From Closterium sp. NIES-65 (Eukaryota; Streptophyta; Zygnematophyceae; Desmidiales; Closteriaceae), in assembly GCA_948144175.1 (NCBI GenBank), contig CANXME010002463.1:2317001-2381000 (forward strand): a DNA stretch of 64,000 nucleotides, written 5' to 3'. Shown piece after piece: positions 1 to 64,000 of this stretch (the stretch's first letter is position 1; every line of letters begins with the position of its first letter). A program made the translations under genes and the position numbers. The notes beneath the pieces are model-generated. The model searched no databases. It had not been told where the DNA came from and worked only from the letters and a program-made list of their open reading frames with translations.

Positions 1-241
1 GTCTGTGAGGAAGATGGCTGCAGCGTGGAAGGCGGAGGGCAGCAGTGCCATGGCTGCCCATGTTAGAATGATCATTGTGAGGAAGAGCTGTAGTGATGGG
101 GAATGCGGGAGAGGACGGGTAAGTGGGGGTTGACACAGGGAGTGGAGGAGTGAGGAAGATGGGTGCAGCGTGGAAGGCGGAGGAGAGTAGTGCCATGGCC
201 GCCCATGCCAGAGGGATAAGCGTGAGGAAGATTGGGAAGAG
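1..241 (-). repeat. Two tandem copies of a membrane-helix exon 5' end
   Basis: Reading leftward from acceptors at 241 and 87, both copies encode a hydrophobic stretch, [19 protein letters not shown] in one and [17 protein letters not shown] in the other, followed by SAFHAA. Each has its own CTACAG acceptor. Only the copy at 87 can continue out of the window; the copy at 241 looks like an exon-edge duplicate inside the intron. Confidence 0.6.
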
Positions 242-3200
242 CTGTAGTGAACGGAAAAGGAGGAATTGGGGAAGGCAACGGGGGATGATGGGGTTGTGGG
301 AAAAAAAGGAGAAAGAAAAAAAAAACAGCCTGTGCCATGCAAAGTTTTGTACCAGACACCCTAACGCCACCTCACATGCTAACCCCCTCCTCCTCCTCCC
401 TCCCCCACTCTTGAGTTGACTCAACAGGGACTCACATTGGTGAGGGTGGCAGTGCACGAGTGGCACTCCCTAAGCAGAGAGTAGAAGCCAGAAGCACACT
501 CAGAGCATAGCCGCACCTGGGCATACCCCTCTCCACACTGCCCATACTCCTCTCCATCCCCCCCAACCCCTCTGCACCGCGCCTGCTCCCCCTCCCCTCC
601 GACGCACACCGCCGCCGCCACACCCCCTCCTTGTGCTGAAATAGAATCCGGATTCGGGTAAATTTGAGAATTGCTTCCATTTTGGAGGGTAGAAGCTTGG
701 AACCCGGGGCACCCGTTGAGCACATCGCACGAATACACCACCACCTGCCCGTTCGCCACGCTCCCGGGATCCAGCCAATACCCCGCCGCCACGTCAGCAA
801 CGCCGTCAGAGCAGGTCATAGCGGGGAGGTGGGTGCGGGCGTTGGTGGTGTTGGGGCAGGGGAGGCAGTCAGTGGGGGAGGTGGCACCTGGGCGGAAGGA
901 GAAGGTGCCATCTGGGCAGTGCTGCGCGCCCTTGCCAGGCCCGCAGTAGCTGCCTATGGGACAGATGGTGCATCGCATCAGGCTGTTTTGAGGATTCTGA
1001 GAATGGTCAGATGTGAGAGGGGATGATCCTCCACTCATGGTGCTGTTGGCGGTGGTGCTGTTGGCGGTGCTGTTGGCGGTGGTGGTGGTGGTGGTGGTGC
1101 TGCTGCTGCTGCTGCTGCTGCTGCCGCCGCTGCTGCTATTGTAGTTGTTCGTGCCGTTCCCTGCTGTTTCGTAATACTGCCCGGCCGGGCAGAAAACGAT
1201 CTCCAGCGTGCGCTGAAACGGCGGGAACGCGTTCAGCGGGCTGCTGACGGCCACAGCCAATGAGAGCACGCCAGCTGTCCCATCAGGAGCATCGGCGCTG
1301 GAAGCGGGAGTTGCAGCAGAAGCGATGGGATCACCAGCAGGGTCAGCAAAAGTAGCCGTGGCGGGGTTACCACCAGTAGGAGAAGCCGTAGGGTAAGCAG
1401 TAGGAGTTAAGGAGGGAGGCACTTGGACGATTGTGATGGGCGGCACAGTGACAGTGCCGCCCACTGCTGTTGCTCGCAGCTCCCCCGAAATGAATGGGCT
1501 TGGCACCACCTCAACCAGCACCGAGTCATCCTGTTAGGTAGAGCGGAGATGGAGGGGAAAGATGGAAGAGAGAGAATGAGAGAGAGGGGTGTGTGAAGAG
1601 AGCGGCACAGTGAGAGTGCCGCCCACTGCTGTTGCTCGTAGCTCCCCCGAGATGAAGGGGCTTTGTACCACCTCCACCAGCACCGAGTCATCCTGCTGTG
1701 TGGAGAGGGGGGGAGAGGGATGAGAGGAGACGAAGGGGTCAGGGCTCCTTCCTTCTGCGGCTTGTGGCTCGCGAGTGATGAACGGGCTTGACACCACCTC
1801 CACCAGCACCGAGTCATCCTGCTGTGTGGAGAGGGGGAGGAGGGGAAGGGATGGGGGTAGAGGCATGCAGAGTGCAGAAAATCCGGGTTTAAGGCGATGA
1901 GGCCAGCAACAGCGAGCACAGCACAGTACAGCACCGCACCGCACAGCACAGCACAGTACAGCACCGCACCGCACCGCACCGCACAGAACAACAGACTCAC
2001 ACTGGAAGCCAGGAGGCCGGCAGCATCGAGCAGAGTGACGTGCAGCCCTGAGACGGGGTTGGCCATGTCCCCCCTCACCCTGTAGCGCGCCTGGCCCCCT
2101 GTGTCCCGCTCGCCACTGCCTGACCACCTGGTGGGGATACAGTGCACAGCACAACAGAAGAGGGGTGGAGAGGGGTAGAAAGGGGTGAAGAGGCAGCATC
2201 GGGCAGAGTGACGTGCAGCCCTGAGACGGGGTTGGCCATGTCCCCCCTCACCCTGTATTGCGCCTCCCCGCTTGCATCCCGCTCCCCACTTCCCACCTGG
2301 TGACGGCACAAGAGAGGGGTGGAGAGGGGTGGAGCGGGATGGAGAGCGGTGCAGGAGACGGGGTTGGCCATGTCCCCCCTCACCCTGTACCTCGCCTCAC
2401 TGCCTGTGTCCCGCTCCCCACTGCCTTCCCACCTGGTGAAGGTACAGCGCACAGCACACAGGAGAGGGGTCGAAAGGGGTGGAGAGGGGTGGTCGTACCA
2501 TTCCTTTTTGTGCTGGTCCCACCGGACCCACTCGTTCTGACTACCATGTTGCCTTGGAAGGCCGACTTTTGAGTCGACTCAAAGGTCCCACGGGTCCCAC
2601 TCGTTCTGGCCGCCGTGTTGCCTTGGAAGGCCAGAGGGCCTATGGCTTACAGAGTGTCACTCTCTGCTGCCGCCTCTCACGCACTCACTAACTCACTCAC
2701 TCACTCACTCACGTACTCACTCACTCACTCACCCACGCACTCATCACATCATGAAAGAAGTGGGTGGAGATCCCAAGGTGTCCCTGGGGTCGGTGCGATG
2801 GCAGCGGAGGCAGGGCCACCGAGGGTTGTTGAGCCTAGACATGCAAGTCCCAATCACCCACACACTCACCACATCATAAAGGAAGTTGGAGGAGAGCCCA
2901 AGGTGTCCCTGGGGTCGGTGCGGTGGCAGCGGAGGCAGGGCGAGCGCTTGGACGGCTCAAAGGTGGCGTCGAAAAAGGCAGAGCCCCCCAGGGTAGCAGC
3001 CACACTCGTGCTGGCCGCAGTGTTGCCTTGGAAAGCCAGACGAGACACCGCCAACGGCAGCAGGCCTCCACCCCCTGCTGATGCTGCTGCTGCTGCTGAA
3101 GCCACACCAGTGGCAGCAGCAGCAGCAGCATCAGCAGCAGTAGCAGTTGCAGTGCTGTTGCTCATGTCAGTGTTGCCATCAGCTCCACTCCCATCCACAG

Positions 3201-6200
3201 ATCCAGCACCTGGGGGCAGAAACTCACTCACAGCCACCGATCCAGCCCCAGCATCTCCCACCTCCCCACCCGCCGCCCCTCCCCGGTTGATATACACCCC
3301 CGCGCCCTCCCCACCGCCCACATTCCTCTTGAAAGCACACGCCGTGAGGGTGCCGTGAGCCTGTTCTAGAACAGCCATTCCTGCTCCCGATTCGCCGGCT
3401 TTGTTGTTGGTGAATGTGGCGCCTGCGATGGTTATGGTGGCGTTGCCTCCTGCGAATATTCCGGCCCCCTGGTGTTCTGCGCGGTTCCTTATAAGCCGCG
3501 GCCGCAGCCGGGCTTGTAACGAGGATGGCCCTGCTGCCTCCGCGCCTCCCGCTAAACCTTCCCCTGCTGCTCCTTTCACTCCTCCTGCTGCTCCTAACCC
3601 TGCTGCTCCCCCTGATGCTGCAGCTCCCAACAAATCATCCGACAGAGTCAGGCTGCTGTCAGCATCAGCAAAAACCGCCCCACCTCTCCTCGCCCAGTTC
3701 CCCTCCATAACCACCCCCCCCATCAGCACCACCACAGCCACATCCGAGACCTGAACCGCCCCGCCGTCCCTCGACCCTCCCGCACCGTTCCCTCTGAACC
3801 CCGTGTCTTGAAACCTCGCCTTGGTCTGCCCCATCAGCACCACACCGTGTTGCTCATTCCGCTCGAATCCCGATTTCCCGGTCACTGAAACCACCACCTC
3901 TCCTTCCGCTAGCAATCCACCGCCCACCAAAGCCCGGTTCGCCACAAACTGAGAGTCGGAAATAGAGAGGTTGGACTTGTGGATGGCATACACCCCCCCG
4001 CCTTGCACTTTCGCTGTGTTTCCGGTGAGATTCGAACCGGAGACCTTAACCTGGGCGTTCATTTCCGCCCACAGGGCCCCTCCGTCTAAAGCGGAGTTGT
4101 TAGAGAGGAGAGACGAGGAGAGGGAGAGGAGCGTTTGGCCGGTCATTCGCAGCGCTCCGCCCTCGTTCCCGCCGTCGTTTCCCGTGATGTTAGACGACGT
4201 GACTGTAGCGGTGGCGAACTCACCCAGGGAGATGCAGCCTCCCCCGGATGGTGCCTGGTTCCAAGAGCACTCGCTGCGGTGCAATCTGAGCCGTCCAAAG
4301 TCCTCGATCAGAACGGCGCCGCCGCTGCCGGAGCGGCAGTGGAGGAGGGAGCAGTTGAGTGCGCTGAGTGCTGCTTGGGAGGAGAGGGAGATTGCTCCCC
4401 CCCCCAGATCGGCCCGATTGGAGAGGAAGTGCGAGTGGGAGACAGTGACAGGGTAGAGCGTGCCGTTGGTTGCTGCTGTAGAGGTGCCTTCAACTGATGC
4501 AGGGAAGGAGGGGAGGGGTGCGAGGGAGAGGGGGAGGGGATGATGAGAAAGATGATAGACAGTGAGGAGGGAGACAGACAGGATAGAGTGTGCCATTGAC
4601 AGGGGAGGGGGGAGAGGAGGGGGGAGGGGGGAGGGTGGAGGGGGGAGGGTGGAGGGAGGAGTGGGGAGGGGGGAGGGGGGAGGGAGGAGAAGGGAGGGGG
4701 GAAGGGGGTGTAAATGGAGGTGAAAGGGGTAGAGATCTGGAACAAAGGGGGCAGCAGTGGAGGAGCGAGCAGTCGACTGCTGCTTGTGAGGAGAGGGAAA
4801 TCGCCCCGCTGCCCAGATTGGACGATTAAAAAGGAAGTGCGAGTGCGTGAGGGAAGGCGGGGAGAATGGGTGCAAATGGAGGGTGAAAGGGCATTCAAGA
4901 GGCTGGAGAAGGGAAGAGAGGGTAAGATAGATCTGTGCTCATGAAGAAGGGCAGCAGTAGGCAAGGTCGCCTTTAGCAAAGGGACGATAGTCAACCAGTG
5001 AAAAAAAGTAACCCTCGAAACAATTGATTAAGATCCGAACGTACAACTCAGTTCAAACTCTAGCAACTCATGTGGAAAAGTAGAACCCACTCCAGTATCC
5101 ACTCAATCCATCTCAGTTTGTTCCCCACTCTCGTATCCACTCAATCCATCTCAGTTTGTTCCCCACTCTCGTATCCACTCAATCCATCTCAGTTTGTTCC
5201 CCACTCTCCACTCAATCCATCTCAGTTTGTTACCGGGAGTGATTTCTCTCATAATAACCACTCCATCCAACTGCAAATCTTCTGTTCCCTTCCATGTGAT
5301 TTTTTAGGCGCCTTAAAAATCATCCCAATGCATAGCTTCTGTCCCCCAGCATTTTGGGAACCCCCCAGCAGTGCATAGCTTCTGTTCCCCAGCATTTTGG
5401 GAACCCCCCAGCAGTGCATAGCTTCTGTTCCCCAGCATTTTGGGAACCCCCCAGCAGTGCATAGCTTCTGTTCCCCAGCATTTTGGGAACCCCCCAGCAG
5501 TGCATAGCTTCTTTTACCTTCCATGTGCTTCTCCTACCTGATATCGCTCCTCCTTTGACCAGGGCGGAGTTGTTAACGAAAGTGGAGTTGTCTATAGCGA
5601 GTATGTTGCCAGAGAAAGCAATGGCTCCTCCCTTGGAGAGCAGAGCGGAGTTGTTGAGAAAGAGCGAGTGGGACACGAGGACAGTGCCTGTGGTTGCCTG
5701 CACAATGCAGTGAAAAGATCAATAGAAAAAGGGTGCCATTTCCATTAGGAGAAGAGCGGGGAGCAGAGAGGAGTTGTTGAGAAAGAGCGAGTGGGACACG
5801 AGGACCGTGCCTGTGGTTGCCGTGCCTGTGGTTGCCTGCACAATGGATTGGATTAGCAGATGAAGGTGTAGAGGTGTTGGGGAGGGAGGTGACGGGACGA
5901 GGGAAAAAGGGATAATCCCCCCCAAACACCCCTAGCCCCACCTCTTGCACGTAGATCCCCCCCCCCCCCCCTCCCCCGAGAGGGCAGTGTTGTTGAGAAA
6001 GGCGGCGCGGGTGATGTTCGTTACCCCCACGTTTCCTGTACGTATTGCCCTTTCTCCCCCCCAAACACCCTTTGCCCCACCTCTTGCACGTAGATCGCCC
6101 CGCCCTCCCCCGAGAGAGCAGTGTTGTTAAGAAAGGTGGTGCGGGTGATGTTGGTCTGCCCCACGCCCCCGGTTACTATGGCCCCTCCGTTGTGCAGCAC

Positions 6201-9200
6201 TGTGTTTCCGGTGAACTCACAGCCGTCCACTGTTGCTTCCCGCAAGAAGAGCGCTGCGTGGGGATGGGAAGGGTGGGGGAGGAACATTGGGGGTGTGCTG
6301 AGGCGCCTACCCTCCCCAGTGGCCATGCCCCCTCGCCCCTCCGTTGTGCAGCACTGTGTTTCCAGTGAACTCACAGTTGACTTTTGAGTCGACTCAAAAG
6401 TCAACTCCCCACGCCCCAGGTTACTATGGCCCCTCCGTTGTGCAGCACTGTGTTTCCGGTGAACTCACAGCCGTCCACTGTTGCTTCCCGCAAGAAGAGC
6501 GCTGCGTGGGGATGGGAAGGGTGGGGGAGGAACATTGGGGGTGTGCTGAGGCGCCTACCCTCCCCAGTGGCCATGCCCCCTCGCCCCTCCGTTGTGCAGC
6601 ACTGTGTTTCCAGTGAACTCACAGTTGACTTTTGAGTCGACTCAAAAGTCAACTCCCCACGCCCCAGGTTACTATGGCCCCTCCGTTGTGCAGCACTGTG
6701 TTTCCGGTGAACTCACAGCCGTCCACTGTTGCTTCACGCAAGAAGAGCGCTGCACGGATGGGGAGAGGGAGAAAGAGGGAGGGGAGGAGAGAGAGGAGGG
6801 GGGTGAGAGGATACAGAGGAGGAGCGGTGAGGGATGCTCTGCTGAGAGACGTCTCGACACAGCATGCCAGCGCCAACTATCCTGAAAGCGTTTTGAGACG
6901 TCTCGACACAGCATGCCAACGCCAACTATCCTGAAAGCGTTTTGAGACGTCTCGACACGGCATGCCAGCGCCAACTATCCTGAAAGTGTTTTGAGACGTC
7001 TCGACACGGCATGCCAGCGCCAACTATCCTGAAAGTGTTTTGAGACGTCTTGACACGGCATGCCAGCGCCAACTATCCTGAAAGCGTTTTGAAACGTCTC
7101 GACACAGCATGCCAGCGCCAACTATCCTGAAAGTGTTTTGAGACGTCTCGACACGGCATGCCAGCGCCAACTATCCTGGAAGTGTTTGAGACGTCTCGAC
7201 ACGGCATGCCAGCGCCAACTATCCTGAAAGTGTTTTGAGACGTCTCGACACGGCATGCCAGCGCCAACTATCCTGAAAGTGTTTTGAGACGTCTCGACAC
7301 GGCATGCCAGCGCCGACTATCCTGAAAGCGTTTTGAGACGTCTCGACACGGCATGCCAGCGCCGACTATCCTGAAAGCGTTTTGAGACGTCTCGACACGG
7401 CATGCCAGCGCCAGAGGAATGTTGCAGAGGAATGTTGCAGAGGAATGTTGCAGAGGAATGTTGCAGAGGAATGTTGCAGAGGAATGTTGCAGAGGAATGT
7501 TGCAGAGGAATGTTGCAGAGGAATGTTGCAGAGGAATGTTGCAGAGGAATGTTGCAGAGGAATGTTGCAGAGGAATGTTGCAGAGGAATGTTGCAGAGGA
7601 ATGTTGCAGAGGAATGTTGCAGAGGAATGTTGCAGAGGAATGTTGCAGAGGAATGTTGCAGAGGAATGTTGCAGAGGAATGTTGCAGAGGAATGTTGCAG
7701 AGGAATGTTGCAGAGGAATGTTGCAGAGGAATGTTGCAGAGGTGGTGATGGTAAGCCGAGCTTGCATGCGGCCACTGCATACCAGCGCCGGCAGGTTTTT
7801 GAGAATTCTAAAAAACCTAGTGGTGTTTGTGGTAAGCCGAGCTTGCATGTAAGCCGAGCTTGCATGTAAGCAGAGCTTGCCAGTCTCAACACCGTGTATC
7901 AGCGCCGGCAGGGCGGAAAGACGCCGCATGCATCTAATCACGGCGTCGCTCGCTCGCTCTCAAAGCTGCGTGATCAAAGTGTTGTTTCGAGCCAGTCTCA
8001 ACACCGCGTACCAGCGCCGGCAGTGCGGAAAGACGCCGCGTTGCGGATGAACCGCGTGCGCCTGATCACGGCGTCGCTCTCAAAGCTCGCTCCGCCCGCA
8101 AACCGCGCCCGATTCTCCTCAAACACACAATCCTCCACCTCCATCCACACAGGATCGCTCCCCATCATTCCCCACGAGTGCAGCAGCGCCCCCCCCTGAC
8201 CCGTCGCCGCGTCTGTCGTGTGCTTTGCTTCGTTCCCCACAAACGAGCAGTTGGAAAGAAAGCTCGGGCAGTCTATCACATAGACCGCTCCTCCAAAGGC
8301 CATCATGGGGGATTCTGCAATGTTGTGGAAAAACCGCGAGTGCCGAACGGTGATGGTCGAGCCCTGGCCTTCCAGTGCCGCCCCTCCGCCGCCCTGCGGG
8401 GTCATCGCGCGGTTACCGTGAAACTCGCAGGCAGTAACCGTAAGGTTGGCGACTCTTAAAGCCATGATCCCGGCCCCACCCATGAAGCTCGAGCCGTTGC
8501 GGAAGGAGGAGAGGGAGACGGAGAGGGAGGTGGTGTGGTTGGCGTGGATTGCGGCGCCACGCATGTAGGAGGTGTATGCGTCGAGGAGTGGGTTGGTGGC
8601 GACGCAGGAGAGGAAGGAGCAGCGCGAGACGGTGAGAGAGGGAGAGGAGGTATCAGCCATACAGCCCCCGATGGTGGCCTGATGGGGGTGGAAGGGAGGG
8701 AGGATGGGGTGTTAGTGTTAGCCTTCAATCTCACACTTTGTACTTTGTATTTTCTATATCCTAGAGTAGTGTGGTTTGCACATTGTGTTTGGTTGGGTGT
8801 ACACCTACATCCCAACCAAACTCAAATGTAATCTCCAAGCAATCTCCAACCCACCAATTGGAGATTGCCTTGGGATTACCCCCAATCCCTATGGATTGCC
8901 CCCGATTCCCTTCCCCATCCATTCCCTCCCCTTCTTGGATGTACTTAAAGAGCTTCAAGCTCATTACTAATGTATCGTTTCTAAGCCTAAGTTATGAGAT
9001 GGGGAAGAGGGAGGGAGGAGGAAGGAGCAGTAAGAGAGGGTGAGGGAGGAACAGTGGGAGACGGCGAGGGCGGGGGAGCATGTGTCAGCCATACAACCCC
9101 CGATTGTGGCCTGATTGGGGTGGGAGGGAGGGAGGGAAGGAGTGGGGGAGGAGAGAAAGTGGAGTGAGGGAAAAGTGTGCGCCATCGATGCGCCCAGAGC

Positions 9201-12200
9201 ACCCTCTGGTGCTCAACCACTGACCAACCCGTACCCATCCCTACCCATCCCTACCCAACCATCCCCAGCCCCACTGACCTTATTATCGGAGAACCTGACG
9301 CCATCAATGCGCCCAGAGCACCCACTCGTTGCCAGCCCCCCTCCACCCACCATCCCACACCATCCCCGCCCCACCTGCCCATCCCTACCCACCCGCCCAT
9401 CCCAACCACAGATCACCACGCACACCTTATTATCGAAGAACCTGACGCCATCAATGCGCCCAGAGCACCCACTCGTTGCCAGCCCCCCTCCATTTGCATC
9501 AGCCGAGCAGCGCGAGAATTCCCCTCCCCGCACCTCCACCCTACTGGCTTCGCAGTAAACACCTCCCCCAAAACCAGCCTTCGCAGAACACCCCTTGAAC
9601 CAACAGTCTGTCACGCTCGCTATGGTCACGTTTCGTAACGCCACGCCCCCACCGCCTCCTGAGTGGGTGGAGACGGATGAGGCGCTGACGTGGACGCGCG
9701 AGAGTGTGACACGTGGCGCGTTGAGGACCGAGATCGCCCCGCCGTGACTGGCCGCAGAGCATCCGGTGAAGGAGGCATTGCTGACGTGGACGGCCTGATT
9801 CTCAACCAATAAACAGCCGCCACGTGGCGCACCTGCCCGGCCGTTCCGCACAGTGATTCCTGCGAGGACCAATCGCGCGTGGCCACATGGCACCACGGCA
9901 GTGGCTGGATCACAGACGGCCAAAAGGCAAGCCCCCCCTCCACAGTCAATAATTGGGGCGGCGGGGACAGAAGGAGGAGAGGGACCGAGGGGAGGAGGAG
10001 GAGAAGGAGGAGGAGGGTTGGGAAGGGGGGAGGGGAGAGCAGCGAGGAGAGAGATGGATTGGCCACCGAGAGCGAGGCCAGCAGTGGGGAGGCGGTGAGA
10101 ACCCGGGGAGAGAAGCAGAGCGCCGCCTGATGAGGGCAGCCTGTGGGGTGGGAGCGAGCATGGGTGAGCAAAGGAAACATGGTTGGGAGGGAGGGAGGGG
10201 AGGGCGCCTGCTGGGGGCGACTTGGGGGTGGGGGAGAGGATGGTTGAGCATGGGTGAGCAAGAATGGGGACGCGATGTGAAGGGTGTAGGGATTGCGGGC
10301 ATGGTTAAAAAATACGGTCTTGTTTTTGAAATATTTACCATAAAATACGGTCGTGTTTTTGAAATATTTACCGTAAAATACGGTACAGTGTCATAGGCTC
10401 CTGTGAGAAATTGTAAAGCAGTTTAAAAAATACCGTGTTTTTTTTTTTTTTTTTTTTTTTTCCTCAGGTTTGAGACGTTTCAGACGGCCTGGGTGACCAA
10501 GAATGTGAGTGGAGCGGATTTATCATCAAGGAGTGTGGCTCGTGAGTGAGTGAGTGACCATGGCGGTATTTGGGGGTGCTGTGTAGCTGTCTGGTGAATG
10601 GGAGAAGTGAGGTGACTGGCGGGGCGTGTAGATGCACAACAAACAGCACAAGGTGAGGTGAGCGGAATGAGCAGGGGGTGCAGAGGGGGGATGAGAGAGA
10701 CAAAGGAGTGGAGAGCGGTTGAGGGCATGTAGGGTGGGTTGCGGATGCAAGGCGGGTTGTTTTATCCAATGCGAGTTGTTCCACTCACATTGATAGGCCA
10801 AGCTCCATTGTGCCTGCAAGCACACACATTCACGATGGCATGAAATGGCATGGCATGGCGTGGCATGGCATGGCATGGCGTGGCATGGCATGGCATGGCG
10901 TGGCATGGCATGGCATGGAATTGCATGGCATGGCATGGCATGGCATGGCATGGCATGGCATGCAACCAGACATGCCCACAAACACACACACACACAGCAT
11001 AAAACACAAGAGCAGCGCATGAGCAAAAAGGTGAAGCAATTGAGGGAGTTAGTCAGCAAAAAGCTGCACAGACGAAATCAGAAGGATAACATGAAAACCA
11101 GCAGGCGGCAAGCACAGTTTTGAGACGTCTCAAAACTCTACTTTTATCACGTGGCAGCAGGCTGCAAGCACAGCGAGGCTGCAAGCACAGCGAGGCTGCA
11201 AGCACAGCGAGGCTCAACTGGTGGCAGGGGCACGGAGCGCACCACAGGGAGTGGCAGAGTCGCCGCAGCAGCCTGGTGCCGCTGACCCATGCCCGCCCGC
11301 ACGCACATGCACCTGCTCCAGCTGTGGGCAGCCTGAGAAGAGCAGGATCGGGCACGTGAGAGGCGGGCAGGGGAAAATGGGGGGATCAGGTAGCCCGCAG
11401 CAGCCTGGTGCTGCTGACCCATGCACGCCCGCGCGCACATGCACCTGCTCCAGAGGTGGGCATCCCAAGCAGGAGCAGGAGAGGGGCGGGAAAGGGGGTA
11501 GGGGGAAGGAGGGGGGGGGATATTCAGGCGCCTCAAAAATCAGTTTGACTTGGGCTCATGTCTTGAGACGTCTCAAAAATCAGGCTGGCGTGGGCTCGTG
11601 ACCATCCAAACCATCCATGCCCCCGTCCATGCTCCCATCCATGCCCCCATCCATGCCCCCATCCATGCCCCCATCCATGCCCCCATCCATGCTCCCATCC
11701 ATGCCCCCATCCATGCCCCCATCCATGCCCCCATCCATGCCCCCATCCATGCCCCCACCCCATCCATGCCCCCATCCATGCCCCCATCCATGCCCCCATC
11801 CATGCCCCCATCCATGCCCCCATCCATGCCCCCATCCATGCTCCCATCCATGCCCCCATCCATGCACCCATGCATGCACCCATGCATGCACCCATGCATG
11901 CCCCCATGCATGTCCCCATGCATGCCTCCACCCACGCATGCATGCAAGTGCACCTGCCGTGAAAGTGGGCAACCTGAACATGAGAATGTGAGACAGTGAT
12001 GGGCGTGAGAGAATGATTCAGGTGAGGGGTTTATTAGGATGAGGGTGTTCATTCGGGTGGGGGGATGATTCAAGTTAGGGGGCGATTAGGGTGAAGGTTT
12101 GAGAAAGAATAATGATGCACGCCACTTACCGTCACAACCCTCTCATATTAATCGTCCCCCATCCCTCATCCCCCTTTCAATCCCTTTCAACACCCCCAAA

Positions 12201-12403
12201 TTTTCCACTGCCCAACCAGCGACCGACCGCACTGCGTTTCCCTGGTTACCTGACGCCGCAGCGCACGGCGCGATCGGCGCGGTGCAGAGCAGGGCGATCA
12301 GCAACGCCGCAGCAAACAGCCGACTGGCCGATGGCGCGCCACGATGATGCAGCCGCTGCCGACGCCAGGCCCCGCAACCGCCGCCGCCGCCGCCGCCCAT
12401 CAT
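1..12403 (-). CDS. Giant secreted/membrane protein with Pmp-type beta-helix repeats and GCC2/GCC3 Cys-rich module (3' end cut by window)
   Basis: Exons supported by splice sites and matching phases: 12403..12250, 11332..about 11250, about 9937..9426, 8678..8012, 6253..6081, 5697..5538, 4493..2870, 2127..2001, 1530..436, then 87..1 or beyond. The first exon encodes a signal peptide (hydrophobic core [20 protein letters not shown]). The next candidate has the Cys-rich opening typical of Pmp-like proteins ([12 protein letters not shown]). Middle exons repeat the chlamydial Pmp signature, GGA/GGG-I/V-x plus FxxN, predicting a right-handed beta-helix. A 42-residue exon (2127..2001) resembles an Ig-like strand pair. 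The Cys-rich exon follows, then a hydrophobic segment. Known: such proteins occur in algae and protists at the cell surface; ligand unknown. Inferred: a large extracellular helix anchored by C-terminal membrane helices. Exons between 11250 and 9937 are not resolved. Starts are chosen at the first of two adjacent ATGs. Confidence 0.75.
436..1530 (-). other. Exon encoding the Cys-rich ephrin-receptor-like (GCC2/GCC3) module
   Basis: This 365-codon exon of the giant surface protein begins and ends in phase 0. It carries a Ser/Thr/Asn-rich linker (runs of Ser then Thr, with NST sequons), then [32 protein letters not shown] and CLPCPNTT. That spacing is typical of GCC2/GCC3 or TNFR-like disulfide modules. 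It ends with [18 protein letters not shown] just before the membrane segment. The donor is GTGAGT after position 436. The family is known from cell-surface receptors; no enzymatic motif is visible. Confidence 0.8.
1600..1835 (-). repeat. Two partial copies of the 5' edge of exon 1530..436
   Basis: Segments near 1610-1700 and 1755-1830 repeat the start of the Cys-rich exon (DDSVLVEVV then SPFI) with their own CAG acceptors, separated by pyrimidine-rich intron. They are diverged from one another and from the main exon. Confidence 0.75.
2128..2460 (-). repeat. Partial copies of exon 2127..2001 in its upstream intron
   Basis: Two further copies of the segment encoding [14 protein letters not shown], with the preceding CACCAG-type acceptor, lie near 2200-2300 and 2365-2440. 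The copy nearest the main exon retains the longest match. They fit the exon-edge duplication pattern of this gene. Confidence 0.7.
2500..2820. repeat. Copies of the 3' part of exon 4493..2870, two of them separated by a palindrome
   Basis: The segment with TGTTGCCTTGGAAGGCC, also found inside the exon near 3020-3045, recurs at about 2545-2565 and 2610-2635. The two intron copies flank the palindrome at 2566-2584. A copy of the exon's donor end with the GGTGTCCCTGGGGTCGGTGC block lies at about 2770-2815. Confidence 0.7.
2566..2584. repeat. Palindrome TTTTGAG-TCGA-CTCAAA at a duplication junction
   Basis: A perfect short inverted repeat with core TCGA. The sequence on its left and the sequence on its right are copies of the same roughly 50-bp segment, including CCACTCGTTCTG and GTTGCCTTGGAAGGCC. 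Confidence 0.8.
2870..4493 (-). other. Large beta-helix (Pmp repeat) exon
   Basis: This 1624-bp exon of the giant surface protein carries at least eight Pmp-like turns, for example [33 protein letters not shown] and [16 protein letters not shown]. An Ala/Gly-rich insert and an Ala run (encoded by CAG/CTG-type triplets near 3080-3150) interrupt the helix. The end phase fits exon 2127..2001, so the junction codon is Trp. Confidence 0.8.
4502..5080. other. Intron with exon 5'-edge copies and G-rich tract
   Basis: Intron of the giant surface-protein gene. It holds partial copies of the start of exon 4493..2870 near 4575-4600 and 4745-4845 and a highly G-rich, simple-sequence stretch from about 4600 to 4720. 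I see no other coding segment here. Confidence 0.5.
5090..5230. repeat. About 38-bp tandem repeat, roughly four copies
   Basis: The block CACTCAATCCATCTCAGTTT recurs about four times with flanking GTTCCCCACTCTC. It lies in an intron of the giant surface-protein gene and has no coding sense. Confidence 0.8.
5300..5515. repeat. 43-bp tandem repeat with an adjoining palindrome
   Basis: Units beginning CATAGCTTCTG start at 5331, 5374, 5417, 5460 and 5503, an exact 43-bp period with nearly identical copies. Just to the left, at about 5300-5321, is an imperfect palindrome TTTTTAGGCGCCTTAAAAA; the CTTCTGTTCCC motif occurs on both sides of it. Confidence 0.85.
5755..5850 (-). repeat. Copy of the 5' edge of exon 5697..5538
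   Basis: A second copy of the acceptor-plus-exon start, encoding [16 protein letters not shown], with the GCAACCACAGGCAC block itself doubled. It sits upstream of the main exon in the intron. Confidence 0.75.
6160..6755. repeat. 248-bp tandem duplication with 32-bp palindromes at both junctions
   Basis: The 5' part of exon 6253..6081 with its acceptor and upstream intron recurs at an exact 248-bp offset. The junctions, at 6375-6406 and 6623-6654, are identical 32-bp perfect palindromes with the TTTTGAG-TCGA-CTCAAAA centre. A third, shorter exon copy ends near 6750. Each copy offers a usable acceptor in front of the segment encoding [18 protein letters not shown]. Confidence 0.9.
6842..7412. 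repeat. 49-bp tandem repeat containing GAGACGTCTC, about 12 copies
   Basis: Units carry TTTTGAGACGTCTCGACAC followed by GCATGCCAGCGCC and CTATCCTGAAAG. GAGACG begins at 6846, 6895 and so on to 7384. Copies differ by single bases. Each unit contains the left arm and core of the window's palindrome family but loses the right arm after CTC. Confidence 0.9.
7413..7742. repeat. 15-bp minisatellite, 22 perfect copies
   Basis: The unit AGAGGAATGTTGCAG is repeated 22 times without visible change, directly abutting the 49-bp array. Because the unit is a multiple of three and stop-free, several frames are open on both strands; these are not taken as genes. Confidence 0.95.
7840..8090 (-). repeat. Copies of the 3' edge (donor end) of exon 8678..8012
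   Basis: The segment AGTCTCAACACCG-GTA-CAGCGCCGGCAG followed by GCGGAAAGACGCCGC occurs around the main donor (8012) and again near 7880-7930. A looser copy of CAGCGCCGGCAG lies at about 7790. The intron therefore opens with duplicated 5' splice sites. Confidence 0.7.
8787..8867. repeat. Two adjacent hairpins in an intron
   Basis: GTTTGGTTGGG at 8787-8797 pairs perfectly with 8811-8821. CAATCTCCA at 8840-8848 pairs with 8859-8867. The local sequence is AT-richer than its surroundings, so it may be the remains of a small foldback element; no terminal duplication was recognised. Confidence 0.6.
9055..9115 (-). repeat. Copy of the 5' edge of exon 8678..8012
   Basis: A diverged copy of the acceptor and first codons ([10 protein letters not shown]) of exon 8678..8012, located about 430 bp upstream of the main exon start in the intron. 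Confidence 0.75.
9175..9480 (-). repeat. Three copies of the donor end of exon 9937..9426
   Basis: The segment encoding [12 protein letters not shown] and DNK with its GT donor occurs at the main exon end (9426), again at about 9283-9335, and in a shorter form at about 9180-9215. The block GACGCCATCAATGCGCCCAG is shared by the first two. Confidence 0.8.
9950..10470. other. Intron: purine-rich tract, direct repeats and a poly-T run
   Basis: From about 9950 to 10260 the plus strand is G/A-rich with diverged repeats of TGGTTGAGCATGGGTGAGCA. From 10305 to 10390 the block AAAATACGGTC-TGTTTTTGAAATATTTACC is repeated. A run of more than 20 T lies at about 10440-10461, followed by TTTGAGACGTTTCAGA, a decayed member of the palindrome family. 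No exon was supported here. Confidence 0.6.
10836..10970. repeat. GGCAT/GGCGT pentanucleotide satellite
   Basis: Near-perfect GGCAT repeats with regular GGCGT variants. A possible 25-bp microexon of the giant gene (GCACAATGGAGCTTGG onward, between CTTGCAG and GTGAGT on the minus strand) lies just left of it, near 10788-10815, but could not be confirmed. Confidence 0.85.
11100..11200. repeat. Palindrome TTTTGAG-ACGT-CTCAAAA between copies of a short repeat
   Basis: The perfect 20-bp palindrome at 11117-11136 is preceded by GCAGGCGGCAAGCACAG and followed shortly by GCAGGCTGCAAGCACAG and further GGCTGCAAGCACAGCGA copies. Confidence 0.8.
11250..11470 (-). repeat. Duplicated 5' edge of the Cys-rich opening exon
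   Basis: The exon beginning at 11332 ([20 protein letters not shown]) is repeated upstream at about 11390-11465 ([20 protein letters not shown]). A third, more diverged copy lies at about 11940-11985. Each has its own AG acceptor. Confidence 0.75.
11520..11600. repeat. Two palindromes flanking duplicated sequence
   Basis: AGGCGCCTCAAAAA at about 11525-11538 and TTGAGACGTCTCAAAAA at about 11563-11579 are each followed by TCAG-T/C-GGGCTC-TG, i.e. diverged copies of one short segment. Cores are GCGC and ACGT. Confidence 0.75.
11612..11945. repeat. 12-bp minisatellite CATGCCCCCATC
   Basis: Roughly 27 copies of CATGCCCCCATC with CATGCTCCCATC and CATGCACCCATG variants. The period is a multiple of three, so long spurious reading frames cross it on both strands. 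Confidence 0.95.
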
Positions 12404-12653
12404 CCGTTCAGCTGGGACCTCCGTTTCACGGGACTCTGGGGCGCTGCTTGTCCCAGAAATTCAGCTGAAGCGCGCCGCGCTCGCGAAGCTGGGGGTTCGC
12501 GGCGGAGATTACTACGTTAAATCCACGTTTACTACATCCGCCGCCGCAGGTGGTGTAACGCCGCCTGCGGCCTTACACGAAGGGTTGGCACGAGGTCCCT
12601 GCAGGGGCTGACTCCCGAAAGTTCAGAACCAACGAGGACGCTTGGTACGAAGC

Positions 12654-12960
12654 GTTATAGCGGGGGCCCGCAGCTTTGAGGTTGCTCCCCCTCTTTTGAG
12701 TCGACTCAAAAGTCAACTCGTTATAGCGGGGGCCCGCAGCTTTGAGGTTGCTCCCCCTCTTTTGAATCGACTCAAAAGTCAACTCGTTATAGCGGGGGCC
12801 CGCAGCTTTGAGGTTGCTCCCCCTCTTTTGAGTCGACTCAAAAGTCAACTCGTTATAGCGGGGGCCCGCAGCTTTGAGGTTGCTCCCCCTCTTTTGAGTC
12901 GACTCAAAAGTCAACTCGTTATAGCGGGGGCCCGCAGCTTTGAGGTTGCTCCCCCTCTTT
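12654..12960. repeat. 66-bp tandem repeat upstream of the giant gene's start, palindrome at each junction
   Basis: GTTATAGCGGGGG begins at 12654, 12720, 12786, 12852 and 12918, an exact 66-bp period. Each internal junction carries CTTTTGAGTCGACTCAAAAG (12693-12712, 12759-12778 with one change, 12825-12844, 12891-12910). The array lies about 250 bp 5' of the start codon at 12403, so it could lie in the promoter or 5' UTR; that role is inferred only from position. Confidence 0.9.
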
Positions 12961-13884
12961 CCCCGTCAATGGGTAAATGCGCGGACTCTCAGCGCCTCCC
13001 CTCTCCGCCACGAGGCGCGGACACCCGCTCAGTCCGTTTCCCCTTGCTGCGCGCAAGCTATTCAGCAATACCAATCTCCGTCGATGCGTCACGACAAGGC
13101 GGTGCCCTTCTGCTGCTATAATTCACGCTGCAATCACCCATTTGCCTGTAGCCTCTCGTCTGTATCAGGTTCTTCGATACAAGCTGGAATTGCGGCAGTA
13201 GGCTCTCGTTCTTTCGGAAAAACTACGACTGCGTCGCACGCAACGGGAAAAGAGGGTCGACACTTCTCGCGACACTCTTAAAAACTCGCCGCAGTCAGAA
13301 CAGGCGGAGCACATTCCTCCCATAAAAAGACCTAATGCACACACTCAGTTGCATTAGGACAAGCCGAGCCATTCCTCCTAATGCAGTGGTTTGTTGTACA
13401 GTCCACTCACCGAGCTAGGGCTGCACTATTACTCAGTGCCAACGGAACGTGCGACAATGGGCCAAGTTGTGCCAACAGTGCGTGGAGGTATGGGCTTTTG
13501 GTTTGCTTGTCACGTCGCCCAGATTTCCCACAGCGCACCGCCGAGCCTAGCAGAAGGACCAACCACCACCGCCACCGCGAGGCGCCGAGGCTCCGTAGTG
13601 GTGGCTCGTTACAGTAGTACAGTGTACAGTGTCAACCGCACGGGGTGGCAGAATTTGGTTCGGTTTGTTGTTGCGGCCACAGAAGCGTCAACACTCCAGG
13701 CGCCGCGACAAGGAGCCAGCTGGAGTGGTCCGAATTTTACACAGTAAAGTACAGCAAGAAGGCGTCAAGTGCCCTTCGTTAGCATCTACTACGTGCTTGG
13801 AAACAAAAAATAGGCACCATGAGCAAGCTCTAAATTACACAAAAACGCCCTTCAAATGGAAAAGCCCTAATCGTTAAGTCATGA
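12961..13884. other. Intergenic region, no gene seen
   Basis: About 0.9 kb between the giant surface gene's start and the 3' end of the next minus-strand gene. It is unique, mixed-composition sequence. Open frames here are short and show no domain signature. Confidence 0.5.
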
Positions 13885-16491
13885 TCAACGCTCTCTCCCA
13901 TCCTCGCAATCCAAAGCATCATCATCCTCAAAATCATCTGCTGGATCTGCTTCAACCCATGCACCTTCGTCATGATCGGGGGGATTCAAGTCCAACCTAC
14001 TGGTACGCTTCAAGTCAGAAGCGCCACCTCCTGCAGATGCCATGATCTTCTCTTCATATTCCTGAGCACAACAACACAAAAACAAAAACTGATAGAACTT
14101 CCACCACTTTTGCCCTCCGTATCCGCACACAAATGCATGTGCGCGGTGTTGAACACACACACCCCAATAATCACGCAGGAGCAGATATCCAGCACAAAAG
14201 CTGGCGACTCACTCGAATCCGTGTCCGTTGTTCCGCCAGCAGCTGAGCCGCCTCCAGCACTGATATCACTCGAGCACACCGCCCAGGCGCCCCAGCAGCC
14301 CCGGCAGCCTCGGAAGTCCCGGAGGCTCCCCCAGAAGCCCCCCCAGCAGCCCCAGTAGCCACATCTATCATGTCCTGAGAAGATTTGAGCTGAGCACTGT
14401 GCACAGCATCCCTGCCATCACCATTACCCACACCACCACCGCCACCATCACCATCACCAATCTTTAACACTCTCCCCAGCCGGACAGCTGCACGGTCCGC
14501 CTCCCACATCAAGTCCCTCCTGACCTTCTCCCGGGCTGCCCGAACTCCTTCCGGCGAAATCTTTTCATCTGCCCCCACACGCTCCAGCTTTCCATTGTGA
14601 AGCCGGTACATCCTTCCATCCGACCCCACACGAGGGGCGCTGGAACCAGCAGGGAGAGACACCCTCGTGCCAGCGCTCCCTGCACTCCCTTCTCTCCCTC
14701 CGCTCCCTCCGTTCCCAGCACTCACAGCACCTCCGGCAAAGCCAATACCGTTTGCGCTACCTGCACCCCCGCCTTGTTCCAGCCGACCCGCAGCTTCCAG
14801 AGCCGGGTCGTCGATGGTGGTTTCCACCGCACGGTGCAGCGACCAGAGGCGGCGCATGGCGACAGACGAGCAGGACGGCTGGAAGGACGACGTGCGCGTG
14901 CGCACCGATGCACCCAATGCAGCTAGCCCAGAGGATACCAATACACCTGATACCGATGCACCTGGACCAGAGGACGGCTTCATAGATGGTTTGAGGAGTG
15001 AGCCTGTGCTGTCCCCTTGGCTGTCCGCACCTGGGTCTCTGTACATATACATCTCCCTCTTCCGTTGTGTGATGTCCCCTTCTCCTTGCTGTGTGCCACG
15101 GCGCTCTGCACTTTCCTTGCGCTCTGCACTTTCCTTGCGCTCTGCACTTTCCTTGCGCTCTGCTCCTTCCGCCACCCTTTCTCCTGCGGGCGCGCCTTCT
15201 GCTCCGCCTGCTGCCCCGCCTGATGTAGCAGCAGCAGCACCAGCGGCGTCCATAGAAGCAGAGGTAGTGGCAGTAACTGCAGCAACAGCAACGGTTGACA
15301 CCAGTCCGCTGCTATCCCCCACCCCTTCCTCCACCACCTCTGCCATTCTGCCTTCCCCTCCAGCCCTATCCACCCCTCCCACTCCGCCTTCCCCTCGCAT
15401 CATCCCATCCTCTCCTGCTGCTCCGCCGTCCCCTCCCATCATCTCACCCTCCCGCCTTGCCACACGACTCGTCGTCGAATCTGCTCCATCCTCCACCATC
15501 CTCCCCATCATCGCCTCTCCCTCATCCCCTCTCATGCCGCTCACACCAGACGAAGCAGCAGTAACAGCACCAGCATCGCCTTTCACGTTCCCTCCCCCAC
15601 TCTCTCTCCTCCCCGAAACCCTAAACGCGACACTCGCGCTGTCCGCTTCCTGCTCGTCCGCATCCCCCGCCGCCTGCTGCGCCGCGTGTGCCGCTAGCAG
15701 CGACTCGACCCGCTGCAGCTGCGCGTGCAGCTTGCGCACCTGCGCGGACAGCTTCGCGCCGCCATCGGGGAGTGCGAGTCGGCCCGCGGTCACCCTTGAC
15801 AGCAAATACTGCGCGATCAGGGGCGCATCGGGAAGGCAGAATAACCAAAAAGTCAAAGGGTGTTGTTGGAAAATCTCAAAAACACCCTCCGCGGTTACCC
15901 GCGACAGCAGAGACTGCGCGATCGGGGGCAAATCGGGGCGGGGGAAACCAGATGGAGGACTTTCAAGATCGAAAAAGTGCGAACCTCACAAGCGACGTCC
16001 GTATGGGCAACACGCAGCATACGCGATGCGATCACAACCGTTAGAATAAGCCCGGTCATAACAACCTCCTGACTTACCTCCTGGCCTTTGAGTTTCCGCA
16101 AAAAGCGCCTCTTTTCCTCCTCGAGCATGTCGCTGCTGTCGGCCCATCCCGCTGATCGGATAATACCCGTCGTTGGTAGCGACGTCGCTGATCATACCCG
16201 TGGTTATCTTACCTTCTGTCCTTTAAGCTTACAGGCGGCGCTTTTCCTCCTCGAGCCTGTCGCTACTGTCATCCCAACCCGCTGATCGCAGAATACCCGT
16301 GGTCGGTAGCGACCTCTGGTGTGCGCTCTGCTTACCTCCTGTCCTTTGAGTTTCCGCAATAAACGCCGCTTTTCCTCCTCGAGCTTGTCGCTGCTGTCGT
16401 CCCATCCCGCAGATCGCAGAATACCCGTGGTTGGCAGCGACGTCGCAGATCGGTGCGACTGAAGCTGCGACGACGACAGGAAACTCGGCAT
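13885..16491 (-). CDS. Unrecognised protein with coiled-coil segments and long low-complexity linkers
   Basis: I do not recognise the family. First exon 16491..16336 encodes 52 residues ending in a charged helix (KLEEEKRRLLRKLKGQE) before a GTAAGC donor. The large exon runs from about 15850 to 14213: a predicted coiled coil (KLSAQVRKLHAQLQRVESLL), long Ala/Gly/Ser/Glu-rich stretches including three ERKESA repeats, and a more conserved-looking block (GRMYRLHNGKLERVG, then a Lys/Arg-rich helix). The last exon 14061..13885 joins in phase 0 and ends very acidic (DDFEDDDALDCEDGRER). The link between the first exon and the large exon is not resolved because both edges are duplicated. No signal peptide or membrane segment. 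Possibly a scaffold or cytoskeletal protein; this is a guess. Confidence 0.5.
15850..15960 (-). repeat. Copy of the 5' edge of the large exon of the unrecognised gene
   Basis: The segment encoding IAQSLLSRVTA near 15890-15935 is a diverged copy of IAQYLLSRVTAG at about 15785-15820, the start of the large exon. The two are separated by AT-rich intron-like sequence. Confidence 0.7.
16070..16335 (-). repeat. Two extra copies of the donor end of the first exon
   Basis: Beyond the main exon (16491..16336), segments at about 16205-16320 and 16075-16195 again encode TTGI-RSAGW-DS--LEEEKRR and KLKGQ and end near GTAAG donors. Three donors in a row are thus available to the first intron. Confidence 0.8.
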
Positions 16492-16931
16492 GGCGACGAG
16501 CAGAATGTGCTGCGGGGATCTGTGATGCTACATGCGAAATGAATCCGACAGTCTGCGACGCTGTGCGATGCGACTAAAAGGGACAAGATGCGCGACGGGG
16601 ACACAGCGCGGGATGTCACCAGGAAAACTAACGACGACAGTGGTGTTGGTGAGAATGAACATGCATGTCGGCGGAGTAAATAAGTGAACGCGGTCAGGCG
16701 TAAGTGACTGGGACTAAAAAAAAAAAAACTTTTCGTTAATCGTGATGATTCTATAAAACGCCTCTCATGCAACTTAACCACATGATAGCAATGCATATAT
16801 ATATATATTTAAATAAAGCCCAAATATATGACATGGTACTTCATTCCAGCATTCAAATCGTGTTTGCACAAGAGAAGACATAAACACTTGTGTAACGCAT
16901 TACGAGAATTCGGTTTTCTGAATAGATGCAC
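16492..16931. other. Intergenic region up to the copia remnant
   Basis: Presumed 5' flank of the minus-strand gene ending at 16491. It holds an A run at about 16718-16729 and a short TA repeat near 16795-16808. No gene seen. Sequence similarity to the downstream copia element begins close to 16932. Confidence 0.5.
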
Positions 16932-19900
16932 GCAGTCCGAGCACAAGGTCAAGGCCACAAGGCCAGTTCACATGCAGGAGTACACATATGTATATATATA
17001 TAAGGCTAAACAAGCAAGAGCAGGTATATATATTTATATATGTAAGAGTACAAGCAAGGTCAAGAGGTGAGCAAGTGAGGCAAGACAAGTACAAGACCCA
17101 GCTGAGTGCAGAAGCGCTGATGATCACAAGGCGGAAGTGCCTTGGTGAAAACATCAGCAGTGTTGGCCTCAGAGGCCACGTACGCAAGTCGCAACTGACT
17201 ACGCTGCTGTAGCTCACGAGCGACGAAGTAGCGAAGAGCAATGTGCTTTGTTCTGTGCTCCAGTCTCTGCTCTCGACACAAGGCCATCATGGCCTTGCTG
17301 TCTACGTACAGCACTGGAGGAGAACGAGGCGGCTCTCCAAGGTCGGTAAGCAGGTAGGTGAGCCAGCGAAGCTCCTGTGCAGCCATGGCCCCGGCGTAGA
17401 TCTCAGCCTCACAACTGGAGCCGAGAACAGAAAACGAGCGAGTAGCCCGCCACAAAACAGAGCCAGAACCAAGGCTGAAGGTGTAACCTTGTGACGACCG
17501 CTGCGTAGCCTGGTCGTCAGCCCAAGAAGCGTCCGCGTGCCTAGTGAGGACCACTGGACTGCGCCCTCCAAGCACTAGCCCCATGCTTGACGTACTGCAC
17601 AAGTAGCGCAACACCCTCTTCGCTGCAGCCATGTGCTCTGGTCTGTATCTCCCAGGAGCAACATAGCGTGCAAGAATGCTAAGAGGGTATGCAAGGTCAG
17701 GTCATGTGCAGGTCATCAGGTACTTGAGGCAGCCAACAAGCTCTAAGTACGGGCCACTCGACTCTACAGACTCATCCGAAGGCAGAGCTGAGAGCGAGTG
17801 GTGAGTAGACAGAAGAGTGGCCTGAGGCGAGGAGTAGGACGAGACGCAAGCTCACGACGCTCAGCAAGACCTCTAGTAGGACCAGTGTACGGAGAAGGAG
17901 TAGGCAGCGGGGAGGCCGGCGGTAATCGTGACTGTGACTGGACAGGCGGTGGACACTCTAAGGGAGGAGGAAAACTAAGAACCTGCTGAAGGAGCGGAAA
18001 AAAATACGGCCGAGGCCGCGCGGCGACTCCAAACACAGCACGGACAGCACCAGCACCCCCAGCGGCAGCACCAGCGCCAACAGCACCTCCAGCTGTAGTA
18101 CCTCCAGCAGCACCAGCAGCAAGACCGCCGTCAGGACTAACAGTAGTAGCCTCAGCACCAACTCCCGTAGCAGCTCAAGCTCCTGTCGCACTCGCAAGCC
18201 TAGCTGCTCCAGCACTCCCAGGACGAGCACCTCCGGAACCGGCGGCACCAGCACCCTCAGCAGCCGAAGAAGCTCCAGCTCCAGCAGTACGCCTCCAGCG
18301 CCGGGCAAACCACTCGCGTAGATCCAGTGGAGAGAGTGGCTCCCGCCGAGACGAAGCACCCGGAGAACCTCCAGGCCCAGCACCGCCAGACGCCAAACTA
18401 GCAGGTCTAGCGACCGCTGGCTCCGCACCTCCAGGCTCAGCAGCACGTGACGTAGCACCCCCAAGCTCAGCACCCCTTGGCGAAGGACCCCCAGGCTCAG
18501 TACCCCCACTCTCAGCACCCCCAGGCTCAGCACCCGCAGTCGCAGCACCCCCAGGCTCAGCACCCCCAGGCTCAGCACCCCTAGGCGCAGCACCCACTCG
18601 CACAGCACCCCTAGAGTCAGCATCCCCAGGCTCAGCACCTGCACCAGTACCAGAGTCACCAGCAACCTCGACCGGCTCGACTGCGTCTACCTGGGACACA
18701 CCTGAAGGGGCAGGACCATGAGGGAGGAGGGGGTCTACTGGGGGAGGACCCGGCACAAGGAAGAGCGGAGGCGGGGGGAGGGAAGCAGTGCGGTAGAGGA
18801 AGAGACGGTAGTACGGGACGGACTCTTCAAAGGTGACGTCCTGGGAGGACAGAACACGACGAGAGGAGGGGTGGTAGAACTGCCACCCTGGCGCGCCAGG
18901 GGGGAAGCCAAGGAAGACACAAGGAGCAGCACGAGGGGACAGCTTGTCCGCAGACAAGTCGCGGACAAACGCCAGAGATCCCCAGACACGGAACGCAGAC
19001 GCATCGCCGACCTTCCCCGTCCACAGCAAAGCTGGGGAGGTCTCCGGCAGGGAGACCCTGGGGTGAAGGTTGATCTGATGCGCCGCGTACCGAACCGCAA
19101 ACGGCCACAGAAAATGGGGGGCAGCCGCATGCATCATGGACGTACGAGCGACGTCCATGACCATGCCAATGCGGCGCTCAGCAATCCCATTTTGCTGTGG
19201 AGAGTCCGGAAGCGTAAAGGTCTGGCGGATGCCTCGCGCACGGGAGTAGGCTCGTAGAAGGCCGGAAAAGAACTCCCCGCCTCGGTCAGAGTGCAGACGC
19301 AGAACAGGAAAGTCTGAGTCGAAGATCCTCCTGAGCTGGAGACGAGCTGCGCGGATCCAGTCGATCAATACCTCAGTGACATCGCCCTTGCTGCGCAAGG
19401 GGAAGACTGTGGTGTAACGCGAGTAGTCGTCAACCACCAGCAGAAAGTAGCGCTCGTGACCCTGTCCACAGACGCCGGTCGGGCCCCACACGTCCATGTG
19501 AAGCGTCTGCAGCGAGGCCTCTGTCGGGGGAAACTGAGAGGAGTGAGGGGCAGCCCGTAGCCGCCCCTCGACACTATGGACGCTAGAAGGACCAGGCCCC
19601 GGAGGAAGGGGAGGGAGGGACCGGGGAAGACCAGAGACAAGGACACAGGAAGCCATGCCTCGGAGACGAGGCAAGGAGGGGTGACCAAGGCGGTGGTGGG
19701 ACAGGAGAGTCTCGTGAGACAGGAGGCGACACGAGCAGGGGGCAGACTCAGGACCAGACTTGGACGCTGCAGCAAAGACCTTACTCGATGCAGCTACCTG
19801 ACCAGATGCAGGGACAGGAGGAGACTCAAAGGTGAGGGTGTAGAGGCTCGACCCCGGCCGACGCGTAAACGTGGCCATGTGCCTGCCTGTGCGAGCGTCC

Positions 19901-21719
19901 GAGCAGTGGGTCACCCGCTGACTCGCAGGAGTAAACTGGTGAACTTCCGCATCCTGTAGGTTAGCACCACTCACCAAGTTCGTAGAGAACGAGGGGAGGT
20001 AAATACCAGACAAGGTGCCAGAGGGGGCAGCCGGACACGGGAGGTCAGTAGAGAAGTGAGAGAGGACAGGACCCCCAGAGGGGTGTGCCAAGGAGACTGC
20101 AACCGGCCGACAAAGCGGCATGAGTGTGGTGCGGTCTCGAAAGAAGGAGCGAGAAGCCCCTGAGTCAAGTGTGAAGGTGAGGGAGGCCGAAGCCGACGCG
20201 GTAACTGAGAGCGCAGACTCACCAGTACCTAAGGACGCAGACGCACTAGCACCTAGAGCAGCACCCTCACCAGTACCGAGAGCAGAAGTTTCGATGCCTG
20301 GGTCGAGCGGGAAACACCGGTAACAGTCACCCTCATCATAAATTGTCACAGCATACATGGCAGCAAGAATAGCATCAAAGTCAAGATCATAGATAGCTAC
20401 ATCTGCCCTACACAGCTCTCCCCAGCGGGGTTTCTCAGTGGCCTCCAGGAAATGGTGACGCCAAGCGTCCGTCAGGCGGCCAAAGCAGCGCTGGGTGGGG
20501 TGGGCACCCCCACACTGCTCATCCACGCGGTCGCCGGAGCGAAGGACGTAGGTGCACGGACCAAAACCCCCACCCCGCTGTCGTGCACCTTACCACTCAC
20601 GGAGCTGCTGAGGGGGAGGGATGTCCCGAGAACGCTGCTACTGCTGCTGCTGGCGCTGACCACCACCGGAGCTGCTCCGCTGCGTAGCGCCACCTCGACC
20701 AGCTCCACCTCTGCCACCACCACCTTCTCCACCGCCGCCACCACCGCCGCCTCCGCTCCCAGCACTACCGCCTCCGCCGCCTCCGCCTCCACTGCAGCCA
20801 TCGACACCTCCACCCCCGCCACCACTCCCACCGCCACCCCCACTCTCTCCGCCGCCTCCACCGCCACCTCCACCACCACCGCCAGCTCCACTCGCGCCCT
20901 TGCCCCCCTTGCCCTTGCCAGATCGGCGTCTCCCGCTAGGGGCAGACGCCGCACCGACCGAGTGAAGACCAAGCAGGTCGGCCGCAGCAGCAGAGGCGAC
21001 AGAGGGCAAAAGGGGGGAAGGGGAACACCCCTCAAAGATGGGGGTGCGAGGGTCTCCACGAGAGGCTCCTACAGCGACTATGCTCTTCTCCGCCGCTAGG
21101 AGGGCCTTCTCTAGGAGGTCAACAGTGAGAGTGGTGGGACAGACTGAGAGGAAGTGGTCCCTGACTACACGAAGGGAGTAAGGGAGGCGGGTGACTATAT
21201 AATAGAGAGTGATGTACATGGGGGGGGGGGGGGGTTATTGGCGCAGAACTCAGCAAGAAGCGCGGCGCGGTAGCGAGTGTCACTAGTGCGGAGGTGCGTA
21301 ATGAGGTCAGCGACTGTGGGAAAGGTAGCAAGGTCAGAGAAGAGGTACGGTAGTATGAGGCGGCTCAGTGCAGCAGTGGCAGGGGAAGACTAGCACGCAA
21401 CGACGGCGTCGTACAAGGTCTGAGCACTCTTGTACTGACTAAAGTGCGCGCGCTCAGTGGTAGGCAGGTGGCGACGCACAGCAAGACGTGCAGCAGCGTC
21501 GCGCGTGGTCCATTGGGAGCGAACAGTGGCGTCTGCATCAGCAGCACGGGCAAGAGAGGCGCCAGAGGTGAGGTCAAAGAGTGAGAGACCATCTGCCCTA
21601 TCGCACCATAAGAAGAGCACCAGGTCGAGGACACTAGGGGTAGCCATGACAACAGTAGACTAGTAGTGCAAGCAGTAGGGAAAGGGCAGTGCAGTGACAG
21701 AGGCACTGTGCTCACCGGA

Positions 21720-22510
21720 CAGGGCTGCTCGGGCGGCTCGGCGGTAGGGCGGCCCGGCGGCTCGGCTGCTGGGCGACTCGGCGGCTCGGCTGCTGGGCGG
21801 CTTGGCGGCTCGGCGGCCCGGCGGCCCGGCGGCTCGGCTTCACAGCGGCTCGGCTGCCGGGCGGCTCCGCGGCTCGGCGGCTCGGCTGCTCTGCTGCTGG
21901 GCGGCTCGGTTGTGCTGCTGCAAGGCGGCGCGGCGGTTGGCGGCTCGGCTGGGTGAGGCGGCTCGGGCGGCTTGGGTGGCGGGCGGCGCTGCAGCAGTTT
22001 ACGGGGCCGCAAGTGAGGGCGACGGAGCCACAGGTGAGGGCGACGGGGTCTCAGTGGAGGGCGGCGGGGCCGCAGGTGAGGGCGGCGGGGCCGCAGGTGA
22101 GGGCGGCGGGGCCGCAAGTGAGGGCGGCGGGGCCGCAGGTGAGGGCGGCGGGGCCGCAAGTGAGGGCGACAGGTCCGCAGGTGAGAGCGGCGGGGCCGCA
22201 GGTGAGGGCGACGGGGCCGCAACTGAGGGTGGCGGGGCCGCAAGTGAGGGCGGCGGGGCCGCAGGTGAGGGCGGCGACGGGCCGCAATTGAGGGCGGCGA
22301 CGGGGCCGCAACTGAGGGCGGCGGGTCCGCAACTGAGGGCGGCGGGGCCGCAGGTGAGGGCGACGGGGCCGCAACTGAGGGCGGCGACGGGGCCGTAACT
22401 GAAGGCGGCGACGGGGCCGCAACTGAGGGCGGCGGGGCCGCAACTGAGGGCGGCGGGGCCGCAACTGAGGGCGGCGGGGCCGCAAGTGAGGGCGGCGACG
22501 GGCCGCTTAG
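21720..22510. repeat. GC-rich tandem repeats in the leader of the old copia element
   Basis: From about 21725 to 21990 a GGCGGCTCGGCTG-type repeat, and from 21990 to 22500 an 18-bp-like unit GGGGCCGCAAGTGAGGGCGG with many variants. The units are multiples of three over long stretches, giving spurious frames. Confidence 0.85.
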
Positions 22511-22759
22511 GGTGGCGACGGGCCGAGTAAGGGCCGCGACGGGCCGTAGTAGGGCGGCGACGGGCCAAGTATGGTGGCGACGGGCCGAGTAAGGGCGGCG
22601 CAAGGGAGGCTGCTAGGGGCGACGCGACGTGGCCGCTAGGGCGGCTCGACGAAGGCATATAGGGGAGCGCGACTCGGGGAGAGCGCTCCGGGCAGGAAAA
22701 AAACTTTCGATGTGGTGGGCCCTAGGCACAGTTCCCACTAGGGAACCTGCTCGATACCA

Positions 22760-22871
22760 TGAGAAAGTTGGAACGAGAATGAAATGACTAAGTGAAAGTT
22801 GGGTACAAATACAACCCTAGAAAGCTGTACCCCACTATAGCCTACAACAGCTATGTCATACAAATCTGACA
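22760..22871 (-). repeat. LTR-like right end of the old copia element
   Basis: 112 bp, beginning TGAGAAAG and ending AATCTGACA on the plus strand. The end motif CTGACA and internal blocks such as GTACCCCACTA-AGCCTACA match the 137-bp LTR of the younger element, so the two belong to related families. Confidence 0.7.
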
Positions 22872-22886
22872 TACTGCTACCTATAG

Positions 22887-23162
22887 CGAGGGAGAGAGAG
22901 ACAGGGGGAACGAGAGAGAGGGAGCGTGTGAGAGGGAACGAGAGAGAGGGTAGGAGTGGGAGGGAACGAGACAGAGGGGACAAGAGAGAGAGAGAGAATG
23001 AAAGAGAGAGAACGAGAGAGAGGTGACGTGAGAGAGAACGAGTGAGAGTGAGAACAAGAGGGAGAGAGAGAGAACGCGTGAGCGAGAACGAGAGAGCAAG
23101 AACTAGAGAGAGAGAGAGAGAACGAAAGAGAGAGAACGAGAGAGAGAGAGAGAGAACGAGTA

Positions 23163-23195
<33 letters not shown>

Positions 23196-23275
23196 ACGAG
23201 AGAGAGAACGAGAGCGAGAGAGAACGGGTGAGAGAGAACGAGATAGGGAGAGTGAACGAACGAGAGAAGGAAGTA
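22887..23275. repeat. GAGA-rich simple-sequence tract
   Basis: Nearly 400 bp of imperfect GAGAGA/GAACGAGA repeats on the plus strand, lying between the two copia elements. No coding sense. Confidence 0.9.
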
Positions 23276-23480
23276 GTGTTGAAGTAAAACTTGAGTAAGA
23301 AGATACAAATTGAGGCGGACAAAGGAAAGAGGTGATTGGACAAGGCGGACGGGGACGAGCGAGAAAGCTGGACAAGGAGAGAGACGCCATACGAGGAAGA
23401 AAAGCAATGATATTACGAAAGATAACGAATAAACCGACAGAATTATTAGGCCTAAAGCGATTTCGCGTCAAATAGGAGGA

Positions 23481-23617
23481 TGTGAAATGAGTAAGCAGGA
23501 ATGATGTGAACTATGAGTGAAAGCAGTACAAATGTGAAACCCTAACTGGGTTGTACCCCCTATGGGATACCCCACTACAGCCTACACAGCAGTATAAGCT
23601 ATAGACATGTTCTGACA
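23481..23617 (-). repeat. 3' LTR of the young copia element
   Basis: 137 bp, TG...CA ends (TGTGAAATGAG to CATGTTCTGACA), identical by eye to 30655-30791. Preceded by GAGGA. Confidence 0.95.
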
Positions 23618-26600
23618 CACCCCCATAGGCAAAGTGGGGGAGAACAAGGGGTCACAAGACCAGTCAAGCAAGACAAAGCAAAGCTCAGGGTGGATCACAA
23701 AGTCACCACACAATCCGAGCACAAGAGCAAGGCCAAAGGCCAGTTCACAAGCAAGAGTACAGACATATATATAAAACTAGACAAGCAAGAGCAGGTATAT
23801 ATATATGTCACAGTACAAGTAAAGTCAAGAGGAGAGCAAGTGAGGCAAGACAGGCACAAGACCCAGCTGGGTGCAGAAGCGCTGATGGTCACAAGGCGCA
23901 AGTGCCTTGGTGAACACATCAGCAGTGTTGGCCTCAGAGGCCACGTACGCAAGTCGCAACTGACCACGCTGCTGCAACTCACGAGCAAGGAAGTAGCGGA
24001 GAGCAATGTGCTTCGTTCTGTGCTCCAAGCGCTGCTCTCGACACAAGGCCAGCATAGCCTTGTTGTCTACGTACAGCACTGGAGGAGAACGAGGCGGCTC
24101 TCCAAGGTCAGTCAGCAGGTAGGTGAGCCAGCGAAGCTCCTGTGCAGCCATGGCTCCGGCGTAGATCTCAGCCTCACAACTGGAGCCGAGAACCGAAGAC
24201 GAGCGAGTAGACCGCCACGAGACAGAGCCGGAACCAAGGCTGAAGGTGTAACCCTGTGACGACCGCTGCGTAGCCTGGTCGTCAGCCCAAGAAGCGTCCG
24301 CGTGGCCGGTAAGGACCACTGGACTCCGCCCTCCAAGCACTAGCCCCATGCCTGACGTACTGCACAGGTAGCGCAATACCCTCTTCGCTGCAGCCATGTG
24401 CTCCGGTCTGTGTCTCCCAGGAGCAACATAGCGTGCAAGAATGCTCAGAGGGTATGCAAGGTCAGGTCGTGTGCAGGTCATCAGGTACATGAGGCAGCCA
24501 ACAAGCTCTGCATACGGACCACTCGACTCTACGGACTCATCCGAAGGCAGAGCTGAGAGTGAGTGGCGAGTAGGCAGAGGAGTGGCCTGAGGCGAGGAGT
24601 ACGTGAAGCCGAAGCGCTGAAGGACCTGCTGCACCATGTGTGACTGAGTCAAGGTAATGGTGCGGCGTGCTCTGTCCCGAGTGATCTGCAAGCCAAGGTA
24701 GCTGCGCAGTTCACCCAGGTCTGTGCACGTGTGTCTCTTCAGCAGCTCGGACTTCACGTAGGCGAGTCCAGCAGTGTCCGCTGTGGCAAAGACCAAGTCG
24801 TCGACGTACACGAGGATGTAGAACGGCGGCAGGGAAGTGTCGGTGCGAAGAAACAGCGACGGGTCAGCAGTAGAAGGAGCAAACCCAAGAGCCGCAAGCG
24901 TAGTCCTCAGTGTGTCGTGCCACTCACGCGGTGCCTGGCGGAGACCGTAGACTGGCCGTCTGAGGCTCCACTGGGTGCCAGGAGGGAAAGTCCCAGTGAA
25001 GCCAGGTGGACGGCGAAGCCAGATCTCCTCGTGCAGGCTACCCTGCAAGAACGCAGTGCTGAAGTCGAGAGAGTGAAGCTCGTAGTCGCGCTGAGCGGCT
25101 ATGTGCAGCAGCACCCGAAGAGTAGTCATCTTCGGGGTGGGAGAGAAGGTCTGAAAGTAGTCAACTCAGGAGGGGGAACCGCGTCAACGTAGGTGCCTGT
25201 GGACTTCCAGGAAGCCATCTCTGCATCCATGGCTGCCTGCCACTGAGAGGAGTAGGGGCCCTCTACGGCCTCCGCGTAAGAACGCGGAGTCGGGATGTCT
25301 AGTGCATCCGGGTCTCCCTCAGGGGCAAGCAGTACAGACGCGAGATGAGGTGAAGCAGCCGCTAGACACTGTAACTCCTCCTGCCTGTCCTCAAGGACGT
25401 CCGTGCCAAGAGCACACTCACCCCCGACGGACGGAGGACAGAAAGACGCAGACTCAGCAACAAGACTAGCAGCGTAGTCGAGACGACAGCGAGCAGCAAA
25501 GTCGACGAGCTCAGCGACTAGAGCAGACGCAGCCGTGGACTCAAAAGAGGGGTCAGTGACGACAGTAGCAAGCAGACGCGTGACAGTAGGACTCGCAGCG
25601 CGAAGAGAGTCCGACTCAGGGTCGGCAAGCGCAGGAAGAGAGGACTCAGGAGGAGAAGGCAAAGGGGCACGCAGAGGAGCAGTGGACGGACGCAGAGACA
25701 TCCGGTGCGTGCCAGGGACAGGAGGAGGACGCTGACGCGAACCGCGACCACTAGCGCGAGCAGCACGAACAGGCGACGCGGGGCGAGACGCAGGCTCACG
25801 ACGCTCAGCAAGACCACCAGTAGGACCAGTGTAAGGAGAGGGAGCAGGCAGTGGAGAGGAAGGCTCCAGTAGGGACTGCGACTGGACAGGCGGTGGACCC
25901 TCTACTGGAGGAGAAAGACCAAGAACCTGCTGAAGGAGCGGAACGAAGTACGGCCGAGGCCGCGCGGCAGCTCCAGTCTCAGCAGGGACAGCACCAGCAC
26001 CCTCACCGACAGCACCAGCGCCACCCACACCTCCAGCGGCAGGACCAACAGCAGTAGGCTCAGTACGAACGCCCTCAGCAGCTCCAGCTCCAGGAGGACC
26101 CGCAGGTCCAGCAGCTCCGGGACCGGCAGCACCCGCACCCTCGACGATCGAAGAAGCTCCAGCTCCAGCTCCAGCAGCACCTCCAGACTCAGCAGCACGC
26201 CTCCAGCGGCGAGCGAACCACTCGCGCAGCTCCTGTGGAGAGAGGGGCTCCCGGCGAGACGCAGCAGCAGGAGAAACCCCAGGCTCAGCAGCTCCAGACG
26301 CAGCACCCCCAGGCTCAGCAGCTCCCAGCTCAGCACCCCCAGGCTCAGCAGCTCCCGACCCAGCACCCCCAGACCCAGCACCTCCAGGCACAGCACCCCC
26401 CGGCTCAGCACCCCCAGGCTCCGCAGCCACCGCAGTAGCACCCTCAGGCCCAGCACCCCCAGCAGTAGCACCCCCAGGCACAGCACCCCCGCGCACAGTA
26501 CCCCCAGAGTCAGCACCCCCAGGCTCAGCACCCGCAGCAGGACCAGAGTCACCAGTAACCTCGACCGGGTCAACGGCGTCTACCTGGGACACACCTGAGG

Positions 26601-29600
26601 GGGCAGGAACCTGAGGGGGGAGGGGGTCTACCGGGGGGGGAACCGGCACAAGGAAGTCCGGGGAAGGGGGGAGGGAAGGAGTGCGGTAGGGGAAGAGACG
26701 GTAGAAGGGGACTGACTCGTCGAACGTGACGTCCTGGGAGGACAGAACACGACGAGAGGAGGGGTGGTAAAACTGCCACCCTGGGGCGTCAGTGGGGAAG
26801 CCAAGAAAGACACAGGGAGCAGCACGAGGGGACAGCTTGTCCGCAGACAAGTCGCGGACAAACGCCCGAGATCCCCAGACACGGAACACAGACGCATCGC
26901 CAACCTTCCCTGTCCACAGCAAGACTGGGGACATCGCAGGCCGAGAGACCCGGGGGTGAAGGTTGAGCTGATGCGCCGCGTACCTCACCGCAAACGGCCA
27001 CAGAAAATGGGGGGCAGCCGCATGCATCATGGACGTACGAGCGACATCCATGACCATGCCAATGCGGCGCTCAGCAATCCCATTTTGCTGTGGTGAGTCC
27101 GGAAGCGTGAAGGTCTGGCGGATCCCCCGTGCACGACAGTAGTCTCGCAGAAGGCGAGAAGAGAACTCTCCGCCTCTGTCAGAGTGCAGACGCAGAACAG
27201 GAAAGTCCGAGCCGAAGCTCTTCCTGAGCTGGAGACGAGCCTCGCGGATCCAGTCGATCAGTACCTCAGTGACCGCACCCTTGCTGCGCAAGGGGAGGAC
27301 TGTGGTGTAACGCGAGTAGTCGTCAACCACCAACAGGAAGTAGCGCTCGTAACCCTGCCCACGGACGGGGGCTGGGCCCCACACATCCATGTGAAGCGTC
27401 TGCAGGGGAGCCTCTGTCGGGGGGAAGTGGGAGGAGTGAGGAGTAGCCCGGAGGCGACCCTCGACACAGGGGACACAGGAAGGTCCTGGCCCGGAGGGGA
27501 GAGGAGGGAGAGACTGGGGAAGACCAGAGACAAGGACACGGGAAGCCATGCTCCGAAGACGGGGCAAGGAGGGGTGGCCAAGACGGTGGTGCCACAGGAG
27601 AGTCTCGTGAGACAGGAGGCGACAAGAACAGGGGGCAGACTCAGGACCTGACCGGGACGCAGCAGCAAGTACCTGACCCGACGCAGCCACCTGACCAGAC
27701 GCAGGGACAGGAGGAGACTCAACGGTCAGGGTGTAGAGACTCGACCCCGGCCGACGCGAGAACGTGGCCAGGTGTCGGCCTGTGCGAGCCTCCGTGCAGT
27801 GGGTCACCCGCTGACGCGCAGGAGTGAACTGGTGAACACCCCCATCCTGCAGGTCCGCTCCACTCACCAAGTTCGTAGAGAACGAGGGAAGGTACAGACC
27901 CGACAGGGTGCCCGAAGGGGCAGCCGGACACGGGAGGACAGTGGAGAAGTGAGACAGGACAGGACCCCCAGAGGGGTCAGCAAGGGAGACCGCAACTGGC
28001 CTGGCGAGCGGCGAAAGGGTAGTGCGGTCTCGAAAGAAGGAGCGAGAAGCTCCGGAGTCAAGTGTGAAAGTGAGGGAGGACGAGGACGACTCCGTACCTG
28101 AGAACGCAGTCTCACCAGTACCTGAGAGCGCAGACGCACTGGCACCTAGAGCAGCAGCCTCACAAGTACCTAGCGCAGCAGTACCAATGCCCGGGTCGGG
28201 CTGGAAACACCGGTAACCCTCATTCTCCTCACTATAATCCACAACATACATAGCAGTAAGGATAGCATCAAAATCAAGATCAAAGATCGCTACACCAGCC
28301 CTGAGAAGCTCATCCCAGCGAGGGATCTCACTAGCCCCAGGGAACTGCTGACGCCAAGCGTCCGTCAGGCGGCCAAAGCAGCGCTGGGTGGCGTGGGCAC
28401 CCCCACACTGCTCACCCGCGCGGTCGCCGGAACGAAGAACGTAGGTGCAGGGACCAGTACCCCCACCCCTCTGACGCCCAGCGTACCACTCACGAAGCTG
28501 CTGAGGCGAAGGGATGTCCCGTGAGCGCTGCTGCTGCTGCCGGTGCGAGCGCTGGCCACCACCACCGCCGCTACGCTGCTGGGTACCACCCCGACCAGCT
28601 CCACCTCCTCCACCACTACTGCCTCCGCCGCTGCCGCCTCCACTGCCTCCACCTCCGCCGCCTCCACCTCCGCCGCTGCCTCCACCACCACCGCTGGCAC
28701 CACCACCACCGTCTCCGCCGCTGCTGCCACCACCACCACCACCACCCCCGCCACTAGTCCCGCCGCCACCCCCACTCCCTCCGCCGCCACCGCCGCCACC
28801 GCCACCGCCCCCCCCAGCTCCACCCGCGCCCTTGCCTCCCTTGCCCTTGCTGGAGCGACGTCTCCCACTAGGGGCAGACGCCGCGCCGACCGACTCAAGA
28901 CCAAGCAGGTCGGCAGCAGCAGCAGAGGCAACAGAGGGCAGCAAGGGGGAAGGAGAGCACCCCTCAAAGATGGGGGTGCGAGGGTCACCACGAGAAGCAC
29001 CTACAGCGACTATGCTCTTCTCCGCTGCAAGGAGGGCCTTCTCGAGGAGGTCGACGGTGAGAGTGGTGGGACAGACTGCGAGAAAGTGGTCCCTGACGAC
29101 GCGAAGGGAGTCAGGGAGGCGCGCGACTACGTAGTAGAGAGCGATGTATATGAGAGGGGGGTTCCTAGCGCAGAACTCAGCAGGAAGGGCGGCGCGGTAG
29201 CGAGTGTCACTAGTGCGGAGGTGCGTAATGAGGTCAGCGACAGTGGGAAAGGCAGAGAGGTCAGGAAAGAGGTAGGGAAGCATGAGACGGCTCAGTGCAG
29301 CAGTGGCAGGGGAGGAGTAGCGCGCAACTACAGCGTCGTACAAGGTCTGAGCACTCTTGTACTGACTAAAGTGCGCACGCTCAGAGGTAGGGAGGTGGCG
29401 ACGCACAGCAAGACGTGCAGCAGCATCGCGGGTGGCCCACTTAGAGCGGACAGCGGGATCAGCATCAGCAGCAGGAGCAGGAGAGGCGCCAGAGGTGAGG
29501 TCAAAGAGAGAAAGGTCATCAGCCCTGTCGCACTGTAAGAACAGCTGCAGGTCGTCTAGCCAGACCTCAAAATCAATGGCGCGACCCTCAGCGTCAAAAG

Positions 29601-29699
29601 CTAGGACACTAGGGGTAGCCATGACGACGACTGTGAAGCAGTGCAAGCAGTAGGGGGGAGAGCACGCAGTGACAGTGGGACTGTGCTCACCAGGCAGGG

Positions 29700-30560
29700 C
29701 AGGTCGCGCAGCTCGACAGAAAAGCAGAACGGCGACCGGGCGGCTCGGGTGTACAGCGGATCGGCTCCCGGGCGGCTCGACGGCAGGGCGGCTCGGGTGC
29801 AGGGCGGCTCGGCTCCCGGGCGGCTCGGCTGCAGGGCGGCTCGGGTGCAGGGTGGCTCGGCTCCCGGGCGGCTCGGCTGCAGGGCGGTTCGGGTCCCGGG
29901 CTGCTCGGCGACAGGCGGCTCGGGTCGCGTAGAAGTGAGACGGGGCGGGGCCGCGTCAGGGCCGGCGGTAGGGCCGCGTAGGAGCCGGGGCAGGGCCGCG
30001 AAGGAGCCTGGGCGGGGCCGTGATAGGAGCCGGGGCAGGGCCAAGTAGGAGGCCGGCGGTGGGGCCGCTTAAGGGGCCGGCTGCGGGGCCGAGTAGGAGC
30101 CAGCTGCGGGGCCGCGTGAGAGCCGGCGCGGGGCCGCGTAGGAGCCGGTGGCGTGGCCGCGTCAGGGCCGCGTAAGGGGGGGGGGCCGGCGCGGGGCCGC
30201 GTAAGAGCCGCGTAGGAGCCGGCGCGGAGCCGCGTAGGGGCCGGGGACGGGCCGCGTAAGAAGCCGGCGCGGGGCCGCGTAGGAGCTGGCGGCGTGGCCG
30301 CGTAAGGGCCGTGTAAGGGCCGCGTAAGGGGCCGGCGCGGGGCCGCGTAAAGAGCCGGCGGCGTGGCCGCGTAAGGGCCGCGTAAGGGCCGCGTAAAGGG
30401 GCCGGCGCGGGGCCGCGTAAGGGTCGCGTAGGAGGCGACGCGGGGCCGCGTAAGGGCCGGGGCGGGGCCGCGTAAGGAGCAGGCGGCGGGGCCGCGTAAG
30501 GAGCAGGGCGGGGCCGCGACAGAGTGGGCGGCGAGGCCGCAGGGGAGAGGGCGACTCGAG
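29700..30560. repeat. GC-rich tandem repeats in the leader of the young copia element
   Basis: About 29.72-29.94 kb: GGGCGGCTCGG repeats. About 29.94-30.55 kb: variants of GGGGCCGCGTAAGGGCCG. Similar repeats occupy the same place in the older element, so this is a shared property of the family's leader. Confidence 0.85.
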
Positions 30561-30654
30561 GGGTCGCTAAAAAAAATCGCGCCTCGGGGGCGCGCTTCGG
30601 TGGGCCCAAAAAAAAAAAAAAAAATCGGTCCTGGAGGGACCTAGCTCTATACCA

Positions 30655-30791
30655 TGTGAAATGAGTAAGCAGGAATGATGTGAACTATGAGTGAAAGCAG
30701 TACAAATGTGAAACCCTAACTGGGTTGTACCCCCTATGGGATACCCCACTACAGCCTACACAGCAGTATAAGCTATAGACATGTTCTGACA
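30655..30791 (-). repeat. 5' LTR of the young copia element
   Basis: 137 bp, identical to 23481-23617, followed by the target duplication GAGGA. The primer-binding site lies directly to its left. Confidence 0.95.
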
Positions 30792-30796
30792 GAGGA

Positions 30797-32280
30797 TACG
30801 ACGGTTCTAGATTTAGGAACAACAAAAAGTGAAAATATGCATACGACGTAGAGACGAAAGGCAGAAACGATGAGGAACAATAGAAATAGATGCTAGGTAT
30901 GCAGTAAGAGACAAAGAATAGGGCCTTAGAAAGGCAAGGAAAAACAGTGAAGTCTAGACAAAGGGCCTCTACCCTTAGCTTACATAACCCGCATCCCTAC
31001 TAAACAGTTAAGACACGAGATTAAGAGATGTTAGTCGATGAAAAACCGAAAAACAGATGCAGGGTTATGGAAAACATGAAGCTAAAATATTTGCAGCAAG
31101 TTTATAATATAAGCTTTAACAATTTTCATCCTTTAAAAGCTACCAACACGACCTAGACTAATATGCCTTAGGCCAATATTAGACTAGCTCGTAATCGCGT
31201 AACCTAATCTACTTGATGGGTTAAAGTAGTTCTCACCTTAGTAGGAAGTTGAACTGGTAGGTAGAGCCCAACTTGAGGGGGGTTCAACTAGCGAGGGAGA
31301 AGAAGAGGGACGAACAAACCCTAAAGAGGTGTCAGATTCGTCGCAAACATTTTTTAGGAGTTTTGCGACTCGATTAACAAAGAGACATTGTTAGCACAGT
31401 TGGTTTTCCATGATTAATGAACAAGTCTTGAGGTCGATGCCTGCAGAAGTCATTTTTCAAAACCTGACTAACTGTTATACTGCAGTAGTATGTACAATAT
31501 ATTTGGTGTTTACAAATGCGTAAAAGCTTCGCAACCCTAAGACGATTTTGTCGCCTCTTGTTATTTTTGAGAAGTATATACAGAATCAAGAGTAGCTCAA
31601 ACGAAGAGCCGGGTCCATGCCATGCACAACTGTTTTGGGGTCAATGTTGAGCACATTTTTCCCTGCGGTTCGTTCTTTTTGCTGCCGTACCCTGGTTGGA
31701 GTTTGAAGGGAGACAGTTTTGGGAAAAAGGGAGGTGCAGGACTGGTCCGTGCATCTGTGTCGATAACCTCATGGGTGCATCGGGACGCAGGTGTTCTTGT
31801 ATGCGCTTCGCGAAAGAATGCAAACCGTCAACCTGCGAGAGAGTCAGTCTCTGTAAATTTACCTGCACAGTATTTCATGTCGCCATGTCCAAGACTAGCA
31901 ACAAGGCCACCAGGGGCCAAGCTGGCTCTCTGCGGCGCGTCAGTCTTTGCCAGGCTGAAGGGATGTGTGACTGCTGTTACACTCCGTATCATCACTTCCA
32001 CCTGAGACCATGTTCTGATACGGGCAACAAATGTTTGGGCATGTTGCAACCAATGGCAACTCTGCTTGGCTCGACGCCCACGGGGCAACATCCCTCTTCA
32101 AAACCAAGACCAAACCACCTGGAGTTTACCATCAGATCTTGAGAAAAAAAATTCTAGCGGGTTTACAGCACTTGCTAGGAGTTCTCTGCTCACACAATCC
32201 TCAGTAGTTAGAGAGGAGCAGGCAAATATCAGATAGTAGCAGAGAAGCTTACGGGATTCACAGTAGAGCAGGAATTCGAG
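30797..32280. other. Intergenic region, AT-richer, no gene seen
   Basis: About 1.5 kb between the copia insertion and the root-cap-family gene. It is markedly AT-richer than the rest of the window between 30.8 and 31.6 kb. Short open frames show no domain. The 3' part presumably contains the promoter and 5' UTR of the plus-strand gene; I could not place a convincing TATA box. Confidence 0.5.
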
Positions 32281-32323
32281 TTACTCCCCTACCCCAGATT
32301 CGCTCGTAAGAATTCCCGCCGCC

Positions 32324-34119
32324 ATGGCGCGTCTTAGCGTCGTGTTTCTTGCGTTGCTGGTCCTTGCCGTAATCATCTGCGCAGAGGCGGGCAAGGCGAG
32401 CACGCTGAGCAAGAAGGGCAAAACGGGCGGCAAGGTAAAAGGAGGCGTGAAGGCAGGAGGCGAGATCAAAGGAGGCGTCAAAGCAGGAGGCGAGGTCAAA
32501 GTAGGCATGGGCGTGAAGACAGGAGGCTCGGTCAAAGGAGGCGTGAAGAAGGGCGGTTCCAAGAAAGGCGGATCGAAGAAAGGCGAATCGAAGAAGCCGG
32601 TGGCGACGGCACCCAAGCAGGTCGGTGCTTCCTCCGCCAAGGGCGCCGACCTGACGAGCTACACGGATTCATCCAGCACCTTCGACGCGGGCGAGGTTCG
32701 GATCAAAGGCTCGTCGTGGAATGCTAAGCAGTGCCCCAACGACCTGGCTAAGAAGGGCTGGGGCGGATGCACCGCCGTGAACTGCTCCAAGGGCGGCTGG
32801 CCCGCCAAGTTCAAGACGTCTATCATTACCACAAAGAAGGGGAATCACTGGGCGACCATCCTGCCCAACGGCGGGTTCTCCAAGAAGAAGGCTACCCCCG
32901 AGTCGTGCTGCAACCAGTGCGCCGCGAGCCACGACTGCACCTACTGGCAGTTCATCCCCGGCAACGGCAGAGAGTAAGTATCCGACATCTTACTCTATGT
33001 TACTCGTAATCGCTACTTGATTCGTGCTGGAGTTTTTGTTGTCCTGCTCTGATCTCTATCGTTTCTCTTGAATGTTTTTTTTAGCGCAGAATGGGGACTT
33101 GCGATCTGATGGCTGGCGAGCAGAACTTCGAATGCGGCGACCTTGCAGCGATTTACGAGGGCAAGGACAAGCCCGTGTACCTGCAGGTGCGTGCTGGCGG
33201 CAGGTGCAACGACAATCCCGAGGTCATCGATGACCCGCACTTCACCGGCGCGCACGGCACGCACTTCGACTTCAACGGCCGCCCCGACAAGGCGTTCTGC
33301 CTGCTGACGGATAAGAACGTGCACGTGAACATGCTGCTGAGGGGATACTACGACGACCGTACCGAGGGCGCGGCTCTTGTTGTCGACGGAAAGGCCGTTC
33401 ACACGTGGATCAAGTAAGCAGCGCTGCCGCTTCTTTTGCACAAATCGAGCCGTTTTTTTTTTTTTTTTTTTTTTTTTTTTTCCCAAGTGGTTAGTCGACC
33501 AGTTTCCAAACTTCGTTTCCTCGTGTGATATTTCAGGGAGCTCGGTATCGTGTGGTTCGCCAACGGTGCGGACCACCGTCTCCGTTTGGTTGCCCGCAAC
33601 GGCAAGGAGCAGGAGCGCGGCGCTGGTTACATGAAGGCCATTGAGGTTGACGGTACCGTGATCCAACGGCTGGCGCTCGGCGAGGAATTCAACGGCGACG
33701 GTGGCCTAACGGTCGCCCTCCGTGCGTACGAGAAGCAGGGCCCGTACGACGTGGATTACTACACCGTCTCAATCGCCGGTATCATCTCGTTCGACATCCG
33801 CCTGCGTGTGGCTCACCCGAAACTTCAGACCCCCAGCGACGCCGAAGTTCATATCAACGTGGCCGTTACATCTTTCGACTACACGGAGAACGTTCACGGC
33901 GTGCTGGGTCAGACTTACAGGGAGGACCACGTCGACCGTGCGATTGATTTCCAGCAGCTCGTGTCGTCGCTCCATCGCCCGGTCTCTGCTGACGGGGAGC
34001 TAGGCGCGGGATTCCTGGATGGAACTCCCCGCGCGTACGAGGCTGCGTCTGTTCTCGGTGTGGACTGCGCGATGGCAGCGTACCACCGTGCCATGCCTGA
34101 GAGCTCCGCTTCAAACTAA
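32324..34119 (+). CDS. Secreted root-cap-family protein with Lys/Gly repeats and PAN-like module
   Basis: Three exons, 32324..32973, 33090..33413 and 33537..34119, give 518 residues; both introns have GTAAGT/GTAAGC donors and CAG acceptors and the phases close. Start chosen for its strong context (GCCGCCATGGCG) and signal peptide (LSVVFLALLVLAVIICAEAG). Residues about 25-90 are a basic linker of GG-VK-GGVK and KKGGSKK repeats. Next comes a Cys-rich PAN/apple-like segment (CCNQCAASHDCTYWQF, then GTCDLM) split by intron 1. The C-terminal half matches the plant root cap family (PF06830): DPHFTGAHGTHFDFNG, FCLLTDKNVHVN and VHGVLGQTYR. Known family members are secreted or LEA-like, of unclear biochemical function. 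It is the only plus-strand host gene in the window and converges on STN1 with 276 bp between stops. Confidence 0.85.
33453..33481. repeat. Poly-T run in intron 2 of the root-cap-family gene
   Basis: An uninterrupted run of nearly 30 T upstream of the TTTCAG acceptor; it extends the polypyrimidine tract. It is a likely site of length polymorphism. Confidence 0.9.
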
Positions 34120-34395
34120 GCTTCTCGCGAGGCTGGTTGTCCGCGGTATTGGGTTGCTCGCTTGTTTTCCTATCGTTATTCTTCCCTACGCCATAACTGA
34201 GGTAGCATTGAGGGATGGGTGCCCATTGTAATATTATTTGGCTGCTCGTATGTCTGTAGGATAAAACGGATAAAGCATGTGCTGTATGCTAAAATGCAAA
34301 TGCTGATGATTTTAGTGACTTCGCAACGCTAGACATGTAGAAGCTGTTGATAATGTACGTGTAAAGTACATCTCTGCATGAACGGCAATCATGTA

Positions 34396-35267
34396 TCAGC
34401 TCCGATGTAAAGTTTCGAGGCAATCCAGCCAGTGCAATATTTCCTCGTTGGGATCTGATATCGCGCACACCGCATCCACTGTCACCTGCACCATCAAATG
34501 CGTGCGTGTCATCCTACATAGAAACACGGACGCAGGATGAAAGCTGCACTGGTATTGCTCTCATCCAGAATCGAGCACCCATATTTCCTACGTATTTCCG
34601 CATGATCCCGCTGCTTCGGCCAGGATCTCCCCATTCTCACGCGTCTCCTACCCATGCCGCGATTACCCCAAACTTTCTGCGCATGTTCAAAACCCCAATT
34701 TCATCCGTCACTTACCTGCCTCCGTCCATTGAACACCATCACTCTTCCCCGCACGCCCACCAGCGCGCCCACGTGGACACACGTGGCCGCCTGCAGCATC
34801 GCCACGTGGCGCTCCGCGTGATCGCGACTGTTGAGCCACAGCACACATGGCACTGCGCGCACAGGCCGCGTGGCACAAACGGTGGACAGTTGCCGTGCGG
34901 CGACTGGTAACGCGCCCGTAAGTCGCGCTGGGGGTGTCGCGATAGCCGAAGGGGCAGGGACACGGGCGGAGGCGGTGCGCGGGGGGGCGGGTGACGAGAC
35001 CGGGAGCGGTGCGGGGGACGGGTCGGGGAACGGGGCGGTTGAAGGGGCGGGGCGAGCGCAGCTGGCGGCGGTCATGCTGCCGTCATCTAAGGCGAATCGG
35101 ACGAACTTAAAGGGGAGCTTATCCACGTCGACTATGACGCCCATTAAGTACACGTGGCGCAACCGCGTCTGCCACTCCACGCCGTGCTGCTGCTGCGCTG
35201 CCGGCTGGAGAAATGATGAGCCGAACACTCGCCTGTAGACGGGAAAAAATGCGTCCGGCGGTTGCAT
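34396..35267 (-). CDS. STN1: CST complex subunit STN1 (telomere capping OB-fold protein)
   Basis: Two exons, 35267..34716 and 34485..34396, joined in phase 0 (GTAAGT donor, TGCAG acceptor), give 213 residues. Plant STN1 is about 160. The N-terminus (FFPVYRRVFGSSF), the first OB strands (YLMGVIVDVDKLPFKFVRFALDDGS), then PCVLWLNSRD and HVGALVGVRGRVMVFNGRRQ, and the short C-terminal exon (DPNEEILHWLDCLETLHRS) match the plant family. Known role: with CTC1 and TEN1 it binds single-stranded DNA at telomeres and aids polymerase alpha. Odd: about 75 Ala/Pro-rich residues sit between the DDGS strand and PCVLWLN, where land plants have only a few. A retained intron was considered, but no GT donor lies near DDGS. 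Confidence 0.85.
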
Positions 35268-35893
35268 CGCGACGCGAAGGCTATACTCCCCTGCTTCTAC
35301 TCCTGCCCCGTCGACTACTCATAACGACAGCGTACAAGGAAACGCTGGCCATAGGGTGGGGGCTAACGAGATATGTGGAGGGGTAAATGGGGCTGCTTTG
35401 AATTGGGGAATTGGAGCAGATTCCAGATTGGGGAAGAGGGCCAGACAGAACCAGATCGGGCGGCAGGAGATTGGCGCATGCTTCGGTAGAAACTGGCGCA
35501 CTTGCAGTGATTCCAGCGCGGCAATAGATTGTAGAATTGCTGAAAACAAATTTCACCCTGTACATAGATTCAACCGAAATGACCGTATGCAAGCTGGAAC
35601 GGTTTATGCCAAGGCCACACAATACAAAATGTAGGTCTATTTTTTATCAGGACCCACAGCCCGATGTCAAACGCCGGTCACAAATCAATAAGCACCACCC
35701 AGAACCTGTCACGACTCGGCAGTCACAACCCTCATATCACCATGGCTCCGACCGACTGTGTACGCTTTGCTTTGATATCTAGAGGTTGCCCTTGGCCGCT
35801 TCAACTTGTCCTTACTGCATGAGGACACCTACCCCCAGTCCTGACTGATGGCCCTCATTTCTAATCAAAATCCCTAATCAGTAACACCTTCGT
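35268..35893. other. Intergenic region between STN1 and the plastid membrane-protein gene
   Basis: About 0.6 kb of unique sequence. It contains the presumed STN1 5' flank and the downstream flank of the next minus-strand gene. No gene or repeat seen. Confidence 0.5.
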
Positions 35894-38800
35894 TCACCCC
35901 TTCGCATCTCCCCTAGGGTGCTTCTCCTTGTCCTTTCTGTGCTGCAGCCACCCCACCAACGACGGCAGCGATGACAGCTCAAAATGCTCCTCTGCAGCTG
36001 CCCCCACCGTCACCTCTTGCCTTGTGTCACCTGCTCCTGCCGCCTTTCGAGACCCCACACTCCCATGATGAGCTTGCTGATTCTCGTTCAACTGGTGAAA
36101 CTCGTGGGAATTCAGAGGCTGGAGAGGCTGGTGGGGCCTGTGGTGGAGTGATTCGGGCGATTGCTGGTCTGGGCTTGATCCACTTGGGATAGGTCTGGCC
36201 CTTCCTGTGGCGACTGGCTTGGAAGGTGCTCTGGAGTGAGGACCAGCGGAGGCAGCACCAGAGGAAGCTGAAGTAGCCGCTGCTGCTTTAGTTGCAGGAG
36301 CAGCGGAGTTGGTCCTACCAGGGATGTCAGCAGGAGCAGCGGCAGAGGCAGAAGGCTTTGCAGAATCTGCAGCAGGCTTTGCAGCCAGTTTAGCAGCAGC
36401 AGTAGAGTGGGCGTTTGCTGTGTCTCCGTTTGTTTCCCCTCCAGTTTCTCCTCCCTCACTACCTCTCCGGTGTCCCCACGGCAGAAAATCCACGAGGTTG
36501 AATACTACCGAGGGAATGTGAGCCGCTGCGCCGCCCACATGCGACGCTGCCGCCCCCACATGTGACGCTGCCGCCCCAACCGTGCCGCCCACGTGCGACG
36601 CCGCCGCCCCGACCGTGCCGCCCACGTGAGACACTGTAGAGCCGACTGTGGAGGCGGCAGCACCGACCGCACCGGCAGCCGAGGAGAAGAGAGGGCTTAC
36701 CACGCGGATGGGGATCACTGTGGCGTCCTTGAGAGAGTCTGGTAGGAGGGGCGAGGGAGGAGGACGGGGCAAGGCACGGGGAGTGTGTGAGGGAGGGGCG
36801 GTTGGAAAGGGGGAGGGGTTGGCAGGAAAAGGAAGTCCTAAAGGAACTAAAAGGAAGGAAGGAGGGCTACATGAGGATGGAGTATGAGGGTATGCTCAGA
36901 AGATTTTGTTAAAGAGGCTTTTGAGTTGATCACCAGGAGGATGGAGTATGAGGGTATGTTCAGAAGATTTTGTTAAAGAGGCAGCGGTGGGATCATGCAC
37001 AGATCAGCATGGTCATTACCTGAGCACAGCACGTGGTTACCTGGTTACCAGCGGCTACCAGCACTTACCAGCAGTGTGTTGCTCCTTGGCCCTGGTGCTG
37101 CTGGTGCTGGCGGCAAGGCGGGACGTCCGTGAAGGACTGCGCACTCCCTGAGAGATCTCGTGGCTGGTCAGGTGGGCAGATGGGCAGGCAGAAGAGAGAG
37201 AGAGGAAACATGGAGAGATGGAGTGATGGGGAGATCGATGAGCGGGTGGATGAGGGGAGGCCCGTGCAGGTCTGCGCACTCCCTGGGAGATTTTGTGGCT
37301 GGAAGGGTGGGCAGATGAGCAGGCAGACGGGCAGGCAGTTGGGAGAGATGAAAAATGGAGGGATGGAGTGATGGAGAAGAGAACGGGCGGGCAGATAGCG
37401 GGACGCCCGTGCAGGACTGCGCACTCCCTGAGAGATCTCGTGGCTGTATGGGCAGGCAGACGGGTGGGGAGAGATGGGACGATGGTGGCATGGGGGGGGA
37501 GAGAGAGATAGGCGAGGAGTTGTATTGGTGGTGCGCGTAAGACATGTTCGAGGTCTCTGAAATACAACAGAGCAGACCAGGTTCCTACCTGACACCTCAC
37601 GTGACTTTTACCTGAGGTGTCCCCTGAGGATCCACCAGAAAAATCGCCTGAGCCCCACCTGAGGTGTCACCTTATAATCGACAGAGTCTCACCTGACGCA
37701 CCTGAGGTTTATGACAGCCTGTAAGCCTTACAGGCATCTTGGTCCCTCGCAGCTCCAGCCACTACCTGAGACGGCAGTTGAAATACCTAGAGACTGAAAA
37801 TCACCTGAAAAAACACCTGAGGATTCACCTGAGGTCGCTGAGCTCCATGGTGAGGTCGCTGATCTCCATCCCTGACAGCCGCACTGCCGCCATGGTCCCC
37901 GGCAGCTCCTCCCTCGCCGTCGCTGCCAGCCGCTCCACAGCCTGTGCTGCCCTCCGCACCGCCTGGGGGACGGGGGGAGAGGTGAATGGGAGCGAGTGAG
38001 ACTGGAAAGCCAGCAGGAATTGAACAAACACGAGCCGAAGGCAGCTCCTCCCTCGCTGTGGCTGCCAGCCGCTCCACCGCCTGCGCTGCCCTCCGTACCG
38101 CCTGTAGAGGGGGGGTGGAGAGATGGTGAGTGGGCGTGTGCAGACACTAGTGGGCGTGTGCAGACACTAGTGGGCGTGTGCAGACACTAGTGGGCGTGTG
38201 CAGACACTAGTGGGCGTGTGCAGACACTAGCGGGCGTGTGCAGACACTAGTGGGCGTGTGCAGACACTAGTGGGCGTGTGCAGACACTAGTGGGCGTGTG
38301 CAGACACTAGTGGGTGGGCGCACACGCCGTCACTAGAGGGGGGGTGGCAGCTCCTCCCTCGCCGTCGCTGCGAGCCTCTCCACTGCCTGCGCTGCCCGCC
38401 GCACCGCCTGTTTGGGATGAGAGAAGGGGAGGACGCGGGGATGGTGCGCTCTAGTGGGTGTGTGGACAACGCACGTCGTCCACTAGTGGCCTGGCCGGCA
38501 GGTGATAAAAGTGATATTCTAAGAAGTCTCACAATGGTGAGCTCTAGTGGGTGTGGACAACACACGTCGTTCACTACCGGCCGGCAGCCCCGAGTGGGTG
38601 TGTGTGTGACACCGACCAAGCGCTGCTAGCCCGAGAGACGAGTGAGGCGAGTGAGAGGAGAGATGGTGGTTTGGTGCGTATGAGGTTCTGCGACGCCACA
38701 ATAAAGGGGAGGAAACGAGTGGTGCGGTGCGGTGTGGTGTGGTGCAATATGGCGTGGCAAGGAAGGAGGGAACTTTTTTAGAGTGCGAGGCATGAGAGGA

Positions 38801-39820
38801 GAGAGAGGACACGTGTAAACAGAAGTGACTTTTGAGGCGCCTCAAAAGAGAGGACACGTGTAAACAGAAGTGTTTTGAGACTTCTCAAAACGCTAGGAGG
38901 GCGCGGATGGGACCGATGAGTGTAGGCAGAACGTACCAGGAGCGCGGGAATCGCGGCGAAGATTATTCCGGAGAGCGCCGCGGAGATCTGCACAGAGAAA
39001 AGGAGTGAGGAAGCGGGGGTGAGACAAACAAATGTGATGATAACGGGCAGGCAGACAGCGGGAGAGAGAAGGCCCGAGAGACATGTTTCTGACAGTGAAA
39101 AGAGTAGTGTCATCAGGAGCAAAAAGAGAGTGTAGTGTTTTTTTAAGGTCCCAAAACATATGAATCTTATGCAGCAAGATGTGTTACCGAGCATGCGACG
39201 AAGCCGAGGGTCAGAACAGGCACGTCTCGCGGGGACACGTGGAGAAGACCCATTGGCTGTGGAGCCGACGACACCGATGCGACCATGTGCGACGGGTCCA
39301 TGCGACTGCCGCATGTCACACACTGCGTGCCTTCTGCTACTCCGGAAGCGCCGCCTTTCAGGCCTTCTGCGACACGCGTGGTCGCTGTGTGCCGTCGCTC
39401 AACGTCGCTTGCGATCGCTTTCGCGTCGCTTGGCCGCGCGTCGTTGGACCGTGCGACGTTGGCGCGTCCCGAAATCCATCGCGGGATCAGCGGCGACGCA
39501 GACGCGGTATTTGTGCCTGACTCTTCTCCACGCACGTGTCCTGCTTCTATTGGTTTATTTCGTTTCTCTCGCTTGAGCTCCGTTGAATGCGCTAAGGGAG
39601 TCGAGCCGAGGCGAGGCAATGCGCGGGAGAGAAAAAACGGTGGGTTTTGAAGCGCCTCGAAAACGGGTGGAAACGCGGCCCTGACGGTCGATCTGTTTCT
39701 CGGCGTGACTCGCGCCGGGAGTCTCGGCGAGGCGTGCTGTGGGGCACGCTTCGCCAGTCGGCAACGGCATGCTCCGTTACTGGCTGATTTCGTTAAATGC
39801 GATATGGCACTGGTCGACAT
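35894..39820 (-). CDS. Conserved plant-type plastid membrane protein of unknown function
   Basis: Five exons, 39820..39188, 38987..38937, 37962..37829, 37163..37069 and 36738..35894, close in phase and give 585 residues. The N-terminus is Ser/Arg/Ala-rich and lacks acidic residues for about 45 positions, as in a chloroplast transit peptide. Exon 2 encodes a membrane helix (SAALSGIIFAAIPALL). Exon 3 encodes AVERLAATAREELPGTMAA and SGMEISDLTMELSDL; exon 4 starts HEISQGVRS. I recall this block as conserved in uncharacterised plant proteins resembling the DUF948 group; function unknown. The C-terminal exon has repeated VG-AASHVGGTVGAA motifs (possible amphipathic membrane-associated segment) and a long disordered tail. 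Exon 1 beyond about residue 55 is low-complexity and contains a palindrome-family member, so its exact structure is less certain. Confidence 0.65.
37255..37460 (-). repeat. Two extra copies of the 5' edge of exon 37163..37069
   Basis: Copies at about 37262-37306 and 37405-37449 again encode ISQGVR and precede with CAG acceptors. All three share GACTGCGCACTCCCTGAGAG-like sequence on the plus strand. The copies differ by scattered substitutions. Confidence 0.85.
38035..38410 (-). repeat. Two extra copies of the 5' edge of exon 37962..37829
   Basis: Segments at about 38040-38102 and 38345-38408 repeat the acceptor and the codons for AVRRA-QAVERLAATAREELP. They flank a 20-bp minisatellite. Confidence 0.85.
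38130..38310. repeat. 20-bp minisatellite, nine copies
   Basis: The unit AGTGGGCGTGTGCAGACACT starts at 20-bp intervals from 38130; copies are nearly identical (one G-to-C type variant near 38231). It lies between two exon-edge copies inside an intron. Confidence 0.95.
38800..38891. repeat. Two palindromes alternating with a duplicated 25-bp segment
   Basis: GAGGACACGTGTAAACAGAAG is followed by CTTTTGAGGCGCCTCAAAAG (38829-38848), then the same segment again, then GTTTTGAGACTTCTCAAAAC (about 38872-38891). The duplicated segment is perfect while the palindrome cores differ (GCGC and ACTT). Confidence 0.9.
39645..39666. repeat. Diverged palindrome inside exon 1 of the plastid membrane-protein gene
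   Basis: GTTTTGAAGCGCCTCGAAAAC, flanked by AAAACGGTGG on the left and AAAACGGGTGG on the right. On the minus strand it is read as coding (VFEALQN). Confidence 0.7.
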
Positions 39821-40841
39821 CGTGCTACAAGCAACACCTGCTTATGATACAAGAACCACGAATAGATAAACGCTTTCTCAGGCGCTTATGACGTTAAAAG
39901 CTTTCTCAGGCGTGTCACACGCGTCCGATTCCCTTCGTGTCGAGCAAGAAATACTTCGTTTCACTTCGAAATCGGATCCTAATGACAGTTGCGACGCAGT
40001 TTACGACACACGGGAAGCAGCTAGGCTGAAAGCGAATCAAAAACAGGTGTACAAGCTCGTATTACACGAGTCTCGTCACAGCCATGTTTTATGAACAAGA
40101 AATGGTGAAGGCGGGGCATAGAACCTAGAAGCTGCTGTCTGTGGTGGCCAGTATGAGTGTGGAGCCCAGACTGTGGAGTGAAATGGCTGTTCTGCCAGGG
40201 TGCAACGCTGCGGCAGAAAAGATCGATTTGAGACGTTGGTAAATGGTTGGAATGAGCTGTAGCTGGGGTAGCGTCAGCAGCTCTAGTTCGCTCTGAGGAG
40301 CTCGCGTGTCAGAGGGGGCGGTGAGGCGAAGGTGTTGCGAAGGGGAAACGCTGAAACGCGCGGGTTTCAAACTGCTGAAGTGCGATGAAGAAAGTAGCAC
40401 TAAGGTGAAAAGCTTTTGAAAACGGTGTCATAAAGGTGCGCAGTGAGTGGATGAACGCTGCGCCGCGGCACTGGGGCCAGAATTGAGTTGACGGCGAATC
40501 TGAGCCGTGCAAATTATGTGTCAAGACGGGGATCGCTCGCGTCACGGTGGCCAGTCCCGCGATATCTTGACACATATGATGGTGTCAGATCAGAGTCAGC
40601 GTGACGCAAGACACACCGTGGGATTGGTTGATGCCACATCACGACCTTCTGGATCACTCGCAGTCCTTCAACGCACGTACGCGTTAGAGATATAATGCAG
40701 ATATCAGGGACAGCATACAGCCATAGCAGCCAACATTGTAGGTCGCCCCAGCCATAAACATAACATCCATTAGACACCCCTAAATCAGACTAAATAATTG
40801 CTACAGCATTGTGTGTAATTTGATATAAAACTATAAGAAAT
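39821..40841. other. Intergenic region with a hairpin
   Basis: About 1 kb between the start of the plastid membrane-protein gene and the 3' end of PFK. At 40516-40526 and 40565-40575 an 11-bp perfect inverted repeat (ATGTGTCAAGA) encloses a 38-base loop. No gene recognised. The left part presumably holds the promoter for the gene starting at 39820. Confidence 0.6.
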
Positions 40842-43800
40842 CTAAGGCTCCATCATGTCTCCAGTCTTGTCCCTTGCAGCAGCAGCCCACGTGCGGTTAC
40901 TCCAGGCTCTTGTCAGATTATGCCCTCCATGCCTGTGCTTATGGTCCACCGGTCGTGCCTCGTCAGGCATCGCCGGCACACCGTCAGCATTTGCCCGGGG
41001 TGCTGACGTGGCAGCAGCGGATTGGCTGACACGCATGAAGGTGGGCTGGGAGGTGGAGGAGAGGAGGCGCGCCCACATGCGGTCAGTGAGGGCCACTGAC
41101 TTGGGGGCCGTCACTTGCTGTGAGTGTGTGAGGGAGTGGGAGAGCGGGGGGAGGAAGTGGGGAGAGGGAGTGGGGGAGGGCAGCGGGAAATGGGGAGAGG
41201 GAGCGGGAATGACGGGAAGGAATCAGGAGGGGGAGGGAGAAAGAGTCAGGCTATGGGGCTGTAGGCATGAGCGGCAGCGACTTGGGGGTTGGTCACTTAT
41301 TGCGAGAAGTGTGAGGATGGGGGTTCCAGAGAGGGAGGTAAGGGCTGTGACCATGTGGGGGGTATGCAATGGGGTAGGAATGAGGGTGAGATGGATACGA
41401 GGTGGAGAGAGGGGTATATTACAGAGATGGGAGCAAGTGAGAGGAAGTAGGGTCATGGACGTTTGGCATGGACGTTTGGAGGGTACCTTTGCTTTGGGTA
41501 GAGGTGCATGGGTGGGTGCATGGGTGGGTGCATGGGTGGGTGCATGGGTGGGCGCATGGGCGGGCGCATGGGCGGGCGCATGGGCGGGCGCATGGGCGGG
41601 CGCATGGGCGGGCGCATGGGCGGGCGCATTTGGACTGGTGAACCCAGCAACGTACATTGACAGGGATGTAGCACTGTGTGCCGTTGACCGGCCCCACCAC
41701 GAAGCCCGAGCAACCAGCCATGGCGCCATGAATGGCCCCGTGTGCCAGCAGCGTATGTGGAGGGTAACAACTGAAAGCATTCAGAATGGCGAATCCAGCA
41801 ACGTACATTGACAGGGATGTAGCACTGTGTGCCGTTGACAGGCCCCACCACAAACCCTGAGTAGCCAGCCATGGCGCCGTGAATGGCCCCGTGTGCCAGC
41901 AGCGTACAGTAGATGTTGTCCCCTGCGTTAGCCGGGATGGCCCGGATCATGTATGTGGGGTCTGGTGGAGGAGGGGGGAAAGAATGAGAGAGACAAGGAA
42001 AGAAAGAGGTGAGCAATGCAGTTGAGGTGCCGTGAATGGCCCCGTGTGCCAGCAGCGTGCAGTAGATGTTATCACCAGCATTGGCTGGGATGGCCCGGAT
42101 CATGTATGTGGGGTCTGGTGGGGGAAGGGGGTGTGGTGTGGGAGGGAGGGGGGAAAGGGAGTGCAAACAACAACCGGATTAGAAGCTCTGCAAGGCTTTC
42201 AAAACACAAATTATGCTTGGTCTCGTTTGTTTGTTTTTGTTTTTATGCATATACACACAAAACATAAATACATATATATATACATATTTTAACTCTCAAA
42301 GCACAAGGGGAACACTCACCGATGTATTTGAGGCTGATCTCGCTCTTCTTGTCCGCGCTGAAGTGCTCCTGATGGTGGCACAGTGCATGGGGAGGGCGCA
42401 TGGGGGCAAGCAGTGCATGAGAAGCGTATGAGGCGACTTTTGAATTGGTTTGTAGACAGTGTCAAGCATTGCACGAAAGGAGATGGTTAAGGTGATATCC
42501 ACCTTCATCCACACACCCACCTTGATGCGCTCTGAGAGCCACAGCCCCACGTCCAGCAGCAGCGGACCATGGCGCGTGCGTGCACCAAGGCGCGTGCGTG
42601 GACCAAGGCTTTAGGGTGGACCAAGGCGCGCGCGTGGACCAAGGCGCGCGCGTGGACCAAGGGGCGTGCGTGGACCAAGGCTTTAGGGTGGACCAAGGCG
42701 CGCGCGTGGACCAAGGCGCGTGCGTGGACCAAGGCTTTAGGGTGGACCAAGGCGCGCGCGTGGACCAAGGCGCGCGCGTGGACCAAGGCGCGTGTGTGGA
42801 CCAAGGCTTTAGGGTGGACAAAGGCGCGCGCGTGGACCAAGGCGCGGGCGGGCGCGGACCAAGGCGTGCGTGTGGACCAAGGTGTGCGTGTGGACCAAGG
42901 CGTGCGTGTGGACCAAGGCGCGCGCGTGGACCAAGGCGTGCGTGTGGACCAAGGCGTGCGTGTGGACCAAGGCGCGAACGCGTGGACCAAGGCGCGCGCG
43001 CGGATCAAGGCGCGCGCGTGGACCAAGGAGCGCGGGTGGACCAAGGCGCGAGCGCGTGGACCACGACTTGTGCGCCACCAGGCTCTGCCCCGTCCCGCCC
43101 CCTCATGCCCATGCAAACCCACACATACACACACCACTCACTCCCACCATGATGCGCTCTGACAGCCACAGCCCCACGTCCAGCAGCAGAGCGTTCTCCG
43201 ACTTGTCCGTGCCCGCCCCACCAGGCTCTTCCCCGGCACCCTCTGCCCCCACCAGGGTCACACCTTAACACACCGCAACCACTCCCACCTTCATGCGCTC
43301 TGACAGCCACAGCCCCACATCCAGCAGCAGAGCCTCCCCCGACTTGTCCGTGCCCGTCCCACCAGGCAAGCTTTGCGCCACAGGGCTCTGCCCCGCAAGC
43401 ACCTTATATGCACCTCCTTCAATTCATCCTCGCACACTCTCTCACCTTAATGCGTTCCGAGAGCCACAGCCCAACGTCCAGCAGCAGAGCCTTCCCCGAC
43501 TTGTCCGTCCCCGTCCCGCCCGGCAAGCTCTAAGCCACCAGGCTCTGCCCCGCACCCATGCGCACACACACACACCACCACAGGCGCACGCCACCAAACC
43601 CACCTTGATGCGTTCTGACAGCCACAGCCCCACGTCCAGCAGCAGAGCATTCCCCGACTTGTCCGTGCCTGCCCCGCCAGGCAAGCTCTGCGCCACGAGG
43701 CTCTGCCCCGCGCCCTCAGCCACAACGATGACGCAGTGGTCGTTCTCATACAGCTTCCTCTCCATGAACTCAAACAGGCCTCCCTCGCCCTCCAAGTGAA

Positions 43801-46800
43801 ACGGCACCTCGGGGATCAGGCAGCAGTCCTGGGTAGGGGGCGGGGGCAGAGAGAGTAGAGGGGGTTGGGATGACACAGTGGTCGTTCTCATACAGCTTCC
43901 TCTCCATGAACTCAAACAGGCCTCCCTCGCCCTCTAGATGGAAAGGGACTTGGGGGATGAGACAGCAGTCCTGGGGGTAAAGTGGGTGGGTGAGGGGTAA
44001 AAGGGCAACGATGGCGCAGTGGTCGTTCTCATACAGCTTCCTCTCCCTGCACTAAATGAGACCCCCTTCGCTCTCTAGCTGGAAGGGCACCTCGAGAATC
44101 AGACACCTGGTAGGGAGGAGAGCGGATGCGGGAGATGGGGGGGAGAGGAGAGGGGAAGGATGGGCGCTACCACAAACACAAGCACAAACGGAGCAAGCAG
44201 CACGAGGCCTTTCCCTGCCCCGCGCCCTTAGCCTCAAAAACAACATGCCTCAGCCTCAGCGACAACGATGACGCAGTGGTCGTTCTCATGCGACCACAAT
44301 GATACAGTTTGCGGGGCAATGCGATTGAGAGATTCCTCCAGGTGTGAGGTGCAGGTGTGAGGTGCAGGTGTGAGGTGCAGGTGTGAGGTGCAGGTGTGAG
44401 GTGCAGGTTTGACGTCAGGTTTGACGTCAGGTTTGAGGTGAAGGTTTGAGGTCAGGTTTGACGTCAGGTTTGACAACAGGTTTGACGCCAGGTTTGACCC
44501 AGGTTTGACGTCAGGTTTGACATCAGGTTTGAGGTGCAGGTTTGAGGTGCAGGTTTGAGGTGCAGGTTTGAGGTGCAGGTTTGACGTCAGGTTTGACAAC
44601 AGGTTTGACGCCAGGTTTGACGCCAGGTTTGACGTCAGGTTTGACGTCAGGTATGAGGTGCAGGTTTGAGGTGCAGGTTTGAGGTGCAGGTTTGAGGTGC
44701 AGGTTTGACGTCAGGTTTGACGTCAGGTTTGAGGTGAAGGTTTGAGGTCAGGTTTGACGTCAGGTTTGACAACAGGTTTGACGCCAGGTTTGACCCAGGT
44801 TTGACGACAGGTTTGACGTCAGGTTTGAGGTGCAGGTTTGAGGTGCAGGTTTGAGGTGCAGGTTTGAGGTGCAGGTTTGAGGTCAGGTTTGATGTCAGGT
44901 TTGACGTCAGGTTAGAGGTGCAGGTTTGAGGTGCAGGTTTGAGGTGCAGGTTTGAGGTGCAGGTTTGAGGTGCAGGTTTGAGGTGCAGGTTTGACGTGCA
45001 AGTTTGAGGTCAGGTTTGACGTCAGGATTGACGTGCAAGTTTGAGGTCAGGTTTAACGTCAGGTTTGACGTCAGGTTAGAGGTGCAGGTTTGACGTCAGG
45101 TTTGAGGTGCAGGTTTGACGTCAGGTTTGACGTCAGGTTTGAGGTGCAGGTTTGAGGTGCAGGTTTGACATGAGGTTTGACGTCAGGTTTGAGGTGAAGG
45201 TTTGAGGTCAGGTTTGACGTCAGGTTTGACAACAGGTTTGACGCCAGGTTTGACCCAGGTTTGACGACAGGTTTGACGTCAGGTTTGAGGGGAAGGTTTG
45301 AGGTGCAGGTTTGAGGTGCAGGTTTGAGGTGCAGGTTTGACGTGCAAGTTTGAGGTCAGGTTTGACGTCAGGTTTGACGTGCAGGTTAAAGGTGCAGGTT
45401 TGACGTCAGGTTTGACGTCAGGTTTAAGGTGCAGGTTTGACGTCAGGTTTGAGGTGCAGGTTTGAGGTGCAGGTTTGACGTCAGGTTTGAGGTGCAGGTT
45501 TGACGTCAGGTTAAAGGTGCAGGTTTGACGTCAGGTTTGACGTCAGGTTTAACGTGCAGGTTTGACGTCAGGTTTGAGGTGCAGGTTTGAGGTGCAGGTT
45601 TGACGTCAGGTTTGAGGTGCAGGTTTGACGTCAGGCTTGACGTCAGGTTTGAGGTGCAGGTTTGAGGTGCAGGTTTGAGGTGCAGGTTTGCCGTCAGGTT
45701 TGACGTCAGTTTTGGGGTGCAGGTTTGAGGTGCAGGTTTGAGGTGCAGGTTTGACGTCAGGTTTGATGTCAGGTTTGAGGTAAAGGTTTGAGGTCAGGTT
45801 TGACGTCAGGTTTGACAACAGGTTTGACGCCAAGTTTGACGTTAGGTTTGATGTCAGGTATGACCCAGGTTTGACGTCAGGTTTGAGGTGAAGGTTTGAG
45901 GTGCAGGTTTGAGGTGCAGGTTTGAGGTGCAGGTTTGACGTCAGGTTTGATGTCAGGTTTGACGTCAGATTTGAGGTGCAGGTTTGAGGTCAGGTTAGAC
46001 GTCAGGTTTGAGGTGCAGGTTTGAGGTGCAGGTTTGAGGTGCAGGTTTGAGGTGCAGGTTTGAGGTCAGGTTTGACGTCAGGTTTGACTGCAGGTTTGAG
46101 GTGCAGCTTTGAGGTGCAGGTTTGACGTCAGGTTTGATGTAAGGTTTGAGGTGAAGGTTTGAGGTCAGGTTTGACGTCAGGTTTGACGTCAGGTTTGACA
46201 ACAGGTTTGACACCAGGTTTGACCCAGGTTTGACGTAAGGTTTGAGGTGCAGGTTTGACGTCAGGTTTGACATCAGGTTTGAGGTGAAGGTTTGAGGTCA
46301 GGTTTGACGTCAGGTTTGACAACAGGTTTGACGCCAGGTTTGACCCAGGTTTGACGTCAGGTTTGACGTCAGGTTTGAGGTGCAGGTTTGAGGTGCGGGT
46401 TTGACGTCAGGTTTGACAACAGGTTTGACGCCAGGTTTGACGCCAGGTTTGACGTCAGGTTTGAGGTGAAGGTTTGAGGTCAGGTTTGACGTCAGTTTTG
46501 ACAACAGGTTTGACGCCAGGTTTGACGCCAGGTTTGAGGTGCAGGTTTGAGGTGCAGGTTTGACGCAGGTTTGAGGTGCAGGTTTGAGGTGCAGGTTTGA
46601 CATACAGGTTTGACGTGCAGGTTTGACGTGCAAGTTTGAGGTCAGGTTTGACGTCAGGTTAGAGGCGCAGGATTGACGTCAGGTTTGAGGTGCAGGTTTG
46701 AGGTGCAGGTTTGAGGTGCAGGTTTGAGGTCAGGTTTGAGGTCAGGTTTGACGTCAGGTTTGAGGTGCAGGTTTGAGGTGCAGGATGGACGTCAGGTTGG

Positions 46801-49800
46801 ACGTCAGGTTTGATGTCAGGTTTGACGTCAGGTTTGAGGTGCAGGTTTGAGGTCAGGTTTGACGTCAGGTTTGAGGTCAGGTTTGATGTCAGGTTTGAGG
46901 TGCAGGTTTGAGGTGCAGGTTTGAGGTGCAGGTTTGACGGCAGGTTTGAGGTGCAGGTTTGAGGTGCAGGTTTGACGTCAGGTTTGAGGTCAGATTTGAC
47001 GTCAGGTTTGAGGTCAGGTTTGATGTCAGGTTTGAGGTGCAGGTTTGAGTTCAGGTTTGAGGTGCAGGTTTGAGGTGCAGGTTTGAGGTGCAGGTTTGAG
47101 GTCAGGTTTGAGGTCAGGTTTGACGTCAGGTTTGAGGTGCAGGTTTGAGGTGCAGGATGGACGTCAGGTTGGACGTCAGGTTTGATGTCAGGTTTGACGT
47201 CAGGTTTGAGGTGCAGGTTTGAGGTCAGGTTTGACGTCAGGTTTGAGGTCAGGTTTGATGTCAGGTTTGAGGTGCAGGTTTGAGGTGCAGGTTTGAGGTG
47301 CAGGTTTGACGGCAGGTTTGAGGTGCAGGTTTGAGGTGCAGGTTTGACGTCAGGTTTGAGGTCAGATTTGACGTCAGGTTTGAGGTCAGGTTTGATGTCA
47401 GGTTTGAGGTGCAGGTTTGAGATCCAGGTTTGAGGTGCAGGTTTGAGGTGCAGTGCAGGTTTGACGTGCAGGTTTGACGTGCAAGTTTGAGGTCAGGTTT
47501 GACGTCAGGTTTGACGTCAGGTTAGAGGTGCAGGTTTGACGTCAGGTTTGAGGTGCAGGTTTGAGGTGCAGGTTTGAGGTCAGGTTTGAGGTGAAGGTTT
47601 GAGGTGCAGGTTTGAGGTGCAGGTTTGAGGTGCAGGTTTGACGTCAGGTTTGACGTCAGGTTTGAGGTGCAGGTTTGAGGTCAGGTTTGATGTCAGGTTT
47701 GAGGTCAGGTTTGACGTCAGGTTAGAGGTGCAGGTTTGACGTCAGGTTTGAGGTGCAGGTTTGAGGTGCAGGTTTGAGGTGCAGGTTTGAGGTGCAGGTT
47801 TGACGTCAGGTTTGACGTCAGGTTTGAGGTGCAGGTTTGAGTTCAGGTTTGAGGTGAAGGTTTGAGGTGCAGGTTTGAGGTGCAGGTTTGAGGTGCAGGT
47901 TTGACGTCAGGTTTGACGTCAGGTTTGAGGTGCAGGTTTGAGGTCAGGTTTGACGTCAGGTTTGAGGTCAGGTTTGACATCAGGTTAGAGGTGCAGGTTT
48001 GACGTCAGGTTTGAGGTGCAGGTTTGAGGTCAGGTTTGAGGTGCAGGTTTGAGGTGCAGGTTTGAGGTTCAGGTTTGAGGTGCAGGTTTGACGTCAGGTT
48101 TGATGTCAGGTTTGACGTCAGGTTTGACGTCAGGTTTGAGGTGCAGGTTTGAGGTGCAGGTTTGAGGTGCAGGTTTGACGTCAAGTTTGACGTCAGGTTT
48201 GAGGTGCAAGTTTGAGGTGCAGGTTTGAGGTGGAGGTTTGAGGTGCAGGTTTGACGTCAGGTTTGATGTCAGGTTTGAGGTGAAGGTTTGAGGTCAGGTT
48301 TGACGTCAGGTTTGACAACAGGTTTGACGCCAAGTTTGACGTCAGGTTTGACGTCAGGTTTGACCCAGGTTTGACGTCAGGTTTGACAACAGGTTTGACG
48401 CCAAGTTTGACGTCAGGTTTGACGTCAGGTTTGACCCAGGTTTGACGTCAGGTTTGAGGCGCAGGTTTGAGGTGCAGGTTTGAGGTGCAGGTTTGAGGTG
48501 CAGGTTTGACGTGCAGGTTTGACATCAGGTTTGACGTCAGGTTTGACGTCAGGTTTGACGGCAGGTTTGAGGTGCAGGTTTGTTGTGCAGGTTCGAGGTG
48601 CAGGTTTGAGGTGCAGGTTTGACGTCAGGTTTGATGTCAGGTTTGAGGTGAAGGTTTGAGGTCAGGTTTGACGTCAGGTTTTACATCAGGTTTGACAACA
48701 GGTTTGACGCCAGGTTTGACCCAGGTTTGACGTCAGGTTTGAGGTGCAGGTTTGACGTCAGGTTTGAGGTGAAGGTTTGAGGTCAGGTTTGACGTCAGGT
48801 TTGACAACAAGTTTAACGCCAGGTTTGACCCAGGTTTGATGTCAGGTTTGACGTCAGGTTTGAGGTGCAGGTTTGAGGTGCAGGTTTGACGTCAGGTTTG
48901 ACAACAGGTTTGACGCCAGGTTTGACGCCAGGTTTGACGTCAGGTTTGAGGTGAAGGTTTGAGGTCAGGTTTCACGTCAGTTTTGACAACAGGTTTGACG
49001 CCAGGTTTGACGCCAGGTTTGACGTCAGGTTTGACGTCAGGTTTGAGGTGCAGGTTTAAGGTGCAGGTTTGACGTCAGGTTTGAGGTGCAGGTTTGAGGT
49101 GCAGGTTTGACGTCAGGTTTGACGTCAGGTTTGACGTCAGGTTTGAGGTGCAGGTTTGAGGTGCAGGTTTGACGTGAAGGTTTGACGTGCAAGTTTGAGG
49201 TCAGGTTAGAGGTGCAGGTTTGAGGTCAGGTTAGAGGTGCAGGTTTGACGTCAGGTTTGAGGTGCAGGTTTGAGGTGCAGGTTTGAGGTGCAGGTTTGAG
49301 GTGCAGGTTTGAGGTGCAGGTTTGACGTCAGGTTTGACGTCAGGTTTGACGCCAGGTTTGACGTCAGGTTTGAGGTGCAGGTTTGAGGTCAGGTTTGACG
49401 TCAGGTTTGAGGTGCAGGTTTGAGGTGCAGGTTTGAGGTGCAGGTTTGACGTCAGGTTTGACGTCAGGTTTGAGGTGCAGGTTTGAGGTGCAGGTTTGAC
49501 GTGAAGGTTTGACGTGCAAGTTTGAGGTCAGGTTAGAGGTGCAGGTTTGAGGTCAGGTTAGAGGTGCAGGTTTGACGTCAGGTTTGAGGTGCAGGTTTGA
49601 GGTGCAGGTTTGAGGTGCAGGTTTGAGGTCAGGTTTGAGGTGCAGGTTTGACGTCAGGTTTGACGTGCAAGTTTGAGGTCAGGTTTGACGTCAGGTTTGA
49701 CGTCAGGTTAGAGGTGCAGGTTTGACGTCAGGTTTGAGGTGCAGGTTTGAGGTGCAGGTTAGAGGTGCAGGTTTGAGGTCAGGTTTGACGTGCAAGTTTG

Positions 49801-52800
49801 AGGTGCAGGTTTGAGGTGCAGGTTTGACGTCAGGTTTGAGGTCAGGTTTGAGGTCAGGTTTGAGGTGCAGGTTTGAGGTCAGGTTTGAGGTCAGGTTTGA
49901 CGTCAGGTTTGAGGTCAGGTTTGACGTCAGGTTTGAGGTGCAGGTTTGAGGTGCAGGTTTGACGGCAGGTTTGAGGTGCAGGTTTGAGGTGCAGGTTTGA
50001 CGTCAGGTTTGACGTCAGGTTTGAGGTGCAGATTTGAGGACGTTTGAGGTGCAGGTTTGACGTCAGGTTTGACGTCAGGATTGAGGTGCAGGTTTGAGGT
50101 CAGGTTTGACGTCATGTTTGAGGTGCAGGTTTGAGGTGCAGGTTTGACGTCAGGTTTGAGGTCGTCAGGTTTGAGGTCAGGTTTGATGTCAGGTTTGAGG
50201 TGCAGGTTTGAGGTGCAGGTTTGACGTCAGGACTGAGGGGGGAAGGACGGGGTAGGAGGGGGGGAGGACGGGGGAGGGAGGATGGAGGAGGAGGGGAGGA
50301 CGGGGGGAGGACGGGAGAAGGACGGGGGAGGAGGGAGGAAGGACGGGGGAAGGTCGCCGGGAGGTGGGGGGGAGGAGGGGGGGAGGACGGGGGGGGGAGA
50401 GTGAGAGGAGGGGGGGGGATAGGGGGACGAGAGGGGGAGGATAGGGGGAGGAGAGGGGAGGAGAGGGGGAGAAGAGGAGGAGGAGAGGGGGAGGAGAGGA
50501 GGTTTGAGGGAAGCAGATGGGGTCCCCTCTAGTCATACCTTTCTTGTCTCTTGACCCTAGTCTAGTGCCTGCCACACAACCACTTCCACCCTCAATCAGC
50601 CCTTCCCCCCATTCCCCCCCATTCCCCCCCATCCCCGCCCCTTCCTTCTCACCACGTCGCGGCTGGCAAGAGTGGCGTGCATGGCGATTTGACCTGATAT
50701 AGGGGTGGGCGGAGTGGAGTAGGGTGGGATGGGGCGGGAAGGGGCGAGGTGGGGTTGAGTGGGAGTGGGAGTGTGAGTGTGAGTTGGAGTAAGAATGGGA
50801 GTGAGAGTGAAAGTGGGAATGGGAATGGGAATGGGAGTGCGGGTGGGAGCGAAAATGGGAGAGGGAGTGGGAGTGGGAGTGGGAGTTGGGTTGGGAGTGG
50901 GAGTGGGAGTGGGAGTGGGAGTGGGAGTGGGAGTGGGAGTGGGAGTGGGAGTGGGAATGGGAGTGGGAGTGGGAACGGGAGTGGGAGCGGGAGTGGGAGT
51001 GGGAGCGGGAGTGGGAGCGAGAGCGGGAGTGGGAGCGGGAGACCAAGATCAGGTTGTGATGACAGAGAGAGATCGGAGCAGAGCAGGTGATATGATATCA
51101 GCCGCAGCACCGATGGCCCTCTGAGCCTCCTCCAAGTTCCAACCCTGTAACCACACCACCACCAGCCTCTACCCTTTACTCAGTGCCGTCCCATCCCTTC
51201 ATCCTTACACTCACCGCAGTATCGCCCCATCAGCTTCACCAGCCCCACCCCCCGGTGAGTGCTCGTGACCTCCACGCGTGCAGCGCTGATGGCCCTCTGA
51301 GCCTCCTCCACCTCTCAACGCACAACGACAACAGCGTCTCTCCCCTGTTCCAATGCACTCACCGCAGTATCGCCCCATGAGCTTCACCAGCCCCACCCCC
51401 CGGTGAGTGCTCGTGACCTCCACCCTCGCAGCGCTGATGGCCCGCTGAGCCTCCTCCACAGCCGAGTCAAACCCAAACGACCGGTCGATCACTGCAATGT
51501 CGTTATCGATCGTTTTAGGAATTCCCGCCACGGACACCTTGAGTCCCCTCCTCCTGGTTTCCTGCGGGGGGCAAGGAGGCGAACAAGGAGGATAAGGGAG
51601 CGCTGATGGCCCGCTGAGCCTCCTCCCGCTGAGCCTCCTCCCGCTGAGCCTCCTCCCGCTGAGCCTCCTCCCGCTGAGCCTCCGCCCGCTGAGCTTAAAG
51701 AGTCAAACCCAAACGACCGGTCGATCACTGCAATGTCATTGTCTATCGTTTTAGGGATTCCTGCCACCTTCAGTCCCCTCCGCCCCGTCTCCTGTCGCGT
51801 GCAAGGGGAGTACTCCAAACTTTGAGATGCCTTCCAAGGAAAAGAGGACCAATGAGGAGATCGCACGACATTCCACAAGACCTGCAGTAAGCCGTTATCA
51901 CCCCCCACCTGTATGGTCTATGGGCTCAACCCTTCCCACCGCACGGCACCGCACACCACCCGTGCCTGCCATGTTTCCCATGGTCATTGTCCCACGCACC
52001 TCATAAATGATCCCTGTCAGCCCTTTGCACCGCACCTCATGTACAGCTGCCTGAGGAGCCGTGCCAGCCCTTTGCACCGCACGGCACCGCATACCACCCA
52101 TCATACCTGCCATGCTCCCCACGTCCCACGCCTCACGCACCTCATAGATGATCTCGGCGCCACGCTGCGTGCCGTCCCCCCCTATGATGTACAACTGTCA
52201 GGGTGGGAGGAGAGCGGGCGACGGGGGTTGGAAGCGAGGGAAGGAGAGGAAATCGGAGAAAATGTTTCAAGGCACCTCAAGAGCACACTGCGTGCCGTCC
52301 CCCCCTATGATGTACAGCTGGCATGGAGGGGAAGAGGACATTGTGGTGAGGGAGTGGGAAGGGAAAGAGCACACATTTGAAAAAGGCGCTGTTGTGAAGA
52401 TGTCCGCACTACTGCAGTGTGCCATCCCTTCCTATCATGTACCAATAAACTAACCTGTTAATTCTCCTGCGGCGTCACCTGAGAGTTCCTCTGCCTGCCA
52501 CTTCACCTGGTTGATGCCTCACCGCACCGCACCACACCTGGTTGATGCCTCACCGCACCGCACCGCACCTGGTTGATGCCTCACCGCACCGCACCGCACC
52601 ACACCTGGTTGATGCCTCACCGCACCGCACCGCACCTGGTTGATGCCGCGGTCTTCAATGGAGTTGACGATCTTGGTGGAGTCATGCCCGCCTCGGGAAG
52701 TACCCAGGAAGGTTCCTCCGCGCTTGTGAATGTCGTTCACCTTCCACGGGTCCAGCTGCAGCAGGTTGCGGCTGTAGAACCCGCGGTACCCGCCCTGGGT

Positions 52801-55043
52801 GGGGGGGAGTGGTGGGGGGAGGGGGGGGGGGGGGGAGAGGAAGTTAAGCTTCCTGCTTTGGGTCCACGGTCCACCTTGGTGCTTCCACGGGTCCAACTGC
52901 AGCAGGTTGCCGCTGAAAGGCCTCGATAGCCGCCCTGGGTGGGGGCGGTAGATCAGTCCTATTCGACACAATGCACCGCACCGCCCAGTTCTTCCCCACA
53001 AGCCTCCCAGTACGGCCCTGCCGTCGCTTCCCCTCGCCTCGCTCTCCCTCCTTCCACCATCCCGCCCCCTCCTCCTCTTCCAAGGCAACACACATCAATG
53101 CCGGAGATACTCCTGACGCTGTAGCGGAACCAGAGCGCCCACACGAGCTCGCACCCTGCTCCCCTTTCCCCACCCCACTCTTACGCACATCAATGCCGGA
53201 GATGTTGCGCACGCCGTAGCGGAACCACAGCGCCCACACGAGCTCGCGAATGACTGTGTTGAGCCCGGGACACAGCCCCCCACACGTGACTATGGCTGCC
53301 CGCACGTCCTGAGGCTGGAATGCCACCTGTGAGAAGAGAGAGGGAGGAGTGGAAAGGGGCAAAGGGAAGGGGGAATGACAGTGTTGAGCCCGGGGCACAG
53401 CCCGCCGCACGTCACTATGGCTGCCCGCACGTCCTGCAGCTGGAAGGCGACCTGGAAGGGGGGTGCAATGGGGGAGGGGGGAAAGGGGAAGGAGAGGTTG
53501 GGCGGCAGGGAAGCAGGCAAGGGAGGGAGGGATGACCGTGTTGAGGCCGGGGCAGAGAGAGACTACCGCACGTCACGGTTCTTTTTGAGGCGCCTCAAAA
53601 ATCATGGCCAGGGCAGAGACCAGGGCACGTCACAATTCTTCCCCCTATCCCCCCTCCCTCCCCTCCCCTCCCTTCTCCACCTTCCTCCTCCCTCACCTGC
53701 TCGCGTGGTCCAGAGCGTCGGAAGACTCGAATGTCGTCCACACTGCCCGTCTTGATGAGCGCCTGGTTGGAGAACCGGAGCAGTTGGGGGGTGGGGGAGG
53801 TGCGGGGCGGGGGCGTGTGGGTTGGGGAGAAGGGGGGCCTTGAAAGAGACCATCGGAAGACTCGAATGTCGTCCACACTGCCCGTCTTGATGAGCGCCTG
53901 AGGGAGAAGCGGAAGACGGGAGACGGGAGACGGGAGAGGGGGGATGGGAGGGGAGAGAGGGGACGGGAGAGGAGGGATGGGAGGGGAGAGAGGGGACGGG
54001 AGAGGGGGACGGGAGAGGGGGGACGGGAAACGAGCAGGCAGGCGGAGAAAAACACGACGCGGCAGGAAGGACGGAGAGGGAATGAGGGGAAGGGCGGACG
54101 GGGAATGGGGAGAGAATGGAGGGGGAAATGGCTTGGGAGAAACGCACCTTCTGGCACACGACGTCCTCACTGTCCACGAAGTAATTCCTGGTGGTGGTGA
54201 TGGGTGCAGATGGGCGCGGATGGGCGCGGATGGGCGCAGATGGGCGCGGATACGCGAGGAGCGGGGGGGGGATGAGGAGGATTGGAGGGAATGAGACGGC
54301 AGGAAGGGGTAATATGAGGATTGCAGAGGAGTGGGATGGCAAACACAGGAGGTTGGCCACAGCACAGCACAATGCACTTCAACAATGAATATCACAGTGA
54401 GGTGTGCGCTGAGGTGTGCGCTCATGCACCCTTGTGCAGAACAGCAGCACGGAATGGTTGTAAAGGGTATGGGATCGTATTGCTTACTCGGGTCGATTAG
54501 GGCTTCGAAGCAGCGGATTATTGTACATCTGCGATAGACACGGACGAAGAGAGAGACACAGAACGAGAAAGAGAGAAGGATAGAGACAGAGAAGGCAAGT
54601 AAGTCACACGCAGTTGTGCACCAAGAAGGTCCAAGGTCCGGACTGAAAAGTGACACTGAATAAGAGAATAGATATTTGTAAAGAAAAGAAAACGGAAGCA
54701 GAGCAGTGCGTGTGTGCACCTGTAGGTCAGGAATCCATTCGGAAATGTGCGGAACGTCGTCGAGAATCACTGCGGACCGGATTCCCATCGCTCTATCTTG
54801 CTGCCGGTCTCGCCTCGCAAAGCGACTGGAGTCGAAGCAGTCTATACCGCATCCGTTTTGACGGCGCGGCGACCGTAGATTCGCCGCTCCTTGACTCCAT
54901 CCTCCTGCGCGGCTCCACGCGATCTGATTCGTTATAGGACGACTTGAGTTAGAGTCTCTAGTCGGATTTCCGGAGGAGCTAGTATGGAGGGCATGATAGT
55001 GTAAGGCATTCTGACGCAGCGCTGAAGCGCTGCAAGAAGCCAT
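40842..55043 (-). CDS. PFK: Plant-type ATP-dependent 6-phosphofructokinase
   Basis: Phosphorylates fructose-6-phosphate to fructose-1,6-bisphosphate in glycolysis. Thirteen exons: 55043..54720, 54528..54488, 54187..54148, 53762..53697, 53326..53189, 52794..52636, 52194..52141, 51561..51363, 50693..50653, 43828..43604, 42368..42320, 41961..41807, 41117..40842. All phases close, giving 588 residues. Motifs: [22 protein letters not shown], the nucleotide site GGDGTQRGA (Gly where PPi enzymes have Asp), the catalytic segment [26 protein letters not shown] and [12 protein letters not shown]. The first about 85 residues precede the usual plant start and could be a transit peptide, or the protein could begin at a later Met ([11 protein letters not shown]); undecided. 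Most introns hold copies of exon edges, so splice choice between near-identical sites is uncertain. Intron 9 is 6.8 kb, mainly a minisatellite. Confidence 0.9.
41506..41630. repeat. 12-bp repeat GCATGGGCGGGC in the last PFK intron
   Basis: About ten copies, GCATGGGTGGGT type on the left and GCATGGGCGGGC type on the right, directly beside a partial copy of the penultimate exon. Confidence 0.9.
41631..42125 (-). repeat. Partial copies on both sides of PFK exon 41961..41807
   Basis: A copy of the exon's 3' part with donor (encoding [20 protein letters not shown]) lies at 41638-41750. A copy of its 5' part with acceptor ([20 protein letters not shown]) lies at about 42030-42118. The main exon between them is the only one that carries both halves. 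Confidence 0.9.
42570..43060. repeat. 18-bp GC-rich minisatellite in a PFK intron
   Basis: About 26 copies of GCGCGCGTGGACCAAGGC with GCTTTAGGGTGGACCAAG and GCGTGCGTGTGGACCAAG variants arranged in a higher-order pattern (the GCTTTAGGG variant recurs every few units). The length is a multiple of three, so all frames tend to be open. Confidence 0.95.
43130..43560 (-). repeat. Three copies of the 3' edge of PFK exon 43828..43604
   Basis: Segments ending near 43150, 43292 and 43447 each encode [17 protein letters not shown] and a donor; a fourth, shorter copy lies at about 42518-42562 beside the 18-bp array. They vary in the part encoding [11 protein letters not shown]. Confidence 0.9.
43855..44330 (-). 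repeat. Copies of the 5' edge of PFK exon 43828..43604
   Basis: Copies at about 43865-43970 (encoding [17 protein letters not shown] and [10 protein letters not shown]), 44015-44110 and 44255-44300 become shorter and more diverged away from the main exon. Confidence 0.85.
44339..50234. repeat. 5.9-kb minisatellite of 11-13-bp units inside a PFK intron
   Basis: Built from a small set of interchangeable units: AGGTTTGAGGTGC (13), AGGTTTGACGTC, AGGTTTGAGGTC, AGGTTTGACAAC and AGGTTTGACGCC (12) and AGGTTTGACCC (11). Several hundred units in all. The GACGTC units followed by AGG create well over a hundred TGACGTCA palindromes. Larger blocks, such as the run with GACAAC, GACGCC and GACCC units, recur many times, showing higher-order duplication; a roughly 370-bp block at about 46680-47040 is repeated almost unchanged at about 47050-47410. 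It lies wholly between PFK exons 50693..50653 and 43828..43604. Confidence 0.97.
50235..50510. repeat. Purine-rich G/A tract in the PFK intron
   Basis: Irregular GGGGGAGGA repeats on the plus strand, i.e. a long polypyrimidine stretch on the sense strand of PFK, directly between the minisatellite and exon 50693..50653. Confidence 0.85.
50755..51045. repeat. GGGAGT hexanucleotide repeat in a PFK intron
   Basis: Imperfect GGGAGT/GGGAAT/GGGAGC repeats over about 290 bp, in the intron between exons 51561..51363 and 50693..50653. Confidence 0.9.
51210..51310 (-). repeat. Copy of the 3' edge of PFK exon 51561..51363
   Basis: Encodes [20 protein letters not shown] and continues to MGRYC with a donor at about 51221. 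It is nearly identical to the main exon's end, so either donor could serve. Confidence 0.85.
51600..51805 (-). repeat. 15-bp repeat and copy of the 5' edge of PFK exon 51561..51363
   Basis: About six CGCTGAGCCTCCTCC units (51602-51690) grew out of the exon segment encoding EEAQRA. To their right, 51700-51800 is a second acceptor-plus-exon start ([20 protein letters not shown]). Confidence 0.85.
51975..52445 (-). repeat. Edge copies around PFK exon 52194..52141
   Basis: Copies of the 5' part (encoding [10 protein letters not shown]) with acceptor lie at about 52285-52320, with a weaker one near 52420-52442. Copies of the donor end (CACCTCAT-GATC) lie near 52000-52010 and 52028-52040. Confidence 0.75.
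52505..52645 (-). repeat. Array of 5' splice sites after PFK exon 52794..52636
   Basis: CACCTGGTTGATGCC followed by TCACCGCACCGCACC repeats about four times. In sense orientation each unit reads GGCATCAACCAG then GTGCGG, i.e. the exon end and its donor. Confidence 0.9.
52840..52945 (-). repeat. Copy of the 5' edge of PFK exon 52794..52636
   Basis: Repeats the acceptor and the segment for GGYRGL and the TCCA-CTGCAGCAGGTTG block about 140 bp upstream of the main exon, with more divergence. Confidence 0.8.
53085..53580 (-). repeat. Edge copies around PFK exon 53326..53189
   Basis: A donor-side copy at about 53093-53150 ([16 protein letters not shown]) and an acceptor-side copy at about 53375-53455 ([18 protein letters not shown] and CPGLNTV). 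A further short fragment lies at about 53530-53575. Confidence 0.85.
53582..53601. repeat. Palindrome TTTTGAG-GCGC-CTCAAAA at a duplication junction
   Basis: Flanked on the left by GGCCGGGGCAGAGAGAC and GCACGTCACGGTTC, on the right by GGCCAGGGCAGAGACC and GCACGTCACAATTC: two copies of the same segment. Confidence 0.85.
53845..53905 (-). repeat. Copy of the 5' edge of PFK exon 53762..53697
   Basis: Repeats the acceptor and [15 protein letters not shown] with almost no change, then diverges. Confidence 0.9.
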
Positions 55044-55844
55044 AACCGGGATGTGAAGCTGAAAAGAAACAACAGGTGAACAAGGAGAAAGGACTAAATG
55101 TTACAATGTCAGTGCTGCAGCAGGCTGCGGTAGCCACAGTGAGCCCTATTACTGTATAGTGGTACAATAACTACCGTGCTCCGGAAATATCTGCTCGCGA
55201 CCTATCTCCTCGAATTAGGTGTCACAATGTGCAGCTTAACACTCCAGCCACGCACGTCATAAGAGCCAACTGACACTATTCACCACTACTTGTCTAGCCG
55301 GCAGTCACAACGAATGGCCACTATAGCTGCGCCAGTCACAACGACTCATTGGCACTCCCAAGGTTTCAGGGACAAAGAAACGGATTCGAGTCGCCGAAAG
55401 CTGACTTCTGCCTCGGATTTAACTAAGAGCCGTTTCTACACGGCGGAAAGGTCAATTCAGGCACAGCGATTTGCTGGTGTATCACGGGCATTCCCAAGGT
55501 TTAGGAGAGATTTCTGGAAAAGGCAAACTGCAGCAGATGGCTCTCGTCCCCACCAGCAAACTGTCCCTTGGCGAGATTCGCGACATCGTTTCGTGGCGGT
55601 AAACGTAACACATTGATGGTGGACCTCACTTGGCACGCCCTACGACGGTGGTTGCATTTGAAACAAATGTCATTTTCAGGGAACATAAAATTGGGCCAAT
55701 TTTGGCCGTTGTGTTTGAAATGACATACAATAAACACGCTGTATGCTAGAAACTACTGTAAGATGAGTGGCAATTGAAGATCACAAACTTCTACAAGCAG
55801 CACGGTTGGGGACAATTCAAGCAACAGGGAGTACAGCTGCATTT
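55044..55844. other. Intergenic region between PFK and PnsB1
   Basis: About 0.8 kb separating two genes that run in the same direction; presumed PFK promoter and PnsB1 terminator region. No gene, repeat array or palindrome-family member recognised. Confidence 0.5.
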
Positions 55845-58800
55845 TCAGGCAGCCACCTGGGCAGCAGCAGAGACTGGGAGGGATGCAACAGCAGCAGAAA
55901 CGTCCTTGGCACTGATACCGGCAAGACTGCCAGTTGCAGATGCGACGACTGTGCACTTGCGGTCAGCAGCATTGGGGATGAACCGAGTAGCCTTGTCCGA
56001 CGACCCGAAAAGAGCCACGCTGGAGATAAGAAAACGCCAGGTCAAAGAAGAAAGTGCAGGGAACAAGACGATCAAATCAAGCCATTCAACATTCCGCAAC
56101 TTTGGTTCTTAACAAAACAAAAATAGAATTTCTTTCACAGACTGCAAATTCCTCGAGAACTGACCTTGGCTTTCTAAGAGCGGTGGCGAGTTGCACGGCA
56201 GCAGTGTTGGTTGTGACGACAGCAGCGGCATCGTCAATGGCAGCAGCAAGCTGGAGTAGAGGAGGAAACCAAGGGGGGTTGAAGAAAGTCACGGGTGGGG
56301 GACAGCAAGAGAGGAGAAGGGAAAAGTCTACGCCTCAATGTTCAAGTTCGAACTGTCATTTACTGCTGTTCGGCGAGCATCCGGTAATGAGCAACCCATA
56401 CTCTAGCATCAGGAACGGTTACGTCCATATTCCATTCATAGCTATCCCATGGCATACTTGCAAACTCAACCTACATGCTTTGATTCTCCATACACCATGC
56501 ATGCGATGAATCATCACGCACACCACACTTGGTGCACTCCACACCCCCATGTGCGTGCCACACCCCTCCTCTTGCCCCGTTCATGCCATCAAGCCATTTG
56601 ATGCGCGTGTCACTTCCATGCCATACCTGGCCCGGGGTGGTGATCTTGACGACCTTGGCCGAGGGCACGGCGCTCTGCACCTTGCCTTGATCTGCGTCGT
56701 TGGGCACCACCACCAGCAGGTCGCCACTGAGGTGGGAAGAGTAAAGAGAGGGGACGGGAAGGGAGGAGAGGGGAGGAGAAGAGGGAGGAGTGGGTCGGGG
56801 AGAGGGTAAGGGTTAAGGAAGTGGGAGGGGGAGAATGAGTGACTGGGCACAGCGCTCTGCACCTTGCCTTGATCCGCGTCGTTGGGCACCACAACAAGCA
56901 GGTCGCCACTGGGGTGGGGGAGAAAGAGAGGGGACGGGAGCGGGAGAGGAGGGAAGTGGGTACAGGGAGGGGTGGCAGTGGGAGGGGTGAGAGTGGGAGG
57001 GGTGAGAGGGGAAGGGATGGGAGGGAGACGCACACGCTGGTGGGATTGATGAGCAGCGTGGAGACTCATCCCCCTCTCCCTGTGTTCAGAGCAAAAATCC
57101 CCACCCCACTACACACCTCTCCCATGCACCTCACGCTCTTGGCGATCGCAGCAAGCAGCACCAGAGACAGAGCGCAGTCAGCATCCCCACGTGAGCGCAT
57201 GGAGGCGGCGGAAGAGGACTGCCTACCTACAGCCCGCCCTCCCACTCCCGTCACACACCTCACGCTCTTGGCGATTTCGGCGAGCAGAGCCAGGGAAAGC
57301 GCGCTGTCGGTATCCCCACGTGAGCGCATGGATGCAGCAGACGAGGACTCCACGCCGTGCACCAGCGTGTACGCGCCCGCCGCCACGCCGCCACCTCTCC
57401 CTCCCTCCCTGTGCTCAGCGCACACACACCGACCACTGCCTACCTACAGCCCGCCCTCCCACTCCCGTCACGCACCTCACGCTCTTGGCGATTTCGGCGA
57501 GCAGAGCCAGGGAAAGCGCGCTGTCGGTGTCTCCACGCGAGCGCATGGAGGCGGCGGACGAGGACTCCACGCCGTGCACCAGTGTGTACGCGCCCGCCGC
57601 CACGCCCGCCGCGGTCGTCTTCTCGCGCGTCACCTCGCGCACCTTGCGCGGCAGGTTCACCTGCAGCGGCGGCAGGTGCAGCGCCGGCCCACCACGCACG
57701 GGCTCTAAGAGGAGGTCCACCAAGTCCTTGTACCTGCGAGGTTGGGAGGGAAGGGAAGTGGGTGAAGGGGTTTGAGTTGGTTCACCTCGCGCACGGGCTC
57801 TAAGAGGAGGTCCACCAAGTCCTTGTACCTGCGAGGTTGGAGGCGGAGAGAGGTGGGGGGTGATGGGGATGAAGAGGTTCTTTCGGATAGAGTGCCTGGC
57901 AGGGAGAGTGCTGCCCCCCTCCCCACCGGCTTCCAGAGGAGGTCCACCAGGTCCCAGTACCCGGGGGGGGGGAGGGGGGCTGAATTGGGGGAGCGGAGTT
58001 GGGGGGTTGGTGGTGGTGGGAAGGGGAGGGAGGGCGTCTGGCAAGAGCATTGTTGCACCGTGCGTTGTAGGATAATGCGTTGCGACAGCATGGCTGCAAC
58101 AGCGTGCCATGTAACACCGGCGTTGTGACATTGTATGTCGTAACAAAGGGGAGCGCTGTACTACGGTGCCTTTCCCTCATCGCCACTCACACTCGACACT
58201 GCCTGCATCTAACATCAATTCGTTCCCATCCCGAACGACCTCCTCCTTTTGTGCCTCATTCCCGTCGCATGTACCAACCCACTCTCGCACGCGCACCTAC
58301 GCCCTTGCAGCGCTCTGATTTGAAGGCGCATCAAGGCATTCTCACTCTGCACATCCTCCTTTCCCGTGCACACTGCAGTTCACGGAGTATCCTAAAATGC
58401 CTCCGCTACCGTTGCTCGCTACCATCGCCTGGGTACCGACACCTCCCAAACCCAAATTGGCAAAACATCGCACGCGAAATGCCCATGCGGCATCTCAAGG
58501 CGCCTAAGAAACTGTCACCTTCGCACCAACACCCATCCAATCCAGCCAGCACGCCGTCGCACTCCCATCCCCATGCCGCACACCCTTAGGCACACCACTG
58601 CATTCACACGCTGCCAGCCAGCTCTTGTCGCCAGCGCACTCACATGTGGCAGCCGTCCTCCGCGAGGTTCTCCTTCTCCGTGCGCACAGCGGTCGAGAGG
58701 AACACGCCCGCGCCCGCGCCGCTGGCGTTGGGGTTGACGTACGACACGCGCTGGCGCGCGTCGGACAGGAACAGGAACATCGCGTGGCCCAGCCCCGCCA

Positions 58801-60313
58801 GTCTTGTCGACAGCACCAGGTCGTACGCCTCGTTCTGAAAAAGAGGTAAGCGAAAAATGGGGAAGGGGGAATGGGAAGGAGTCGGCGGGTGATGGGTAAG
58901 TGAAACGCGAAGGCGAGAGAAGAGGAACATAGCGTGGTCCGGGACATCCTGTCTCGTCGACAGAACTAGCTTGTACGCCTCTTTCTGTAAGGACAGACCA
59001 AACGGGGAGGAAAGGCGGGGAGAAGGGAGGCGCGTGAGTCCAGAGTGCGATGGCGGGCGAAGGAGAAGAAGCGGAACATGCCATGGCCCGGCGCGACCAG
59101 TCTGGTGGAGTCAACCAAGTCTGTCTCGTGAAGTCCAAAGCAGGAAGCGCGAGGGGAAACGGAAGTGCAGGAGAGGATGGGGGATCCGGGAAATGGGGGA
59201 GAGGGAGAGGACAAGGAGAGGACGAGGAGGGACAATGCAGCCGCGTCCGGCTGGAAGTCGGCCGGAGGCGAAGTCCGCATGTGCGAGGAGGGTGGGTGGG
59301 AAGGGTATGCGGAGGGAATCGGAGGGGTGGAGGACGGAGAGTATGGGGATGGAAACTGGAACGGGAAGGGGTCAATGCAGCCACGACCGTCAACTCCCAG
59401 CAAGGCCAGTGCTGACAGGGCGAGGAGAACGCACGGCCTAAGCAGCAACAGCAGCAAATAACCAAGGCCTGCATGGGAACCCCTGATGGCAGTAAATCCA
59501 ATGCAGCAAACACCCGAAGACGACGCGCTACTGAAGCATATGCATAACGCTCAATAACTTCGTTCCAAAGAATGTCTCTATGAAACAGAGCTCTTGAAAG
59601 GGCGTTCTCACCTTGAGCTTGCCGAGGAACTCGGTGTATTCGGCGGGAGTCACGAACGGATCTTCAGGGTCGTACACCCACGCGCGCCGTACGTTCTTGT
59701 TGATCTCGTAAGTCTGCTTGCCACGTGGCGGAGCCGCCACGTCGATCTTCACGCCAGGGTACTTCTCCTTCAGCAGCGAAATCACCGGGAAAAACAGAAG
59801 ATTCTCATACACGCCGCCGGCGACAAGAATCGCACAGCTTCGCACATCGTCGCGAATGTACAACCCGAGCGACGCAATCTCCGGGTTGTGGCCAGACGGG
59901 AACTTGAGCCAGCCTTCGTTGGAGGTGGTATCGGTGGGGGGACGAGGGTCGACCGCGTCTTGCTTGCCTGACGACAGCAGATCGCCATACTCGAGGTCTG
60001 GATCCTCACCGTAATCGAACGGATCGTCGAACATTCTCTTGCGAGAGTGAGCGACGACGGAGCGACGCGCGGACGACTTCGCTCTGCTGCTCTTGCTGGT
60101 TAGGCTAGCCCTCGCAGTCACGGGACCGGTCTGTACCCTGCATGAGATTTTAACCGTTCCTTCGCAACCCGCCTGAATAGGAGCGGCTGGACTGGACGAG
60201 GAGAGGACGGGGGACCCGAGCAGCTCTGATTGCAAGGGTCCATGGCTCCCCTGCTTAGCCACCGCATTCCCCGCGAGGGAAAGGTTGGCCAACGGACGCG
60301 TCAACGCAGCCAT
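55845..60313 (-). CDS. PNSB1: Photosynthetic NDH subcomplex B subunit 1 (PnsB1/NDF1), chloroplast
   Basis: Six exons, 60313..59612, 58834..58644, 57733..57476, 56726..56627, 56250..56165 and 56019..55845, close in phase and give 503 residues (Arabidopsis about 460). The first about 90 residues are Ser/Arg/Ala-rich, a probable transit peptide. Recognised blocks: FDYGEDPDLEYGDLLSSGKQD, GGVYENLLFFPVISLLKEKY, RGKQTYEINKNVRRAWVYDP, DLVLSTRLAGLGHAMFLFLS, YTLVHGVESSSAASM, ITTPGQ then LAAAIDDAAAVVTTNTAAVQ. The fold resembles GT9/heptosyltransferases, but the plant protein is a structural subunit of the plastid NDH complex in cyclic electron flow around photosystem I. Exons 2, 3 and 4 have one or two edge copies in adjoining introns. 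The exon 3 donor was chosen (GTGCGT after position 57476) because it alone keeps phase with exon 4. Confidence 0.85.
56820..56915 (-). repeat. Copy of PnsB1 exon 4 acceptor side
   Basis: Encodes SGDLLVVVPNDADQGKVQSA with two or three base changes, about 180 bp upstream of the main exon 56726..56627, including its AG acceptor. Confidence 0.9.
57115..57345 (-). repeat. Two copies of the donor end of PnsB1 exon 3
   Basis: About 57245-57340 and 57120-57205 repeat the segment encoding ASMRSRGD-D-ALSL-LLA-IAKS and the donor; the nearer one is closest to the main exon. Confidence 0.9.
57775..57960 (-). repeat. Two copies of the acceptor end of PnsB1 exon 3
   Basis: At about 57785-57845 a near-perfect copy (YKDLVDLLLEPVRE) and at about 57920-57962 a diverged one (YWDLVDLLWKPV), each with an AG acceptor. 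Confidence 0.9.
58920..59140 (-). repeat. Two diverged copies of the acceptor end of PnsB1 exon 2
   Basis: About 58925-58990 (LVLSTRQDVPDHAMFLF) and 59075-59140 (LVDSTRLVAPGHGMF). Divergence increases with distance from the main exon. Confidence 0.85.
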
Positions 60314-61985
60314 TTCTACGAGCAGCTAGAATGTAGCTTTTACTCGGCCGGTGCTGCCGTTGATTTGATCCAAGCAAGGGTCAGCGCTGGCTGGAACAGC
60401 AGCAGCCCTGACAGGGCAATCAAGCCTAAAATTTGTGACTTGGTCTACAACAAAGAAAAAGGTTGCTGCAATCCTGCTAGGGGAAAGGAAAGGAGATCCC
60501 TGTGGTTCCTAGCTGGTCAGAAGAATGGATGGATAGATTGTCTTGCTTCTGCTGCTCAAATCTGGCTGGGCAGAAAACCCTAGAGATTATCTCGAAATCG
60601 GGCAGAAGTCTTGAGACTGGTTTCCGTTCGCGAAGGCTGTCCAGCCGTTAGCGAAGCTATATCTGCCGTTTGACGACAATTCGGCTGGCTTTTGGGACGA
60701 TCGGGCATCTTGGCGAAACGGCAGAGGTCGCTGAAGTGCTGACATGGGTAGCTTGACGTCAGACTCAGCTGTGGTTCTTGAAAGATCGCACGGGATAGGC
60801 CCTCCAACTGGTGGGAGCTGGGAAGTGGGAGCGGGTGATGGATAGGGAGTCTGATTTGGCGAAGGGTTGAGAGAGGGAAACCAGCTAATCTGGTGAATTT
60901 CGCGTGGAATGAATGTGGGCGAAATTGCAGCCCGAGCTGTGGATGAATCCACGTGGCAAACCCATCTCTAGGATTTGTGGCTTTGACGGCCTCGCCTTCA
61001 GGTACACCCTGGCTGATGATGCATACTCGATATGGAGAAGATTGAAGGGGAATTTACGCGACATCAAACTGCATGTCATACTCGCGTTTGACAACTACGC
61101 TGTAGCATGACCAATTAATAATAGACCATGGATTATCCAACCACACAACCATTTATGTTTTGCAGCACGATACTATATTCCATTCCAGAAAACATTCAGA
61201 GTTTTACAGCCCCCTTGAATATGCACTCGCATGACACACATAAATATTAGGATGGCCGCCATGCCAACCACACCCTAAGCTGAAAATGACCCCTTCTATT
61301 CTCCCTAATACCTAACAGGCTTGGCAAGCAAACATACCGTACACCTCTTACTAAATGCACATAAATCATCAATGCACTCTCACCTAGCGAAATGCTCACT
61401 CCCATTTCTCTGCAACCCACTTTTGAGCCTATTAACTCTTCACTCACCAGCTTCTAGCATTCAAACACCAACACCTAAAACCTACCCAGGAATACACACC
61501 TAGCTCCTGAGCCCAGCTCCCCCTCACCCCAGCCGCTTCAACCTGACATACATACCAACAGCCCATTGATGCCGAAACGGGCTCCTATTTCCAGCTCTCC
61601 CTTGTGTCACTCACCCATGTGTTCCTTCCTGCTACCACCCAGCCATGTCTTCCCCAGCCACCGCTCCCGCAAAATCCTTCTCCCAGAACAAGGGACGATT
61701 GATCCCCAGGTACTAAGTTGCATAAAAAAGCCCCTAAGACCTGAACAGGAGAGTGCTTCCAGCCAGCACTCAGATCACACAATGGACAACCCCCACATTG
61801 TACCAGCAACGGACACTGTCAGGAACTGTGCACGGCTATGGGCTGGCCATTGATGGATGGACCTCTGCGACGCACTCACATCACCAAGTCACCGCTGTTA
61901 CGGCATCCCTACAGTACAGTGTTTAGGCACACTTCTGCTGTTGCATTCAGTACTTCCCTGTTACACTGCTTCATTACACTGCTAC
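60314..61985. other. Intergenic region, no gene supported
   Basis: Presumed PnsB1 promoter at the left; the rest is unique sequence, AT-richer and C-rich from 61.2 kb. A 65-codon open frame at 60913-61110 on the plus strand has no recognised domain and is not called. Confidence 0.5.
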
Positions 61986-62300
61986 AGTCTTGGATCATGG
62001 AGCGCACACATCAAGCGCCCCCTCCCCGCCTTCCTCCCAGCCTTTCTCCCCCACCTCCCCTCCTCCTCCCCCTCTCCACCCCCCTAGTGCATGTCTTGGA
62101 TCATTAAGCATTGCGCTGCCGCCAGTCTTGGATCATGAAGCGCATTGCATACTTGTATCTCCACCCTGCCCACTTCCCTCATCCGGCCCCACTGCACCTC
62201 TAGCACACTCCTAAACCGTTCCCCCCACCCTCCTCAGCCCCACCACCTGCAGCATAGTTCTTAGCCATTGCGCTGGCACCAGTCTTGGATAATGAAGCGC
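61986..62300 (-). repeat. Four copies of the 3' end of the U-box exon
   Basis: CAGTCTTGGATCATG-AGCGCA, which encodes the end of RSMIQDWRQR in the main exon at 62450-62475, recurs at about 61986, 62092, 62124 and 62279, some with the following GCATTGCGCTG block. Confidence 0.85.
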
Positions 62301-62432
62301 ACTGCATTCCCCTGTCCCCCATCTCCCCTCCACCTCCTCCCCCCTCTCCACCTCCCTCCACCTCCTCCCCCCTCTCCACCTCCCTCCACCACCTCCCCCC
62401 TCTCCACCTCTAGTGCACCTGCAGCACGGCCC

Positions 62433-64000
62433 TTACCCATTGCGCTGGCGCCAGTCTTGGATCATGGAGCGCACGGCATGGTTCGGCACGAGGTCCTTGC
62501 TGGGCAGCTTCTGATTGGTCATCGGTGACATGTCGCTCGTCTCCAGCCACGATTTGATTGCCTCCTGCTCGTACGTGTGCCCGTCTGCTGCCAGCACAGG
62601 GTTCACCATCATCTCCTGTGGGGGGGGGCAGTGCAGCGATTGCATGGGAAGAAAGATACAGAATTTAAGCGTGTAACAAACTAAATTATATCATTTATTG
62701 TCATTGCGTGAGAAAGAGAAAGAGGAGAAATACGAAGAGAGAGCTCATCACACACCTTCACATACCTCATGCACTCTCATCAAACTGAATATGTGGGCAC
62801 AGAAACGAGTTCTCCCTACCCACCCATCTACCCCGCCCACCCACCCACCCACCTGAGTGATGGGGCAGAAGAGCACGCTCGGAGCCTCCCCCATCGGCCG
62901 GCGGCTCGGGGCCTTCCGAGCCTCCTCCTCAGCCTTGGCAGCGCGCGCCCTGGCTCGGTCCAGCACCGGCATGACCTGCTTCTCTAGGTCCGGGCGCTTC
63001 TTCCTCCTCATCTCCGAACACTTCACCGCAATCCGCGCCACCTCCATCACCATATCTAGCGGCCAGTCACCCGCTCTTTCATCTAAAAACTCTTTCAATT
63101 CGTTCTCGTCCCCGTCGTCTACAGCCTCTTCTAGCCCTTCATACACGTTGGGTTTCCGGCCCGTGAGCAAGTCCAGCAGCACGATCCCCAGTGCGTAGAC
63201 ATCGGATTTCGGCCCAAATTCACCCGTTCGCTGAAACTCCGGGTCGACATACGCAAAGGTACCCACAGGAACAGACTCCCGCATGTAGGTCTGATCCATG
63301 GATAAACCCGGCATGAGCTTCGCCAGCCCGACGTCCCCTAGCTTCGCCACGAAGTTCTTATCTAAGAGGATGTTTCCGGGCTTTAAGTCCCGGTGGACGA
63401 TGGGCACAGGGCGCGTGTGGAGGATGAGGAGAGCGGAGGCGATTTCGGCAGCGACACGCATGCGGATGTACCAAGGGAGGGGGGGCGTGTTGTTGGCGCA
63501 GAGGAGGCGGTCCTCTAGAGAGCCGTTGGCCATGAACTCGTAGACGAGGCAGTACTTGCTGGGGCAGCAGCCAAGGAGCATGACAACATGAGGATGCTGA
63601 ATCTGACTCAGCACCTCCACCTGTGTGTGGTGGGGGGAGGGGCAGAGGAGGGAGAGGGATGAGGGGGCAAGCGGTTGCCAAGGAGCATGACAACATGAGG
63701 ATGCTGAATCTGACTCAGCACCTCCACCTGTGTGTGGTGGGGGGAGGGGCAGAGGAGGGAGAGGGATGAGGGGGCAAGCGGTTGGGAGCAAGCGGCAGGG
63801 CAGGGGTGGGCGGACAGATGGAACGCAGAGAAAATGTGTGGACTACATGGGAGTCCCGAATCTGGTCAATGGAATTGATGGGGGGGAGCGAGTGGAGGGG
63901 GGCGTGGGATGCCATGCGCAGCCCATATTGCGTCTGCTCCTTAGCAAAGGATGGACACCATATGCTTGCGAGGGACTCACCTCCTGCTGGAACTCGTTGG
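62433..64000 (-). CDS. U-box receptor-like cytoplasmic kinase (PUB kinase), 5' end outside the window
   Basis: Exons seen: beyond 64000..63981, 63620..62853, 62615..62433; phases close. The kinase part starts at NEFQQE then VEVLSQIQHPHVVMLLG and has the hinge (YCLVYEFMANGSLEDRL), catalytic loop IVHRDLKPGNILL, GDVGLAK (the DVG in place of DFG usual in plant U-box kinases), the activation segment GTFAYVDPEF, and SDVYALGIVLLDLLTG. A basic linker leads to a C-terminal U-box: FCPITQEMMVNPVLAADG, then HTYEQEAIKSWLE and MTNQKLPSKDLVPNHAVRS. Known: such proteins join kinase activity to E3 ubiquitin ligase activity; in land plants an N-terminal USP-like domain is common, not visible here. The stop at 62433 overlaps a possible GTAAGG donor, so a further 3' exon is possible. 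Confidence 0.9.
63571..63784 (-). repeat. 107-bp tandem duplication across the kinase exon acceptor
   Basis: The segment from CCAAGGAGCATGACAACATG to GGGGCAAGCGGTTG is present twice, at 63571-63677 and 63678-63784, apparently without change. It includes about 50 bp of exon, the CAG acceptor (main copy at 63620) and about 55 bp of intron. Confidence 0.95.

Follow-up and report, generated by a model that had tools for sequence, protein, structure and literature searches.

A recurrent family of short palindromes between direct copies of local sequence in a 64-kb window of Closterium sp. NIES-65

Short tandem duplications that arise by fill-in of staggered breaks have been reported in plants and mammals (PMC8355091, PMC5730883, PMC7407515; Vaughn and Bennetzen 2014, cited through PMC7407515 and PMC5730883; Schiml 2016, cited through PMC5730883). 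In the parts of these papers available to us, the repair-made duplications of rice, Arabidopsis and mammals follow staggered breaks or adjacent opposite nicks, are direct, lie at the join, are shorter than 100 bp and of variable length, and sometimes carry extra inserted bases (PMC5730883, PMC7407515, PMC8355091). Here we describe loci of the same build, in which a short palindrome (P) lies between two direct copies of a local segment (X). At 8 of 12 P loci (at a duplication score of 16) the adjacent sequence is directly duplicated at the join, and we class these X-P-X structures with a known kind of duplication from which they differ in that the insert is recurrent, which is unusual. According to the same available parts, the inserts of repair-made duplications come from cis-templated, ectopic or near-break donors, whereas the insert described here belongs to one recurrent palindrome family and is not of the incidental, non-recurring kind. 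Among the literature matches listed (titles and the starts of abstracts, from few subscription journals), none described a family of palindromic inserts at tandem duplications, which is no proof that none exists, and four typed strings occurred in none of the papers searched.

The nearest described objects that we found are organelle palindromes of the Volvox carteri type (PMC2670323). In the available part of that report they are hairpin-forming repeats of 10-100 nt that fall into families with variable sites and have nuclear copies, all of which recalls P, likewise within 10-100 nt and hairpin-forming. However, the Volvox loops are mostly TAAA or TTTA, a type not seen in P, the core of which is mostly NCGN; moreover, the available text does not mention duplication of the flanks and judges the nuclear copies to be inert transfers (PMC2670323). 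P also resembles MITEs in being small, in having a duplicated target and in its inverted repeats, P being itself an inverted repeat (the insert at 36919 is not). MITEs make fixed short target duplications and carry some internal sequence, and P differs from them in having neither a duplication of fixed length (X is 19-64 bp) nor internal sequence. A target duplication of variable length, as in LINE-type (target-primed) elements, was found. When searching IMG/VR and GTDB, no convincing relative of P was found. Eleven IMG/VR stretches with TTTTGAGNCGNCTCAAAA were rejected: in 9 of the 11 the core is not self-complementary, several are mutual copies, and the flank scores (5-11) are as by chance. 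Two GTDB stretches matching a longer pattern scored 8 each, one of them with a complementary core, and were also rejected. Two proteins of the window had no relative in IMG/VR.

The window, by which we mean the whole 64-kb stretch that was analysed, reads as eukaryotic nuclear sequence by its ORF content. Integrase-type domains of retroelement character were found in ORFs at 18175-20526 and 25126-29646, beta-helix ORFs lie at 2866-4875 and 7998-8660, and the kinase ORF at 62748-63791 has mostly plant kinases among its PDB matches after IRAK4, a weak hint of a plant lineage. Phosphofructokinase-like exons lie near 52.5-53.4 kb (PDB match with E 5e-7; the Pfam match is under Pfam's cut-off). A retroelement block with internal short repeats (16.9-36.8 kb, limits picked after the P sites were known) holds none of the 12 P loci against 3.7 expected (probability of none 0.011).

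The pattern TTTTGAG-N4-CTCAAAA, with at most three mismatches, matched 36 times in the 64-kb window against 1.93 expected, a count reached by none of 100 shuffles; 11 of the matches are repeat units within a single 49-bp array (6846-7413), and several of the remaining ones are weak. This comparison with shuffled sequence bears out the palindrome family that a first-pass annotation had described. All palindromes that it listed are present, at most 4 bp from the starts it gave, those at 5300, 11525, 38872 and 39645 being imperfect, as is one copy of the quartet at 12693. Its list is extended here by P at 7797, the 49-bp array and a half-P at 36919. We grouped the copies into 12 P loci: 409, 2567, 5301, 6382 (with 6630), the 6846-7413 array, 7797, 11118, 11521/11561, 12694 (four copies), 38830/38873, 39645 and 53583. 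The window holds 16 perfect palindromes whose arms reach at least 7 bp, and ten of them belong to the family. A profile search for decayed P returned 35 sites with a score of at least 10, compared to 1.9 in Markov sequences; the sites at 986, 10468, 15864, 16086, 16344, 31351, 31565, 34311, 38517, 38686, 51119, 52265 and 58493 were set aside as probable chance matches.

P measures about 22-32 bp, with a consensus by eye near TGAYTTTTGAGNCGNCTCAAAARTCA. The longest, a perfect 32-bp palindrome present twice (6375-6406 and 6623-6654), gave 14 pairs when folded as a single DNA strand (-12.9 kcal/mol, z -6.0). A hairpin was formed by all nine P that were folded, with z between -1.9 and -4.9 in the other eight. 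The core is of the NCGN, AATT or ACTT type, and three subfamilies can be told apart by eye: T-core P with an outer arm AGTTGAC, G-core P with TGAT or TGAC, and A-core P with AG or GYG. The inserts have the palindrome at their centre and little other sequence besides. Their ends are variable, with one-sided trimming of the arms at several sites, and no A-tail was seen by eye; the palindrome has no readable orientation.

To describe the variation in P, 13 copies were aligned (one per array and both members of two double sites, without 409). The outer core pair was A-T in five, G-C in five, T-A in three and never mismatched, while the inner core pair was C-G in 11, A-T in one and mismatched in one. 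The pair just outside TTTTGAG/CTCAAAA was C-G in four, G-C in three, T-A in three and unpaired in three. Over 16 pairs the covariation score was 0.309 compared to 0.148 in shuffles, with 0 of 500 reaching it, and slid structures scored at most 0.108; this excess is partly expected, as the structure was found in the very sequences tested. Two of five covariation measures were unexceptional (both-side-change pairs, 190/500; further pair types, 206/500). It had been proposed that a constant recognition arm flanks a variable crossover. This is not supported, as the outer core pair and the pair outside the 7-bp arms vary as base pairs, and to judge from the aligned copies the variation looks like palindrome subfamilies rather than crossover inside fixed arms.

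The features are collected in the table.

Table. Palindrome loci and related duplications in the window
Feature	Start	End	Strand	Composition
Possible decayed P	409	426	.	flanks without duplication
X-P-X	2515	2632	.	T-core P as insert, GACTTTTGAGTCGACTCAAA, between X 2515-2563 and X 2584-2632
X-P-X	5264	5346	.	X 5264-5289 and 5321-5346; old G-core P 5297-5322 with 2 arm changes
X-P-X inside 248-bp tandem unit	6159	6753	.	T-core 32-bp perfect palindromes 6375-6406 and 6623-6654
49-bp tandem array	6846	7413	.	11.6 units, a decayed A-core P in each; array starts inside a P
X-P-X	7738	7849	.	X 7738-7768 and 7819-7849; P 7793-7818, AATT core
X-P-X	11099	11173	.	X 11099-11117 and 11155-11173; A-core P 11116-11137
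P-X-P-X	11521	11600	.	40-bp unit; GCGC-core P at 11521, ACGT-core P at 11561
X/P array	12653	12960	.	five 44-bp X, four T-core P between them, no P at either end
X-insert-X	36873	36982	.	46-bp X; insert TTTTGAGTTGATCACCAG, a non-palindromic half-P; from a scan blind to P
X-P-X-P'	38802	38890	.	identical 26-bp X; P with GCGC core, P' with ACTT core
Decayed P	39645	39662	.	flank repeat only about 11 bp by eye; duplication test failed
X-P-X	53545	53640	.	X 53545-53583 and 53606-53640; G-core P 53582-53601

Flanks were aligned over 70 bp per side, which cuts longer copies. Within these limits the direct X copies measured 19-64 bp: 49 bp at 2567, 26 at 5301, 64/65 at 6382, 31 at 7797 (longer by eye), 19 at 11118, 26 at 11561 (part of P included), 45 at 12694 and 39/35 at 53583. 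At 38830 they measured 32/30 bp including part of P, and 26 in the P-blind duplication search. No direct duplication was found in these flanks at 409, 38873 or 39645, nor at 11521 when considered by itself. The segments had been put at 20-250 bp, of which the lower range agrees with our lengths and the figure of 250 is the 248-bp period of the array at 6159-6753. Likewise, the palindromes had been placed exactly at the junctions, which holds at some sites and only loosely at others: the left X ends 11 bp before the 18-mer at 5301 and 28 bp before it at 7797, and the right X at 11118 starts 19 bp past it. By eye, P arms and X ends appear to share short matches at several joins (e.g. CTTT at 12694).

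In a uniform test, an 18-bp site with 70 bp per side had to lie at most 30 bp from both copies, and the P loci were compared with 4000 random positions outside short-period arrays (masked) and 4000 unmasked positions. At a score of 16, 8 of the 12 P loci passed, compared to 8.0% of the masked (p 6e-7) and 21.5% of the unmasked positions (p 1e-3). With a cut-off of 12, 9/12 passed (p 3e-6 masked, 7e-4 unmasked), with 20, 5/12 (6e-4 and 0.06), and with 25, 4/12 (3e-3 and 0.15); the cut-offs were considered only after the scores were known, and the passing sites 7797 and 11118 lie partly inside masked arrays themselves. The direct flank duplication claimed for nearly all sites thus stands at 8 of 12 loci at score 16, and fails at 409, 39645, 11561 (score 12) and the 49-bp array. 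The latter is ambiguous as an X-P-X structure: it scored 33, yet its right copy begins 35 bp off and so fails the adjacency rule. In a first unmasked test the duplicated P sites fell in the top 2-24% of random positions with 60-bp flanks, and only 6382 fell within the top 5% with 300-bp flanks. All these numbers come from one window with a duplication-rich background, and some of the sorting and counting was done by hand.

Other palindromes were examined by the same rule. Duplication was found at none of 15 centres with arms of at least 6 bp (a single AT run accounts for three of these centres, and the duplication near 16183, which scores 22, is 42 bp away), and 2 of 58 centres with arms of at least 5 bp lie between direct copies. 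Compared to the 8 of 12 P loci, this gives Fisher p values of 2e-4 and 2e-6, respectively. The idea that palindromes in general draw duplications was rejected on these control centres (0/15). In addition, a P-blind scan for direct duplications 10-40 bp apart returned 21 rows, 12 of which were set aside manually because they belong to longer repeats or are of low complexity. Three of the nine kept rows hold P (at 2515 and 38802 the copies enclose it, at 11532 they do so in part), and one holds the half-P at 36919, which does not fold and whose X copies are identical at 45 of 46 positions. The inserts of the other five (2729, 39867, 52018, 57127 and 62093) are unrelated to P. With a stricter score and free spacing, 78 local duplications were found in the window, most of them without P. 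At 57746-57789, GTTTGAGTTGGTTCACC lies in the spacer between 51-bp copies and by eye resembles the half-P insert.

At most passing loci one P lies between two X. The array at 12653-12960 has one P fewer than X and is bounded by P edges on both sides; P and X are equally numerous at 11521-11600 and at 38802-38890. Since two identical X carry clearly different P at 38802-38890, P was gained twice there and not copied. The X at 53545-53640 are degenerate copies of part of a phosphofructokinase-like exon, and the left one can still be aligned to the left context of a further exon copy (53373-53454); on this alignment, the exon copy supports the left half of a change from L-X-R to L-X-P-X-R. At older sites the two X differ by 5-19%. 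Over 8 of the 12 loci, X divergence and P arm changes (counts entered by hand) gave rho 0.68 (p 0.042) when 6382 was rated on its best 42 bp and rho 0.48 (p 0.12) when it was rated on its whole 64-bp alignment; including the half-P gave rho 0.21, and including 11561 gave 0.56. The early support for an equal age of P and X was thus lost when 6382 was rated on the whole alignment.

The observed anatomy, its association with duplication, the paired variation in P and the direct orientation of X would be accounted for if the repair of staggered breaks took in short palindromic DNA, the filled-in overhangs becoming X. We prefer this capture to a mobile element, independent duplication, organelle filler or artefact, and hold it tentatively, with slightly less than even confidence. 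A chromosome break would leave long staggered ends, with overhangs (19-64 nt as measured) corresponding to X; these would be filled in on both sides and a P molecule ligated or copied between them, turning L-X-R into L-X-P-X-R. P would often be trimmed on one side at the joint, and some sites would later expand into X-P-X-P-X arrays by slippage or unequal exchange. The insertion would be simultaneous with the duplication, and P would come from a separate donor, perhaps a hairpin single strand or a short duplex. In favour of capture are the 8 of 12 P loci between direct copies compared to 0 of 15 and 2 of 58 other palindromes, the presence of P or half-P in 4 of 9 kept blind-scan rows, the 12653-12960 array with its missing P and its ends at P edges, the exon copy at 53583 and the two different P at identical X in 38802-38890. 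Against it stand the many local duplications without P and the weaker unmasked tests, the weak age link, the equal numbers of P and X at 38802-38890 and 11521-11600, and the insert at 36919, which is only a half-P despite its nearly identical X; nor was a P donor or an enzyme found in the window analysed.

The first-pass annotation had offered two origins, insertion with a very long target duplication or repair through a fold-back. The former fits the anatomy. Fold-back copying predicts inverted flanks; looking outside the palindrome at 13 sites, we found two below 5% (0.022 and 0.040), neither strong, and because the flanks are direct and not inverted it is disfavoured as a general rule. Together with the documented fill-in of staggered breaks, this favours capture of short palindromic DNA.

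Insertion with target duplication would also be expected if P were a miniature transposable element. It would depend on an enzyme supplied in trans, whose target cuts would have a long and variable stagger, or else on target-primed reverse transcription from a hairpin RNA, and X would be the target-site duplication. A recurrent family with about 12 loci in 64 kb, its paired variation and the duplicated insertion point all agree with such an element. We nevertheless consider it rather unlikely, as the length of X is not fixed (19-64 bp), the ends of P vary and no DNA-transposase or LINE-type families were among the Pfam matches (18 of 177 ORFs scanned).

Palindromes are fragile DNA. P could be an old palindrome in dispersed copies that either breaks or stalls replication or marks existing tandem duplicates, the flanks having been duplicated independently of its arrival. 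Such fragility, the P inside the arrays at 6846-7413 and 12653-12960, a window that is duplication-rich anyway and the weak age link are consistent with this. However, when a segment beside an existing P is duplicated, P would as a rule be copied with it, whereas a single P between two X is commoner; other palindromes lack adjacent duplications; and fold-back repair would give inverted flanks, which are not the rule here. The loss of the age link moved our confidence in capture down from an even chance to just under it and that in a pre-existing P up, to a level at which we still regard it as distinctly unlikely.

It is very unlikely that P represents organelle DNA fragments, rich in short palindromes, that served as filler in nuclear breaks. 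Green-algal organelle genomes can abound in short palindromes, and nuclear copies of them occur as well, according to the available text of PMC2670323, but the same text gives mostly TAAA/TTTA for the Volvox plastid palindrome loops and its main part does not contain TTTTGAG; in addition, P inserts are centred on the palindrome with little else, unlike random organelle fragments. An assembly or sequencing artefact, conceivable at the young sites 12653-12960 and 38802-38890, whose identical X assemblers can miscopy, is highly improbable overall and unlikely for the old sites because their X differ by 5-19%, a difference hardly to be expected from an artefact.

Small tandem duplications contribute importantly to new genomic DNA, and their inserts are normally seen as incidental. 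A recurring palindromic insert would visibly tag the duplication event, showing the birthplaces of minisatellites and of duplicated exon pieces, and it would open the question of whether such a tag is itself a mobile element in minimal form. In a bolder form, which we think improbable, P would be a self-spreading hairpin no longer than about 32 bp, too short to hold genes, propagated through the nuclear genome by staggered-break capture; each capture would duplicate tens of bp of host DNA and seed a tandem repeat, and the arms would stay complementary as subfamilies diverge. The paired variation of core and arms makes maintenance of the palindrome testable by comparison of alleles.

Local tandem repeats occur throughout the window (141 rows). 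A 5.9-kb minisatellite at 44339-50238 has a 12-13-bp unit, CAGGTTTGAGGTG, in about 474 copies, and at 7412-7742 a 13-bp unit, CAGAGGAATGTTG, is repeated 25.5 times with 100% identity, adjoining the 49-bp P array. At many sites between 1440 and 62479, segments, some of them exon-like, recur at shifts of about 120-175 bp with diverged or polypurine sequence between them, which looks like recurrent partial gene duplication. A 130-bp duplication at 41626-41906 has a 21-bp spacer with a different near-palindrome, CTGAAAGCATTCAG, at its right edge. Finally, a 107-bp tandem duplication at 63570-63784 (100% matches) overlaps the protein-kinase ORF and has no insert.
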